Part shown: piece by piece, positions 1 to 44,631 of the stretch
How the letters are laid out: each line of letters opens with the position of its first letter
Position numbering within the stretch: the stretch's first letter is position 1
Origin: a virus
Virus record (IMG/VR): IMGVR_UViG_3300044699_000077
Coordinates: 1 to 44,631 of that record
Length of the DNA: 44,631 nt
Strand: one strand, 5' to 3'
Program-made: the position numbers and the translations under genes
The notes under the pieces: generated by a model
What the model was told of the DNA's origin: nothing
Database searches by the model: none
Seen by the model: only the letters and a program-made list of their open reading frames with translations

Positions 1-1652
1 GTCGAAGTGCCCACCCTAAATAGTCGTCAAGCCTTCACGGCCGCCGCCGAAAGACAGGGCATCGACTATCTGGCGGCGGATCGTCCGAATTGCGCTTCCC
101 TCGCAGTGGGCGACCGCGCTCACCAATTTGACCTTGGGCGGTATTCCTTTGACTGAATCGGCCGAACGGACAGTTGCGACGGCGAAAGCCGCGCGCGACC
201 GTATTGCGCAAGGGCTGGGCCTAGTTTCCGACGAGACGGGGGCAGGACAGGCGGCGCAGCGCGGGGCTCGATCATGGATGGCCTCGACGGAACGAAGGGG
301 CGGCGATCTTTACGAAGCCATCCCAATCGCCCCAGAACACCCGGCCGAACTCGGAGCTACCCGCTCGGCCTTGGGAGACCTTACCGCTGGCCTTTCCTCC
401 AACCCGGAGCTTTCCCGCCTCATCGCAGATCCCAAGCTGAGCAAGTGGCGACAGGCTCTCGAATCGGGAGGGCTGTCCTGGCGCGATCTCAAGGCGTTTC
501 GATCCTATGTCGGCGAGCTTTCCGGCGGGCAGACGCTTCAGTCTGACACTCCAAAGAAGGCGCTCAAGGCTCTGTACGGTGCGCTTTCGGATGATATGCG
601 CGCTACCGCCTCGGCTGTGGGCCCGAAGGCCCTCCGAGACTTCAATCGCGCCAACAATTTCTGGCGGGGCCGAGAGGCACGGATCGAAGGGACCCTGACC
701 GGCATTCTGGGCAAAGACATGGACAAGGGCGCTGCCGCCGCATTCGGCGCCATCGAGCGCCTGGCTTCGCAGCGTGGCGGCGAGCCGATCAAGCTGGCCC
801 AAACCCTTCGCTCTATGCCTGCCGATGAGGCCAACACAGTGCGGGCGACCATCCTGTCTCGGCTAGGACAAGCCTCCGCAGGAAGGCAGGGCGCGTCGGG
901 CGACGTCTTCAGTCCCGTTGAGTTCATGACCCAGTGGAACAAGCTCTCTCCTCGAGCAAAGGATATACTGTTCCAGGGAGAGCACCGCCGAGCGATCGAC
1001 GATATTGCCAGGGTCTATTCAGGGATGAAGGCTTCGACGCGCTACGCCAATACGTCGAAGACCGGAATCGCGGTCGGCGCGCGTCGGAACGATAAGCGCG
1101 GCAACCGACAGCCTGTTGACCGGCGGCCTCACCATCGCCGCCCAGATCGGCGCCGGAAAGCTGCTCGGCTCGCCGGCCCTCGCTCGCTGGCTCTCCGCTT
1201 ACGGACGTAAGCCCAATCCTGCTGCCGCCCTGTCGCATATCAATGCGCTTTCCAAAATCGCTCGAGCCGAGCCCGGAATTGCCAATGAGGTGTTGCAGTT
1301 CCAGCAGCGCCTTGCGGAGGCGTTTACGGGCGCACCAATGCGCGCGGCGGCTGAGCCCGAGGAAGGCGGTCCATCACCCATCGTTCCCGGCAACATTGAC
1401 CTCAATAATCGCCCCGTAGTCCAGAATGAGGACGGCTCAATTAGCACTGTCCGGTCAATCTCCGTAGGGACCGACGAGGGAGAGGTTCTTATTCCGACTG
1501 TGAGCGAAGATGGCCGGACCATGACGAATGAGGAGGCGACCGAGACCTATCGCCGCACCGGTCGCCATCTGGGCATTTTCAGGACGCCTGAGGAGGCTAC
1601 GGCCGCCGCGCAGCGTCTTCATCAAGACCAAGCGAGGCGATATATCCAGTAA
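1..1652 (+). CDS. DNA-ejection (internal virion) protein, C-terminal part, frame broken
   Basis: This is probably the C-terminal half of a virion protein ejected with the DNA; the N-terminal half would be the gene at 43218-44631 if the window closes into a circle. Reading must change frame twice: near 95 (frame 1 from base 1, then the frame that runs through 128) and near 1085 (to the frame running through 1116). The predicted protein is rich in Ala, Arg and helix, typical of P22 gp16/gp20-like proteins. Its last ~90 residues, starting [11 protein letters not shown] and containing TVRSISV and [12 protein letters not shown], form a small domain I recognise from the ends of many phage internal virion proteins. 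The stop codon is at 1650-1652. The breaks look like single-base sequence errors rather than programmed shifts, because protein similarity continues smoothly across each one. Confidence 0.75.
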
Positions 1653-1754
1653 TCACCGGCACGACTGGCAGCGGATAAAGGCCTCAATGAACAAGGCGGG
1701 GTCGACGGGCAGAACCAGCAGGGACAGGATGGCTAGCCTGACTAGATAGCGCAT
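1653..1754 (-). CDS. tiny hydrophobic peptide (33 aa), coupled to the upstream secreted-protein gene
   Basis: A 33-residue peptide starting MRYLVRLAILSLLVLP, a single hydrophobic segment followed by a short tail with two cysteines (CQSC). Its ATG (1752-1754) overlaps the TAA stop (1754-1756) of the next leftward gene, so translational coupling is likely. It ends against the stop of the convergent ejection gene. The role is unknown; it could be a small membrane or secreted peptide. The main support is the stop/start overlap and the signal-like sequence, so chance cannot be excluded. Confidence 0.4.
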   Translation of the reverse strand: MRYLVRLAILSLLVLPVDPALFIEAFIRCQSCR

Positions 1755-2032
1755 TAGGGGCGCTGATTTCGCCGCATATTCGCCAACGTTTCCCAGCATT
1801 GGTGCGATCTAAGGAGCCTCGTTCGGAGCAATGTTATCTGCCGTGGAGTCGCATATCCCGCCGAGAGGGATAGGTGCGTAAACAGAGTAGCGGCGACTTG
1901 CCTTGTCTCTTCGTCGGGCAGGTCTTCAGGGCAAATGAAGGTCCGGTCGATCTGAGCCAGTTTCTGCGCGGCAGTGCGAGGGGCGGCGCCGATCAGCGTT
2001 GTGGCGGCGAGCAGCAATAGGAGGCGCTTCAT
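1754..2032 (-). CDS. small secreted protein of unknown function
   Basis: A 92-residue protein with a clear N-terminal signal peptide (MKRLLLLLAATTLIGAAP, probable cleavage after an Ala-rich stretch) and two cysteines in the mature part (FICPED and HQCWE), so it should act in the periplasm or outside the cell. I chose the ATG at 2032 because GAGGC lies just upstream and the signal peptide begins there; a longer open frame reaches 2059. It lies leftward between two rightward late modules, like a moron gene. No promoter for it is obvious, and the rightward late promoter at 2057-2096 sits just upstream of its start. Function not recognised. Confidence 0.6.
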   Translation of the reverse strand: MKRLLLLLAATTLIGAAPRTAAQKLAQIDRTFICPEDLPDEETRQVAATLFTHLSLSAGYATPRQITLLRTRLLRSHQCWETLANMRRNQRP

Positions 2033-2056
2033 TGCCGCCTCATAGCATCGCCTAAA

Positions 2057-2096
2057 CAAAAGTCCAAAAGCCCGGATAGGCGCCTTCCCTTAATAT
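2057..2096 (+). promoter_or_regulatory. late promoter P1 (16-bp element plus -10)
   Basis: CAAAAGTCCAAAAGCC at 2057-2072, then exactly 18 bp, then TAATAT at 2091-2096. The same element and spacing occur at 30393, 33321 and 40112, each ahead of a late module. It should drive the tail-fibre and lysis genes from 2118. The 16-mer is itself two 8-bp direct repeats, CAAAAGTC and CAAAAGCC. Confidence 0.8.
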
Positions 2097-2097
2097 C

Positions 2098-2112
2098 CGC
2101 CCCGAAAGGGCG
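2098..2112 (+). promoter_or_regulatory. inverted repeat covering the ribosome binding site of the 2118 gene
   Basis: CGCCC (2098-2102) pairs with GGGCG (2108-2112) around the loop CGAAA. The right arm overlaps the likely Shine-Dalgarno AAAGGG (2105-2110). The left arm lies between the -10 and the expected start of transcription (~2103), so only read-through RNA should form the hairpin. Confidence 0.5.
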
Positions 2113-2117
2113 CGCCC

Positions 2118-2732
2118 GTGCAGCTTATCGGCAATCCAGTCCCGCTATACCTAGACTCGCGCGGCACCCTGCTCGACGCGGGCAAGATCTATGTCGGGGT
2201 CGCGGGCATGGACCCAGAAGAAAGCCCGATCAGCGTTTATTGGGATGCCGAGTTGACCGAGGAAGCGGACCAGCCCCTTCGAACGCTCGGCGGGCGGATC
2301 GTCAACGGCCAGAACCAGGCCTTCGTGTTCGCCGGGGATGGCGATTACTCCTTGCGGGTTCGCGATGCCGATGACGTCCTGGTCACCAACGTGGTTTCGG
2401 TCGCGGACGTAACCGGCGGTGAAAGCGGAGGCGGGGGAACCTGGCAGCCGCTCGATTCCGACCTGACGGCCATTGCGGCGCTGGTCACTACTCCTTTCGG
2501 CCGTGCTCTGCTCACCCTCGCCAACCAAGCCGCTCTACAGGCAGCCGTGGGGCTTCCGGCGGCCTTGGCTCAAACCGGCGGCACAGTGACCGGGAACATT
2601 CTTCGCGGCGGCGCTGGCATCCACCCTTATTTCTTCGATTCAGACATGGTCGGTGGGCGCATATTCGGCCCTGATCCGGTCGGGACGGCCGACGCAACGT
2701 CGCAGCCCGGCGACATACAGTTGTTCTACTGA
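2118..2732 (+). CDS. tail protein with P22-tailspike-type head-binding domain
   Basis: A 204-residue protein whose first ~100 residues resemble the head-binding domain of P22-like tailspikes: NPVPLYLDSRGTLLDAG, KIYVG, PISVYWDAELTE, QPLRTLGGRIV and DYSLRVRD. This domain normally anchors a fibre to the tail hub. The rest is a short linker and a small C-terminal region, with no receptor-binding enzyme of its own. The enzyme-like domain is in the gene at 3208, so adsorption seems split over several proteins. Start is GTG at 2118, after AAAGGG and directly behind late promoter P1. The stop TGA shares one base with the next ATG. Confidence 0.8.
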   Translation: MQLIGNPVPLYLDSRGTLLDAGKIYVGVAGMDPEESPISVYWDAELTEEADQPLRTLGGRIVNGQNQAFVFAGDGDYSLRVRDADDVLVTNVVSVADVTGGESGGGGTWQPLDSDLTAIAALVTTPFGRALLTLANQAALQAAVGLPAALAQTGGTVTGNILRGGAGIHPYFFDSDMVGGRIFGPDPVGTADATSQPGDIQLFY

Positions 2733-3211
2733 TGCTGGCGGCTCGCGACAACTCCGGCGTCTTGCGCAATATCGCGATGATCCGGGTGCGCGATGCGGGT
2801 AACGTCCTGCGCACGATCAGCGATGGCATGGCTCGAGATGCCGCCGGAGCGCTGCGAGCATTCTTCGGGACGCTTAGCGTATCTGTCGCTCCTGAGGAGG
2901 TAACCGGCGGGGCCAACAGCAGTGGGTCGCCTCAGGTTCAAACCCAGATAGCGACCGCCACGCCAAGCGGCGGAACGAGCCCATACACCTACCTTTGGGA
3001 GCGCACCGACGCTGGCGGGGACACTTGGTCAATCGCCAGCCCGACGAGCGCATCCACCCGCTTTCTTGCTCAAGGCGTTGGTCCGAACACGACCGCAACG
3101 GCCGAGTTCGCCTGCACTGTCATCGACGCGCACGGGCTTGAGGCTGTCTCGGCGGACATAGCGGCGAGTGCCACCAATTTCAGCACATTGGGCGGAGGCC
3201 CGCTTCCATGA
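2732..3211 (+). CDS. tail-associated protein with Ig-like domain
   Basis: A 159-residue protein. The C-terminal ~100 residues (from about residue 50) look like an immunoglobulin-type beta sandwich: VTGGANSSGSP, SPYTYLWERTDAGG, then ATAEFACTVIDAHG. Such domains are common on phage surface proteins and bind weakly to carbohydrate. The first 45 residues carry a repeated NVLRTI-like pattern seen in phage fibre-associated proteins. It overlaps both neighbours by a few bases, which places it in the tail-fibre operon. Exact role unknown. Confidence 0.65.
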   Translation: MLAARDNSGVLRNIAMIRVRDAGNVLRTISDGMARDAAGALRAFFGTLSVSVAPEEVTGGANSSGSPQVQTQIATATPSGGTSPYTYLWERTDAGGDTWSIASPTSASTRFLAQGVGPNTTATAEFACTVIDAHGLEAVSADIAASATNFSTLGGGPLP

Positions 3212-4773
3212 GCCGCTATTCCGACCAGACGCTGGATCAGTATGAAAGGCCGATCGCTGGCGCGACGATCTATGTCTATGACAGCGAAGGAAGTCTGGCT
3301 TCGCTCACCGACGATGATGGCGATCCGCTCGACAACCCTATCACTTCTGACGAGTTCGGCAGCTTCTATTTTCACGCAAGCGACGACATATACACCCTTC
3401 GATATGTCGTCGACGGCGTAACCGTTTTCGAGCAGAGTGGCGTTGTCGTGGGCCTGGGACCTGAGGTCGACCAGGCAATCGCGCTGGCCATTACTCAGGC
3501 TGCTGAGCCCATCCTCGCCGCCGCCGCGGCATCCGCCGCCGAGGCCGAGGCCGCTGCTGAAATTGCAGGATCAGGCGGCCCCAGAGCGGTCCTCCTGGTC
3601 ACCTACGGCCAATCGCTCCGGGAATGGCAGGCGCATCAGGTCACGACGGCGGCGATACCGAACCTCTACCAGTTTCAGGGTGGAGTCGCGATCAGCCAAT
3701 TCGCCGGCTTCTCCGATCCCACCTCGAACCGGGACGTTACCCAGCCCTTTTCGAATTACGCCAGCATCGTCCCCTTCGCGCCACGCGATGGCCTCGAGAT
3801 CATGGCGGCCGGCATCGGCGCGCAAATCCTTCAAGAGCCCTATACCCGCGCCTGCCTTATCTTCTCTCCCGGCTATTCGGGTCAGTCGGCCCGGATGCTC
3901 CGGCAGGGCCTCAACCTGTTCCGCGACTTGGAAAACGGGCTGTGTGAAGGCGTAAGGCGGCTCGAGGAATTGGGCTACGTCGTCGACATCCGCTTCGTCT
4001 GGAACCAGGGCCACGCCAACGCCGATGCGATTAATGATGGTCTTGGCGGCGGCGAAACGCCCACCTCCGTAGCTCAGTATGTCACCATCCTGACCAAGAT
4101 GCGGGACGCCTTCTGGCGGGCGGCGAGGACGGCGACGGGCCTGCTGGTCAGCCCAACGATATGGGTTGTGCCGCTTCAAACCGGAAACACGCTCTATCCG
4201 GCCGCGAATGTGCGCGACATCCAAGAAGCCCAGCGCCAAGCTGTCGCGACTCTGCCCGGGTTCAGTTTCACGCCGCCCTACTCGCAGTTCGCCAATGATT
4301 TCCAGACAGACCTAGTCCATCCTTACGGCGAGGCGATCAGGCCGCACGGCGAGGCAGTCGGCATTGCCATGAGGGGTGAGGTGTCGCCCCCGCTGATGAC
4401 CGCAGCCACGATCGTCAATTCAACGACTGTTGACGTCACGTTCAATCAAGACGTCGCGCTTTCGGCTACCCTGATAGAGGCGACAGGCTACGCCAATGAC
4501 GCCATGGGGTTCCAGGCACTGACCTCGGGTGGGGCATATGTGAATGTTACCGCCGCCACTCACCCCACAGCGCCAAACAAGATTCGCCTCACTGTGGCGA
4601 CGGGAACCCTCGCCGGCGGCAAGATCCTCAATGGCCAGCAGTGGAACGCCACGGGACCCGCCGCGACCTACATGCCTCGCACCCACACTGTCGGCACGAC
4701 TCCGATTGGAACGGCGCTCGACGGCACGATCCTTGAGAATTTCTCCATCCCGCAGGCGATAGTGCTGTCATGA
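3208..4773 (+). CDS. tailspike with SGNH-esterase-like domain
   Basis: A 521-residue protein, the probable receptor-processing tailspike. Residues 1-85 look like a small beta domain (ERPIAGATIYVYDSEG, ITSDEFGSFYFHA) used for anchoring. Residues 90-120 are an Ala/Glu-rich helix. From ~125 to ~390 it resembles SGNH/sialate-acetylesterase folds: TYGQSL gives the nucleophile block (GQS), FVWNQGHAN fits the Gly/Asn region, and DLVHPYGEAIRPHG the Asp/His end block. The last ~130 residues are a beta-rich domain. The likely activity is removal of acetyl groups from host surface polysaccharide. Assignment rests on motifs only. Confidence 0.7.
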   Translation: MSRYSDQTLDQYERPIAGATIYVYDSEGSLASLTDDDGDPLDNPITSDEFGSFYFHASDDIYTLRYVVDGVTVFEQSGVVVGLGPEVDQAIALAITQAAEPILAAAAASAAEAEAAAEIAGSGGPRAVLLVTYGQSLREWQAHQVTTAAIPNLYQFQGGVAISQFAGFSDPTSNRDVTQPFSNYASIVPFAPRDGLEIMAAGIGAQILQEPYTRACLIFSPGYSGQSARMLRQGLNLFRDLENGLCEGVRRLEELGYVVDIRFVWNQGHANADAINDGLGGGETPTSVAQYVTILTKMRDAFWRAARTATGLLVSPTIWVVPLQTGNTLYPAANVRDIQEAQRQAVATLPGFSFTPPYSQFANDFQTDLVHPYGEAIRPHGEAVGIAMRGEVSPPLMTAATIVNSTTVDVTFNQDVALSATLIEATGYANDAMGFQALTSGGAYVNVTAATHPTAPNKIRLTVATGTLAGGKILNGQQWNATGPAATYMPRTHTVGTTPIGTALDGTILENFSIPQAIVLS

Positions 4774-5552
4774 CCGCTCTTTCAGATATCGGCCGCGTCA
4801 ATTCAGACTGGCTCTTCCAATCGGGCGGCTACAGCACGACCTTGACCCGCCTGACCGACAGGACCGGGCTCGGCAATCACCTAGTCCGCACCGGGGCCGC
4901 TCCCACCTTCGTTTCGCAAGGCGGGATCGAAGGTATGGTCATGGGGGTAGCCAGCACCGCCTTCAGCTGTCCAGCCTTCCTGCCGGCGCCGCTGACCTTC
5001 ATCGCCGTCACGCATGCCCTTCTCGATGCCGCCGACAATATCGGGCTGCTCAAGGCCCTACCGCGAAGCTATGGCGGGCAGCAGGCCCCGCACGCAGCCA
5101 ATGATCCGGCATGGGAATCGCCGGATGCGCTGTCGGTCTACGAGGCCGCGGCGAAATATCTCCAGGTCTATCTCAAGGGCTCGGACAACACGGCCCGAAT
5201 CCTGATGCGGAGCAACACCGGCTCGACCGCCGAGGCCTCGGCTGCCTACACGAATAGCGTCTGGCAGGTCATTCAGGCCGTGGTTGATCCGGTCAACCTT
5301 CTCCTCAAGATCAGGGTGAACAAGGGCTCGATTGCCACGGCTGCTGTCGGCGGCGCGAACTTCCCGATCTACCCGAGCGAGATATTTTACACCGACGATC
5401 GTGTGACCGGCACGACGACCGGGATTACGACCACTGGCGGCAAACATTGCACGCTGGCTCGTATGGGCGTGTTCAACGGGGACCTATTCACTGATGCGCT
5501 GACCGAACTGGATGCTTTGGTCGACGCACTTATTCTCAATCCCGCGATCTGA
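4770..5552 (+). CDS. tail or surface protein, unknown
   Basis: A 260-residue protein rich in Thr, Ala and Gly, with no motif I can name firmly. The pattern (short N-terminal helix, then alternating beta segments such as FIAVTHALL, QVIQAVVDP and LLLKIRVNKG) suggests a lectin-like beta sandwich. It starts with an ATG overlapping the stop of the esterase tailspike and ends overlapping the lysis cassette, so it is most likely the last member of the adsorption apparatus. It could also be a chaperone or accessory factor for the tailspike. Confidence 0.6.
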   Translation: MTALSDIGRVNSDWLFQSGGYSTTLTRLTDRTGLGNHLVRTGAAPTFVSQGGIEGMVMGVASTAFSCPAFLPAPLTFIAVTHALLDAADNIGLLKALPRSYGGQQAPHAANDPAWESPDALSVYEAAAKYLQVYLKGSDNTARILMRSNTGSTAEASAAYTNSVWQVIQAVVDPVNLLLKIRVNKGSIATAAVGGANFPIYPSEIFYTDDRVTGTTTGITTTGGKHCTLARMGVFNGDLFTDALTELDALVDALILNPAI

Positions 5553-5950
5553 TGGGTGAGATCGCCGCAACCCTCGCCGGAAGCTTCCAAAGAGCCCCTT
5601 GGGGCTGGGCGCTTCTCGTCACGGTCATTGTCGCGCTTATCCGCGTGTGGCCGGCCCTGTCCAAGCAGGCGATGGAATCTCGGCTACAGGTGCGGACTGA
5701 GCGCAGATCCGACCTCGGCGACTGCCAGCGCCGCCTCGACGAGATGGGGAAGCGCGTCGACGGTCTCGAGGAGAAGCTGCATCAGACCGATCTTAAGCTG
5801 CTCGGCGCTATCTCCGCATATCGCATCCTCGACGCCGAGGTGGAATCGCGCGACCCTGGCAGCACGGCCCTTAGCCAGGCTCGTCTCGTCATGAGCGCGG
5901 CCTTCACGATGTCTCCGTCAACCGAAGAAGCTCAGGGAAGGCGCCAATGA
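5552..5950 (+). CDS. membrane protein of the lysis cassette (holin- or spanin-like)
   Basis: A 132-residue protein with one transmembrane segment at about residues 17-37 (WGWALLVTVIVALIRVW), followed by a charged helical region (residues 45-95, heptad-like: RLDEMGKRVDGLEEKLHQ). One membrane anchor plus a coiled coil fits an inner-membrane spanin, although spanins usually lie after the endolysin. It immediately precedes the endolysin and overlaps it by four bases. It could instead be a holin partner; no sequence hallmark decides. Confidence 0.6.
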   Translation: MGEIAATLAGSFQRAPWGWALLVTVIVALIRVWPALSKQAMESRLQVRTERRSDLGDCQRRLDEMGKRVDGLEEKLHQTDLKLLGAISAYRILDAEVESRDPGSTALSQARLVMSAAFTMSPSTEEAQGRRQ

Positions 5951-6540
5951 CCGACCTTAACCCCGCCAGCGTCCGCCTATTGCAGCAGCGCCTCGGTGTG
6001 CCCGCAGACGGCGTCCTGGGCCCGTACACGCTTCATGCGGCCCTGAGTGCCCTTGGTGTCGCGGATGCGCCCAGTGAGGCTCCTGCTGCCAAATTGAGCC
6101 CATCCCGCGCCGCGCTCGAACTTATCAAGCAATTCGAGGGCTGCCGGCTCGCCGCATACCCAGATCCCGGCTCCGGCGGAGATCCCTGGACCATCGGCTG
6201 GGGCTCAACCGGCCCCGGCATTCGCAAGGGCGTAACCTGGACCCAGCAGCAGGCAGACGACCGCCTTAAGGCTGATGTGGATCAGTTCGCCGAGAAGGTC
6301 GCCGCTCTCATCGGAGGAGCAAGGACGGCCCAGCATCAATTCGATGCGCTTGTCTCGTTCGCCTACAATGTGGGTGAGGGGAATCTCGCCAGCTCGACCT
6401 TGCTGAAAATGCACAAGTCGGGCGACTATGTTGGCGCCGCAGCGCAATTCGGGCGCTGGAACAAGGCTGCCGGCAAGGCCATGCCTGGCCTAACCCGTCG
6501 CAGAGCCGCCGAAGCTGCTCTCTACCAGGGTGCGGCATGA
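5947..6540 (+). CDS. endolysin, GH24 lysozyme with N-terminal peptidoglycan-binding domain
   Basis: A 197-residue muramidase that cuts the glycan backbone of peptidoglycan. Residues 1-40 form a short peptidoglycan-binding repeat (VRLLQQRLGVPADGVLGPYT). The T4-lysozyme-type catalytic domain follows. Catalytic residues are visible as Glu64 (KQFEGC), Asp73 (YPD) and Thr82 (WTIGWGST), with the family spacing of eight residues between Glu and Asp. No signal peptide is seen, so it should need a holin or other membrane lesion to reach the wall. ATG overlaps the stop of the upstream membrane protein. Confidence 0.9.
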   Translation: MTDLNPASVRLLQQRLGVPADGVLGPYTLHAALSALGVADAPSEAPAAKLSPSRAALELIKQFEGCRLAAYPDPGSGGDPWTIGWGSTGPGIRKGVTWTQQQADDRLKADVDQFAEKVAALIGGARTAQHQFDALVSFAYNVGEGNLASSTLLKMHKSGDYVGAAAQFGRWNKAAGKAMPGLTRRRAAEAALYQGAA

Positions 6541-7034
6541 CCAGTCTGCGCCGCCAGCCCTACACTGAAGAGGGCCTGAAGCGCGTTCCTTGCCGTCAAT
6601 GCGGGAAGCCGTCCGAGCACCAGTGGGATCTTCGCCCTTGCGCCCTTGGAAGACACGCCTGGTACGGCCTGTGTGGGGAGCACGACCTAGAACTCAATCG
6701 CGCTGTCATGGTCTTCATGAAGGTCCCGAATGCTGACAAGCTTCTAGACGAATATCGGGGGGGCGGTATCGTGAAGCACGCCGCCTGCAATCCTCACCTA
6801 ATCAACCTATGTGCCTTTATCACGCTTCTGGGGGCGATCGTCACGCTCTCCCTGGCAGGCAAGGCAACCGACCTCGCCATAATGACCGGCCTTATCGGGG
6901 TGCTAGGCACGTTCCGGCCATGGACCGCCAACCCGGCACCGACAGATTCTCCGGCGGGCACCGATGAAGACCCGGTGAAGACGGAGATCACCAACTCTCC
7001 CAACAACCCCGCTAACGTGCAGGAACAGTCATGA
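6537..7034 (+). CDS. Zn-ribbon protein fused to a two-helix membrane domain
   Basis: A 165-residue protein. Residues 15-55 hold a probable zinc site (CRQCGKPSEHQW, then LRPC and LCGEHDLELNR), a motif I recall from small alphaproteobacterial phage proteins. Residues ~87-130 contain two hydrophobic segments (INLCAFITLLGAIVTLSLAG and AIMTGLIGVLGTF) with a short turn, resembling small holins. The tail is Pro/Asn-rich and disordered. It lies between the endolysin and the lipoprotein and overlaps both, so a lysis role through the membrane domain is likely. The zinc part may be an added regulatory or sensing domain. Confidence 0.65.
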   Translation: MTSLRRQPYTEEGLKRVPCRQCGKPSEHQWDLRPCALGRHAWYGLCGEHDLELNRAVMVFMKVPNADKLLDEYRGGGIVKHAACNPHLINLCAFITLLGAIVTLSLAGKATDLAIMTGLIGVLGTFRPWTANPAPTDSPAGTDEDPVKTEITNSPNNPANVQEQS

Positions 7035-7516
7035 CCCGCGCTCGAATCATCGCCCCCCTGATAGCCATTTTGGCGCTCTCCGCCTGCTCAGCGGTGGATC
7101 TGGTAGGTCCGGCCCTGGGTGCTGGATCCCTCCTTCTCGGCGCGAGGCAATCCTCCGCGCCTGCCGAGCCGTTCACCAAGGACAAGCTCGAGGCGGCCGA
7201 GAAGCGTGGCACCGAGCTTGGCCTGTCCCTTGAGCTTGCCGCGAAGAATGGCATGATCGCACCCTCCGCCGATGCCGACACGCAACGGCCGAACTTCTGC
7301 GAAATGGTCGTCAAGAACGTGGCCTACGTCACCGACGCAGGCGGCACCGCCTCGGCGTTGACCTGCGGCATCGAGGCGGAGCTGGACCAAGCCGGCTACG
7401 CCTTCGAACATCACGACAAGCCTCTCTACGACAGCAGCCTTGGCAAGGCGGACAGTCTGATGGACCAACTCGCGGCCATGATCCGAACCGCTAACCAGGG
7501 AGCGCCCCGGCAATGA
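7031..7516 (+). CDS. outer-membrane-type lipoprotein of the lysis cassette
   Basis: A 161-residue lipoprotein. The signal sequence (MTRARIIAPLIAILALSAC) ends in the lipobox LSAC with the modified cysteine at residue 19. The mature part has three more cysteines (NFCEM, LTCG) and is helical. Its place after the endolysin suggests an outer-membrane spanin or another late lysis factor, but it is longer than classical Rz1 and not Pro-rich. It overlaps the genes on both sides by four bases. Confidence 0.65.
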   Translation: MTRARIIAPLIAILALSACSAVDLVGPALGAGSLLLGARQSSAPAEPFTKDKLEAAEKRGTELGLSLELAAKNGMIAPSADADTQRPNFCEMVVKNVAYVTDAGGTASALTCGIEAELDQAGYAFEHHDKPLYDSSLGKADSLMDQLAAMIRTANQGAPRQ

Positions 7517-7749
7517 ACATCGATCCGAACCTTCTCCGCTCGGTGATCTCCACCGCTGTTCCACTGGTCCAGAAATTCGCGGGGAGCGATCCGCGAGTGA
7601 AGCAGGTGGGCGATATCCTGACCGCCTTGGCGGGAGAGCATCCAACCCTGGCGCCGGAGAAGCGGAGCATGGATGCGGCGCTCACCGCCGCTGTTGCCGC
7701 TCGCCGGGCTGCGATGGCTGGGGCGAGGGATGCGCTTCGGAAGCCCTAG
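7513..7749 (+). CDS. small protein, end of the lysis operon
   Basis: A 78-residue, largely helical protein (NLLRSVISTAVPLVQKFAG near the N terminus, Ala/Arg-rich C terminus). The N-terminal helix is amphipathic rather than a true membrane segment. It overlaps the lipoprotein gene and ends four bases into the convergent leftward operon, leaving no space for an intrinsic terminator between the two. Not recognised. Confidence 0.6.
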   Translation: MNIDPNLLRSVISTAVPLVQKFAGSDPRVKQVGDILTALAGEHPTLAPEKRSMDAALTAAVAARRAAMAGARDALRKP

Positions 7750-7988
7750 GCAGGAATGGCGGCAAATAGCTGCCCGTCCATCCTCAACGTCTCGCGCATT
7801 GCGGCCACGCGCGCCTCGGCGTCGGCTTCGTCGTAAGCCACGATCTGAGTTGACCAGCTCGAGCCGTCCATGTCGTAGCTGAGCAAGTAGGTGTAGAGCG
7901 GGCGGCCATAATCGTCCTGCTTGACGAACTCCGGATCAGGCTGTGCGCGGCGATTGCGCTCGGCATTCAGATCTACAATCTCGGTCAT
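7746..7988 (-). CDS. small early protein, last gene of the leftward operon
   Basis: An 80-residue acidic protein (MTEIVDLNAERNRRAQPDPE, then YTYLLSYDMDGSSWSTQIVA and an acidic helix). It has the look of a cytosolic phage accessory protein; no family assigned. The start ATG overlaps the TGA of the 52-codon gene upstream. Confidence 0.65.
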   Translation of the reverse strand: MTEIVDLNAERNRRAQPDPEFVKQDDYGRPLYTYLLSYDMDGSSWSTQIVAYDEADAEARVAAMRETLRMDGQLFAAIPA

Positions 7989-8143
7989 CTTTCCTCCGTC
8001 TCAATCTCGGTCAGCGGAAACAGAAACACGACCTCCCCGTGCTTCTCCGCCTCGCCTGCTCTGGCGGCGGCCTCGCGGGCTTCCTTCGAGGTGGGGAGCC
8101 AGCGGCCGCGGCGGGTCGGGGTGCGCCAGCGGTAGCGGGTCAT
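7985..8143 (-). CDS. 52-residue basic early protein
   Basis: An open frame of 52 codons starting MTRYRWRTPTRRGRWLPTSK and ending in an acidic tail. It overlaps both neighbours by four bases (ATGA at each junction), exactly as the rest of the operon does, which is the best evidence that it is real. The pattern of basic N terminus and helix rich in Ala/Glu recurs in small phage proteins placed here. Unknown function. Confidence 0.6.
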   Translation of the reverse strand: MTRYRWRTPTRRGRWLPTSKEAREAAARAGEAEKHGEVVFLFPLTEIETEER

Positions 8144-8727
8144 GCGACCTCTCGAAGCTGGCGATCATAGCCGATCATGCAGGGATGCTCCGGGCGTCCG
8201 GTCTTCGTCACTCCGAGCGTCACGAACCCGACCGTCGGCGCCCGCTTTCGCCCCGTGAGCCAGCCTTGGAGCGGCGGCCCGCCATTGCCCCATGCGAGCA
8301 GGACGGTTCGCTTCTCGTCCGCCGGGACGTCTTCGATGAAGGCCCGGATGATGGCGTTGCAATGCGGGCTCTTCGGCCAGCCCTTCTTCTTGGCGGCGGT
8401 CTGGTCGGTCGAGCGCCAGTCGCAGAGGTTGGCGACCGCGACTCCTCCAAAGCCGTTCTGGCGGGCAAACTGGATCACCTTCTTCATGGTCTGATCGTCG
8501 ACAAAGGCGCGCGCCACACTCGGATTGAGCATGATGACATAGAGGATCGGAAGCTCGGTGTTCCAGCGCCAGACGAGGAGATGGCGAAATTCGGGTTCGT
8601 CGTCATTGGCCGGGCGGGACAGGACCGCGGTGCCGTTCCGCTCATCCCGAAAGCAATGCTCGACCAGGACGTCGCTCTCGTCGTGGATTCCGAAATCGGG
8701 CAGCGTGAAGCCGGTGATCGCGCTCAC
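8140..8727 (-). CDS. DUF1643 family protein
   Basis: A 195-residue protein matching the DUF1643 pattern: LPILYVIMLNPSVA, VDDQTMKKVIQFAR, FGGVAVANLCDWRSTD, TVLLAWGNGG and VTLGVTKTGRPEHP. The family is frequent in phages and bacteria, and its biochemical activity is not known to me. The conserved Asn, Asp and Gly-rich loops suggest a nucleotide- or nucleic-acid-binding fold. Start is GTG at 8727, overlapping the stop of the next gene upstream. Confidence 0.8.
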   Translation of the reverse strand: MSAITGFTLPDFGIHDESDVLVEHCFRDERNGTAVLSRPANDDEPEFRHLLVWRWNTELPILYVIMLNPSVARAFVDDQTMKKVIQFARQNGFGGVAVANLCDWRSTDQTAAKKKGWPKSPHCNAIIRAFIEDVPADEKRTVLLAWGNGGPPLQGWLTGRKRAPTVGFVTLGVTKTGRPEHPCMIGYDRQLREVA

Positions 8728-8861
8728 TGCCGAGTCTCGGGCCGAATCGCCGCGAGCGCCGCATAGAACCGGGCCAATGCGCCGTTAAAGCCAGGCGTGC
8801 CGACAAGCTGCGACAGGTTCCGGCAGGCGGCTTGGAATCGGCGTTTCTCGCTGTCCTTCAT
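8724..8861 (-). CDS. 45-residue early protein
   Basis: A short helical protein (MKDSEKRRFQAACRNLSQLV and an Ala-rich end) read between the SNase-like gene and the DUF1643 gene, overlapping each by four bases. The overlap pattern and absence of another use for the space support it. Unknown function. Confidence 0.55.
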   Translation of the reverse strand: MKDSEKRRFQAACRNLSQLVGTPGFNGALARFYAALAAIRPETRQ

Positions 8862-9214
8862 CGCCGGCAAAGCCTCAACTCCCGATCATACCGAAGCTCA
8901 TAAGCCGCCCACCCTCCTCGAACCAGGGCGCAACTCAGATCCCGCCCTCCGACCCTGCACCAAGCCACGACCCGCCGATAGCTCGTCCCCGCCTTCTCAC
9001 ACCGCAGCGTCTTCCCAAGCGCCATCCCGGACAGCGCCTGCCGGCTCGCCTGCCCATCGCCTGGCACGCAGACCCGCCCGCGCCGGCCATGGCAGCCGTG
9101 AAGCTCGGGAGCGTCGATGCTGCTCAGTCTGACATGCTGGCCGCTCGAGCAGATCAGGGTGTCGCCGTCGATCACATGCGAAACCGAGCACAGAAAGATC
9201 AGAGGGGCGAGCAT
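8858..9214 (-). CDS. SNase-like (thermonuclease family) secreted nuclease
   Basis: A 118-residue member of the staphylococcal nuclease fold. Visible elements are VIDGDTL (residues 14-20, first metal-binding strand), RLSSIDAPE (Arg29, Asp34, Glu37 of the active site), the Arg80-Arg81 pair before VVAWC, and LVRGGWA. It begins with a hydrophobic stretch (MLAPLIFLCSVSHV) that may act as a signal peptide, which would send it to the periplasm. Six or more cysteines suggest disulphides. It could degrade foreign DNA entering the cell. Confidence 0.8.
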   Translation of the reverse strand: MLAPLIFLCSVSHVIDGDTLICSSGQHVRLSSIDAPELHGCHGRRGRVCVPGDGQASRQALSGMALGKTLRCEKAGTSYRRVVAWCRVGGRDLSCALVRGGWAAYELRYDRELRLCRR

Positions 9215-9702
9215 CAGGCGGCGTCGATCGCATTAGTGCTTTGGGCGCAGATGACGCTGGCGGCGAGCGCCATAGCGCGCGTCACTTGTCGACGTCCGCT
9301 CTCCAACCGGCTCATATGCTCGGGGGAGATGTCGAGCGCGGCGGCAAGGTCTGAGGCCTTCATGTGCGCCGCCTTCCTCATTGTGCGGAGGCCGCGACCA
9401 TCCAGCGCAAGCGGTTCGCCGTTCGCACCGACAGTGAACAGTCTATCGATCAGCCGCGCCTCTTGATAATTGCGGGCAATCACAAGCTCTCGCCCGTCCC
9501 GGAGAGCGATGTTGCCTGGTCTGACCCCGTGGCCGGAGCAGCAGGCGACCGTAACAGCGCCCGCTTCGTTCAAAGCGGCCACGATTGATGCGATTGAGGC
9601 GTCTACATCGACCAACCTCTCACCGATGGCTAGGGTGACGACTGGCTCTATGCCCATAGGCTGCGGTGTCAGCTTCTCCCTCATCGAAATCTCAGCCATC
9701 AT
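9214..9702 (-). CDS. two-domain regulator with C-terminal XRE helix-turn-helix
   Basis: A protein of about 162 residues from the ATG at 9702, chosen because GGAGGG lies six bases upstream; an in-frame ATG further out at 9732 lacks such a site. The N-terminal half has a small domain known from phage proteins (SIASIVAALNEAGAVTVACC, SGHG, IALRDGRELVI), with Cys and His residues that could bind metal. The C-terminal ~55 residues are a helix-turn-helix of the XRE type (MRKAAHMKASDLAAALDIS, HMSRLESGRR). It is probably a DNA-binding early regulator. Confidence 0.7.
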   Translation of the reverse strand: MMAEISMREKLTPQPMGIEPVVTLAIGERLVDVDASIASIVAALNEAGAVTVACCSGHGVRPGNIALRDGRELVIARNYQEARLIDRLFTVGANGEPLALDGRGLRTMRKAAHMKASDLAAALDISPEHMSRLESGRRQVTRAMALAASVICAQSTNAIDAA

Positions 9703-10138
9703 TCCCTCCATGGGGATAGGGGTTGGGCGCATGGGCAGGAATGAGAGGCGTCCATTCGTCGACGTCTATAGTCGGCGGCCGCCAGTCGATAATCGAGCCG
9801 TCGCCGCGCACTTTCAGGATGATGTAGTCGCCGTAGCCGTTGTCGCCATGGCAGAGGAAGGCGCCGGGGACGTAGGAGCCGCGCCACTTGAAGAGCCTCT
9901 TCCCCGGGCGATCGGTCAGCCAATATTCGCCGGCATCGCAGACCTTGTAATGAATGTCCGCCTCCATGCCGGGAGGCCAATCGGCAATGCGGCCCGCGGC
10001 GAGGTCGATCCAAGGGTGCCAAGTGTCGCGCTCGCGGAACGGAATGAGCGTTCCATTCTCATCGGCCTCACCGTTGACCAGGGCGTCCTCCCAATAGCGA
10101 ACGTCGGCCTCCACCTCGAGATAGGCTGCCTCAACCAT
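9692..10138 (-). CDS. conserved phage protein of unknown function
   Basis: A 148-residue acidic protein with Trp- and Tyr-rich segments: DVRYWEDALVNGE, TWHPWIDLAAGRIADWPPG, ADIHYKVCDAGEYWL and YVPGAFLCHGDNGYGDYI. I recognise the pattern from early regions of alpha- and gammaproteobacterial phages but know no function. GGAGGA lies five bases before the ATG at 10138. Confidence 0.75.
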   Translation of the reverse strand: MVEAAYLEVEADVRYWEDALVNGEADENGTLIPFRERDTWHPWIDLAAGRIADWPPGMEADIHYKVCDAGEYWLTDRPGKRLFKWRGSYVPGAFLCHGDNGYGDYIILKVRGDGSIIDWRPPTIDVDEWTPLIPAHAPNPYPHGGNDG

Positions 10139-10160
10139 CGTTTCCTCCTATGCTCCGCCG

Positions 10161-10391
10161 ATGCCCGACTCGCCCACCCACACCCTCACCCCTGAAGAAA
10201 CCCGCTTCCTCCTCTGGTACGCCCTCAAGCTCATTCGCCCCTCGACCCTCAAGGACATGCAGAGCGGCAACAACGCCACCCGCGAGCGAAGCCTTGAGAT
10301 GGCCACCAAGACCATCATGAATCATATGAAGAGGGCGGGGCATCAGATCATTCGACCGGAGCGGGATGGGTCGAAGCCGCTGTTTGGGTAG
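10161..10391 (+). CDS. small protein encoded against the direction of the early operon
   Basis: A 76-residue protein (PDSPTHTLTPEETRFLLWY, LKDMQSGNNATRE) whose frame has the strong G/C third-position bias of this genome's real genes; the overlapping leftward frame does not. It points rightward inside the leftward operon, only 22 bp from the divergent start at 10138, and overlaps the end of the gene at 10348 by 44 bp. No good ribosome binding site is seen. It may have its own weak promoter or be expressed from lysogen transcripts. Confidence 0.5.
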   Translation: MPDSPTHTLTPEETRFLLWYALKLIRPSTLKDMQSGNNATRERSLEMATKTIMNHMKRAGHQIIRPERDGSKPLFG

Positions 10392-10827
10392 CGCGGGCTC
10401 GGAGGCAGGCGGCTGTGAGAGCGAGGGCCAGTGTCGCGCCTTTGCTGACACGCGTTCGGCTCGGGTTTGCGGTGAGGGCCACTTCGGCGAGGATGCAGCC
10501 GGGCTCGCCGTCGAGCATCATGAACCACCCTTCCGGCACCAAGGTCATCGCGGCGTCTAGGGAGGCGGTGAAGGCGACCGGAGACCAGCCGAAATGGCCG
10601 TCAGGGCTTCCGAGCGAACGTAGATAACCGGCCCGACGATAATGTTCCTTCCGGTCGGCAGGCATGTTCGGGTAAGCTTCTTCGTATCGCTGGGTTTCGG
10701 GTGGCATCGACCGACCGTGCGGGCCAATGCTTAGGGCGATGGCGATCTCGCGATCAATCTCCCTATCCGCCCCCGTCGCCTTCTCGCACCGCTCGGCTAG
10801 ATCCATCAAAGCTTCCTGGTCAGTCAT
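10348..10827 (-). CDS. conserved small early phage protein
   Basis: A 159-residue protein of a type common in phages: an N-terminal acidic helix (LMDLAERCEKATGADREID), a central FTASLDAAMTLVPEGWFMM block and an Ala-rich C-terminal helix (ALALTAACLRARA). The conserved phrase suggests that the family handles a small-molecule or nucleic-acid ligand, but no reaction is known to me. It is the first gene leftward of the attP region. Confidence 0.75.
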   Translation of the reverse strand: MTDQEALMDLAERCEKATGADREIDREIAIALSIGPHGRSMPPETQRYEEAYPNMPADRKEHYRRAGYLRSLGSPDGHFGWSPVAFTASLDAAMTLVPEGWFMMLDGEPGCILAEVALTANPSRTRVSKGATLALALTAACLRARATQTAASTHPAPVE

Positions 10828-10954
10828 TAGGTTCTCCGATCCGAGAGGGGGTGGGCGCCCGCCGCGCTTCGCGCGTCACCTGGCTACCCATGAACGGAGC
10901 CGCTACGCGTCTCCGCCCTATCGGGTGGGTATCCCATGGCGCGAACGCAGGGCG

Positions 10955-11160
10955 AACATCTGTTTTGAGGTTCGAAGCGGCTCTATCGGAACTTAAGCGC
11001 GGGATTTTGAGAAGCGGGGCGCGGAAATCCCCCAGCGTCCCAAGCTTGGGAAGCTTCTGCTCTGCCATTGAGCTACACCCGCAACCGTCGGATTTCATAG
11101 CGGTTTCTCGGAAGGCTCGGAAGCTGTTTTGAGATCCGTTTTGAAATCCGGTTTTGTTCT
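10955..11160. other. candidate attP: tRNA-Gly 5'-half core with flanking arm repeats
   Basis: On the minus strand, 11082 down to about 11037 reads as the 5' half of a glycine tRNA: acceptor strand GCGGGTG, D arm GCTCAATGGCAGAGC, and anticodon loop TTCCCAA at 11052-11046 (anticodon CCC). No matching T arm or acceptor 3' strand follows, so it is not a full tRNA gene. Around it lie repeats of a C(T/C)GTTTTGA(G/A) type: 10960-10970 on one side, and three consecutive 12-bp copies at 11124-11135, 11136-11147 and 11148-11159 on the other. This is the expected form of an attP core with integrase arm sites, next to an integrase gene. Confidence 0.65.
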
Positions 11161-11451
11161 AGCGACCGAATCTGAGCCATTCAAGATATCGGCTTTCACA
11201 AGACTGGTCGTGTTGAGCGACCTAGATTCAGCTGTCACGCCCATGGGTCGGAAAATGTGAATTTGAGCGCCTTCTTCCGAGTTATAAGGGCCTGCCCCAA
11301 CATCGATCCGATAGGCGTCAGAGCCCACTTCAATTTCGAGGAAGAAGCTTTTCGTGGCTTGATAGGAATATTCGTCCTCACGAAGCTTGGGGTCGATCCC
11401 GATGAAATTGAGTCTGACCATCCCATCTGGGCAAGGATTGCGTACACTCAT
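11095..11451 (-). CDS. protein coupled to the integrase, unknown
   Basis: A 118-residue protein (MSVRNPCPDGMVRLNFIGID, FFLEIEVGSDAYRIDVGAGP) with a beta-rich core and a Lys/Thr-rich, probably disordered tail. Its ATG overlaps the integrase stop (ATGA at 11448-11451), so it is translated with the integrase; longer frames upstream lie inside int. It sits between int and the attP arm repeats, and its last codons cover the three tandem 12-bp repeats. It could be an integration accessory or a lysogenic cargo gene; no family recognised. Confidence 0.6.
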   Translation of the reverse strand: MSVRNPCPDGMVRLNFIGIDPKLREDEYSYQATKSFFLEIEVGSDAYRIDVGAGPYNSEEGAQIHIFRPMGVTAESRSLNTTSLVKADILNGSDSVARTKPDFKTDLKTASEPSEKPL

Positions 11452-12539
11452 TTCCCCATCCTCTCCGCAATCCCGACCACGACCCTTTGCTGGTCGACAT
11501 AAACCTTCCTGATATTCCCGACGCGCTCGGGCGCCCATCCCATGATGGCGGCAACTTCCGCATCCGTCTCGCCGCGCAAGATCAGCTTGGTGGCATAGGT
11601 GCCGCGCAGATCGTGAAGGTGCTTTAGCTTGCGCTCGCCTTCTTCGGTCACATGGACGATAGCCGCCGCGTCACGAACGCGGTTGAACGAGCCTCCGAAC
11701 CCGTCGCCCGACCAGGGGCGACCGAAGCTGTTGACGAGTAGAGTGTTGACGTCCTCGGCCCTCGGCCGCGTCCGAAGTTCATCCAGCAAATCGCGAAGCT
11801 CGGGGATGAGCGGCACGAACACTCGCCGCTGCTTCTTCCGGCTCGCCTTGGCCGCCGTAAGGGACAGAGACTTGTCCCCGATATGGTCGAAGGTGGCTGT
11901 GACCAGATCGGCTCGCCTGAGCCCCGTAAGGGCCGCTAGGCGCATCCCGTCGACTATCTGCGGTCGCTCGAGCGCGATCGCCTGAGCGGTGAAAGCCGCC
12001 ATGTCCTCGTCTGTCCAGACGATCTCGGCACGGTCCCCGCCCCGGTAGAGCGTGGGGATTCCAGTTGCCACGTTGACGGTCAGCCGGCCGTTCAGCCTCC
12101 CCCATTCCAATAGAGAGCGCATGACCTTCACGCGCTCGTCGGCGGTCTTCGGCTTGTCGGCGACTTCGTTGCGCCACGCGATGATGCGCGGGAGCAGGCG
12201 AGGGTCATTGAGAAGCTGGATCTTGTTGTCGCCCCATCGCTTCTCGATCATGTCGACGAAGCGGAGCCAGTTGCGACGAGTGCCAGGGGCTAAGGTTTTC
12301 CACTCGGGGCTCGCCAGCCAATCGCGGCAGAGCTCGGCAACTTTGTTCGAACCAACGACCGTTCGGCCGGCCATAGCGGCTTGGTAGGCAGCTAGCTCCT
12401 TTGGGCCGATGCGCGGGCGCCGGGGGCCTTCGTGGTAGCCGATGCGCGGCCCGTTCCGGTAGGCGTAGAGATACCAGCGCGTCGGCTTGCCGTCCTTGCC
12501 CTTCACCTTCGTCCAGTTGAGGCCCTTGATGCGGGTCAT
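11448..12539 (-). CDS. int: tyrosine recombinase (phage integrase)
   Basis: A 363-residue integrase for site-specific recombination between attP and attB. The N-terminal ~60 residues are a basic arm-binding region (KGKDGKPTRWYLYAYRNG). Residues ~65-160 are the core-binding helical domain. The catalytic domain shows Arg208 (TGLRRADL), a Lys near 231-236, His309-x-x-Arg312 (HLHDLRGTYAT), Trp335 in the position where many relatives have His, and the nucleophile Tyr347 (RKVYVD). It overlaps small genes on both sides. The candidate attP lies about 300 bp downstream. Confidence 0.95.
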   Translation of the reverse strand: MTRIKGLNWTKVKGKDGKPTRWYLYAYRNGPRIGYHEGPRRPRIGPKELAAYQAAMAGRTVVGSNKVAELCRDWLASPEWKTLAPGTRRNWLRFVDMIEKRWGDNKIQLLNDPRLLPRIIAWRNEVADKPKTADERVKVMRSLLEWGRLNGRLTVNVATGIPTLYRGGDRAEIVWTDEDMAAFTAQAIALERPQIVDGMRLAALTGLRRADLVTATFDHIGDKSLSLTAAKASRKKQRRVFVPLIPELRDLLDELRTRPRAEDVNTLLVNSFGRPWSGDGFGGSFNRVRDAAAIVHVTEEGERKLKHLHDLRGTYATKLILRGETDAEVAAIMGWAPERVGNIRKVYVDQQRVVVGIAERMGK

Positions 12540-12787
12540 GCGCCCTCCGGTAGCTCGCCTCGGTCGCCCATGTCGTAATAGTAGGCGTCCAACGTGTTAT
12601 CGAGATGGAGGATGATGCTGAGCAGGTCGCGGATTAGCTGGGCGTCCTCGCCGTCACCTTTCGCCAGCTCGCGTGCTTTTTCGATCGTCGGCTGAAAGTT
12701 AGGCTCTTCCTCGCGGTCCTCAAGCACGCGGAGACTATCTGGGTCGAAGTCGGCGATCAGCCAGTCATGGATTTGCTCAGCGTTCAT
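12536..12787 (-). CDS. small acidic protein upstream of int
   Basis: An 83-residue acidic, helical protein (MNAEQIHDWLIADFDPDSLR, LIRDLLSIILHLDNTLDAYY). The position just before int in the same transcript would fit an excisionase, but those are usually basic with a winged helix, so the fit is poor. It overlaps both neighbours by four bases. Function unknown. Confidence 0.65.
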   Translation of the reverse strand: MNAEQIHDWLIADFDPDSLRVLEDREEEPNFQPTIEKARELAKGDGEDAQLIRDLLSIILHLDNTLDAYYYDMGDRGELPEGA

Positions 12788-12963
12788 GTCCGCTCCTTCC
12801 AGGCGGTATCGAAATCGTCGTCGTTGGCCTGTCTCGGCGCGAAGACGCGGATCGTCCCGTCTGGTTTCAACTCATATCCGCCCACGTCAAGCCCGAGGCC
12901 GCGGAAAGTCTCCACGGCACGCTCGATCGCTGCCTTGCGAGCATAGGCCGGGCGGCCCGACAC
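12784..12963 (-). CDS. 59-residue protein, possible excisionase-position gene
   Basis: A 59-codon frame beginning with GTG at 12963: MSGRPAYARKAAIERAVETF, then GLDVGGYELKPDGTIRVF. The pattern (basic helix followed by a small beta hairpin with PDGTIR) is one I recognise from small genes placed just upstream of integrases in alphaproteobacterial prophages. It overlaps the next gene by four bases. It could bind DNA; no role is established. Confidence 0.6.
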   Translation of the reverse strand: MSGRPAYARKAAIERAVETFRGLGLDVGGYELKPDGTIRVFAPRQANDDDFDTAWKERT

Positions 12964-12987
12964 TAGAGCACCCTACCCCGGATGGAA

Positions 12988-13028
12988 GCCCGAAGGGCGA
13001 AAAGCCGAAGGCTTTGAGTGCGAAGCAC
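12988..13028. repeat. three consecutive GAA-loop mini-hairpins
   Basis: GCCC-GAA-GGGC (12988-12998), AAAGCC-GAA-GGCTTT (13001-13015) and GTGC-GAA-GCAC (13018-13028), separated by two bases each. All stems are perfect and all loops are GAA. The cluster fills the only gene-free part (12964-13051) between two leftward genes. The same kind of element recurs through the early regions. Confidence 0.8.
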
Positions 13029-13051
13029 GACAGCCGGATCAGGTCCAAATA

Positions 13052-13984
13052 TCACCGGCCATCCCTCTCACCGGAAGGGGATTTGAGGGCTTCTCGCAAT
13101 CGCTCCGTTCGAACCTCGAGCTCCTGTTTCCATTCGCTCGGCTCGCCACGCAGTCCGGCCTCGATAAATCCGCCAGCGAACAATCCCCTCGCCGCTTCTT
13201 CCAGAGCCTCGTTCTTGAGGCGCTCTTTCGAACCCGCTCCGCGAGGCGGCGGCACGGGCAGGCCGTCAAAGTGTTTGCTGATAGCCTCTTTGAGCCACGC
13301 TCTATGCTCATCGTCTCCGTGAGCGATCGCCTCGAATAGAGCCTCGTTCCTGATGGTGGAGGGGATCAGGGCAAGGATGGCGTCGGAGGTTCGCTCGCAA
13401 GCTTCGTTGAGCAGGGTAAGCCGATCGCTGCGGCCCAGCTCGTTCTCTCCGATTGCGACGGCGTTGAAAATCTCCCGTCGAACGATCCGCGCAACATCCT
13501 CCCTCGAAGGCACCCCCGCTTTGGGGGATGGCGTGAGGGCGGGGCGAGTCTGGTCAGCATCCTCGGCGAAGCCGCATACGGACGCCGAATAGGAGAGGAA
13601 ATCACGAAGACCCCAACGGCCATCTTGGTCCGCAAAGCAGCGTTCCGTCGCGTACATTTGCTTCAAGGCCCAGTAGCGGCGCTCCCACATTTGGTGAGCA
13701 TCGTCCGCCGCTGCGATCTCAAGCATGATCGCCCCCGCTTTGTCTGTGCTGGGGGGTTGGAGGGTGAGGGCGCGAGTGTTCCAGCTTCGGCGAGCGGCAT
13801 TCTCGCCCGGTTCCATGCCAGCGTCTTCGGCAGCCACATCGGCCTCGTTCTCATTGCAGGTCGTCGGCCCGCGAGCGAGGCAATCGTTGCATACGACATA
13901 GCAGGATGAGCTATCTGCGCGCTCAACGAAGGGAGCGATTACGCCGCAAAACGGGCAAGGCTCAAGCTCGATCTTATTTGTCAT
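13052..13984 (-). CDS. Lar-like zinc-ribbon protein with long C-terminal extension
   Basis: A 310-residue protein. The first ~70 residues match the Lar restriction-alleviation fold: LEPCPFCG, CYVVCNDCLARGP and the closing RRSWNTRA. The rest is much longer than in Lar proteins: a helical central part (WERRYWALKQMYATERCFAD), then several charged helices with two EALEEAARGLF-like segments near the C terminus. Lar proteins protect phage DNA from host type I restriction. The extension has no assigned role and may be a separate module. It reads into the 13981 gene by four bases. Confidence 0.65.
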   Translation of the reverse strand: MTNKIELEPCPFCGVIAPFVERADSSSCYVVCNDCLARGPTTCNENEADVAAEDAGMEPGENAARRSWNTRALTLQPPSTDKAGAIMLEIAAADDAHQMWERRYWALKQMYATERCFADQDGRWGLRDFLSYSASVCGFAEDADQTRPALTPSPKAGVPSREDVARIVRREIFNAVAIGENELGRSDRLTLLNEACERTSDAILALIPSTIRNEALFEAIAHGDDEHRAWLKEAISKHFDGLPVPPPRGAGSKERLKNEALEEAARGLFAGGFIEAGLRGEPSEWKQELEVRTERLREALKSPSGERDGR

Positions 13985-14223
13985 TGGTGGTCCTGACTGG
14001 AAGAGTTGGGCGCCTGCCCTTCGGGCACCGCGCTACCCTTGCTCCGCACCGAGCCAGCTTCGCCGTCTCGGCCCTTCGGGAGGGTATCGACTGGCGCGGA
14101 GCGGGCCTCTAAAACCCGCGCTATTCTGTCGGTCGCTGTGCACGTACCAACGGCGGCGCTGCCAATCATCGCCATCAACAGGAATCCGCAGCCCCCAAAC
14201 GTCACTTCACGATCCTCGCTCAA
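13981..14223 (-). CDS. small membrane protein with hairpin-encoded tail
   Basis: An 80-residue protein: a hydrophobic segment near the N terminus (CGFLLMAMIGSAAVG), then a Ser/Glu/Gly tail from residue ~36. The tail corresponds to a run of mini-hairpins in the DNA, for example TGCCC-TTC-GGGCA at 14015-14027 and CCC-TTC-GGG at 14072-14080. The start is TTG at 14223, overlapping the TGA of the next gene upstream. The tail may be a palindromic insertion that happened to keep the frame open. Confidence 0.5.
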   Translation of the reverse strand: MSEDREVTFGGCGFLLMAMIGSAAVGTCTATDRIARVLEARSAPVDTLPKGRDGEAGSVRSKGSAVPEGQAPNSSSQDHQ

Positions 14224-14372
14224 GCTGCCGCTCCCATAAAATCTCTCTTCGTAAGAGGATGCTGTAGAGCGAATGGCTTGCGTCGATCCGCTGCCAGGTG
14301 GACCCTGTCCCAGTCGATACGGGCACGCTCGGCGCGCTCGATCTCAGCGATGTGAATGGGTGCGCTTTTCAT
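14220..14372 (-). CDS. 50-residue early protein
   Basis: A 50-codon frame (MKSAPIHIAEIERAERARID, then WDRVHLAADRRKPFALQ). It overlaps the DUF1367-like gene by four bases upstream and the membrane-protein gene by three bases downstream. It is basic and helical, perhaps nucleic-acid binding. Not recognised. Confidence 0.55.
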   Translation of the reverse strand: MKSAPIHIAEIERAERARIDWDRVHLAADRRKPFALQHPLTKRDFMGAAA

Positions 14373-14797
14373 GCTGCCAACTCCTGAAATTCCGCGAGCA
14401 GTTCATCCGGCACGACACCGGGAAGGAACCGCTCGCACAAAGCCTCTGCGGACGTTTTCACGAACCGCTTGAAAGCCACCTGATCCATTGAGGCGAATGA
14501 GATGGATCCCGGCATGAACAGGGGCACGCCGGTTTTCGGGTTCTTGACCCACTCCCCTGTTCCGGTAGCCACCTTCGCCATGAAGTTGAGCTGTTCGGCC
14601 GACATGGGAGGGTTTGAGTTCTGCGACATGAGCGCCAGCATCGCCCACCAGAGGCGGTGGAACTGAGCGTTGCGAGGGCGCTTGCCGTCTAGCTGGACTA
14701 GCTCGTTCGGCTTGCCGGCTGTCCAGAACTCGAGCGCCGCATCGTTGGCAGGCTCGTAGCCTCGAAGGCCCCGACGATAGAGGGCGGGTTCAGCCAT
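14369..14797 (-). CDS. DUF1367-like protein of the recombination module
   Basis: A 142-residue protein from ATG 14797; a longer frame up to 15112 is only the shadow of the HNH gene. Signature stretches are ELVQLDGKRPRNAQFHRLWW, ATGTGEWVKNPKTGVP, SISFASMDQVAFKRF and the closing LPGVVPDELLAEF. The family lies in phage recombination and replication clusters next to ERF- or RecT-type proteins; its biochemical role is not known to me. It follows the HNH nuclease with a short overlap. Confidence 0.7.
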   Translation of the reverse strand: MAEPALYRRGLRGYEPANDAALEFWTAGKPNELVQLDGKRPRNAQFHRLWWAMLALMSQNSNPPMSAEQLNFMAKVATGTGEWVKNPKTGVPLFMPGSISFASMDQVAFKRFVKTSAEALCERFLPGVVPDELLAEFQELAA

Positions 14798-15155
14798 TGC
14801 GCTTCGCCTCCCACGCCACCCGGCCAGGCCAAGCGTTCCAGTATGCCTCGGCAGCCTGAGCAGCATCGCCGGGACCCATCCCGAAATTGCCCTCAAAGGT
14901 ATCCCAGCCCCATGCGTGCTGAACGCGGTGATGCTCCGAGCAAAGCGGGATGCAGTGCTTATCGTGAACCTTGGTCCCGATGCCCTTTCCGCCCGCATAG
15001 TCGACGTGGGCGGCTTCCATCTTGCCTTCGCAACCGCCCTTGTCGACGAGCAGGCAAGGGCGGCCGCGAAGCCATTGCAGGAAGCCGGGAGCACGCTTCC
15101 AGCTATCGGCACGGTGCGAGTTCTCTAGGCGAGGACGGAAGGCAGAGCGGTTCAC
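14790..15155 (-). CDS. HNH-type nuclease (DUF968-like)
   Basis: About 121 residues. The nuclease core reads CEGKMEAAHVDYAGGKG (first His region), KVHDKHCIPLCSEHHRVQH (His and Cys cluster) and ends WEAKRNG. Such proteins in phage recombination modules are thought to cut branched or nicked DNA. I prefer GTG at 15155 because it overlaps the TGA of the upstream gene; GTG at 15161 is the alternative. It works beside the ERF annealing protein and the distant RusA. Confidence 0.75.
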   Translation of the reverse strand: MNRSAFRPRLENSHRADSWKRAPGFLQWLRGRPCLLVDKGGCEGKMEAAHVDYAGGKGIGTKVHDKHCIPLCSEHHRVQHAWGWDTFEGNFGMGPGDAAQAAEAYWNAWPGRVAWEAKRNG

Positions 15156-15355
15156 TTCCACCCCCTCTTCCGAGCATCATTGACCGAGCGGGCAATCCTC
15201 GCTTGGCGATAGTCAGGATCGCTCCAATAGCGCTGCCTTGCTCGCCTGCTCTGTCGGACCCGAAAGGCGCAGTGCTTCACTTCCCGCTGCTCCGCTTCGG
15301 TGAGATCGCGGTCTCGGATGGCACAAAGCTGTTCGAGGCGTTCAGCACAGGTCAT
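15152..15355 (-). CDS. small basic protein in the recombination module
   Basis: A 67-residue, strongly basic helical protein (DLTEAEQREVKHCAFRVRQ, RRARQRYWSDPDYRQARI). The arginine-rich helices suggest nucleic-acid binding. It overlaps the ERF gene upstream and the HNH gene downstream. No family named. Confidence 0.65.
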   Translation of the reverse strand: MTCAERLEQLCAIRDRDLTEAEQREVKHCAFRVRQSRRARQRYWSDPDYRQARIARSVNDARKRGWK

Positions 15356-16209
15356 GCACTCGCTCTGTCCATTTCGTTGATGTTGCTCTCTCGGAGCTCG
15401 TAGGCGAGTTGGAAGCGGCGAGATTCGGCGCCATCCAGGGCCTCGACCGCCGCCTCATTGGCGATCATCCAGTTTTCGAGCGCCTTCTTGGTGTCGCATT
15501 CCCTCATGGATCGGATCATGCCGGTGACCACGCCATCTTCGGCGACGACTTCCCGCTGCTGGGCGATCGTGCCGCGAAGGCCGCCGTCTTCCGGTATGTC
15601 GGGAAAGCCGTCGATCAGCGCCGGCCAATCTCGCCGAGCCTGATTGATGGTTCGCTTGTGCGTCTCGAGCAGAGCGTCGATTGTCTCGTTCGTCTCCGCC
15701 TTGCGAACTTCGGCGCGGATCATTTCCACGGCAGCCTTGAGCGCCGTTTTGGACGTATGCGGCCCGTCAAGCTTCTCGCGCGGAGCCGGACCATTGATGT
15801 TCGCGGCGCCATTGGTCGATCGGGAAGCCGCGTTGCCGTCATCGTCCTCTGCCGGCACCCCAAAGGCTGTCATCAGGCCATAGCGACGGGCGTAGGTGAG
15901 CGCGGAGCCGAAGCCCTGGGCATCGCGCTTGTTGGCGGGCACAAACAGCTTGCCGAGGCTCTTTTCCTCGCCGCTGGCATGGCCCAGGACCGTCTCCACC
16001 ATCACGCCATCCTCGGCGGGGTGGCAGTGCTGGGTGAAGAACAGGTCGTGCGCGATGAGCGCGGGCTTCACCGCATCGATCACCGCCCCCAAGTCTGCAT
16101 ATTTGGACTTGAAGTGCGGGTTGTTCGCCCCCTTCGTCGCAGCCTCGATCTCGGCGAATGCCGCCGACATCGCGCCGGCCAACGTGTCGGGCTTGGCTTT
16201 GGTCGCCAT
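15352..16209 (-). CDS. erf: ERF-family single-strand DNA annealing protein
   Basis: A 285-residue recombinase of the ERF superfamily, which anneals complementary single strands during phage recombination and genome circularisation. The ERF core is clear: MSAAFAEIEAATKGANNPHF, KSKYADLGAVIDAVKPALI, VETVLGHASGE, KRDAQGFGSALTYARRYGL and FGVPAEDDDGN. A helical C-terminal domain follows. The start at ATG 16209 is supported by GAGGAGC nearby; the longer frame to 16272 lies in the next gene. It shares its module with HNH and DUF1367-like proteins. Confidence 0.9.
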   Translation of the reverse strand: MATKAKPDTLAGAMSAAFAEIEAATKGANNPHFKSKYADLGAVIDAVKPALIAHDLFFTQHCHPAEDGVMVETVLGHASGEEKSLGKLFVPANKRDAQGFGSALTYARRYGLMTAFGVPAEDDDGNAASRSTNGAANINGPAPREKLDGPHTSKTALKAAVEMIRAEVRKAETNETIDALLETHKRTINQARRDWPALIDGFPDIPEDGGLRGTIAQQREVVAEDGVVTGMIRSMRECDTKKALENWMIANEAAVEALDGAESRRFQLAYELRESNINEMDRASA

Positions 16210-16358
16210 CAGTGTTGCTCCTCGGTTTCGGGCTCGGCATTGCACAGGCAATCCACGGGCCACTTGCCGCACTCCATGCAGCGGGGATCCCAGTCGGCTA
16301 ATGGAGCGTCGTAGGGTCTTGGTTCGTAGGGGAGGGTGAAATGATGGGATTGGGTCAT
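16209..16358 (-). CDS. 49-residue Cys-containing protein upstream of erf
   Basis: A 49-codon frame: MTQSHHFTLPYEPRPYDAPL, then CMECGKWPVDCLC near the C terminus, a possible zinc knuckle. It ends TGATG into the ERF start and begins inside the end of the 16355 gene, so it is translationally linked to both. Unknown function. Confidence 0.6.
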   Translation of the reverse strand: MTQSHHFTLPYEPRPYDAPLADWDPRCMECGKWPVDCLCNAEPETEEQH

Positions 16359-16552
16359 TTCAGGTCTCTTGGCTGAGAGGGGTTGGGCGATGCGGCTTCG
16401 CCGCCGCTCTGCGAGGCTTCGCCCTCAACCGCGCTGCGCGCGTTTTCGCCCTGCGGGTCGCCGCCGCTATCGCGGTGCGGCCGATGAGACAGGCAAAAAC
16501 CCTCCCTGGTCGGGGCAGGATTCCAGCACCCGAAGACAACACACTTACGCAT
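16355..16552 (-). CDS. small zinc-finger-like protein with hairpin-encoded tail
   Basis: A 65-residue protein. Residues 1-28 (MRKCVVFGCWN, then FCLSHRPHRD) hold two Cys, a third Cys and two His that could bind zinc. From residue ~30 the tail is Gly/Glu/Ala-rich and is encoded by a cluster of mini-hairpins, such as GCGGC-TTC-GCCGC at 16392-16404. The tail is probably not conserved. It overlaps the genes on both sides. Confidence 0.5.
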   Translation of the reverse strand: MRKCVVFGCWNPAPTREGFCLSHRPHRDSGGDPQGENARSAVEGEASQSGGEAASPNPSQPRDLK

Positions 16553-16865
16553 CGGTCTGAGCCTCTCCGCGCTGTCGCCGGATTTGTTCAGCCCTGAGGA
16601 TGATCATGTCCTCGGCCGCCCTCTTTGCGCCCTCGATGGCGGTCGCGAATGTCTGATTGCTCTGCATCGCCTCTTTGAGCAGGAGATATTGATGCAGGAG
16701 GACGCGCTGGTTTCCGCCCTCGATATTGGCGATAGAGGCACGCGACACGCCGATTAGCGGCGCTACGTCAGCCTGAAGCAATCCCAGCTTCTTACGCTGC
16801 CCAGCCAACCATTCGCCGAACTCGTGATAGCAGGGCTCGATTATGTCGATGCGAGTGTAGCTCAT
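16545..16865 (-). CDS. XRE-type helix-turn-helix regulator
   Basis: A 106-residue DNA-binding protein from ATG 16865, overlapping the stop of the upstream gene; the longer frame to 17024 is a shadow. The helix-turn-helix is clear: FGEWLAGQRKKLGLLQADVA and LIGVSRASIANIEGGNQRV, followed by a long helix (EGAKRAAEDMIILRAEQ). It is probably an early-region repressor or modulator. Its target is unknown. Confidence 0.7.
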   Translation of the reverse strand: MSYTRIDIIEPCYHEFGEWLAGQRKKLGLLQADVAPLIGVSRASIANIEGGNQRVLLHQYLLLKEAMQSNQTFATAIEGAKRAAEDMIILRAEQIRRQRGEAQTDA

Positions 16866-17155
16866 CAGAGCCTTCCGATTGCGTGACGAGTGACGAGCAG
16901 AATCGCGACGATGGCGATTGCGGCGAGGATTTCGGGCCATGCGCCTGCGATGCGCCGCGCAAGCGACAGAGGCGGCGGAGGCGGGCTGTCGGTCGCGCCG
17001 AGCCAGCACCACTCGCAATCGCACCGCCAGTCGTGCCGTTCTCCCGCGATATGTGAGGAGCGCCCGAAGGGCTGAGACCGCGTAGCGGGCTCAGGGCAAG
17101 GCCCGCCCGAATGGTTCTGCGAAGCAGAAATCGCCCATAACTTCCTGATATTCAT
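16865..17155 (-). CDS. small membrane protein with hairpin insertion near its N terminus
   Basis: A 96-residue protein with one transmembrane segment near the C terminus (WPEILAAIAIVAILLVTRH) and a Cys/Trp motif before it (WRCDCEWCWLG, then a run of prolines). Residues ~9-40 are encoded by the hairpin cluster at 17062-17129, so a palindromic element seems to sit in frame between the start and the conserved part. The ATG overlaps the upstream TGA. Confidence 0.55.
   Translation of the reverse strand: MNIRKLWAISASQNHSGGPCPEPATRSQPFGRSSHIAGERHDWRCDCEWCWLGATDSPPPPPLSLARRIAGAWPEILAAIAIVAILLVTRHAIGRL
17062..17129. repeat. palindromic cluster inside the 16865-17155 gene
   Basis: GCCC-GAA-GGGC (17062-17072), a longer hairpin CTGAG-a-CCGC-GTA-GCGG-g-CTCAG (17072-17094) and TTCTGC-GAA-GCAGAA (17115-17129). 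The loops are GAA or GTA and the stems are perfect apart from one internal A/G mismatch. All lie in coding sequence and keep the frame open. Confidence 0.8.
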
Positions 17156-17517
17156 AGCTTATCACTCTGACACAGGAGGGAGGAAGCGAGGGCTTGGCGG
17201 GCGCGGCGAAGATCGCCGATAGTCAGCGTATGAGACTCGCCTGTATGGCTGGCTTGGTGAGCACAGAAGGTGTCGTCGTCTCGTGCTCCCTCGCCGTAGA
17301 ACGAAAAATGATCTGCGAACGGTCGCAGCGCCTTCTCCAGCACTTCAATGCGGGCGGCTGCTTCACGGAGAGCCTTTTGGATGATCCTGCTTTCGACGGT
17401 CGTAACCTGCGTCGTCTCGACCTCACGCGGCGAAGTCGGCTTGATCGACATCGCGTCCGCATGATCGAGAGCCGACGCGCACTCCCGCAACCTCTCCACC
17501 AGCCCTACATCGGTCAT
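17152..17517 (-). CDS. early protein with coiled-coil-like helix
   Basis: A 121-residue protein. Its central helix (SRIIQKALREAAARIEVLEK, then ALRPFADHFSFYGEG) is a common feature of phage early proteins that I cannot assign to an activity. It starts by overlapping the gene at 17514 and ends over the start of the membrane protein. Confidence 0.65.
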   Translation of the reverse strand: MTDVGLVERLRECASALDHADAMSIKPTSPREVETTQVTTVESRIIQKALREAAARIEVLEKALRPFADHFSFYGEGARDDDTFCAHQASHTGESHTLTIGDLRRARQALASSLLCQSDKL

Positions 17518-17765
17518 GGCTGGGGCTCCTGATCGGCAATTACGGCTTTCGCCTGGTCGAGCGTTTCAATGCCGTCGATGAAGCAGGCGTCCTCGGCCGC
17601 CAGTTCGGACGGGTAGCTGCGGAACTGATTTCGGGGGCCATCCGGGTGATAGTCCGCTCGGATGTAGCCATTGTAGGCAGGCGACCATTCCCAACCCTTC
17701 GCCTCTGCCGCCTTGCGCCAGATTGCCTGCTCGGCTTCCCATTGTTCGCGATGCCCGCTCATCAT
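17514..17765 (-). CDS. small early protein, unknown
   Basis: An 83-residue protein rich in Trp and Glu (EAEQAIWRKAAEAKGWEW, SPAYNGYIRADYHPDGP, then an acidic helix). Two adjacent ATG codons (17765, 17762) could start it. It overlaps both neighbours. No known family. Confidence 0.65.
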   Translation of the reverse strand: MMSGHREQWEAEQAIWRKAAEAKGWEWSPAYNGYIRADYHPDGPRNQFRSYPSELAAEDACFIDGIETLDQAKAVIADQEPQP

Positions 17766-18034
17766 CCTTCACCTTTCACGATTTCGCGAGCTCTCAGAAT
17801 CCAGTAGGTCGATGCCATGCCGATCGCGTTGGCCAGGACATTCGCCAGCACTTCGATCTTCGCTTCCGACATGAACTTGTCGCGCTGACGCCTAAAATCC
17901 TTTTGGCGTGTTTCATTGAGCAGCCGGGCCCACGCGATCACCGCCGTCTTGTCGAAGACCCAGCCTCCCGGGGCCATGATGGGCTTAGGGCCGGCAATGG
18001 TGTCTAAGGTTAAGGTTTGAAGCTGATCACTCAT
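17762..18034 (-). CDS. small early protein, unknown
   Basis: A 90-residue protein: a beta-like N terminus (LQTLTLDTIAGPKPIMAPGG), then a long helical region (ETRQKDFRRQRDKFMSEAKI and VLANVLANAIG). The order resembles a small phage protein that I have seen near replication modules, but no role is known. It overlaps the genes on each side by four bases. Confidence 0.65.
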   Translation of the reverse strand: MSDQLQTLTLDTIAGPKPIMAPGGWVFDKTAVIAWARLLNETRQKDFRRQRDKFMSEAKIEVLANVLANAIGMASTYWILRAREIVKGEG

Positions 18035-18264
18035 CTCGAAAGCCTCCCCTCGATCACTGAAACGTCAGCCCCGACCCTCTCTGCGAGAAGGGAGCGATAG
18101 GTGGCGCGGGCGGTTTCCAGCTCGTCTTCGAGGCGGCCGAAAGCGACCTCGGTCGGCTCGCCAAGCGGGCTCGAGCAGTAATCCCGGAAAGCCGCCGCCG
18201 CCTGATCCAGCTTCTCGCCGGCAACTTCGAGCGGGTCGCGTGCTATGGGGGTTTGGGCGGTCAT
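18031..18264 (-). CDS. small helical early protein
   Basis: A 77-residue, mostly helical and acidic protein (DPLEVAGEKLDQAAAAFRDY, RLEDELETARATYRSLL). It may form a coiled coil. It overlaps the MazG-like gene's end and the gene at 17762. Not recognised. Confidence 0.65.
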   Translation of the reverse strand: MTAQTPIARDPLEVAGEKLDQAAAAFRDYCSSPLGEPTEVAFGRLEDELETARATYRSLLAERVGADVSVIEGRLSR

Positions 18265-18839
18265 GGTTGCACCTGGGGCGTCTCGGCTTCGCCGACCGGG
18301 CTCTGCTCGCTTCGCTCATCGAGCCCCTGACGGGTCTCGCCCGCTGTCGCGGCGACGATCCCTGACGCGGGCGTAAGATCGAACCCTGCATCATTCTTGA
18401 CTTTGTTGCGGGCGGCGAAGTGGCTGAGCGGCTTCGACAGCACCCGCTCTATCTCGGCGGCCTCGCAAGCCTCCGCGCTGTGATCGGCCGCCTCGGCAAG
18501 AGCTAAGAGCGTGAGGCCGACGCCTCCAATCTCCTGCCCCAGACGGCCCGCCGGGCTGTCAAAGGTGTAGTCGACCAGCTTGTGAACCATCTCTCGCTCA
18601 CACCCGCACGCCTGAGCGGCCTCAATGGCCTCCTCGACAAGCCGGATGCCGCGCTGTGGGATCGAAAGGGCGTGCTCCCGACCGAAGGCGTTGCAGGCCC
18701 AAGTAAAAACTTGATGCTGGCGGATGTCGCGATCCGCGTTAGGGATGGTCGCCGAATGGCCGAGACCGTCCGCAGAGACGGGCTCGGGGCTTGCCCGACC
18801 AGCCCGACCCGAAGGGGAACGCCCAGATTCTACGCTCAT
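18261..18839 (-). CDS. MazG-like nucleotide pyrophosphohydrolase-type protein
   Basis: About 192 residues from ATG 18839; the longer frame to 18932 belongs to the neighbouring gene. The middle shows the MazG-type helical bundle: RLVEEAIEAAQACG (the EExxE-type metal site), VDYTFDSPAGRLGQEIGGVG and LLALAEAADHSAE. Such enzymes cleave nucleoside triphosphates to monophosphates and often lie in phage nucleotide modules. Both ends seem extended by mini-hairpin sequence: the N-terminal ~30 residues and the last ~25 (the region around 18284-18345). Substrate unknown. Confidence 0.65.
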   Translation of the reverse strand: MSVESGRSPSGRAGRASPEPVSADGLGHSATIPNADRDIRQHQVFTWACNAFGREHALSIPQRGIRLVEEAIEAAQACGCEREMVHKLVDYTFDSPAGRLGQEIGGVGLTLLALAEAADHSAEACEAAEIERVLSKPLSHFAARNKVKNDAGFDLTPASGIVAATAGETRQGLDERSEQSPVGEAETPQVQP

Positions 18840-19237
18840 CCCATCCTCCCCGTCTGAGCGTTGAGCCCAACGAAGAAATCGCAGTCCTTCACGATATCGG
18901 CGATCGTTGGCCCGTAGCCGTTCGGCCCCCATCGGCCGGCGAGCGTCGGCGCTTCCTCAGGCGAGCGGCGCAGATCGGCTTCGACGCGCGCCAGCCATTT
19001 ACGGGCCGAGGCTGTGTTGCAGCGATCCGAATTGATCGCGATCACCCGCTCGAGCTCGCGCCTGTGGCTTCGGAGGAGTTCGGCCGCACCAGTCGATTGA
19101 AGCCCGGAGGGGCGAGACTGCGAAGCAGGCTCGATCGCCGAAGGCGACGAAAGCGCGGTGACGCCGAAGGCGGCAGGCGCCCCATCTTTGGAAGTTGAAC
19201 CCGTAAAGGCTTCGGGGAAGGTCGTGGCGATGTTCAT
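18836..19237 (-). CDS. early protein with in-frame hairpin insertion
   Basis: A 133-residue protein. Residues ~18-50 are encoded by the hairpin cluster at 19118-19172. The flanking parts look ordinary: MNIATTFPEAFTGS at the start, then ELLRSHRRELERVIAINSDR, CNTASARKWLARVEADL and ADIVKDCDFFVGLN. The insertion probably lies in a disordered linker. No function known. Confidence 0.6.
   Translation of the reverse strand: MNIATTFPEAFTGSTSKDGAPAAFGVTALSSPSAIEPASQSRPSGLQSTGAAELLRSHRRELERVIAINSDRCNTASARKWLARVEADLRRSPEEAPTLAGRWGPNGYGPTIADIVKDCDFFVGLNAQTGRMG
19118..19172. repeat. palindromic cluster inside the 18836-19237 gene
   Basis: CTGC-GAA-GCAG (19118-19128), TCGCC-GAA-GGCGA (19135-19147) and CGCC-GAA-GGCG (19162-19172). 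All have perfect stems and GAA loops. They lie in frame within a gene. Confidence 0.8.
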
Positions 19238-19455
19238 GGCTGCACCACACGGTAGGCGATGAAGTCACCAGCGAAGCCGTTGTGGCCCCAACGCTTCTCT
19301 TCAGGCTTATCGAGAATAAGCGTGGCAAATTCTGCCGGGCTAGGATTGTAGTGGAAGGGCCGGAAACGAACTTCGACCATCGTTCCAGGTTCGACAGGAC
19401 ATTCCCCGCCGTTCCACTCGACCCACTCTCCTGGTTTGTTGGTCGCGGCCATCAT
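19234..19455 (-). CDS. small conserved phage protein, unknown
   Basis: A 73-residue protein with a pattern found in many phages: EWVEWNGGECPVEPGTMVEV, then RFRPF, and closing IAYRVVQP. It probably folds as a small beta barrel. No activity known. It overlaps the next gene's end by four bases. Confidence 0.7.
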   Translation of the reverse strand: MMAATNKPGEWVEWNGGECPVEPGTMVEVRFRPFHYNPSPAEFATLILDKPEEKRWGHNGFAGDFIAYRVVQP

Positions 19456-19736
19456 GACGAGGCCGCCATTTGCTCGGCGACGTGCTTGAGCTGGCGGACA
19501 TTGCTGCCCGATCGAAGCACGGCGGCGATGCGAAGGCCGGGGCGAATCTCAGGCCCCATCCCGGCACCCATTAGCCCGTGCTCAAAACCATCAACCCTAT
19601 GAGCGCGGACGCCGTTTGCGGTATCGATGAAGAAGGGCGTCTCGGCGCCGTCGAGAATAAGCCGTTGCCGTCGAGTGCCACAAGCGAGCGTTTCGCTGAG
19701 CCACTTCAGGCTAGGGGCATTGTTGGTCGCGGCCAT
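19452..19736 (-). CDS. small early protein, unknown
   Basis: A 94-residue protein from ATG 19736 (MAATNNAPSLKWLSETLACG, GVRAHRVDGFEHGLMGAG). The longer frame to 19805 overlaps the previous gene and was not used. The ATG begins one base after the upstream stop. Not recognised. Confidence 0.6.
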   Translation of the reverse strand: MAATNNAPSLKWLSETLACGTRRQRLILDGAETPFFIDTANGVRAHRVDGFEHGLMGAGMGPEIRPGLRIAAVLRSGSNVRQLKHVAEQMAASS

Positions 19737-19737
19737 G

Positions 19738-19902
19738 TCAGGCGGCCTGCTCGGCAGCGGCGCGAGCCTCGGAGCCTTCGTTCCAGCCTTGGCTGTAGGC
19801 GTCACAAAGCTTCTCGAGCCAGTGGATGTGCGGGACTGGCGGGCGGCCTTGAACGCCGTCGCGATATCCGACCCGTTTTGCAGAGAGTGGCGTGTCCATC
19901 AT
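19738..19902 (-). CDS. 54-residue early protein
   Basis: Start ATG at 19902, with AGGAG upstream in a good position; the open frame extends to 19998 but without such a site. The protein (MMDTPLSAKRVGYRDGVQGR, then LEKLCDAYSQGWNEGSEA) is helical and possibly nucleic-acid associated. Unknown. Confidence 0.6.
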   Translation of the reverse strand: MMDTPLSAKRVGYRDGVQGRPPVPHIHWLEKLCDAYSQGWNEGSEARAAAEQAA

Positions 19903-19924
19903 CTTGCTCCTGATCTCATCCTCG

Positions 19925-19951
19925 CTCTGGCGCCGGGGGACAGCGCCAGAG
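19925..19951. other. 9-bp inverted repeat between the first two genes of the leftward operon
   Basis: CTCTGGCGC (19925-19933) pairs with GCGCCAGAG (19943-19951) around a nine-base loop. On the transcribed strand no U-run follows, so it is not a typical intrinsic terminator. It could stabilise the mRNA end or act in antitermination. Confidence 0.5.
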
Positions 19952-19961
19952 TCTGGGGAGA

Positions 19962-20141
19962 TCAGGTGACGTCGTGATTGCGCTGGTAAGCGCGCCACAT
20001 CAGCTCAGTCAGCTTGGCTTTGACCGACTCCCATTCCTTGGCGTCGGGCTCGCAATCTTCGCGGCTGATGTCGCGCTCATGGCGCATTGTCTCGATCCCC
20101 TCCTGAACGGCGGCGATCATGTGAAACTTTTCGGTGGCCAT
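19962..20141 (-). CDS. first gene of the leftward early operon (59 aa)
   Basis: A 59-codon frame: MATEKFHMIAAVQEGIETMR, then DCEPDAKEWESVKAKLTELM. The Shine-Dalgarno GGAGAG lies six bases upstream. It follows the operator pair at 20174-20223 by ~30 bp, so it is the first early leftward product. It is acidic and helical. Being first, it would be a natural place for an early regulator, but no motif supports that. Confidence 0.65.
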   Translation of the reverse strand: MATEKFHMIAAVQEGIETMRHERDISREDCEPDAKEWESVKAKLTELMWRAYQRNHDVT

Positions 20142-20173
20142 CAGGGCTCTCCATCTCGTTCGATGGGAGCTAC

Positions 20174-20223
20174 TTACGCCCCGTGTAACCTACGGTCAAG
20201 CGCTTTTCTTACACCACATGTAA
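20174..20223 (-). promoter_or_regulatory. leftward early promoter region with two repressor operators
   Basis: Two copies of the 15-bp operator: TTACGCCCCGTGTAA (20174-20188) and TTACACCACATGTAA (20209-20223). On the minus strand TTGACC (20200-20195) is a good -35; the matching -10, about 17 bp on, is weak (TAAGTA). The operators flank and overlap this promoter, so repressor binding should block the leftward operon. Confidence 0.65.
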
Positions 20224-20387
20224 CTTTTGCGCGAGCAAATGGGTGAGGATAGATTGGCGGCTTCGTCGCGCTGTTAGATTTCTAGCCTTGGCTGGCCTGC
20301 TAAAGCTGCTATGGCGGCTCTACCTGAAAGCGCCTGAAAGGCTAAGTTGGAGTCTGAAGTGGCGAGTGGGGTAAGATAGGATTCGCC
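20224..20387 (+). other. gene-free stretch ahead of the 20388 gene
   Basis: 164 bp with no plausible gene. TAAGAT at 20372-20377 could be a -10 for the rightward gene, with TTGGAG 19 bp upstream as a poor -35. AGGA before the ATG serves as ribosome binding site. No repressor operator is seen here. Confidence 0.4.
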
Positions 20388-21203
20388 ATGGCGACCGAGC
20401 CTCTGGCCCCCTTTCAGCTCCATTTAGAGCCAGACGCTCCAATCGAGCTCGGCGAATTGACCGGCGCCCTAGCGGCAATTGCACACCAATTCGAGGTTTT
20501 TGCTATCGAAGAGGGCCTCGCCGCTCGCGCGAAGGATGCCCGGCTGCTTGTGTCAAGTGTCCGCCCTGGCTCGATAGACATTGGGCTTCTGCCGGATCTC
20601 GCCGCGACGATGGGTCCGCTCCTAGTTCAAATGACCCCGATCGCATCGCATGTCCTTAGCTTTGCTACGAAGCTGAAGGGCCTCATCGATGCTTTTCGAA
20701 AGAAGGATGTCGGGACCGCAGACATCACTGTCCGCGACTGTGAAGACGTGGCGGCAATCATGGCGCCGATTGCGAATCATGGCGGTAGCCAGTCGGTCCG
20801 CGTCCACAATGGGGACGTCTATCAGACGGTTATTGCTGTGAGCACCAGCGAAGCGCAGCAGATCGGAGCCAATGCGGCGTTGCTGAAGGCGGCGTTGCAG
20901 TTCCCGGACGCAGAGACCCACCAACGAGTGTCGATGGTCTGGGCTGGACTAGACACAGATAATGCTAGGCTACGTGGGCAGCGCAACCCCGACAAGGGAC
21001 TGATTGAAGAAATTGACCCGAAGCCGCGCCCAGTCTTCTTCGAGGATCAGTTCGCTTATCTGAAAAAAGAGATGCTCGAAGACGAGGAGAACCCATACCG
21101 CAAAATCTATTTTGTGGACGTATCTGTATCGCGCGTAGAAGGGCGAGTTGCCTCATACCGCATCGTCGGCTTTCACGGTACGGACGAGCGCGAGGTGGAA
21201 TGA
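20388..21203 (+). CDS. unknown protein in the immunity region, candidate lysogenic-conversion gene
   Basis: A 271-residue acidic protein with no motif I recognise. The first ~110 residues alternate helices and strands (LSSVRPGSIDIGLLP-like pattern, then ATKLKGLIDAFRKKD); the second half includes VRVHNGDVYQTVIAVST, then RKIYFVDVSVSRVEG and YRIVGFHG, which look like a beta domain. There is no signal peptide, though one hydrophobic stretch lies near residues 70-95. It lies between the leftward operators and the convergent repressor gene, outside both lytic operons. That is where lysogen-expressed defence or superinfection-exclusion genes often sit. The role is inferred from position only. Confidence 0.7.
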   Translation: MATEPLAPFQLHLEPDAPIELGELTGALAAIAHQFEVFAIEEGLAARAKDARLLVSSVRPGSIDIGLLPDLAATMGPLLVQMTPIASHVLSFATKLKGLIDAFRKKDVGTADITVRDCEDVAAIMAPIANHGGSQSVRVHNGDVYQTVIAVSTSEAQQIGANAALLKAALQFPDAETHQRVSMVWAGLDTDNARLRGQRNPDKGLIEEIDPKPRPVFFEDQFAYLKKEMLEDEENPYRKIYFVDVSVSRVEGRVASYRIVGFHGTDEREVE

Positions 21204-21215
21204 ACCTGGTTGCCC

Positions 21216-21581
21216 CTATCCAGCCTCAACAAACATCGCCTTAAGAACGGCTAGGGCTCGAGCTCGCTGCGCTTCGTCTAACCTGGCAGCAAACTCAGAA
21301 AACTGGACAACCTCGCCGGCTTTCAGTGGGTTGCGATCCAAGAGCCAGCCCGGCTCTTCCACATCCAGCGCTTCTGCAAGGGCCTCGAGGAGGGCGATCT
21401 TGAAGTTCTGATGGCCGTTTTCGATCCGGCTAAGACTAGCGCCCGAACGAGGGATCGCGAGCGCTTCATCATTTAGACGGCTATCCCCGGCGATTTCTGC
21501 CAGCCGACCGAGCAGTTGCTCCTGAGTATAGCCGCGGTGTTCGCGCCACTCTCGAATGTATGATTTATGCTTACGCCCCAT
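21216..21581 (-). CDS. XRE-family phage repressor (CI-like)
   Basis: A 121-residue protein. The helix-turn-helix spans about residues 8-60 (REWREHRGYTQEQLLGRLAE, then SGASLSRIENGHQNF), with an insertion between helices 2 and 3. The C-terminal part (EFAARLDEAQRARALAVLKA) is probably for dimer contact; no LexA-like protease domain is present, so induction is probably not by RecA-driven self-cleavage. I chose ATG 21581 over the longer frame to 21788, because the region upstream contains the operators and the cro gene. An operator covers this start codon, suggesting autoregulation. Confidence 0.8.
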   Translation of the reverse strand: MGRKHKSYIREWREHRGYTQEQLLGRLAEIAGDSRLNDEALAIPRSGASLSRIENGHQNFKIALLEALAEALDVEEPGWLLDRNPLKAGEVVQFSEFAARLDEAQRARALAVLKAMFVEAG

Positions 21582-21666
21582 GTAGGACGTTGTCTCACAC
21601 GGGGCCGATCGATAGAATGCCACCGGGTGTAAGAATGGGCTTGCGGCGACATTACACCCCGTGTAA
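21571..21666. promoter_or_regulatory. operator cluster between repressor and cro
   Basis: TTACACCCCGTGTAA (21652-21666) is a perfect palindrome with 6-bp arms. Degenerate copies are at 21618-21632 (right half GTGTAA intact), 21595-21609 (CACACGGGG half) and 21571-21585 (TTACGCCCCATGTAG, over the repressor start codon). The strongest site overlaps the rightward -10. The same sequence recurs at 20174 and 20209. Confidence 0.75.
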
Positions 21667-21669
21667 CAT
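21641..21669 (+). promoter_or_regulatory. rightward early promoter (cro promoter)
   Basis: TTGCGG (21641-21646), a 17-bp spacer and TAACAT (21664-21669). Transcription should start near 21676, two bases before the cro ATG at 21678, so the cro mRNA would be leaderless or nearly so. No Shine-Dalgarno precedes that ATG. Confidence 0.55.
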
Positions 21670-21677
21670 GCTGCGCC

Positions 21678-21878
21678 ATGACCCTCGATCAATATCTCAG
21701 CTCCGATGATGCTCCCACCGGGGCGGAGTTCGGCGCCCGGGTGGGCCTCAGCGAGGCTTCGATCTCCCGCATTCGCAAGGGCGAGCAAAACATCACGCGA
21801 GATGTGATGCTGCGGATCATTGCGGCGTCGGGCAACAGGGTGACGGCGGATGGCCTATTGCAAGAGCGCGCCGCGTGA
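21678..21878 (+). CDS. Cro-like small helix-turn-helix protein
   Basis: A 66-residue protein that is essentially one helix-turn-helix: PTGAEFGARVGLSEASISRI, RKGEQNITRDVMLRIIAASG. It is divergent from the repressor and lies behind the operator cluster, the classical arrangement of a lytic-switch antagonist. It should bind the same operators and shut off repressor synthesis. It is the first gene of the rightward early operon. Confidence 0.8.
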   Translation: MTLDQYLSSDDAPTGAEFGARVGLSEASISRIRKGEQNITRDVMLRIIAASGNRVTADGLLQERAA

Positions 21879-21883
21879 TCCGC

Positions 21884-22108
21884 TCACCGCTTAAACGGGA
21901 TAGGCTCCTCTCCATTGGCAGCATCCCATTTGACGTAGGCCCGCATGGCCGCGCTCGATCCTGCCAGCAGGACATGGGGCGTGCAACGAAGACTGATCTC
22001 GGTTGTCCCGCTGATGACCTTGATATGCCCGATCCCGTCATCTGTGATCGAAAATTCGGGTGGCTTGTCGATGAACAGTTCAGGCGCTCCGTTGAGACCA
22101 CTCGGCAT
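21884..22108 (-). CDS. small beta-rich protein encoded opposite to the rightward operon
   Basis: A 74-residue protein: FIDKPPEFSITDDGIGHIKV, then TTEISLRCTPHVLLAGSSAA and YVKWDAANGEEPIPF. This is a pattern I recall from small phage genes, and it looks far more natural than the rightward frame on the same DNA. ATG 22108 has GGAG eight bases upstream; a longer frame reaches 22150. It is antisense to the rightward early transcript and so could be transcribed in the lysogen. Confidence 0.6.
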   Translation of the reverse strand: MPSGLNGAPELFIDKPPEFSITDDGIGHIKVISGTTEISLRCTPHVLLAGSSAAMRAYVKWDAANGEEPIPFKR

Positions 22109-22203
22109 TCGGTTTCTCCACACCACGGAGCAAGCACTGCCACACCCCACTGTGGCCGAACTCCCTGTGTATCATGGGGATTTTTTCCGTCTAGCGGAAT
22201 CGG

Positions 22204-22644
22204 GTGGGTGGGATGAGCGGTCCTGTCCTTGGGGCGGCCGCTTCGCGGCAACCTGCTCTCGTCGCAAGCGATCAAGCCGCTTCGCGTCTTGACCCTACGG
22301 GCTTCGATCAGGCGCAGGGGAGGCGACCCGACATCAGCATGACTTGGCCAGACTATCGACGCCGCCAATGCCGCGTAGATGGTCGAACAGTGCGCCTTTG
22401 GCAGCAGGACGCCGACTTGCTCTTGCTGTTCCTCCTGCGCCGGGGCGAACTGATCCCGCGCATCGACATAATCGAGATGCTTTGGCCGAATCCGGACGCC
22501 GCGCCGGACTACGAAAGCGACTGCTGCCGAACCCTGATTAGCCGTCTTCGCAAGAAATGCGGCGTCACGATCAATGTCTGGTGGGGACGCGGCTATTCTA
22601 TGCCTCTGCCGAGCGAGCCCTTCGAACAGCGAAAGGCCGCCTGA
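22204..22644 (+). CDS. winged-helix (OmpR/PhoB-type) DNA-binding protein
   Basis: A 146-residue protein. Residues ~56-134 are a transcriptional-regulator winged helix as in OmpR effector domains: CRVDGRTVRLWQQDADLLLL, LIPRIDIIEMLWPN, CRTLISRLRKKCG and the closing wing INVWWGRGYSMP. There is no receiver domain, so it should not need phosphorylation. The first ~45 residues are largely encoded by the hairpin module at 22270-22312, and the functional start could be later. As an early DNA-binding protein with no target nearby, it is a candidate for the late-promoter activator. Confidence 0.7.
   Translation: MGGMSGPVLGAAASRQPALVASDQAASRLDPTGFDQAQGRRPDISMTWPDYRRRQCRVDGRTVRLWQQDADLLLLFLLRRGELIPRIDIIEMLWPNPDAAPDYESDCCRTLISRLRKKCGVTINVWWGRGYSMPLPSEPFEQRKAA
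22270..22312. repeat. 43-bp two-hairpin module, copy A (in frame in the winged-helix gene)
   Basis: Begins GATCAAGCC and ends GATCAGG. Hairpin 1 has the loop TTC at module positions 12-14 and the closing pairs C11-G15, G10-C16, C9-G17; hairpin 2 has the loop TAC at 27-29. It is 36/43 identical to the copy at 22741. At 10/16 and 25/31 both bases change together and keep pairing. Another small hairpin, CCGC-TTC-GCGG, lies at 22238-22248. Confidence 0.8.
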
Positions 22645-23622
22645 ATGTCCAACCTTCTCCCCTCCGATCTCGAGATGAGAGAGATAGTGTTTGTACCGAT
22701 CCGAGAGGATTTGGGCGGCTTTTCCGGCTCTCGTCCTTCGGATCAAGCCCCTTCGGGTCTTGACGCTTCGCGCGTCGATCCGGGCCGCGGTGCCCCGCTC
22801 AAGGTCTTGTCCCTCTTCTCCGGGATTGGCGCTTTTGACTTGGGCCTCGAACGAACGGGCGGGTTCAAGACGGTCGCCTTCTGCGAAATAGACCAGCGAG
22901 CGCGGCGCGTCCTCGCGAAGCACTGGCCGGAGATTCCCTGTTATGACGATGTTTGCACCCTTAGCGCCGAGCGATTGGCCAGAGACGGAATCGACGTTGA
23001 CGCAATCGTTGGTGGGTTCCCCTGTCAGGATATCTCTTCCCAAGGCGAGAGGGCTGGCCTTGAAGGCGAACGGAGTGGCCTTTGGTTCGAAATGGCGCGC
23101 CTTATTGGCGAGCTTCGACCGCGCTTCGTCATCGTGGAGAACGTCGCAGAGCTGCTTGCTAACGGGTTCGGCGCCGTTCTCGGTTCGCTGGCCTCGCTCG
23201 GGTATGATGCGGAGTGGGATTGCATACCAGCGGGCGCCGTTGGTGCGCCCCATCTCCGAGATCGAGCGTGGATTGTTGCCCACCCCTCGGAAGAGCCGGG
23301 GCTTCACGAATCCGACGCTTGGGAAAGCGCGAAACGACTGCTTAACGAGCCGACTTATTGGCAGGCCAATCCTTGGAATGAGGCCAGCGCCGCAATTTGT
23401 CGAATGGATGATGGGCCTGCCGAGCGGGTGGACCGAACTGAGGAATGCGGAAACGCAGTAGTCCCTCAGATCCCCGAGATCATCGGCCGCGCCATTCTCG
23501 CCTCTTGCGAAAGTCGACACTCGCCGAATGGCCGAGACGCGCAGCGGCTCGGGGCGAAGCCCGAGTGGCGCGGTGCCGCCGAAGAGCGGCATTCGCCCGA
23601 CCTTCCTGTCGAGGAGACCTAA
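22645..23622 (+). CDS. DNA cytosine-5 methyltransferase
   Basis: A 325-residue C5 methyltransferase. Motif I is LFSGIGAFDLGLE (57-69), motif IV GGFPCQDIS with the catalytic Cys127, motif VI VIVENV (163-168), motif VIII LRDRAWIVA (204-212) and motif X near GNAVVPQIPEIIGRAI. The target-recognition region between VIII and X is very short (about 65 residues). Residues ~26-49 before motif I come from the hairpin module at 22741-22783, and the C-terminal ~40 residues from a further palindromic stretch. It probably protects phage DNA from restriction. Confidence 0.85.
   Translation: MSNLLPSDLEMREIVFVPIREDLGGFSGSRPSDQAPSGLDASRVDPGRGAPLKVLSLFSGIGAFDLGLERTGGFKTVAFCEIDQRARRVLAKHWPEIPCYDDVCTLSAERLARDGIDVDAIVGGFPCQDISSQGERAGLEGERSGLWFEMARLIGELRPRFVIVENVAELLANGFGAVLGSLASLGYDAEWDCIPAGAVGAPHLRDRAWIVAHPSEEPGLHESDAWESAKRLLNEPTYWQANPWNEASAAICRMDDGPAERVDRTEECGNAVVPQIPEIIGRAILASCESRHSPNGRDAQRLGAKPEWRGAAEERHSPDLPVEET
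22741..22783. repeat. 43-bp two-hairpin module, copy B (in frame in the methyltransferase gene)
   Basis: Same length and outline as copy A at 22270. The seven differences are at module positions 10, 16, 25, 28, 31, 34 and 41. Pairs 10/16 (C-G here, G-C there) and 25/31 (G-C here, C-G there) are compensatory; 28 is in a loop. It encodes a Ser/Asp/Arg-rich linker. Confidence 0.8.
22943..23461 (+). other. overlapping +1 frame inside the methyltransferase with family-like sequence
   Basis: A 172-codon open frame in the +1 frame relative to the methyltransferase. It contains phrases that I associate with a separate phage protein family found near cytosine methyltransferases: SSSWRTSQSCLL, RWPRSGMMRSGIAYQ, GLLPTPRKS and FVEWMMGLPSGWTELRN. 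The DNA for catalytic motifs IV-X is therefore readable as two protein-like sequences. No ribosome binding site is obvious, so it may be unexpressed. See the finding. Confidence 0.25.
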
Positions 23623-23625
23623 CCC

Positions 23626-23829
23626 ATGTCTCCCCTCGAATACATTCTCATTGGGTTGGCGATCTTTTGCGTCATCATCGCTGCCGTTCTCTACGTCATC
23701 GACTGGGCCATTTATTACGCCAACACGCCCGACGATTTCCCTAACAAGCTCACCAATCTGACAGACATGCCCTCTCCTCAAGACGAGAGAGTCGAGTGCT
23801 GGTCTAACTTCAGGGATGAGGAGGCTTAG
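23626..23829 (+). CDS. small membrane protein
   Basis: A 67-residue protein with one N-terminal transmembrane segment (YILIGLAIFCVIIAAVLYVI, residues 5-24) and a polar cytosolic or periplasmic tail (TDMPSPQDERVECW). The ATG at 23626 follows the methyltransferase stop by three bases. A role in membrane protection or superinfection control is possible but unsupported. Confidence 0.6.
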   Translation: MSPLEYILIGLAIFCVIIAAVLYVIDWAIYYANTPDDFPNKLTNLTDMPSPQDERVECWSNFRDEEA

Positions 23830-24222
23830 ATGGGCGCGTCCTTCGGACCGGGCTCTCAGGCTTCGCCCGAAGCCGCTGGCGCGTCTTCGCCTGACGGTTT
23901 CGATCCCTCGCGCAGGCTTGAGTTTCGCCCCGACGATGATGGCCTGTTCGATGAGATCGTGGCGCGCTTCGCCGATGGCATGGTCCACGTCGAGACCATG
24001 AACGACAAGGGTTGCTATGTCGGCTTCTACTGGGATGACGGGCGCTACTGCCAATGGTGGATCAGCAGCGACAAGAAGCTCCGGTATCACCACGAAGACG
24101 GGCAGGGCAAACCACCCCTCTTCACGGCCTGGGGCGTAGATCGCTCCGCTCCTGATCTCCTCAAATCGTCTCTCCATACCACTCCAATAGCCGAGGAGCC
24201 CGACGAACATCATGCACAGTGA
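23830..24222 (+). CDS. early protein with hairpin-encoded N terminus
   Basis: A 130-residue protein. Residues ~5-30 (Ser/Pro/Ala-rich) come from a mini-hairpin stretch at about 23850-23930. The rest appears conserved: LFDEIVARFADGMVHVETMN, GCYVGFYWDDGRYCQWWIS and KLRYHHEDGQ, suggesting a compact alpha/beta fold with many aromatics. The ATG follows the previous TAG directly. Unknown function. Confidence 0.6.
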   Translation: MGASFGPGSQASPEAAGASSPDGFDPSRRLEFRPDDDGLFDEIVARFADGMVHVETMNDKGCYVGFYWDDGRYCQWWISSDKKLRYHHEDGQGKPPLFTAWGVDRSAPDLLKSSLHTTPIAEEPDEHHAQ

Positions 24223-24640
24223 AAACAACATCGTGGACGCCCTCAAAGGTCGGCAGGAAGCAATGCGCCGAGAAATGGACAGGCGGGGCTTGTCCTTGAA
24301 GGCGATCAGCTACGACAGCGGCATCGGTTACTCGACGCTGCTAACCTATTTCCCGTCCGCCGATTGCAAGCGCCCGCCCGCGCTGATGCCCGTATCGGCC
24401 CAATACTGCCTGTGCGGAGTCATTCCAGACGACATTCTATCGCTCTTGCTCCCCGATGGCAGGCTCATCGTCCAGGCGCCCGAGGCGATCGATCACGATC
24501 AGATATCCGAAGCCGTTCAAGACTGGCTCCGAGCCAAGGAAGCGGCTCACCATCCCGAGTCCGAGTGTGGGCGTGATATCGGCCCGCAGGAAGATAATGT
24601 CCTGCGGGGCAAGTTCGCTCGGATCGTGAGCGCGGCGTGA
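24212..24640 (+). CDS. helix-turn-helix-like phage regulator
   Basis: A 142-residue protein. The N-terminal 45 residues resemble a helix-turn-helix (RQEAMRREMDRRGLSLKAIS, YDSGIGYSTLLTYF); the middle part (MPVSAQYCLCGVIPDDILSL) is seen in similar phage proteins that I recall. The rest is helical. It lies between two methyltransferases and overlaps both neighbours. It is probably DNA-binding; target unknown. Confidence 0.6.
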   Translation: MHSENNIVDALKGRQEAMRREMDRRGLSLKAISYDSGIGYSTLLTYFPSADCKRPPALMPVSAQYCLCGVIPDDILSLLLPDGRLIVQAPEAIDHDQISEAVQDWLRAKEAAHHPESECGRDIGPQEDNVLRGKFARIVSAA

Positions 24641-25365
24641 TCGAGCCCGTCATCATAGGCGCGGCAACGCTCTACCTTGGCCGGTGCGAGGAAATCTTGC
24701 CCGCCCTGCAGCGCGTCGATGCCATGGTGACTGACCAGCCGTATGGCCAGCGTCAAAAGGTCAACACTTTCCACGCAGGTGGCAAGCGGGAAAAATCCGT
24801 CATTCAGCGAAATGGCGGCTCGCTCATGGTGCGGCCGAATGTCCATCCTGAGATCGACGGGGACGACGAGCCTTTCGATCCACGCCCGCTGCTCGCCATC
24901 GCTCCGAAGTGCTTCATCTGGGGCTCTCATAAGTTTGGCCATCTGCTGCCAAAGGGACGCATGCTGGTTTGGGATAAGGTTCCGACCGGCAAGCTACGCT
25001 CTCAGGGTGACGGAGAGACGGCGTGGACGAACGTCGACCCGGATGCGCCGCTCCGCATCTTCCGGCTGCTCTGGGATGGCCTGTGTGTGGGAACCGGAGC
25101 TCGGCACGAAGTCACCGCCGGCCAGAAGCGGCACCATCCGATGCAAAAGCCAGAGAAGTTGATGCGCTGGTGCTTGGAGCAGATCGGAGATGCCAATACC
25201 ATCCTCGATCCCTACATGGGCAGCGGTTCAACAGGCATCGCCGCGCTGCAGCTTGGCCGTCAGTTCGTTGGCATCGAATCCGTTCCTCAGTATTTTGAAA
25301 TCGCCTGCAAGCGCATCGAAGACGCTCAGCGTCAGCACGACCTATTCGTGGAGGCCGCAGCGTGA
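24637..25365 (+). CDS. N6-adenine/N4-cytosine DNA methyltransferase with atypical DQPY motif
   Basis: A 242-residue beta-class amino methyltransferase. The catalytic motif IV is near the N terminus: VTDQPYG, residues 32-37, where the family has DPPY or a close variant, so the first Pro is replaced by Gln. The S-adenosylmethionine motif is DPYMGSGSTG (191-200), preceded by HPMQKPEKLM (167-176). The order IV then I and the small size are typical of phage enzymes. No recognition domain is visible beyond the central region. It may protect phage DNA. Confidence 0.85.
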   Translation: MIEPVIIGAATLYLGRCEEILPALQRVDAMVTDQPYGQRQKVNTFHAGGKREKSVIQRNGGSLMVRPNVHPEIDGDDEPFDPRPLLAIAPKCFIWGSHKFGHLLPKGRMLVWDKVPTGKLRSQGDGETAWTNVDPDAPLRIFRLLWDGLCVGTGARHEVTAGQKRHHPMQKPEKLMRWCLEQIGDANTILDPYMGSGSTGIAALQLGRQFVGIESVPQYFEIACKRIEDAQRQHDLFVEAAA

Positions 25366-25610
25366 TCTCCCTCTCTCCTCCCGAAGAGCGGATCGTCTGC
25401 CAAGTGCTCGCCCATCGCGAAAGCAAGGCTGTCGAGGCTTTGCTTGAGGCGCTGCGCCATATCGACAGCATCGGCCCGGAGAAAGAGCCAAGGCCGCAGA
25501 AGGGCTCCGATAGCGATCCGCTGCTCGCTTGGGAGGATGGGCACAACGATGGCCTCTGGGAAGCCGCGAAGACTGCGCGTGACGCTCTTCAGGCGTGGGA
25601 GGAGCGGTGA
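25362..25610 (+). CDS. small helical early protein
   Basis: An 82-residue acidic, helical protein (PEERIVCQVLAHRESKAVEA, then LEALRHIDSIGPEKE and WEAAKTARDALQAWEER). It overlaps the methyltransferase stop and the next gene. Unknown. Confidence 0.6.
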   Translation: MISLSPPEERIVCQVLAHRESKAVEALLEALRHIDSIGPEKEPRPQKGSDSDPLLAWEDGHNDGLWEAAKTARDALQAWEER

Positions 25611-25810
25611 TGGCGCCCCGCCCCGCGATAGCGATGCTCACCCAACGGGCCGAGACCAAGGGCACACTTGGGCTCGGTTCATGGGCAGCGCGGGCCGAAG
25701 GCATCGCCCGTAAACTCTATCTCCACCTAGACCTCTACTTATCCTTACGAAGACGAAAGCGCCTACGAGAGGAAGGATATGCCCGACCGTGGAAACGGAG
25801 GGCGGGGTGA
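25610..25810 (+). CDS. 66-residue basic protein
   Basis: The ATG at 25610 overlaps the TGA of the upstream gene; a longer frame from 25595 lies inside it. The protein has a helical N-terminal half and a basic C-terminal half (LYLSLRRRKRLREEGYARPW). The overlaps on both sides support it, but codon bias is only moderate. Confidence 0.5.
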   Translation: MAPRPAIAMLTQRAETKGTLGLGSWAARAEGIARKLYLHLDLYLSLRRRKRLREEGYARPWKRRAG

Positions 25811-26037
25811 ACGGCCTGCAACGCATCTCCAAGACCTCTCGCCTCTCTCAGCCGGAGGCTGCCGCCGCTTACCTATCTGACCTCTGGTCAGAGGCGTGGG
25901 AGCGCAAGGACGGCATGTGGCAGATCACGCCCAAGCTTGATCCTGGTCCCGCCTCATGGGGCATCGAGGCGCTTCCCATCCGTAGAGCGGATAGCTGGAT
26001 CGTAGCCGAAGCTAGGCGCGAAGGGTGGGATGGATGA
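25807..26037 (+). CDS. small early protein, unknown
   Basis: A 76-residue protein with GTG start at 25807, overlapping the TGA of the previous gene. The sequence (SQPEAAAAYLSDLWSEAWER, KDGMWQITPKLDPGPASWG) looks ordinary for a soluble phage protein. The stop overlaps the rusA start. No family named. Confidence 0.6.
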   Translation: MNGLQRISKTSRLSQPEAAAAYLSDLWSEAWERKDGMWQITPKLDPGPASWGIEALPIRRADSWIVAEARREGWDG

Positions 26038-26369
26038 TCGAGCTTCCCTGGCCCCCAGCAACCCTCTCAGGCCACAACACCGGCCATTGGAGAGCCAAGA
26101 GCGCTATTGTCGCTCAGTATCGCACGTGGGCGAAGCTGGCCACCATGGCGGCCAAGCCTCAGATCCCCGAGAAGGGCGACATTCGGGTTGGGATAACCTT
26201 CTATCCCCCGGATCACCGCGGCGATCGGGTCAACTTCCCAAATCGCCTGAAGCCGTATTTCGACGGCATCGCCGATGCCTTGGGCGTGAACGACAACCGC
26301 TTCCTGCCTTCGTACCAGTTCGCCGAGCCGGTCAAGAATCCTCGCATTGTCGTGAGCATCGCGCCGTGA
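26034..26369 (+). CDS. rusA: RusA-family Holliday-junction resolvase
   Basis: A 111-residue endonuclease that cuts four-way DNA junctions. The family signature is clear: ELPWPPATLSGHNTGHWRAK at the N terminus and the acidic active-site block DRVNFPNRLKPYFDGIADAL (Asp64, Lys73, Asp78, Asp81), then GVNDNRFLPSYQF. It should resolve recombination intermediates made by the ERF protein. Start ATG 26034 overlaps the previous TGA. Confidence 0.9.
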   Translation: MIELPWPPATLSGHNTGHWRAKSAIVAQYRTWAKLATMAAKPQIPEKGDIRVGITFYPPDHRGDRVNFPNRLKPYFDGIADALGVNDNRFLPSYQFAEPVKNPRIVVSIAP

Positions 26370-26497
26370 GGGTGAGGGACCGCTTCTACGATCCAATAGG
26401 AATCGGTGATTGCGAAGAACGATCGCTCACCGCTGTGGACGCTATTGGGGACAGAGTGGTTCGACCTCTTGTCGCTCCCCGGTGGGTGGGGGCATAG
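26366..26497 (+). CDS. 43-residue protein after rusA
   Basis: A short frame starting GTG at 26366, overlapping the rusA stop (GTGA). It begins VRVRDRFYDPIGIGDCEERS and ends PLVAPRWVGA. The overlap fits the operon style, but there is little else to support it. Confidence 0.4.
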   Translation: MRVRDRFYDPIGIGDCEERSLTAVDAIGDRVVRPLVAPRWVGA

Positions 26498-26505
26498 AAT
26501 CGTCG

Positions 26506-26778
26506 ATGGGCGCGCTTTCCCCTTCACCGGTCGCAGATAGGCTCATCGTCGATGAGTTGCGGTGCCGCACGCGCTGGCGCGGATCGTCGGCTCAAGTGGC
26601 GATCGACATAGGCATAAGCCGCTCCCATCTCCTCGGGCTCATCAACGGCAATGCGCGCATGACCGACACGTCGCGCCAGCTCATCCTGGATCGCATCCGC
26701 GAAGAGGATTTGAGGCTCGCCGACAAGATCGAGGCAGAGCTTCAGCGACCACTCTATAAACAGGGGGTTGATTGGTGA
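26506..26778 (+). CDS. small helix-turn-helix protein
   Basis: A 90-residue protein from ATG 26506. A helix-turn-helix is probable at residues 25-60 (WRGSSAQVAIDIGISRSHLL, GLINGNARMTD), followed by a charged helix (DRIREEDLRLADKIEAEL). It precedes the replication genes and may regulate them or be part of origin binding. It overlaps the next start. Confidence 0.6.
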   Translation: MGALSPSPVADRLIVDELRCRTRWRGSSAQVAIDIGISRSHLLGLINGNARMTDTSRQLILDRIREEDLRLADKIEAELQRPLYKQGVDW

Positions 26779-27386
26779 GCATCATCGCCACAGCCGTTCA
26801 GCACATGATGGCCGCCGGCATGGACCAGGCGGCCATTGTTGCCGCCGTGGCCGACATGGAAGCACAGATTACGCCGCCCCGATCCAAGGGGGCGGTCAGG
26901 CAAGCTCGCTATGTTGAGCGTCAGAAAGCGTCACAAATGACGGAAAATGACGTTTGTGACGATAATGACGCTCCGGCCCTTTCCCTAGATAAAAAGCCCC
27001 CAGACCCCAAAAAATTAAACCCAATCCCGAGTGTGTGTGAGACGCGCGCGAGGGCTGGGGATTACCACCGGTTGCCGGAAGGCTGGGAGCCTCGGAAGCC
27101 GCTCCCGCCCAAAACTCAGGCCAAGGTCGATCAATGGCCACCCGGGGCGCTCGGGGAAGAGTTGGCCGCGCTCCACCGCTGGGCGGCCAATGCCAAAAAC
27201 GAAGCGGGCAAGGGCCGGAAGAAGGATTGGGACGCGGCCTGGGTAAACTGGATCGAGAGGCGACACGATGAGCGATATGGGCGGGAACGAACCAACGGCA
27301 TGGGAAGACATCAACCCAGCGATGGCCTTAGCGCCACAACCCGTGCCGCCCGCGACGTATTCGGGATTGCGGCCGGCCACTCGTGA
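26775..27386 (+). CDS. probable replication initiation protein (O-like)
   Basis: A 203-residue protein with GTG start at 26775, overlapping the previous TGA. It has an Ala-rich helical N terminus, a basic linker (KGAVRQARYVERQKASQ) and a C-terminal domain with WPPGALGEELAALHRWAANA and KKDWDAAWVNWIERR, a pattern I associate with phage replication proteins that bind the host helicase loader. Its last 119 bases overlap the next gene in another frame. Gene order with the partner at 27268 supports the assignment. Confidence 0.6.
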   Translation: MSIIATAVQHMMAAGMDQAAIVAAVADMEAQITPPRSKGAVRQARYVERQKASQMTENDVCDDNDAPALSLDKKPPDPKKLNPIPSVCETRARAGDYHRLPEGWEPRKPLPPKTQAKVDQWPPGALGEELAALHRWAANAKNEAGKGRKKDWDAAWVNWIERRHDERYGRERTNGMGRHQPSDGLSATTRAARDVFGIAAGHS

Positions 27387-27822
27387 AGAGTTCGGAACCG
27401 AGCTGACCGCCTGCCTCGCCCTTGTCGCCCCTGTCGGCATGGACCAGGAGGCCCGCCGCGAATGGCTGGCAGTGGCTTGGGCGACCCTCCAGCATCTCCC
27501 GGCCGACATGCTGGCCTACGGCTGCAAGAAGGCTCGGGAGACCGCGGATCACCCGTCAAAGATCGTTCCGACCATCATGGCCGAGACCCGAGATTGGTAC
27601 AAAACCCGCCAGAACATCGCGGCGCCGATCGACTGCCTCATGATCGCGGCGCCCACTGAAGAACCCAAGCCCGAAGAGCCGATGACCGCCGAGGACATCG
27701 CCGAGGCCAACATCCTGTTCAAGCGAATGGGGCTCAAGACCCGCTACCGTGAAGACGGGACCGCATATGAATTGAAGCTTGGCGAGCCCGACCCGGTTCA
27801 ACCCAGCGAGCCAGAAGCGTGA
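27268..27822 (+). CDS. probable replication partner protein (P-like)
   Basis: A 184-residue protein: a Pro-rich N-terminal 35 residues, a helical domain (REEFGTELTACLALVAPVGM, WLAVAWATLQHLPADML, AYGCKKARETADHPSKIVP) and an acidic tail. The middle phrase is common in phage proteins next to initiators, where it may act as a helicase loader. ATG 27268 is preceded by GAGGCG. The first 119 bases are also the end of the upstream gene. Confidence 0.6.
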   Translation: MSDMGGNEPTAWEDINPAMALAPQPVPPATYSGLRPATREEFGTELTACLALVAPVGMDQEARREWLAVAWATLQHLPADMLAYGCKKARETADHPSKIVPTIMAETRDWYKTRQNIAAPIDCLMIAAPTEEPKPEEPMTAEDIAEANILFKRMGLKTRYREDGTAYELKLGEPDPVQPSEPEA

Positions 27823-27838
27823 TGCGATACGGATTGAA

Positions 27839-27882
27839 GCCCGTAGGGCCGCGATCCCGAAGAGGAGCGCGGTGCGAAGCAC
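27839..27882. repeat. mini-hairpins in the gap after the replication genes
   Basis: GCCC-GTA-GGGC (27839-27849) and GTGC-GAA-GCAC (27872-27882) lie in a non-coding gap (27823-27978). The second is identical to a hairpin at 13018-13028. GCC-GAA-GGC follows near 27893. Confidence 0.75.
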
Positions 27883-27978
27883 GAAAGCCGGGGCCGAAGG
27901 CATCGCCCAAATCTATTCAATCTCAAGCACTTAACAATCAACCAGGAGAGTAGGGTGGCGAGTAAAGGAGGAACACAA

Positions 27979-28353
27979 GTGTTCGAGCAGACCATTGCAC
28001 ATTACGAGGCGATCAGCCGCCAGCGCCCGCTGGATGACTTTGAGAGCGCCAAGCTCGAGCGCGCAGTCCGTCAGGCAAGGGAGAGCGCGGGAGGACAGCG
28101 CCGGCCTTGGCTGCCGGAGCATGACCAGACCTTGATCCGCGCCGTGCGACTGCTCGCCAATGACGGGAAACGCCGCAAGCGTAGGAAGATCCCGGAGATT
28201 GCGGCTCAGCTTGGGCGCTCAACGGGTGCTGTCCGCAGGCGTCTGACCATCCTGCGACAGAAGGGGAAAGCGGGATATATCTCCCCCGTCAACGGCACCG
28301 GCCGCTATAGCCGCACAAGTCCAATGGGCGAAATGGCTCAGGCTGGGGTATGA
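27979..28353 (+). CDS. helix-turn-helix protein before the terminase
   Basis: A 124-residue basic protein from GTG 27979, chosen for the strong AGGAGG seven bases upstream; another GTG at 27955 has none. It has a helical N terminus and a Myb/HTH-like part (LPEHDQTLIRAVRLLANDG, KRRKIPEIAAQLGRSTGAVR, RRLTILRQKGK). It is probably DNA-binding, either a late regulator or a packaging accessory. It precedes terS by a few bases. Confidence 0.65.
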   Translation: MFEQTIAHYEAISRQRPLDDFESAKLERAVRQARESAGGQRRPWLPEHDQTLIRAVRLLANDGKRRKRRKIPEIAAQLGRSTGAVRRRLTILRQKGKAGYISPVNGTGRYSRTSPMGEMAQAGV

Positions 28354-28360
28354 TGGGCTA

Positions 28361-28942
28361 ATGAGCCTCACCGCCAAACAGCAAGCGTTCGTCGCTGAAT
28401 ATTTGATCGACCTGAACGCCACTCAGGCCGCGATCCGGGCAGGATATAGCCCGGCAACCGCCTATTCGATCGGGCAGGAGAACCTGAACAAACCTGAAAT
28501 CGCCGCAGCGCTTGAGATAGTCATGGCAGAGCGGGCGGAACGGACTCAAATCACTGCTGATCGCGTGCTGACAGAGCTTGGCAAACTGGGCTTCTCGGAT
28601 ATTCGCCGAGCCGTGAGATGGTTCTCGAATGCGACCGTAGCTGCTGTGGATCAGGACATCGACCAGCAGATGGAGGAAGAGGGCGAGGTCCGCTTTGCCA
28701 TCGCCAACCAAGTCGAACTGATATCGAGCGGGGACATTGATGACGAAACAGCCGCGGCGATTCAGGAAATCGGTCAATCGGCAACCGGTGCGCTCAAGGT
28801 GAAGCTTTACGACAAGAGGGCGGCCCTGGTCGACATCGGGCGCCATCTCGGCATGTTCACCGATAACATCCGTCTAACCGGCAAGCTCGATGTAACCAGG
28901 ATCGAGGAAGTCATTGTCGACCCTGCAAATCCAGACGCCTAG
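28361..28942 (+). CDS. terS: terminase small subunit
   Basis: A 193-residue DNA-recognition subunit of the packaging motor (Terminase_2 type). The N-terminal region SLTAKQQAFVAEYLIDLNAT, QAAIRAGYSPATAYSIG is the typical helix-turn-helix. The middle is an acidic oligomerisation region; the C terminus (GHLGMF-like IGRHLGMFTD) is also family-typical. It should bind the pac site, often within or next to this gene. It overlaps terL by 29 bases. Confidence 0.9.
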   Translation: MSLTAKQQAFVAEYLIDLNATQAAIRAGYSPATAYSIGQENLNKPEIAAALEIVMAERAERTQITADRVLTELGKLGFSDIRRAVRWFSNATVAAVDQDIDQQMEEEGEVRFAIANQVELISSGDIDDETAAAIQEIGQSATGALKVKLYDKRAALVDIGRHLGMFTDNIRLTGKLDVTRIEEVIVDPANPDA

Positions 28943-30149
28943 GGCGTTCAAGCCGCTCCTGGTCCCGTCTCGCTACAAAGGAGCGCATGGTGGGCGAGGG
29001 TCCGCCAAGTCGCATTTCTTCGCCAGCCGCGTGGTCAAGCGCTGCCTGAAGGAGGAAACATTCGTCGTCTGCGTTCGCGAGAACCAGAAGTCACTCGATC
29101 AGTCGGTTAAGAAGCTGATCGAGGACAAGATCCAGGACTTTGGCCTCGGCGGCCATTTCCGCATCCTCAACTCGCATATCGAGCCGGCGGTTGGTGGGCG
29201 CATCATCTTTCAGGGGATGCAAAACCACACGGCGGAGTCGATCAAGTCGCTTGAGGGTTATGACATTGCGTGGGTCGAAGAGGCACAGTCGCTAAGCCAG
29301 CGGTCCTTGGACTTGCTCCGCCCGACGATCCGAAAAGATGGCTCGGAACTGTGGTTTTCATGGAATCCCAACCTCCCGACTGATCCCGTCGACGTGCTTT
29401 TGAGGGGAGAGCACCCCCCGCCTGATGCCATTGTCGTGCAAGCCAACTATCGGGACAACCCATGGCTTCCGGATGTGCTGCGCGCCGAGCTCGAATATGA
29501 CCAGCGGCGCGACCCGGACAAGTTCGCACACATCTGGCTTGGGGGCTATCAGCGGAACTCAGAGGCCAGGGTCTTCAAGAACTGGCGCGTCGAAGAGTTC
29601 GAAAGCCCTTCGAATGTCGAATATCGTCTAGGCGCTGATTTCGGGTTCAGCACCGATCCATCATGCGCCGTCCGGTGCTTCGTCGACGGAACGCGCCTCT
29701 ACATCGATTATGAGGCTTGGGGCCTTGGTGTCGAGATCGTGAACCTGCCCAAATTGTTCATGTCGATCCCGGATGCCGAGAAATACTGGATGACGGCCGA
29801 CAGCTCGCGGCCGGATACGATCAGCCATCTTCGAAAGCATGGCTTTCCTCGGATCATGCCGGCGGTGAAGGGCGCGCGCTCGCTTGAAGAGGGGATCGAA
29901 TTTCTTAAGGGCTACGACATCATCGTTCACCCTCGCTGCCAGCATACGATCGACGAATTGACCCTCTACAGCTTCAAGGTGGACAAGCTGACCAGCTTGG
30001 TCACCAACGAGCTCGAGGACAAAGATAATCATCTGATCGACTCGCTGCGCTATGCGAATGAGGGCGCGCGGCGCGCACTGGCGAACAAGCCGAGGCAGGA
30101 GTCGGTGTCGATCCCCTCACTCAAAACGGCATTCAACAGGAGGGGATGA
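28914..30149 (+). CDS. terL: terminase large subunit
   Basis: A 411-residue ATPase/nuclease that drives DNA into the head (Terminase_3/PBSX type). The ATPase P-loop is GGRGSAKS (26-33); the Walker B acidic pair is Glu122-Glu123 (WVEEAQ). The nuclease domain has Asp242 (GADFGF), Asp296 (ADSS) and Asp376 (HLIDSLRY). This class usually packages by headful from a pac site, which fits the circularly permuted ends. The start is TTG at 28914. Confidence 0.95.
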   Translation: MSTLQIQTPRAFKPLLVPSRYKGAHGGRGSAKSHFFASRVVKRCLKEETFVVCVRENQKSLDQSVKKLIEDKIQDFGLGGHFRILNSHIEPAVGGRIIFQGMQNHTAESIKSLEGYDIAWVEEAQSLSQRSLDLLRPTIRKDGSELWFSWNPNLPTDPVDVLLRGEHPPPDAIVVQANYRDNPWLPDVLRAELEYDQRRDPDKFAHIWLGGYQRNSEARVFKNWRVEEFESPSNVEYRLGADFGFSTDPSCAVRCFVDGTRLYIDYEAWGLGVEIVNLPKLFMSIPDAEKYWMTADSSRPDTISHLRKHGFPRIMPAVKGARSLEEGIEFLKGYDIIVHPRCQHTIDELTLYSFKVDKLTSLVTNELEDKDNHLIDSLRYANEGARRALANKPRQESVSIPSLKTAFNRRG

Positions 30150-30392
30150 TAGGTTGCGGGCCGGACTCGATACCGGCTCCCTGCGATTTGACCGTAGCGC
30201 TTAGACCCTCGCGCTTTCAAACGAAGGAGCTACCCTCGCCATCCACCGCGATTAGCCCACGGCCGTAACCTAGGCTCACCAGCGCTTCAGTCCGGACTGT
30301 CACGCTAATTGCAGGGCCTAACCGTCGAATAACGGGCGTGTCCATCCACGCTGCCACAACCATAGGTCATCTTATCACAGCATCGCCAAGAG
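30150..30392. other. gene-free stretch between terL and the portal promoter
   Basis: 243 bp with no convincing gene on either strand. On the minus strand around 30150-30190 there is a sequence resembling a tRNA T arm (GCCGG...CCGGC around TATCGAGT), but the loop is one base too long and no complete cloverleaf can be drawn. It may be a remnant. Confidence 0.4.
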
Positions 30393-30432
30393 CAAAAGTC
30401 CAAAAGCCGCTCCTGACACCTGAACCTATACT
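30393..30432 (+). promoter_or_regulatory. late promoter P2 (portal)
   Basis: CAAAAGTCCAAAAGCC (30393-30408), 18 bp, then TATACT (30427-30432). Identical element and spacing to P1, P3 and P4. Expected transcription start is near 30439. Confidence 0.8.
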
Positions 30433-30434
30433 CT

Positions 30435-30453
30435 CGCCCCGACCCAAGGGGCG
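30435..30453 (+). promoter_or_regulatory. inverted repeat covering the portal ribosome binding site
   Basis: CGCCCC (30435-30440) pairs with GGGGCG (30448-30453). The right arm overlaps the Shine-Dalgarno AAGGGG (30446-30451). The left arm lies mostly upstream of the expected start of P2 transcripts. Confidence 0.5.
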
Positions 30454-30456
30454 CCG

Positions 30457-32661
30457 ATGGCCTATTCCGAACAGAGTGAAGCGGTAGACGACAAGCCGGC
30501 CGGCGAGGGTTCGGACGAAGTCTTCCGCCGCGCCATGAAGCGGTTCGATGCCACGGTTATCCCTCAACAGGAAATCCGCGCCCACGCTTTGCTGTGCAGG
30601 CGCTTCATTTCCATCCCAGGCGCTCAGTGGGAAGGGGAGTGGGGCGAGCAGTTCGACAATTCCATCAAGGTAGAGATCGACAAGCTGTCCAAGGGCGTCG
30701 ACAAGATCGTCAACGACTACCGCCAGAATCGCATCGTGCCCGACTTCCGGCCGGCGGGCGGCGACAGCGATCCTGAGACGGCATCAACCCTGGACGGCAT
30801 CCACCGAGCCGATAGCTACAAGTTCAAGGCCCAGCAGGCTCGCGACAACGCATTCGAGGAGGCGGCGGCCGGCGGCTTTGGGGCCTATCGCCTCAGGAAC
30901 GAATGGGACGATCCTTTTGACAAGGATTCGGACGCCCAGCGCATCAACCCGGCCATGCTCATCGCCGATGCTGACCAGCGGGTGTTCTTCGACGGCAATT
31001 CCAAGCTCTACGACAAGTCGGATGCCCGCTTCGCCTTCGTCATCACCGCCGACACGAAGGATGCATTCGAAGAGGAATATCCGGACTGCCATTCTTCTTG
31101 GCCAGACACGGGCCTGCGCCCGAGCTCCTACGACTGGTACACACCGGAAGTCGTGCTCAAGTGCGAGTATTACGAGGTCGAGGAGAAGAGCGAGAGGCTG
31201 CTGATCCTCCGCCAGGGCATCTCGACCGAAGAAGAGCGGATCTGGTCATCGGAGATCAGCACGGAAGACCTCGAGGAGCGCAAGACCAAGGGCTGGACCG
31301 TCACGACCCGCATGATGAAGCGGCGTCGGGTCCATAAATATCTGCTGAGCGGGCAGGAGGTTCTGAGGGATCAGGGCCACATCGCGGGCGACTGCATTCC
31401 GATTGTCCCGGTCTATGGAAAGCGCTGGTTCGTCGACAATCAGGAGCGCTTCCGGGGCTATGTGTCGAAGCGCATGGACTCACAGCGCCGCTACAATGCG
31501 AGCGTGTCAAAGCTGGCTGAGACGGACGCCCTGGCGCCGCGCGAGATCCCCATATTCGCGGCCGAGCAGATGCCGCCGAACCTTGCGGCGCTGTGGGCGG
31601 AGCAGAATGTAAAGCGCCACCCATATGCGCTGATCAATCCGCTACTAGACCCGATGACCGGTCAAATCGTCTCGGCCGGCCCGATCGGGAAGGTTGAGCC
31701 TCCTTCTGTCGGCCCCGTCACTGCCGCCCTGCTCCAGATCGCGGGCGCGGACCTGTCCGACGAGGATCAGGACGTCGACGAGGTCAAGGCGAACACCTCG
31801 GCAGAGGCCATGGACATCGCTGCCACCCGGATTGATGCGAAGTCGGGCATCTATCTCGACAATATGCGCCAGTCGGTCCAGCGCGAGGGCGAGATTTATC
31901 TCTCAATGGCTCGCGAGGTTTATTACGAGCCCGGACGTACCGTTGAAACCATGTCAGAGGACGGCGACGACGGCGCGGCTACGCTTCATGAGCCCGTAAC
32001 CGACGGTCGCGGCAGATTCCGAATTTCCAACGATTTCAGCCGCGGGAAATACAAGGTCATCGCCGATGTGACCGAGGCGACTGCGACCCGACGCGACAAG
32101 ACGGTCAAGTCGAGCCTCAACATTGCTACTGTCGCTCAGGCTGCCGGCGACCAGGCCTTGGCCCGTATCGCCACCCTCACAGCCGTGATGAACCAGGACG
32201 GTGAGGGGATGAGCGATTTCCAGAAATACGCCCGTCGCCAGCTTGTCGCGGAAGGCGTTGTCGAGCCGACCGACGAAGAAAAGCAGCAGATGGAAGAGGC
32301 GCAGCAGGGAGCCGAGCCTGATCCGCAGGCCGAACTCGTCGCGGCTCAGGCGGCAGTGCTCGCAGCCGAGGCTAAGCTGAAAGAGGCTCAGACGCTCAAG
32401 GCGAAGGCGGATACGATCAAGTCGCAGGCTGAAGCAATGTTGAAGGGCGCTCAGACCGATGCGCTCGGCGGGCCATCCGAGGCGCCGCGTGTTCCCGATG
32501 GGCTCGAAGCGGCCGAAGCTGCCGCGCGGGTAGACAAGACCCGCGCCGAGGCAGAGCGCATCCGCACCGAGGCGGCTCATTTGCCGGCCGAGATCAGCAT
32601 TGCCGCGCACAAGGCCGCTACCGATCGCATGAAGATTCGGCGGGGGAGTGATTTGAATTGA
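30457..32661 (+). CDS. portal protein, P22 type
   Basis: A 734-residue portal forming the dodecameric ring through which DNA passes. The size and pattern fit the P22 portal: KLSKGVDKIVNDYRQNRIVP, AAAGGFGAYRLRNEWDD, ADQRVFFDGNSKLYDKSDA, IPIVPVYGKRWF, then EVKANTSAEAMDIAATRID. The last ~110 residues are a long Ala/Glu/Lys coiled coil, like the barrel of P22. It begins behind late promoter P2 and its stop overlaps the next TTG. Confidence 0.9.
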   Translation: MAYSEQSEAVDDKPAGEGSDEVFRRAMKRFDATVIPQQEIRAHALLCRRFISIPGAQWEGEWGEQFDNSIKVEIDKLSKGVDKIVNDYRQNRIVPDFRPAGGDSDPETASTLDGIHRADSYKFKAQQARDNAFEEAAAGGFGAYRLRNEWDDPFDKDSDAQRINPAMLIADADQRVFFDGNSKLYDKSDARFAFVITADTKDAFEEEYPDCHSSWPDTGLRPSSYDWYTPEVVLKCEYYEVEEKSERLLILRQGISTEEERIWSSEISTEDLEERKTKGWTVTTRMMKRRRVHKYLLSGQEVLRDQGHIAGDCIPIVPVYGKRWFVDNQERFRGYVSKRMDSQRRYNASVSKLAETDALAPREIPIFAAEQMPPNLAALWAEQNVKRHPYALINPLLDPMTGQIVSAGPIGKVEPPSVGPVTAALLQIAGADLSDEDQDVDEVKANTSAEAMDIAATRIDAKSGIYLDNMRQSVQREGEIYLSMAREVYYEPGRTVETMSEDGDDGAATLHEPVTDGRGRFRISNDFSRGKYKVIADVTEATATRRDKTVKSSLNIATVAQAAGDQALARIATLTAVMNQDGEGMSDFQKYARRQLVAEGVVEPTDEEKQQMEEAQQGAEPDPQAELVAAQAAVLAAEAKLKEAQTLKAKADTIKSQAEAMLKGAQTDALGGPSEAPRVPDGLEAAEAAARVDKTRAEAERIRTEAAHLPAEISIAAHKAATDRMKIRRGSDLN

Positions 32662-32900
32662 CCAAGGCAATAGGCATTCACATTGTGCCTAGTCAGGGCA
32701 AATGGAGCGTTCGAACGGCGGGGGCAGGTCGCGCATATCGAGCCAATCTAACGTCAAAGCAGGCTCTTGATGTTGCGATGAACCTTTCGCCCAAGAGGGC
32801 GGCAAAACTGTACGTTCATGGCGAGGATGGCCGAATCTCCAAGCGTCTTTGGCTGCCAGTGTTGCGAGGCTCCCGCCAATCGAGGGGCGCTCGACGTTGA
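32658..32900 (+). CDS. DUF2188-like small protein
   Basis: An 80-residue basic protein with TTG start overlapping the portal stop. The phrase IHIVPSQGKWSVRTAGAGRA and the closing YVHGEDGRISKR recall DUF2188-type small proteins, which carry a short beta domain of unknown use. It lies between portal and scaffold, where accessory genes often insert. Confidence 0.6.
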   Translation: MTKAIGIHIVPSQGKWSVRTAGAGRAYRANLTSKQALDVAMNLSPKRAAKLYVHGEDGRISKRLWLPVLRGSRQSRGARR

Positions 32901-33310
32901 GCGACGAAGCGCATGTTCCGTACTGCGACATGGGGACGTGGCCTTGCTATGTCGGCTTCACGGTCTCTCAAAAAGCATTCAAGCGAGAAATGGAGCGTAT
33001 TTGCCCGAAGCAGGAGGTGCCCTTTCTGGGCTCAAGTCGAGCGAACGCCACCACTCATTTCCTCACCAAAGATGGGGCAACGACAGCCATCATCGCGATG
33101 ATGTCGCCGAAAAGGGCCAAAGTGAGCTTTGAGCAGTATGCGGCCTTAGTGGCGCACGAAGCTGTTCACGTGGCGCAACAGATTTGGCTAGATATCGGCG
33201 AGAAAGAGCCTGGCAAAGAAGCCGAGGCCTATTTCGTGCAGCACATCGTCCAGTTCTGCCTTCAGGAGGCATACAAAACTGGCCGTTGCCGCCGCCTGAT
33301 ACCGGCCTGA
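32897..33310 (+). CDS. HExxH-type putative metallopeptidase
   Basis: A 137-residue protein from TTG 32897, overlapping the previous TGA; the longer frame to 32849 is inside that gene. The zinc-site helix is HEAVHVAQQIW (HExxH), followed ~20 residues on by EAEAYFVQHIVQF, where a third ligand may be. The family occurs in phage genomes near head genes. A role in processing head or scaffold proteins is possible; equally it may be a moron. Confidence 0.6.
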   Translation: MSDEAHVPYCDMGTWPCYVGFTVSQKAFKREMERICPKQEVPFLGSSRANATTHFLTKDGATTAIIAMMSPKRAKVSFEQYAALVAHEAVHVAQQIWLDIGEKEPGKEAEAYFVQHIVQFCLQEAYKTGRCRRLIPA

Positions 33311-33320
33311 GATGTCGTAG

Positions 33321-33360
33321 CAAAAGTCCAAAAGCCGAGCCCGCCCAATCCCCCTAAAAT
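33321..33360 (+). promoter_or_regulatory. late promoter P3 (scaffold and coat)
   Basis: CAAAAGTCCAAAAGCC (33321-33336), 18 bp, then TAAAAT (33355-33360). Unlike the others, no clear inverted repeat follows and the start codon is farther away (33413, with GGGG before the ATG). Confidence 0.8.
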
Positions 33361-33412
33361 GCGCCTCAATCAGCACCCGCCGAGCTGCGATCGGTGAGCG
33401 AATGGGGATCAC

Positions 33413-34225
33413 ATGGCAGTAGAGCCGGAGGACGACGAGCTTCTTCTAGACCAGCCAGCGGATGAAGGCGGAGACGCCGACGACCAGCAGGACGATCAGG
33501 AGGAACTGGAAATCACCTTCGGCGATGAGGCGGCGCCGGCCTCGGGAGAAGCTGAAACCGGACTGGCGAGGCATCTCCGCGAAGAGATCAGGCGACGGGA
33601 CAAGGAAATTGCGGACCTTCGCAAGGCCCAGCCCGCCCCTCAGAAGATCGAAGTTGGTCCGCGTCCGACCATGGACCGATCCGACATCGATTATGACGAG
33701 GAAAAATTCGTCGCTGAACTCGAAGCGTGGAATGCTCGAAAGGCACAGGCTGAACAGGCCGAAAGCCAAGCAGAACGGCAACAGCGGGAAGCCAACGAAG
33801 CGTGGCAGAACGAGCTGAGGCAGCACGAGGCCAAGAGATCGGCCCTCAAGTTCCCGGATGCTCAGGACGCCGAAGAGGTGGCGGTCACCGCTCTGGACCA
33901 GGTCCAGCAGGCGGTCATCGTCAAGGTGGCGGATAATTCCGCTCTCGTCCTCTACGCCCTCGGCAAGAACCCGGCCAAGCTCGGCCAACTCTCCCAAATC
34001 AAAGATCCCCTGAAGCTGGCCGCAGCCGTGGCCAAACTGGAAGGAACCCTGAAAGTGACAGCACGGCGCAAGGCCCCCGAACCCGAAGAGATCGCAAGCG
34101 GCAGCGCCCGCGTGACCCAGGGGAAGGATCCGGTACTCGAACGGCTCGAGAAAGAGGCGGCGCGGACGGGGGATCGCTCAAGGGTGATCGCTCACAAAGC
34201 CTCGCAGCGCACTTCGGGCAAATGA
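33413..34225 (+). CDS. scaffolding protein
   Basis: A 270-residue, strongly charged and helical protein. The first ~50 residues are acidic (EDDELLLDQPADEGG), the middle is coiled coil (LREEIRRRDKEIADLRKAQ, then QAEQAESQAERQQREANEAW), and the C terminus is basic (LEKEAARTGDRSRVIAHKAS), as in P22-type scaffolds that contact the coat. It is directly upstream of the coat gene, behind P3. Confidence 0.85.
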   Translation: MAVEPEDDELLLDQPADEGGDADDQQDDQEELEITFGDEAAPASGEAETGLARHLREEIRRRDKEIADLRKAQPAPQKIEVGPRPTMDRSDIDYDEEKFVAELEAWNARKAQAEQAESQAERQQREANEAWQNELRQHEAKRSALKFPDAQDAEEVAVTALDQVQQAVIVKVADNSALVLYALGKNPAKLGQLSQIKDPLKLAAAVAKLEGTLKVTARRKAPEPEEIASGSARVTQGKDPVLERLEKEAARTGDRSRVIAHKASQRTSGK

Positions 34226-34251
34226 CAACCGCCGTCGCGAGGAATTGAACG

Positions 34252-35538
34252 ATGACCGCCAACACCGCAAAGACCGTAGTCGAGACCTTTGACGACATGG
34301 TCGAGGGCTTCGATGACATGCTTGTCGTGGCTCAGGAAGTCGAGAAGTACAATCTTCCCGGCGGCCCGGCCCAGCATCAGCAGATGAACGATAAGGTGTG
34401 GCGGCCTCAGCCGTACATCCCTGCCGTCTATGACGGGTTCGATCAGACCAGCAACTTCGGCGACATCACTCAGCTGTCGGTGCCCGTCTCGGTCGGTATC
34501 CACAAGGTCACGCCCATCAAGATCGGGCCGAAGGACGGTCGCGACAAGGGCAATATCCAGCGCTACTTCCGGGACGCCGCGCTGAGCCTCGCCAGCCAGG
34601 TCAACCTCTCTGTCTTCAACACCGCCGTGAACTGGGCAACGCTGGTCAGCAAGCGCACGGTCGCTCCGACCGGCTATGACGACTTGGCGGCGATGGGTGC
34701 CATCATGACGGAGCAGGGCCTGCCCAACTTCGACAAAAAGGCGTTCTATTCGGCGCGAGATTATCTCTCCATGGCGGGCAACATCGCCAAGCCGGCAACG
34801 AGCGACAGCCCGCTCTCCCGCACCGCCTATGAGCGCGCCTACGTCAAGACGATTGGCAATTTCGACCTGTTTGAGAACGACCAGACGAAGATCCTGCCCG
34901 CGGCAACCGGTGTGGGCGTCACGATCACGAACACCCAGCCGCTCTATTACACCCCCGTCGCCGCCACGCTCGATACGGACGGGAATCCGACCAACGTCGA
35001 CAACCGCACTCAGCTTATCTCGATCGCGGTCACCAGCGGCACGGTCAAGGCGGGTGATGCCTTCACCATTGCCGGTGTCAACTCGCTCCATCACATTTCG
35101 AAGGGCGATACGGGCCAGCTGAAGACCTTTCGCATCATCTCGATCGTCACGGGCTCGGGCGGTACGGGTACCGTTCGCATCTCACCGCCGATCATCTCAG
35201 GAGGCGGCAGCACCCGCGCTGAGCTGGAATATAAGAATGTCACCGCGACCCCGGCCAACGGTGCCGTGATTACGTTCCTGAACACCGTCTCGGCTCCTGC
35301 CAACGTGTTTTTCCACAAGCGCGCGATCGAGCTCATTCCGGGCACCTTCGCTGTCGATCCGGACGCTGGCTGGACGGTGGCAACACGGGCGACCACGCCG
35401 AAGCTCGGGCTTCCGATCATGCTGACCGGGCAGGGGAACATCAACGATCTGAGCGGCAAGTGGCGTCTCGACATCGATTATGGCGTCGGCGCCCTCCAGC
35501 CGGAGATGATCGGCCTCCAGCTCTTCAACCAGACCTAA
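34252..35538 (+). CDS. major coat protein, P22 gp5-like
   Basis: A 428-residue coat protein. The N-terminal helices and loop (NYNLPGG-like VEKYNLPGGPAQHQ, WRPQPYIPAVYDGF), the spine helix region and a large insertion at ~220-340 (beta-rich: VGVTITNTQPLYYTPVAA, LISIAVTSGTVKAG) fit the P22 HK97-fold with an I-domain. The C terminus (WRLDIDYGVGALQPEMIGLQ) is typical. Its position after the scaffold supports the assignment. Confidence 0.9.
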   Translation: MTANTAKTVVETFDDMVEGFDDMLVVAQEVEKYNLPGGPAQHQQMNDKVWRPQPYIPAVYDGFDQTSNFGDITQLSVPVSVGIHKVTPIKIGPKDGRDKGNIQRYFRDAALSLASQVNLSVFNTAVNWATLVSKRTVAPTGYDDLAAMGAIMTEQGLPNFDKKAFYSARDYLSMAGNIAKPATSDSPLSRTAYERAYVKTIGNFDLFENDQTKILPAATGVGVTITNTQPLYYTPVAATLDTDGNPTNVDNRTQLISIAVTSGTVKAGDAFTIAGVNSLHHISKGDTGQLKTFRIISIVTGSGGTGTVRISPPIISGGGSTRAELEYKNVTATPANGAVITFLNTVSAPANVFFHKRAIELIPGTFAVDPDAGWTVATRATTPKLGLPIMLTGQGNINDLSGKWRLDIDYGVGALQPEMIGLQLFNQT

Positions 35539-35618
35539 CCATGGCGAGGTTTCAGAGGGGCACAACGGACCATGACAGCGACGGGCATATGGGTGGCTCG
35601 CGCAAGGGAGACAATGCG

Positions 35619-36077
35619 ATGACCAAGGAAGCGAAATCGGACAGCAAGGTCGAAATGGGCTCTGGAGTCGAGCTGAGCCATTCGGAGATCGCCGACGCCA
35701 GGCGCGAAGGGGCATTGGAGGCGATCAAGGAGGGCGGCAAGCGCGCTGTCCTGGTCGACACCGGCACCCAGGGCGACGTCGAGGCGATGGCCGAGGCCGA
35801 GCGCCTGCGAATCGCGCCGGACGCGAATACGACCTTCATTGCGCCGCTGCTCGACTTGTCGTTGGACGTGCTTTCGCAGCGCCTGACGAACGATAAGGTC
35901 CTGGACCCGATCGACTTCGAGACGGCCAAGGGCCTGCTCGCTCTGGAGCGTGCCGGCCGCAATCGCACCGGCTACGTCAAGGCGCTCTGCGAGCGGCTGG
36001 GCGTCAAGTCGCCGTTGGAGGTGACCCATGCTGGGCCGCCTTACACCAATGACGAGACGCCGATTACGGCTCTCTGA
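35619..36077 (+). CDS. head protein downstream of coat, unknown
   Basis: A 152-residue protein from ATG 35619, preceded by AAGGGAG; earlier ATGs (35541, 35589) have poorer sites. The N-terminal part is charged (SKVEMGSGVELSHSEIADAR), the C-terminal part helical (ETAKGLLALERAGRNRTGYV). It may be a small head-decoration or completion factor. The 80 bases before it hold no other gene. Confidence 0.6.
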   Translation: MTKEAKSDSKVEMGSGVELSHSEIADARREGALEAIKEGGKRAVLVDTGTQGDVEAMAEAERLRIAPDANTTFIAPLLDLSLDVLSQRLTNDKVLDPIDFETAKGLLALERAGRNRTGYVKALCERLGVKSPLEVTHAGPPYTNDETPITAL

Positions 36078-36098
36078 GGCGAAGAGCCGGGCAATAAG

Positions 36099-36129
36099 GG
36101 CCGCCTGTCCTAGTGGCGGGCGGTCTTTT
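36099..36129 (+). terminator. possible intrinsic terminator
   Basis: GGCCGCC (36099-36105) pairs with GGCGGTC (36119-36125, one G-T pair), followed by TTTT. It lies between the head gene ending at 36077 and the gp4-like gene. The T run is short, so termination may be partial and could set the ratio of coat to connector proteins. Confidence 0.45.
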
Positions 36130-36142
36130 CGTAGGGACAGGC

Positions 36143-36586
36143 ATGGTCACGATCACTCTCAGCACGACCGGAACGATCAAGGGTAACCTGATCGAGATGG
36201 CGTTTGAGGAGTGCGGCTCGGCCGGGTTCGAGTTCGAGCGCACCCCGGAAGAGATCGCGTCAGCTCTGCGCGAGCTTGAAGCGATGATGCGCGAGCATCC
36301 GTTCAACCTGCTCGGCTACAATCACAGCGGCTACGGCGTCGGCCTGACGACCGAAGCGAGCGGCATCCCGGACAGCGCGATCAGCGTAGTCGCCAAGTAT
36401 CTCGGGTTCCGTATTACCCCGAAAATGGGCGCCACCCTGTCGCCGGAGAGCAGGGCGTCGATGGCGCGCAGTCTGCTCCTGCTGCAATCCGAGCTCGCAA
36501 CGGTCCCGACCGTCTACATGCCTGGAGGGGTCTGGACCGGAGCCGGGGTGCGAGGCGCATCGACGACGCCCGTAATCGAGCCCTGA
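36143..36586 (+). CDS. P22 gp4-like head-tail connector
   Basis: A 147-residue protein from ATG 36143, with AGGGACA upstream. The pattern IKGNLIEMAFEECGSAGFEF, then ELEAMMREHPFNLLGYN and SAISVVAKYLGFRITPKMG, fits the gp4 family, which binds under the portal and stabilises packaged DNA. The gene order portal, scaffold, coat, gp4, gp10 is as in P22. Confidence 0.85.
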   Translation: MVTITLSTTGTIKGNLIEMAFEECGSAGFEFERTPEEIASALRELEAMMREHPFNLLGYNHSGYGVGLTTEASGIPDSAISVVAKYLGFRITPKMGATLSPESRASMARSLLLLQSELATVPTVYMPGGVWTGAGVRGASTTPVIEP

Positions 36587-36587
36587 C

Positions 36588-37967
36588 ATGCAGATCCCGC
36601 TCCTTTCAGGCGTCGGGGCAGACGAAACGGCCGAATTTGCCGTCCGCTATCCCCTAAACCTCGAGCCGGTGGCGATCGACAACAAGATCGCGAAGGGGCA
36701 GCTTCGCGCAACAGCCGGCGCGATACCGTTCGCTACAGGCCCGGGGATCGATCGCGGCGGGATCGTCTGGAACGGTCAGCATTATCGGGTCATGGGAACC
36801 AAGTTCGTTCGGGTGAACGCGGACGCCAGCGTTGACACGATCGGCGACGTCGGCGGGTCCGGACCCGTGGCGATGGACTATTCCTTTGACCGCCTCGGCA
36901 TCGCGAGCGGCGGGAACCTCTACTATTTCAACGGCTCTGCCCTGATCGAGGTCACCGACCAGGATCTGGGCAACGTCATCGATATGATCTGGATCGACGG
37001 CTATTTCATGACGACGGACGGCAGCTACACCATCGTCACCGAGCTTGCCGATTCAACCTCCATCCTGCCGCTCAAATATGGCTCGGCGGAGGAGGACCCG
37101 GACATGGTCACGGGCCTCCTCAAGTTCCGCGAAGAGGCCTACGTCTTTGGCCGCAACACGATCCAGGTCCATCAGAACGTCGGCGGCAACGGCTACCCGT
37201 TCCAAACCCTTCCCGGCGCCACCATACCCATGGGCTGTGTAGGTCCCGCGGCGAAAACCCTGTTCGCGGGCAGCTTCGCATTCGTCGGCTCGGCTCGGAA
37301 TGAGGCCTTGGGCGTCTACCTGGCTGGGGACGGAAACGCCTCGAAGATCAGCACGCGCGCAGTTGACGACGCCTTGGCCGCTGTAGCCGATGAGGGCTCG
37401 ATCGTGCTCGAAAAGCGGGTCAGCCGGGATGAGCAGCGGTTGCTCGTCCACCTTCCCTCGGAAACGTGGGGTTTCCTCGCTGGGGCCACTCAGAAAGTCG
37501 GGGAATCGGTCTGGTATCGAGCTAGGTCCGGGATGGGCGATCCCTACCGGCTTCGCGGCGCTGTCGACGTGAACGGGCGCGTCATGGTCGGAGACGCGGA
37601 TTCCAACGCAATCGGCATCCTGAGCGAGGACGTCTCCAGCCATTTCGGGGAGCCGGCGGAGTGGCAGTTCGACGCGGGGCTGATCTACAATGGCGGCAAG
37701 GGCGGGATTGTCCATTCGATTGAGCTTGTCGGGCTTCCCGGTCGCGGCGGCAGGGATATGACGGTTTTCCTGTCGCTGACCCGGGACGGCCAGCAATTCA
37801 GCGCGGAGCGCCCTGTTACGGTACGATCCGGCGAGCGGGGCAAAAGGCTGCACTGGCGGCCGCATCAGCGGTTCCGAAGCTGGATGGGGCTTAGATTCCG
37901 GGGATATGACACGGGCCTGCCTGGTTTCACCGCGATAGAGGCGGACGTTCGCCCGCTCGCCGCATGA
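36588..37967 (+). CDS. P22 gp10-like packaged-DNA stabilisation protein
   Basis: A 459-residue tail-hub protein that closes the portal after packaging and holds the tail needle. The start QIPLLSGVGADETAEFAVRY, LNLEPVAIDNKIAKGQLRA, and the repeated beta-propeller-like segments (GGNLYYFNGSALIEV, FVGSARNEALGVYLAG) fit gp10. It ends at the start of the gene at 37964. Confidence 0.9.
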   Translation: MQIPLLSGVGADETAEFAVRYPLNLEPVAIDNKIAKGQLRATAGAIPFATGPGIDRGGIVWNGQHYRVMGTKFVRVNADASVDTIGDVGGSGPVAMDYSFDRLGIASGGNLYYFNGSALIEVTDQDLGNVIDMIWIDGYFMTTDGSYTIVTELADSTSILPLKYGSAEEDPDMVTGLLKFREEAYVFGRNTIQVHQNVGGNGYPFQTLPGATIPMGCVGPAAKTLFAGSFAFVGSARNEALGVYLAGDGNASKISTRAVDDALAAVADEGSIVLEKRVSRDEQRLLVHLPSETWGFLAGATQKVGESVWYRARSGMGDPYRLRGAVDVNGRVMVGDADSNAIGILSEDVSSHFGEPAEWQFDAGLIYNGGKGGIVHSIELVGLPGRGGRDMTVFLSLTRDGQQFSAERPVTVRSGERGKRLHWRPHQRFRSWMGLRFRGYDTGLPGFTAIEADVRPLAA

Positions 37968-38665
37968 TCCGCCGTTCGGACCTCGCCAAGGCGTTTCCCA
38001 ACAATCCTCGGCTCGTCGCCGAGATGGAGGCGCAGAGCCAGTCCGTCGTCAATCACGATGGTGAGATCAAGGAAGCGGCTGCGACCGCAGCGAGCGCGGG
38101 CGAGGCTGCCGGACAGGCGCTCGGGGAGGCTTTGGCCAAGCAGGCAGCAAATGAGAACCTGACGGCGATTTCGGACCTACCGCCGGAGCCTGGAGCGATC
38201 GAGCAGATTGGCACCGGGATATTTGCCATCCGCCCGATCGATACCGATGACACCTCAAGCCTCCTTTCTCGAGCAATAGCCGACACCCGTTATGCTTCGG
38301 GTAGCATCACCGATATCGCTGCCGGCCTGGTCCAGCGCATTGCCGGTCAAGCCCTGAGCGGACACCGGGCCGTCCTGATCGCGGTCGATAACAAGGCCTA
38401 CTATTCCAATCCGGACGCAACGGCTCGCTTCACGATCGGCATCACGACAGGGGCCGCCGCGCTTGGGGCGACGGCAACCATCCAGCTTGACGGCGAAATC
38501 GAGGAGCCAAGCTGGTCATGGTCCGCATCGGAGATCGTCTGGCTCGGCGCGAGCGGCGCCCTGACCCAAGCCGTCCCGACCACTGGCTACGCCTTCCAAG
38601 TCGGGATTCCGATGGGGCCGACACGGCTTCGGATCGAGCCGCAGCTAATCGCGAAGCTTTCATAG
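37964..38665 (+). CDS. tail needle or fibre protein (gp26 position)
   Basis: A 233-residue protein. Residues ~15-70 form a coiled coil (HDGEIKEAAATAASAGEAAG, then QALGEALAKQAANENL). The C-terminal ~90 residues are a beta domain ending in TGYAFQVGIPMGPTRLRIEP, typical of phage fibre tips. The position after gp10 is that of the P22 tail needle, but the C-terminal domain is more fibre-like. Confidence 0.65.
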   Translation: MIRRSDLAKAFPNNPRLVAEMEAQSQSVVNHDGEIKEAAATAASAGEAAGQALGEALAKQAANENLTAISDLPPEPGAIEQIGTGIFAIRPIDTDDTSSLLSRAIADTRYASGSITDIAAGLVQRIAGQALSGHRAVLIAVDNKAYYSNPDATARFTIGITTGAAALGATATIQLDGEIEEPSWSWSASEIVWLGASGALTQAVPTTGYAFQVGIPMGPTRLRIEPQLIAKLS

Positions 38666-38678
38666 AGGGAAAGGGGAA

Positions 38679-39191
38679 ATGGCGAACAACGGCAAATACC
38701 TGACGGTAAACGCAGGGGTCATCGAAGAGTCGACGGGCGTCAACACCTCGGCCGGCGCTGGCGATGCCGGCAAGATCGCCAAGCTCGACGCATCGGGCCG
38801 CTGGGATCCAAGCATGATGCCGGTTGGCGTTGCGGCCGATACGGCATCGATCACGACATCTGAGGCGCTATCGGCCGGCGATTGGGTCAACGTCTGGAAC
38901 TCGACCGGCGTTAAGGTCCGCAAGGCCGATGCGACTACAGCGGGCAAGGAGGCCGATGGGTTCGTGTTGTCCGCGTTCGGCAGTGGCGCCACGGCCCTGG
39001 TCTATTTCGAGGGCACGAACACCGCCGTCTCAAGCCGTACCGTTGGCGCAAAGCAATGGCTCGGCACCACGGCTGGCGCGGGTGTCGAAACCGCTCTCAC
39101 GGGCAGCGGCAATGTCGTCCAGCAGCTCGGCAAGGCCATCTCCGCGACCTCAGTTTCGTTCGAGCCGCAACAGCCGATCACGCTGGCCTAA
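38679..39191 (+). CDS. structural protein, capsid- or fibre-associated
   Basis: A 170-residue protein of a family widespread in phages: YLTVNAGVIEESTGVNTSAG, DAGKIAKLDASGRWDPSMMP, then KADATTAGKEADGFVLSAFG and LVYFEGTNTAVSS. It is usually encoded among head or fibre genes and may be a cement protein or fibre adaptor. The following gene starts within its stop (TAATG). Confidence 0.7.
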   Translation: MANNGKYLTVNAGVIEESTGVNTSAGAGDAGKIAKLDASGRWDPSMMPVGVAADTASITTSEALSAGDWVNVWNSTGVKVRKADATTAGKEADGFVLSAFGSGATALVYFEGTNTAVSSRTVGAKQWLGTTAGAGVETALTGSGNVVQQLGKAISATSVSFEPQQPITLA

Positions 39192-40111
39192 TGGTTTCTC
39201 GTCGCGCCTTGGTCTTGGTTGACGGTGGGATCGCTGAAATTCCGTTCGGCGACACGCTGGCGGGAACGTCCGGAAACCTGCCCACTGACGGGTCTGCAGG
39301 CATGTATTTGCGAAAGGCATCGGCCGCCGATTACGACGCTGTTTTCGCCTCTTTGTACCTAACCGACCTCGCCGGCACAGGCGGGGGTGTAAATACGGCT
39401 TTAGCGATCAACGTGGGCTCGGCCGGCGCCTTCGTGACCTTTAATGGCGCGCTCGGCACCCCGTCATCGGGCAATCTCGCCAATTGTACCTTCCCGACCC
39501 TCAACCAGAACACGACCGGTTCGGCGGCCACCCTTACGACCTCGCGAAACATCGACGGTCAAGCGTTCAACGGTTCGGCCGATATCACCGTCATCGCCCC
39601 GGGCACTCACGCCGCCACCTCGAAGGCAACGCCCGTCGATGCCGACGAGTTGCCGCTGGTCGATAGCGCCGCGTCGAACGTCCTCAAAAGGCTGACTTGG
39701 GCCAACCTCAAGGCGACCTTGAAAACCTATCTCGACACACTTTATCCGCCGATCCCCACCGCTTGGACGACGTATACACCAACGGTTGCCGCCACGTCGG
39801 GCACATACACAAGCGCCTCCGCCGCCGGGGCCTATAAACAAGTCGGGAAAATCGTGTTTCTTCGCATCAAAGTGACGATCACAACCAACGGGACGGCGGC
39901 GGTAAATATGACGGTGACGGCTCCTTCGGGACTAACCGGTATGAGCGCGCAGAACCAGCCTTTCGCCTGTGTAGAAAACGGGGTGACCGGCTTTGTCGGT
40001 CGCGCCTATATCGGGAATACGACCACGATCACCGTCTCGAAATACGACGGGACCTATCTCGGCGGGAACGGCTACGTCATCGAGATAGGAGGGTCCTATG
40101 AGACGCCTTAA
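39191..40111 (+). CDS. tail fibre protein
   Basis: A 306-residue protein from ATG 39191. The middle holds repeats typical of phage fibres: GTPSSGNLANCTFPTLNQNT, then TGSAATLTTSRNIDGQAFNG and SADITV. The C-terminal ~110 residues are Thr-rich and beta (TVAATSGTYTSASAAGAYKQ), probably a receptor-binding tip. The next late promoter (P4) begins right at its stop codon. Confidence 0.75.
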   Translation: MVSRRALVLVDGGIAEIPFGDTLAGTSGNLPTDGSAGMYLRKASAADYDAVFASLYLTDLAGTGGGVNTALAINVGSAGAFVTFNGALGTPSSGNLANCTFPTLNQNTTGSAATLTTSRNIDGQAFNGSADITVIAPGTHAATSKATPVDADELPLVDSAASNVLKRLTWANLKATLKTYLDTLYPPIPTAWTTYTPTVAATSGTYTSASAAGAYKQVGKIVFLRIKVTITTNGTAAVNMTVTAPSGLTGMSAQNQPFACVENGVTGFVGRAYIGNTTTITVSKYDGTYLGGNGYVIEIGGSYETP

Positions 40112-40151
40112 CAAAAGTCCAAAAGCCCCTCTGAGCGCCCGAAGGTAATAT
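40112..40151 (+). promoter_or_regulatory. late promoter P4 (ejection proteins)
   Basis: CAAAAGTCCAAAAGCC (40112-40127), 18 bp, then TAATAT (40146-40151). Same element and spacing as P1-P3. Expected start near 40158. Confidence 0.8.
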
Positions 40152-40152
40152 C

Positions 40153-40167
40153 CCGCCGAAAAGGCGG
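40153..40167 (+). promoter_or_regulatory. inverted repeat covering the ribosome binding site of the 40176 gene
   Basis: CCGCC (40153-40157) pairs with GGCGG (40163-40167) around GAAAA. The right arm overlaps AAGGCGG, the Shine-Dalgarno of the ATG at 40176. The left arm lies upstream of the expected P4 start. Confidence 0.5.
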
Positions 40168-40175
40168 TCTCCCCC

Positions 40176-40841
40176 ATGGGTCTCTTCGGTTCAATCATAG
40201 GCGGCCTGGTTCCTGTTCTCGGGACGGTGCTCGGCGCGCAGGCCAACAAAAAGGCGATCAAGAAGGGCTCTCAGGCCCAGATCGCGGCGCTTCAGAGCGC
40301 GATCGACGAAAGCACGCGCCAATTCAACACGACGCGGTCGGACTTTGCGCCCTATACGCAAGCCGGAGCCGGAGCCATCGGACAGATGGGCGATATTGCC
40401 GGGTTGCATGGCGATCCGGCTCAGGCGAGCGTGCTGGATCAGCTTCGGAACAGCCCCTTTTTCCAGTCTCTATTCCGCACCGGAGAAGAGGCTGTCCTGC
40501 AAAACGCATCGGCGACGGGCGGACTGAGGGGCGGCAACACGCAACGCAGCTTGGCGGACTTCGGCGCCGACACGTTCGCCAAGACCATCCAGCAGCAGCT
40601 TGCCAATCTCGGTGGGATCGCGGGCTTGGGTTCCGGCATGGCGAGCAACCTTGGCCAGCTCGGCGCGGCCAATTCGGCGAGTGTCGGCCAGTTGATGGTA
40701 GGGCAGGGCAATGCGCGGGCAGGATCGATCCTCGGCCGCCAGCAGGTCAATAACGATCTTCAGAGCCAGATCACCAAGCTGTTGATGTCGGTCATTCCGG
40801 GGGCGGGCGGACTGCCGGGCCTCGGCGCCGGCGGCTTCTAA
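40176..40841 (+). CDS. DNA transfer (ejection) protein, P22 gp7-like
   Basis: A 221-residue protein. The Gly-rich hydrophobic start (GLFGSIIGGLVPVLGTVLGA), Ala/Lys helix (QANKKAIKKGSQAQIAALQS) and Gly/Asn/Gln-rich rest (ASATGGLRGGNTQRSLADFG) resemble gp7-like proteins injected to help DNA cross the envelope. It is the first of the ejection genes behind P4; its TAA overlaps the next ATG. Confidence 0.75.
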   Translation: MGLFGSIIGGLVPVLGTVLGAQANKKAIKKGSQAQIAALQSAIDESTRQFNTTRSDFAPYTQAGAGAIGQMGDIAGLHGDPAQASVLDQLRNSPFFQSLFRTGEEAVLQNASATGGLRGGNTQRSLADFGADTFAKTIQQQLANLGGIAGLGSGMASNLGQLGAANSASVGQLMVGQGNARAGSILGRQQVNNDLQSQITKLLMSVIPGAGGLPGLGAGGF

Positions 40842-41383
40842 TGGCCTCACTTCCTTCAGCCGAATATTTGCGCGAATGTGTGGATTACGACGCAGAAACC
40901 GGAGCCCTCACTTGGCGGGCTAGGCCGCCAGCGCATTTCGCTAACTCTGCCAGACATAAAGCCTTTGTGTCTCAATATGCGGGCAAGCCCGCTTTCGCGT
41001 CTAAAGACGGAAACGGATACTTGAATGGCTCTCTCGCTGGCGTAAGCGGAATCAAAGCGCATCGTGTGATTTGGAAACTGGTGCATGGCGTCGACCCGTT
41101 TCATATCGATCACGCCAATGGCGACAAGACTGACAATCGACTGTGCAACCTTCGAAATGTCGACCAGTCGGAGAACGCCAAAAATAAGCGGCTGCTTCGC
41201 AACAACACTAGTGGGCACATGGGAGTTCGCTTCAGCCGAGACAGACGGTGGCTGGCCAGCATAAAGATTGATCGTCGCGACCACCACCTTGGCAGCTATG
41301 CCACGAAGTCAGAGGCCATTCTTGCGCGCAAGGCGGCGGAGGCTAGGCTCGGGTTTCATCCCAATCATGGGCGGGCGACATAG
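40841..41383 (+). CDS. HNH homing endonuclease with AP2 domain
   Basis: A 180-residue selfish endonuclease. The HNH domain (residues ~70-115) shows IKAHRVIWKLVHG (His74), FHIDHANGDKTDNRL (Asp90-His91) and LRNVDQSENAKNK. The C-terminal AP2 DNA-binding domain is SGHMGVRFSRDRRWLASIKI and SYATKSEAILARKA. Stops and starts overlap on both sides, so it interrupts the ejection operon without breaking a gene. It is not needed for virion assembly. Confidence 0.9.
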   Translation: MASLPSAEYLRECVDYDAETGALTWRARPPAHFANSARHKAFVSQYAGKPAFASKDGNGYLNGSLAGVSGIKAHRVIWKLVHGVDPFHIDHANGDKTDNRLCNLRNVDQSENAKNKRLLRNNTSGHMGVRFSRDRRWLASIKIDRRDHHLGSYATKSEAILARKAAEARLGFHPNHGRAT

Positions 41384-43218
41384 TGGCGAGCCTGGCCCCC
41401 GTCGATTATGTATCAGGCCTCGGTCGCCTGCCTAACCCCCTGCGCGACATCCAGGAGCAGATGGCGGCCAGCATCGGTCTTCGCCGCGGACAATTGGCCA
41501 ACGATCAGCAGCAGATCGAGAATCAGGGTCATCAGGGCGAACTGGACCAAAGGCAGGCGTTCCAGCGCGACATGGAGCAGGCGCTTCTGCATCCTACGCC
41601 CGAAAACTTCTCCAATGTGATCGCCAATCACCCGGAATATGCTCAGCAGGTCAAGCAGGCTTGGGATGTTCGCGACCATGCAGAGCGGCAGTCCGAATTG
41701 ACCCAGATGGGCGAGATCTACTCGGCCGCCCGCAATGGCCAGTGGCAGCTTGCGGCGGCGGCCCTGAAACGACGTATCGCCGCCGACAGGGCGGCCGGCC
41801 ATGAAGATCCGCAAGACGCCGCCATGCTCGCCGCGCTTGAGAGCTCTAATCCTGTCGAGCGGCGAGCCGCGCTCGGCATGATCGGAACGCATCTGGCCAT
41901 CCTGACCGGCCCCGATCACATGGCTGGTGCGATGGAGCAGATCGGGGTCGATCCAGAGCGCAAGGGTCAGGTCGTAGGCCGAGCGATCGGGCATTATGAC
42001 GAATCCGGCAAATGGGTCACCGATTATCGCGATCCTGACCCGCCACAATATCGCGAGCTCGACATTGTCGGGCCGGATGGACAGACGCATCGATCCATTG
42101 TCGCAGTTGGAGGCAGCGAAGCTGGGGCTGGCGGCGCTTCAGCCAGTGGCGGGCGTCCAGCTCGAGGCGTTCGCAACAACAATCCCGGCAATATCGAAGA
42201 TGGTCCGTTTGCCCGTAGCCAGCCCGGCTACAAGGGGAGCGATGGCCGGTTTGCCGTTTTCGATACCCCCGAACAGGGTCAGGCCGCGACACAGAATCTG
42301 CTCAGAAGCTACATCAAGCGGGGCAACAACACGCCTGCCGCAATTGTCGGGCGCTGGGCGCCGGCTGGCGAGAATGGCGCATCTACAAACAACTATGCGG
42401 CATATGTGGCCCGCCGCCTCGGCATAGGGCCGAACGACCCCATTCCTCCTGGACGAGTGGCTGAGGTCGCTCAGGCCATGCACGAATTTGAAAACGGCCA
42501 GCAACAGGGAGCGGGAGCGGCGGGTGGCGGGCCCCGCGTGGCCGCAATGGGCGCCCCTACCGGCGGCAACACCTATCGCACGCTCACTCCGGCGGAGGTG
42601 TCCGCAATACCCGGCCTTGACCCGAACACGGTATATCAGCAGTCGCCTACCGGACAAATTACAGCAGTGGGTGGGCAGTCGCGCTCTCAACTCAAGCCGT
42701 GGCCGGCCACGGCGCTTAGCGCGCGCACGACCAACCAAGCAGCTCTCACCAACATCGAAGGCGCGCTGCGTCTGTTCGACCCCAGCAATAACAGCCAAGA
42801 GGCGCGAATAGCTCGCGGCGCGATCGGTCCCGGTACTGGCTTGCTCGGCGACACCTTCACGCAGTGGAACAACCCGGAAGGAACGGACGCCCGCGCCCGC
42901 GTTGGCCAGATCGGCGGGCTCATCATCAAGGATGTATCTGGCGCGGCCGTGACGCTTTCTGAGGACCAGAGGCTCGCCAAATGGGTACCGCTGGTCACAG
43001 ATAGACCAGAGGTTGTCCGCGCCAAGCTGGCGAACCTCAAGCGAGAGATCGCCCAGCGCAACGCGGCGATGGATGACACCTATAGTCAGGACCAAGGCTA
43101 TCGACCATTCAAAGCCTCTGGTCCGCCGGTCAGGGTTCGCTCTGTCCAAGAGGCCCAGCGCCTGCCCTCTGGCACCGTCTTTATCACTCCAGACGGTCAG
43201 ACTCGGAGGAAGCGCTGA
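41383..43218 (+). CDS. internal virion protein with peptidoglycan-hydrolase-like domain
   Basis: A 611-residue ejection protein. After a Gln-rich helical N-terminal region (~1-240), residues ~260-360 form a domain typical of phage virion lysozyme-like proteins: RGVRNNNPGNIEDGPFARS, FAVFDTPEQGQAATQNLLRS and TNNYAAYVARRLGIGPND. It may locally open the peptidoglycan during DNA entry. The C-terminal part (IGPGTGLLGDTFTQWNNPEG, KLANLKREIAQRNAAMDD) resembles gp20-type proteins. The start is GTG. Confidence 0.75.
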   Translation: MASLAPVDYVSGLGRLPNPLRDIQEQMAASIGLRRGQLANDQQQIENQGHQGELDQRQAFQRDMEQALLHPTPENFSNVIANHPEYAQQVKQAWDVRDHAERQSELTQMGEIYSAARNGQWQLAAAALKRRIAADRAAGHEDPQDAAMLAALESSNPVERRAALGMIGTHLAILTGPDHMAGAMEQIGVDPERKGQVVGRAIGHYDESGKWVTDYRDPDPPQYRELDIVGPDGQTHRSIVAVGGSEAGAGGASASGGRPARGVRNNNPGNIEDGPFARSQPGYKGSDGRFAVFDTPEQGQAATQNLLRSYIKRGNNTPAAIVGRWAPAGENGASTNNYAAYVARRLGIGPNDPIPPGRVAEVAQAMHEFENGQQQGAGAAGGGPRVAAMGAPTGGNTYRTLTPAEVSAIPGLDPNTVYQQSPTGQITAVGGQSRSQLKPWPATALSARTTNQAALTNIEGALRLFDPSNNSQEARIARGAIGPGTGLLGDTFTQWNNPEGTDARARVGQIGGLIIKDVSGAAVTLSEDQRLAKWVPLVTDRPEVVRAKLANLKREIAQRNAAMDDTYSQDQGYRPFKASGPPVRVRSVQEAQRLPSGTVFITPDGQTRRKR

Positions 43219-44631
43219 TGGCGGCCAAGCGTAGCCCGTGGGATGCGTTTTCCGACCCGGTAGCGGCTGGGCATGAGGACGAGATTCACGCTCAGCGCGT
43301 ACAAGTCGCGCCGGCCGGTTCACCGGCAAGGGCGGCTCCGGCGCGGGCTCCTGCCGCAGGGGCCGCCGCCAATGACCAGTATGCCGCCTTCTCTGAGGCG
43401 AATCCCGCCGCCTTGGTCGGCGGCGAAACCGAGGGAGGGTTTGCCGACGAGTTGCCGCCACAGCCCGTGGAACGGCTTCCTCCGGAGGTTGAACGGCAAG
43501 TAACGCATATCCTTCGAACCGGCACCGCGCAGCAAGCTCGTGATTACATCAGGGCCCACGTGCCTGGCTGGTACGAGCCAGACGCTCGCTATGACGGCAA
43601 ACCTGCCCACGTGGACAATTACGATATTGTCATAGCCGAGAGGGACAGGGGAGGCAGGGTGCGCGATGGCCACCACTATGCAATCCCACGACCGGAGACG
43701 GACGCGACCAACGCTTTTGCCAGGGGGGCCGGTGATTTCCCCACTCTCGGCTTTCTCGATGAACTGGGCGCAGTAGCAGACACGCTCGGAGGAACCGATA
43801 AGCGCAACAATATCTGGAACAGCGACCTCAGCTTTCGCGACCTGCTGAACCAGAACATCGATATGAACCGGGGCATCATCCATTCGGACGAAGAGCAGCA
43901 CCCGATCGCCCGCGCGGCCGGCCAAATCGCCGGTAGCTTGGCTCTTCCCGCTGGAATGGAGGGCGTGGCGCTCAATGCGGGCAAGCTAGCTCTTCGGAAT
44001 GGAGCGACCATGGCAGAGGCGCGCGCGGCTGCCGCTGCCGCTGTTCGCAATCGCCTGATGGCTGTCGGTGGCGGGGTAAGTGCTGGGCATGGGTTCGGCT
44101 CGGGAGAGGATGGGCTTCGGAGCAGGGTTACCGGAGCTTTTACCGAAGGCGCCCATCGGCACGGCGACGGGGGGAGCGTTCGGAAAGATCGGGGAAAGGG
44201 TCGTCGCAAACCGGCTCGCCGCGGCTGCGCCCGAAGCGGTGGACACGGCGGCCGCTGCGGCAGACCGGGGCTTTAGCCGCAACGTCTTGCACGACGCCCC
44301 GGCGATTCAGGCCGGGCAAGCCAGCGAAGGCGATCTTTTGACCGACCCAAACTTTTTTTATCGCGTCCTCACCAAGCCTGAGCTCAGGGACGCGCAAGCT
44401 ACGGGCGCGTTTCCTGCCTCGCTCTGGCAGCAGCACCCGGTATCGGGGCAAAAAATATTGGGTTCAGGGTGGCGAGCAATTCTATGGCACGGAATCTGCG
44501 GCTCGCGATGGCCGGATAGTCGCCCGTGTGCCGGTGGAGAGCATGGAGGCCGGTGCTCCGGTCAGCATTCACGATGTTGACATTCTTCATCCGGGAGGGG
44601 CTGGCAGCCAAGAGCTGGGATGGCAGGGGCC
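43218..44631 (+). CDS. DNA-ejection protein, N-terminal part, frame broken and cut by the window end
   Basis: The last ejection gene starts at ATG 43218, overlapping the previous stop. The first ~285 residues are in one frame (Ala/Pro-rich start, then GAGDFPTLGFLDELGAVADT and a hydrophobic Ala/Gly region). Near 44145 the reading must shift to continue as GTATGGAFGKIGERV, and near 44450 again, in a run of six A, to read WVQGGEQFYGTESAARDGRI. After correction the region ~44330-44631 looks like a compact domain (FFYRVLTKPELRDAQATGAF, DVDILHPGG). It probably continues at base 1. Confidence 0.75.

Follow-up and report, generated by a model that had tools for sequence, protein, structure and literature searches.

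The window analysed here, the whole 44,631 nucleotides of IMG/VR virus record IMGVR_UViG_3300044699_000077, comes from a phage with P22-type structural gene order, and it raises the question of how the late genes of such a phage are switched on. Here we report that four late promoters carry the same 16-bp element, and propose, with a probability of about three in four, that a phage-encoded late activator recognises this element, which takes the place of the -35 hexamer. The activator would most likely be the 132-residue Myb-like helix-turn-helix (HTH) protein encoded at 27955-28353.

One element at four late promoters

The 16-mer CAAAAGTCCAAAAGCC is present in four exact copies, all on the plus strand (Table 1), and no further match within 3 mismatches was found on either strand of the window; shuffles gave a mean of 0.19 matches to the 16-mer at up to 3 mismatches. 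The search thus confirms the four identical plus-strand copies reported in the first-pass annotation, and the gap from each copy to its -10 hexamer is, as had also been stated, exactly 18 bp at all four sites. The sites had been said to head the tail/lysis, portal, scaffold/coat and ejection genes, and gene annotation downstream agrees. The first gene of the tail/lysis operon is followed by a tail-fibre-like gene and the endolysin, and its homologues in five other loci are likewise preceded by an element.

The site consists of two 8-bp direct repeats, is not a palindrome, and occupies positions from about -46 to -31, ending 18 bp before the -10. A -35 hexamer is absent, the mean best match to TTGACA being 2.21 of 6 positions versus 2.29 at random places. 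A degenerate fifth site, CACAAGTCCAATGGGC, is followed by 19 bp and then TATGAT (28349-28354), 6 nt before the ATG of the terminase small subunit gene (terS), and its position suggests that it heads terS. This site lies inside the 3' end of the candidate activator gene, and several relatives have a site at the same position.

Table 1. Coordinates of promoter elements, genes and the leader structure in the window
Feature	Position	Strand	Remarks
Element copy 1, tail/lysis operon	2057..2072	+	-10 TAATAT 2091-2096; GTG start of 2118 21 nt after -10
Element copy 2, portal promoter	30393..30408	+	-10 TATACT 30427-30432; ATG 30457 24 nt after -10
Element copy 3, scaffold/coat promoter	33321..33336	+	-10 TAAAAT 33355-33360; ATG 33413 52 nt after -10
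Element copy 4, ejection genes	40112..40127	+	-10 TAATAT 40146-40151; ATG 40176 24 nt after -10
Degenerate fifth site (putative)	28314..28329	+	12/16 letters match (4 mismatches); assigned from position
Candidate late activator 'act', 132 aa	27955..28353	+	Predicted N-terminal helical hairpin and Myb-like HTH; phrog_323 E 9.3e-7
Terminase small subunit (terS)	28361..28942	+	
Terminase large subunit	28914..30149	+	
Portal protein	30457..32661	+	
Scaffolding protein	33413..34225	+	
Major head (coat) protein	34252..35538	+	
Head closure protein Hc3	36588..37967	+	
DNA ejection protein	40176..40841	+	phrog_598
First gene of tail/lysis operon, no family	2118..2732	+	
Endolysin	5947..6540	+	
H-type RNA pseudoknot, scaffold leader	33372..33396	+	33372-33374 with 33384-33386; 33378-33383 with 33391-33396

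The proposed conserved pseudoknot starts 11 nt after the scaffold -10 of the window, inside the expected transcript, a placement that counts in favour of the activator-site reading. Its alignment holds 24 of 27 leaders (L048, L049 and L136 were left out as different-looking), and its pair counts lean towards structure because it was proposed from the same sequences. Rfam returned no family at gathering score for the window and seven relatives, and none of three weak matches in 33300-34300 covers the scaffold leader.

Element variants in related phages

Whether relatives that keep the gene order also keep the element had been posed as a check in the first-pass annotation, and the outcome is informative: no relative keeps the exact 16-mer, and diverged versions stand at the same promoters (portal, scaffold, coat and ejection), with the consensus nAAwTGTyCAAACGC-N18-TAnnnT. 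When 51 loci were each searched with their own portal-promoter version, 135 plus-strand sites had TA at a gap of 17-19, a count that includes the 51 portal sites supplying the versions, and 122 had it at exactly 18; the controls gave one site on the minus strand and none with one shuffle per element.

The elements used for this count, and for the Mantel test below, were hand-chosen at the portal promoter, and three other tests are less selected. In 48 of 83 loci the portal-promoter 16-mer turns up again at an identical gap (controls: 1 on the minus strand, 4 reversed), and in 35, many of them short, it does not. Non-portal copies, counted with duplicates removed and no -10 required, number 65 on the plus strand and 0 on the minus strand, and 55 of them have TA exactly at gap 18; three copies preceding terS, in L115, L118 and L119, have no TA at gap 17-19. 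An IMG/VR-wide pattern scan returned 51 stretches, many on contigs already in the compared locus set; P22-type or activator genes are present in 37, among which fall all 17 stretches with at least two sites. The cultured Sphingopyxis phage VSN-002 also has the candidate gene adjoining terS, and carries an element of its own with an 18-bp gap.

These observations favour the view, already put forward in the first-pass annotation, that the element would be the site of an activator or sigma-appropriating protein replacing the -35: strand, position and 18-bp gap are kept in dozens of relatives, and there is no -35. In relatives, 39 of 43 distinct portal promoters place the start codon 6-9 nt downstream of the -10, and the portal transcripts look leaderless.

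Exact copies of the 16-mer elsewhere in public collections (21 viral-contig stretches, and 17 genome stretches with a loose -10) are read as chance. All 38 loci have one match per stretch and none has an activator homologue; TAnnnT follows at gap 18 in only 3, and the 6 that match any of 20 window proteins do so weakly (terL at 28% in one, Hc3 at 24-25% in five). A named-phage DNA search with window positions 30000-34500 gave no match.

The candidate activator and rival readers

The element is most likely read by the protein of the candidate gene, which lies directly upstream of terS. This protein belongs to no named family, its predicted model has an HTH fold, and its profile matches c-Myb (E 7.7e-11). 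The family phrog_323 ('transcriptional regulator, D5-like') gives a weak match to the HTH region of 11 of the 23 homologues, at best with E 3e-8, and in the window protein the match covers only positions 82-141 of the 319-position profile; Foldseek and VIA-align found only generic HTH resemblances and no confident relative. Pattern scans for further homologues gained nothing new (one gave none, another three loci, all on contigs already compared) because the protein varies too fast. A prophage search of 385 alphaproteobacterial genomes returned none at E 1e-100 and, run without a positive control, is uninformative.

Homologues lie on the plus strand within 6 kb upstream of the portal gene in 43 of the 52 loci that extend at least 3 kb upstream of it. 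The recurring element was found in 33 of the 43 loci with the gene versus 1 of 7 without (Fisher p 0.003), or 2 of 8 (p 0.008) if L070, whose contig is possibly too short, is kept; L088 stands outside the gene-less count. Put the other way, portal-bearing loci without the gene are also without the recurring element in 6 of 7 cases (6 of 8 with L070). No recurring element was detected in 10 of the 43, and the 33 positives include at least one probable chance match, L149. The position of the gene beside terS and its tendency to occur with the element lend further weight to the activator-site reading.

Element and HTH domain also vary together to some degree. From 49 loci with the gene, 11 without an assignable element were set aside, and the remaining 38 were reduced to 34 by removing identical domains and to 33 by dropping the fragmentary L063. 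In a partial Mantel test, element and HTH distances correlate given the portal (r 0.25, a value reached in 12 of 2000 permutations); the partial r between element and portal distance given the HTH is higher (0.37), and common descent therefore accounts for much of the match. L077 and L079 have portals 85% identical to that of L087, with 12 of 16 element positions different (the L087 element was picked by eye) and HTH domains that differ at 51-54%. L044 and L047, with portals 90% identical, have the same element and HTH domains that differ at 74% of positions, L047 having only one activator homologue in its record; read from the sequences, this pair contradicts simple co-evolution of element and HTH.

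The L044/L047 pair speaks for the strongest rival, a rather unlikely one, in which the late-promoter element is as described and is read by another phage protein, such as the adjacent small terminase or the product of an early gene that escaped recognition; the identity of the recogniser does rest on synteny and covariation. Opposed to such a reader are the co-occurrence of candidate and element, scored for the candidate family only, the joint change between L077/L079 and L087, and the predicted DNA-binding fold of the candidate. An operator function, in which a repressor bound across the promoters would silence late genes in the prophage, is improbable. An integrase gene and the overlap with the -35 position fit this idea, but the site is a direct repeat with no palindrome, the assignable sites of the 51-locus set precede structural genes, and promoters without any -35 would leave little basal activity to repress. 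Least probable is a host reader (an alternative sigma or host regulator): the -10 is of a housekeeping-like type and host sigma is presumably required, but the sequence varies between phages while strand, gap and position are constant, which is unexpected unless hosts differ as much.

We favour the candidate protein as activator. It would be made in the delayed-early phase and occupy both 8-bp direct repeats, probably as a tandem pair of protomers, holding host RNA polymerase at promoters that have a usable -10 (TAnnnT) and no -35. Sharing this hold, the portal, scaffold/coat, ejection, tail/lysis and, via the degenerate site, terminase genes would switch on together, and portal transcription in most relatives would begin on the start codon or only a few nucleotides from it.

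Relation to known late regulators

Several known regulator types were compared with the candidate. P2 Ogr/Delta proteins are zinc-finger activators, and this family had no Pfam match among 23 homologues. T4 MotA/AsiA represent phage sigma appropriation, in which region 4 of sigma is remodelled, and the element's position is the only feature here that is compatible with it; as a sigma factor, the candidate gave only sub-threshold region-4/ECF-like HTH matches, with no region 2 among the matches listed. Mu C belongs to the Mor/C family, which had no Pfam match at E 0.01 among the 23 homologues; Foldseek returned Mor and C chains only at E 0.5-2.7, and they are absent from the 50 VIA-align matches listed.

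In its organization, the system looks like a distributed activator-dependent late regulon of the Mu C kind with an undescribed activator family, the same site standing at several late operons on the same strand and at the same spacing. Mu C is a phage DNA-binding activator of four late promoters (lys, I, P and mom) with non-consensus -10/-35, and binds upstream of the -35 at a site adjoining the -35 region (PMC4461284). Shared with it are several dispersed late promoters, a phage-coded candidate DNA-binding protein and a site by the -35 region. The window protein differs from Mu C in being Myb-like and its presumed site in being a direct repeat that stops 18 bp short of the -10, and most relatives seem to have leaderless portal transcripts. 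GafA, the Rhodobacter gene transfer agent activator, is a 382-residue protein that combines a DnaA-like with a sigma-like domain and makes contact with the omega subunit; relatives of GafA carry the annotation DUF6456 or HTH protein (PMC6363796 and PMC9638019). Like GafA, the candidate would be a direct activator of structural genes in an alphaproteobacterial, phage-related setting, with an HTH and a site near the -10/-35; it differs in having 132 residues, one HTH and no DUF6456 match (Pfam scan, 23 homologues).

Lambdoid P22-like phages turn on their late operon by Q antitermination (PMC2629481). The present system has the P22 order of structural genes and, unlike P22 and lambda, several putative activator-type promoters; the Q antiterminators PF06530 and PF03589 were each found in 0 of 9 records (possibly incomplete), and both matched in an E. 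coli control. We suggest tentatively, at somewhat less than even odds, that across a wide P22-type group, a cultured member of which infects Sphingomonadaceae, a private and rapidly changing promoter code has taken the place of Q antitermination: each lineage has its own Myb-like activator and its own 16-bp element, the sigma -35 contact is replaced and late mRNAs are leaderless. If so, each lineage would be shielded from the late regulators of the others.

Literature searches found neither the element nor the activator described, weak evidence of novelty given that most subscription journals lay outside the search. The system is a likely late-control mechanism for a large, mostly uncultured group of phages that have P22 structural genes and yielded no known late regulator. 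Its protein-site pairs would form a natural series for studying how activator specificity changes, and may provide orthogonal promoters for alphaproteobacteria.

Spacing and versions of the late-promoter element

As the first-pass annotation had it, CAAAAGTCCAAAAGCC occurs exactly four times in the window, on the + strand only, with exactly 18 bp between each copy and TAATAT, TATACT, TAAAAT or TAATAT. No further copy is found anywhere in the window at up to 3 mismatches (dinucleotide shuffles: mean 0.19 matches at that threshold). It is also the first direct-repeat family in the window's repeat listing. Read by eye, short inverted repeats (e.g., GCCCCgacccaAGGGGC) lie directly 3' of three of the four -10 hexamers, and repeats of a similar kind follow the -10 in L044, L045, L047 and L114.

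Relatives were collected as 47 loci through a portal query, and then as the best 80 of 305 relatives through portal alignment. The annotation's expectation that they would share the 16-mer with its 18-bp gap held in part: the exact 16-mer is not kept, but corresponding positions carry other versions (CAAAGGTTCAAAAGCC in L043, GAATTGTCCAAACGCC in L046, CAAATGTTCAAACGCT/G in L062, AAAGCCTTAATCGCCT in L061). A blind test counted pairs of 16-mers that differ at no more than 3 positions and are each followed by TAnnnT after 18 bp; it gave 85 pairs in the window plus 47 loci, a few of them not the element, versus 4 in reversed sequences. Extended to 91 loci, the test gave 98 pairs, spread over 37 of them, compared with 5 pairs in 4 loci in reversed sequences and 2 pairs in 2 loci on the opposite strand. 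Gaps of 8, 28 or 38 gave 2-4 pairs; gaps neighbouring 18 yield almost as many, since the 16-mer is free to slide in register. The portal-promoter 16-mer recurs elsewhere at the same gap in 48 of 83 loci, versus 1 and 4 in two controls.

Searching 51 loci with each phage's own portal-promoter version returned 135 + strand sites (51 being the portal sites themselves), one minus-strand site, and none with one shuffle of each element. With TA allowed at gaps 17-19, the gap was 18 in 122 sites, 19 in 8 and 17 in 5. By tblastn position, the downstream gene was portal (51), scaffold (32), coat (13), the first ejection gene (9) or the 2118 gene, which opens the window's tail/lysis operon (1); 29 had no gene assigned. 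The site also precedes 2118-gene homologues in L159, L171, L174, L177 and L184. Under a less constrained test, which took non-portal copies with up to 2 mismatches whether or not a -10 followed and counted duplicates once, 65 copies lay on the + strand and none on the minus strand. TA stood at gap 18 in 55 of these and at 17 or 19 in six; the four without it are in L115, L118, L119 (before terS by position) and L121. In the clade of L115, L116, L118, L119, L121, L131, L135 and L138-L140, the portal -10 is GGTAATCC or GGTAAGCC, not TAnnnT, with the element GTTCAATCG upstream of portal at about the same gap.

The consensus of 119 distinct sites is nAA(A/T)TGT(T/C)CAAACGC-N18-TAnnnT, the final T being present at 76% although TA alone was required. 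These promoters have no -35 hexamer, since the best match to TTGACA at spacers of 16-18 is no better than at random places (mean 2.21 vs 2.29). A scan of the whole of IMG/VR with the consensus pattern gave 51 stretches. The candidate activator or P22-type genes are present in 37 (29 of 43 newly cut stretches, many of the 43 being re-cuts of contigs already among the loci, plus 8 loci from the earlier set). All 17 stretches with at least two sites fall among those 37; the other 14 are single matches.

A candidate activator beside terS

The window, a 44,631-base virus record in IMG/VR, has the P22-type gene order terS, terL, portal, scaffold, coat, Hc3 head closure and ejection proteins, with a tail-fibre-like protein and endolysin on the other side, and an integrase gene. 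The 809-aa open frame listed below probably exists only by chance, the DNA being rich in GC.

Features of the window and of related loci
Feature	Position	Strand	Remarks
Candidate activator gene	27955-28353	+	directly upstream of terS; 132 residues, HTH
Degenerate element site	28314-28329	+	TATGAT at 28349, ATG at 28361; in front of terS
Short inverted repeats	2098-2112, 30436-30452, 40153-40167		read by eye
Scaffold-leader H-type pseudoknot	33372-33396		conserved in relatives (alignment A3)
Likely DNA methyltransferase	24637-25365		N6_N4_Mtase match
Second methyltransferase-like gene	22645-23622		by eye
RusA-like resolvase	26025-26369		match below cut-off
809-aa open frame	21817-24246	-	opposite + strand genes; almost without family match
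L047 activator homologue	L047:7179-8180
Second, partial activator-like matches	L061:4296-4535; L057:3-266; L143 record 27257-27412		further upstream
Coat-gene leader motif	L043:9932-9985		after element promoter; alignment A4

The candidate activator matches phrog_323 (E 9.3e-7), other HTH families being sub-threshold, and a profile built from 23 homologues hits c-Myb (E 7.7e-11). The half-site CAA(A/T)CG resembles Myb sites. The predicted model (pLDDT 80.5, pTM 0.53) shows a helical hairpin at the N-terminus together with an HTH of three helices; Foldseek against PDB returned nothing at E <0.5, and VIA-align returned Lrp/AsnC and homeodomain HTHs at Z up to 6.7, a generic resemblance.

Profile searches place homologues at the corresponding position in relatives: 43 of the 52 loci (window included) in which 3 kb or more precede portal carry one on the + strand within 6 kb of portal, mostly 1.5-2.5 kb from it. 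None was found in L070, L078, L088, L126, L146, L148, L152, L153 and L154. L070 resembles L084, in which the activator gene lies 3.5 kb upstream of portal; the L070 contig possibly stops short of the gene. The element recurs in 33 of the 43 gene-bearing loci versus 2 of 8 gene-less ones (p 0.008; L088 outside the test), or 1 of 7 when L070 is left out (p 0.003), p values that are indicative only, the loci being related. The one gene-less positive that then remains, L148, is a weak, chance-like match, and L149, among the 33, looks like a chance match. Several relatives have a site before terS that falls within the 3' end of the activator gene or close to it; in the window this site is degenerate.

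Among 33 loci, the distance between elements correlated at r 0.54 with that between HTHs and at 0.59 with that between portals. Controlling for portal, the partial correlation of the element was 0.25 with the HTH (a value reached in 12 of 2000 permutations) and 0.08 with the activator's N-terminal part; controlling for HTH, it was 0.37 with portal. These values point to a covariation signal that is mostly common ancestry, leaving a residual that belongs specifically to the HTH. A swap is clearest between L077/L079 and L087 (L087 element chosen by eye); the pair that contradicts covariation most clearly is L044 and L047, with an identical element, portals 90% identical and very different HTHs. 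The L047 record holds one activator homologue only, and a gene swap is possible. Its HTH type is unlike that of its close relative L044 while the promoter element is the same, and both share a PRNKTESA stretch near the C-terminus.

Predicted transcript starts and leaders

In 39 of 43 distinct portal promoters, 6-9 nt separate the -10 from the start codon, and in the other four 21-24 nt do; at 6 nt, the start codon falls on the usual +1. Portal transcripts of most relatives thus look leaderless. At the 76 remaining distinct sites, a start codon 5-10 nt after the -10 was seen at 21 of 27 sites without an assigned gene, 3 of 9 ejection genes, and none of 27 scaffold, 12 coat or one 2118-type sites. 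The window's own distances are 21, 24, 52 and 24 nt, so its four predicted late mRNAs would have leaders.

In the scaffold-gene leader pseudoknot, 98.1% of cells are paired (slid controls 23-46%) and the covariation score is 0.457 versus 0.193 shuffled (0 of 500 as high), in an alignment of 24 of 27 leaders from which the pseudoknot was itself proposed. It has no Rfam match. The scaffold protein of P22 is autoregulated, and the pseudoknot could be a target of translational self-control by scaffold protein. Coat-gene leaders in L043 and 11 other loci share CAGC..CCTCC.GGCTG..GGGAG, which, judging by its sequence, could form a pseudoknot like the scaffold one.

Known systems and a cultured relative

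In lambdoid P22-like phages, Q antitermination turns on the late operon (PMC2629481). Two Pfam antitermination families gave no match in 9 records. The nearest working parallel is Mu C with its four late promoters (PMC4461284); by Pfam the candidate is not a member of the Mor/C or Ogr families, and it differs from GafA. The arrangement looks like a distributed, activator-dependent late regulon of a known kind, with a putative activator family that is undescribed.

Sphingopyxis phage VSN-002, whose host belongs to the Sphingomonadaceae (PMC9302152), has an activator homologue adjoining its annotated terS (domain E 7e-22 and 3.5e-19). Its own element, AATTTGCCCAAATGAA, precedes the coat gene and a DNA-transfer gene, each time with TA 18 bp further on, and a copy with 2 mismatches stands at the activator gene's end. 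This phage offers a practical test system.

Follow-up and report, generated by a model that had tools for sequence, protein, structure and literature searches.

A phage C5 cytosine methyltransferase locus that very probably encodes two chains, with the recognition chain in the +1 frame of the catalytic one

The window, i.e., the whole stretch of DNA analyzed here (44,631 nucleotides, positions 1 to 44,631 of IMG/VR virus record IMGVR_UViG_3300044699_000077, with phage genes such as integrase, terminase, and portal), contains a C5 cytosine methyltransferase locus that in all likelihood encodes a two-chain enzyme, the chains sharing DNA in two reading frames and the second chain (beta) supplying the recognition domain (Table 1). 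Both frames are under selection, the selected frame swaps after motif VIII, motif IX lies on beta and not on the catalytic chain (alpha), and the overlap is universal among the relatives recovered. From this we infer that beta is translated, that it forms a heterodimer with alpha, and that the pair would be active at a target site of its own and could protect the phage DNA.

Table 1 Features of the overlapping methyltransferase locus (coordinates are those of the window)
Feature	Position	Strand	Remarks
Alpha chain, C5 cytosine methyltransferase catalytic domain, motifs I-VIII and X	22645..23622	+	325 aa; PF00145 1e-40
Beta chain, +1 frame of alpha, 172 aa	22943..23461	+	ATG-TAG ORF; PHROG 1008
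Beta layout: N-terminal part over motifs IV-VIII, then hypervariable putative target-recognition region, then motif IX	22943..23461	+	
GGAG, Shine-Dalgarno-like, 10 nt 5' of beta ATG 22943	22929..22932	+	sequence
Alpha motif IV Pro-Cys-Gln, catalytic Cys127	23020..23028	+	P126 and C127 invariant, Q128 near-invariant in 75 relatives
Alpha motif VI Glu-Asn-Val (E165)	23137..23145	+	E165 and N166 invariant, V167 near-invariant in 75 relatives
Beta SWRTSQ motif, on the DNA of alpha motif VI	23132..23149	+	beta alignment consensus SSWRTSQ
Beta WPRSGMM motif	23189..23209	+	P84 and G87 at least 90% conserved in 88 relatives
Beta GLLPTP, opening of the variable recognition region	23270..23287	+	P113, T114, and P115 at least 90% conserved
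Frame-swap segment, motifs VIII to X	23281..23448	+	beta frame constrained; alpha frame nearly neutral
Beta motif IX (PAPQFVEWMMGLPSGW)	23384..23431	+	profile alignment to canonical RLTPREcARLqGFPd
Alpha motif X (GNAVVPQ)	23449..23469	+	N270 invariant, G269 and P274 near-invariant in 75 relatives

Alpha has the motifs expected of a C5 methyltransferase (PF00145), namely I, IV (PCQ), VI (ENV), VIII, and X, but the PF00145 match covers only HMM columns 1-165 of 324 (1e-40). Its profile aligned with M.HhaI (1.4e-39) as far as motif VIII and then at motif X once more, with no motif IX match between the two. Merely 56 residues separate motif VIII (ending at 23280) from motif X (starting at 23449), and in this part of alpha there is neither a motif IX nor a recognizable target-recognition domain (TRD), which a complete member of the family carries between VIII and X in one chain. 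As the PF00145 match ends at column 165, the segment is nearly neutral in alpha, and motif IX is found in the +1 frame, we regard alpha as an incomplete single-chain member of the family; judged by their sequences, alpha and beta jointly carry all C5 methyltransferase motifs. The AF2 model of alpha (pLDDT 78, pTM 0.75, block pLDDT mostly > 90 across motifs I-VIII) had its best Foldseek hits to M.HhaI (2e-14), and sequence and model together point to a catalytic domain with a SAM pocket, the Pro-Cys-Gln nucleophile, and motif X, and without the small DNA-recognition domain. The original prediction, which had credited this frame with all catalytic motifs, was thus too generous: the PF00145 match is too short for that, and motif IX and the target-recognition region are those of the +1 frame. 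It was borne out on the second frame itself: the 519 bases at 22943-23461 do form an ATG-TAG ORF of 172 aa, the peptides quoted from it (SWRTSQSCL, RWPRSGMMRSG, GLLPTP, and EWMMGLPSGWTEL) are all present, and the correspondences drawn between the frames (QDIS with RIS and CRMDDGPAERVDR with EWMMGLPSGWTEL) are correct.

The beta chain of the window matches PHROG 1008 (3.8e-21), as do 88 of 88 beta sequences. This family is entered as an ordinary one, named 'DNA methyltransferase' (329 columns), and its available entry text is silent on an overlap with the methyltransferase families PHROG 363/116. Searches of the 88 beta members against Pfam and NCBIfam gave no match, and those of the beta profile against the PDB gave chance hits only (a glycolipid transfer protein, E about 0.1). 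Where canonical enzymes have motif IX (RLTPREcARLqGFP), beta relatives have LNPTWVEWLMGFPxGW, and the window beta ends in PAPQFVEWMMGLPSGW; for betas of the window type (type A) the profile alignment to canonical motif IX is short and weak (P = 0.005), and the assignment is supported mainly by relatives of a different layout (type B, described below). Both length and sequence vary between GLLPTP and motif IX in the beta alignment, as expected of a putative target-recognition region. When modeled alone with AF2, beta gave low confidence (pLDDT 63, pTM 0.24) except for the motif IX helix, which would fit, without proving it, a chain that folds on a partner, and by itself beta is probably not stably folded.

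Relatives of beta are widespread, and a tblastn search recovered 46 phage records at about 30-40% identity. Viral loci were retrieved both via beta (n = 80) and via alpha alone (n = 80), and beta was open in the +1 frame over alpha at all 168 phage and IMG/VR loci, the alpha-only retrievals included. The same +1 overlap was seen in 80 of 80 bacterial and archaeal contigs, from Proteobacteria to Patescibacteria and including one Thermoplasmatota archaeon, and in every locus of two later sets. No free-standing beta was found among these roughly 300 viral, bacterial, and archaeal loci, a total that is approximate as the later sets are partly redundant. Among 80 control loci of M.HhaI-like single-chain enzymes none had a real beta match (one weak 18-bit hit). 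Eleven of 274 gammaproteobacterial genomes had a match, and relatives were also found in enteric prophages; at one locus of an E. coli prophage (L397, 2501-3262) alpha has an internal stop and is annotated as a pseudogene by PGAP, and the beta match is partial. Three bacterial genomes (L386, L389, and L391) carry a distinct alpha subfamily with PCQPFS and with FGEQV replacing ENV (HFFAGIGGWSLALRLAGW in L386), and a +1 frame beta ending in LNPAxSRWLMGxP, so the overlap extends beyond one methyltransferase subfamily. Five metagenome-assembled loci (L179, L205, L218, L237, and L239) that could have passed for other frame architectures were rejected and not counted as such, because both frames shift together mid-gene, which is most simply explained by an assembly indel. 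Phage methylases may also contain out-of-frame HNH insertions (ShiLan domain, PMC11855218), but these are a different phenomenon, being insertions in some phages and not a conserved beta frame.

Given the alpha protein and its codon usage, the chance of the +1 frame staying open is 0.023 in the window (median 0.013 over 168 loci), and it is nonetheless open in every one of them. We permuted the synonymous codons of alpha while keeping protein and codon usage (100 shuffles per locus). With the full profile, not cross-validated, shuffled alphas retain 75 of 150 bits, and raw similarity would overstate the case because alpha conservation alone gives about half of the raw score. With cross-validated profiles, the window beta reaches 88 bits versus 21 ± 11 in its synonymous shuffles, and over all loci the mean is 69.7 bits for the real sequences versus 15.1 for the shuffled ones, and in 166 of the 168 loci none of the 100 shuffles scored as high as the real sequence. 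Shine-Dalgarno-like 4-mers were present 5' of 66% of beta ATGs, compared with 22% of the remaining ATGs within alpha (p = 7e-20). A preference for TAT over TAC as the Tyr codon at the most frequent beta start column, a possible sign of start-codon selection, was not significant (p = 0.19).

Selection was measured on 28 independent sequence pairs, and since a transition weight of 3 was assumed and divergent pairs are partly saturated, the differences between regions outweigh the absolute values; the best nucleotide identity of the window being 66%, these values describe its relatives and not its own lineage. Outside the overlap, position 3 of alpha is the fastest (pos3/pos1 2.66, 95% 2.39-3.06) and omega_beta is 1.69 on alpha-synonymous and 0.85 on alpha-nonsynonymous changes, i.e., no clear +1 constraint. 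Over motifs IV-VIII omega_beta is 0.48 (0.35-0.65, alpha-synonymous changes) and alpha is strongly constrained (0.19-0.29). In the VIII-X segment the pos3/pos1 ratio of alpha flips to 0.50 (95% 0.37-0.62), with omega_beta at 0.27-0.43 (0.27 on alpha-synonymous changes) and omega_alpha at 0.60-0.96. Purifying selection on the +1 frame begins and ends with the overlap; from motif VIII to motif X the functional frame is that of beta, and alpha does hardly more than stay open as far as motif X.

Type B relatives have an alpha that ends after motif VIII and a beta in which the variable region, motif IX, and motif X follow each other in a single frame, most of this beta lying 3' of the alpha stop codon. 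This layout was found in Gordonia phage GordTnk2, Streptomyces phage Samy, and about ten IMG/VR loci (an example of the C-terminus is RRLAARFAEWLMGLPDGWVTDTPGLSRGNQLHAIGNGVVPRQA), and when the type B C-terminal profile was compared with 78 canonical enzymes, motifs IX and X aligned together (P = 5e-6). Going by motif order, type B can be read as an overlapping version of the AquI-like split. Loci in which alpha ends after motif VIII or is without motif X are L003 (1691-2561), L004 (1769-3110), L329, L331, L333, L336, L337, L340, L341, L345, L346, L376, and L377.

One option of the original prediction was that of a database shadow, i.e., the +1 frame would resemble its family merely through conservation of the methyltransferase frame. 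The score retained by the shuffled alphas and the constant overlap of matches with a methyltransferase favor such a reading, but it does not account for the cross-validated scores, the flip of selection to the +1 frame after motif VIII, the canonical methyltransferases that have no beta match, or the position of most of the type B beta. As the +1 frame is under purifying selection of its own, we reject this option and give it next to no credence; the alternative offered beside it, that both frames are used, is what the codon-substitution tests support. Two observations had been named as jointly telling against a used second frame, and only one of them was made: hits are confined to overlapping frames, but constraint at synonymous sites of the methyltransferase frame is present. 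The idea of a separate family that arose by overprinting holds for the N-terminal half of beta, which overlies motifs IV-VIII, a part in which the methyltransferase frame is the dominant one, and fails for the C-terminal half; as the latter aligns with the methyltransferase's own motif IX, we consider beta a missing piece of the enzyme and not a separate family. Likewise, the separate phage family invoked there does exist on its own as PHROG 1008, but each of its members examined here overlaps a methyltransferase.

If both frames are used, they could still be joined or have separate tasks. Programmed +1 frameshifting would produce a long alpha-beta fusion (motifs I-VIII, recognition region, and IX), either in place of a separate beta or in addition to it, and it is true that the canonical motif order continues in the +1 frame 3' of motif VIII and that in type B a single +1 shift would restore I-VIII-TRD-IX-X. 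We nevertheless find a fusion quite unlikely, given that beta is constrained for about 110 codons 5' of the frame switch and unconstrained 5' of its own start, that Shine-Dalgarno-like motifs are enriched at the beta ATG, and that type A would need a second shift back for motif X. Overprinted genes often have unrelated functions, and beta might be a real overprinted protein with another job (e.g., anti-restriction or regulatory) and no part in the methyltransferase, given that its interaction with alpha is a predicted one and the AF2 model of lone beta is uninformative. Such a role is very unlikely, since the motif IX and recognition region that are absent from alpha are present in beta, none of the loci examined has beta away from alpha, and the type B beta carries motif X.

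In the two-chain enzyme that we favor, beta is probably initiated internally at ATG 22943 behind GGAG, and its N-terminal part, printed over motifs IV-VIII, probably docks on alpha. Beta would bring the missing small domain, i.e., the hypervariable recognition region together with motif IX, and the two chains would assemble into a single enzyme. The most economical history would be that the TRD-IX segment moved to the +1 frame relative to motifs I-VIII and then gained a start of its own by overprinting motifs IV-VIII, with the window type reading motif X from alpha. As no restriction gene was recognized among the window neighbors scanned, protection of the phage DNA would be the likely role.

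The architecture itself is already known from M.EcoHK31I (YGGCCR), described from one restriction-modification system, in which the coding sequence of beta (about 176 aa) is nested out of frame in that of alpha (about 309 aa); the small chain of the window is nested in the large one likewise. In nature M.EcoHK31I occurs as two chains, the large one having motifs I-VIII and X and the small one motif IX (PMC3404938), and C5 methyltransferases split between motif VIII and the TRD reassemble (PMC3404938, PMC5944983). The window shares this allotment of I-VIII and X to one chain and of IX to the other, a likeness drawn from the motif layout in the description of M.EcoHK31I. Published reports put the predicted TRD of M.EcoHK31I on alpha, whereas we place it on beta because the VIII-X segment is nearly neutral in alpha and constrained in beta; also, M.EcoHK31I belongs to a restriction-modification system, whereas the window gene has no recognized adjoining restriction gene. 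The genes of M.AquI (CYCGRG) are not known to overlap extensively. M.AquI is split after motif VIII, with the distal variable region and motifs IX-X on the small subunit (PMC3404938), which is the split of the type B relatives and differs from the window, where alpha keeps motif X. In the single-chain M.HhaI and M.HaeIII, the catalytic domain of which is matched by alpha, TRD and motif IX stay in frame with that domain, unlike in the window. No paper describing the overlap as a general family was found in the open literature searched, and both the breadth of the overlap family and the type B form appear undescribed there.

Gene callers choose one of the two frames, and databases contain both, unconnected. 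Of 11 annotated records with a single frame, six give the methyltransferase frame and five the +1 frame, none giving both, and the five genomes with the +1 frame only have the catalytic methyltransferase unannotated at that place. Beta alone is annotated, as a hypothetical protein, in the deposited phage genomes L002, L007, L399, L400, and L401. We consider it reasonably likely that a large and old class of phage and prokaryotic C5 methyltransferases consists of obligate two-chain enzymes with a recognition subunit hidden in the +1 frame, although their annotations read as single enzymes or hypothetical proteins. In these, selection would change frames where motif VIII ends, which would let recognition regions diversify in one frame and require of alpha only that it stay open. 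If beta carries specificity, then predicting methylation specificity, cloning these enzymes, and annotating them in the style of REBASE will fail when based on alpha alone. The locus is also a clean natural case of a long same-strand overlap with the dominant frame changing along the gene, suited for direct tests of the origin of overlapping genes. Besides, it offers naturally split methyltransferases, a kind of enzyme wanted for targeted methylation (PMC3439449).

An antisense open frame of 809 codons (window 21817-24246, minus strand) spans the whole region and is presumably a chance ORF of high-GC DNA. A weak match of 39 of its residues to PHROG 28355 (E 3e-4) was found, and this family could in turn be a shadow cast by methyltransferase genes on the antisense strand. 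A second methyltransferase, of the N4/N6 type (PHROG 67), lies just 3' of the locus (window 24637-25365, plus strand), and Sulfitobacter phage phiGT1 (L402) also has this pair of methyltransferases, with the order kept.
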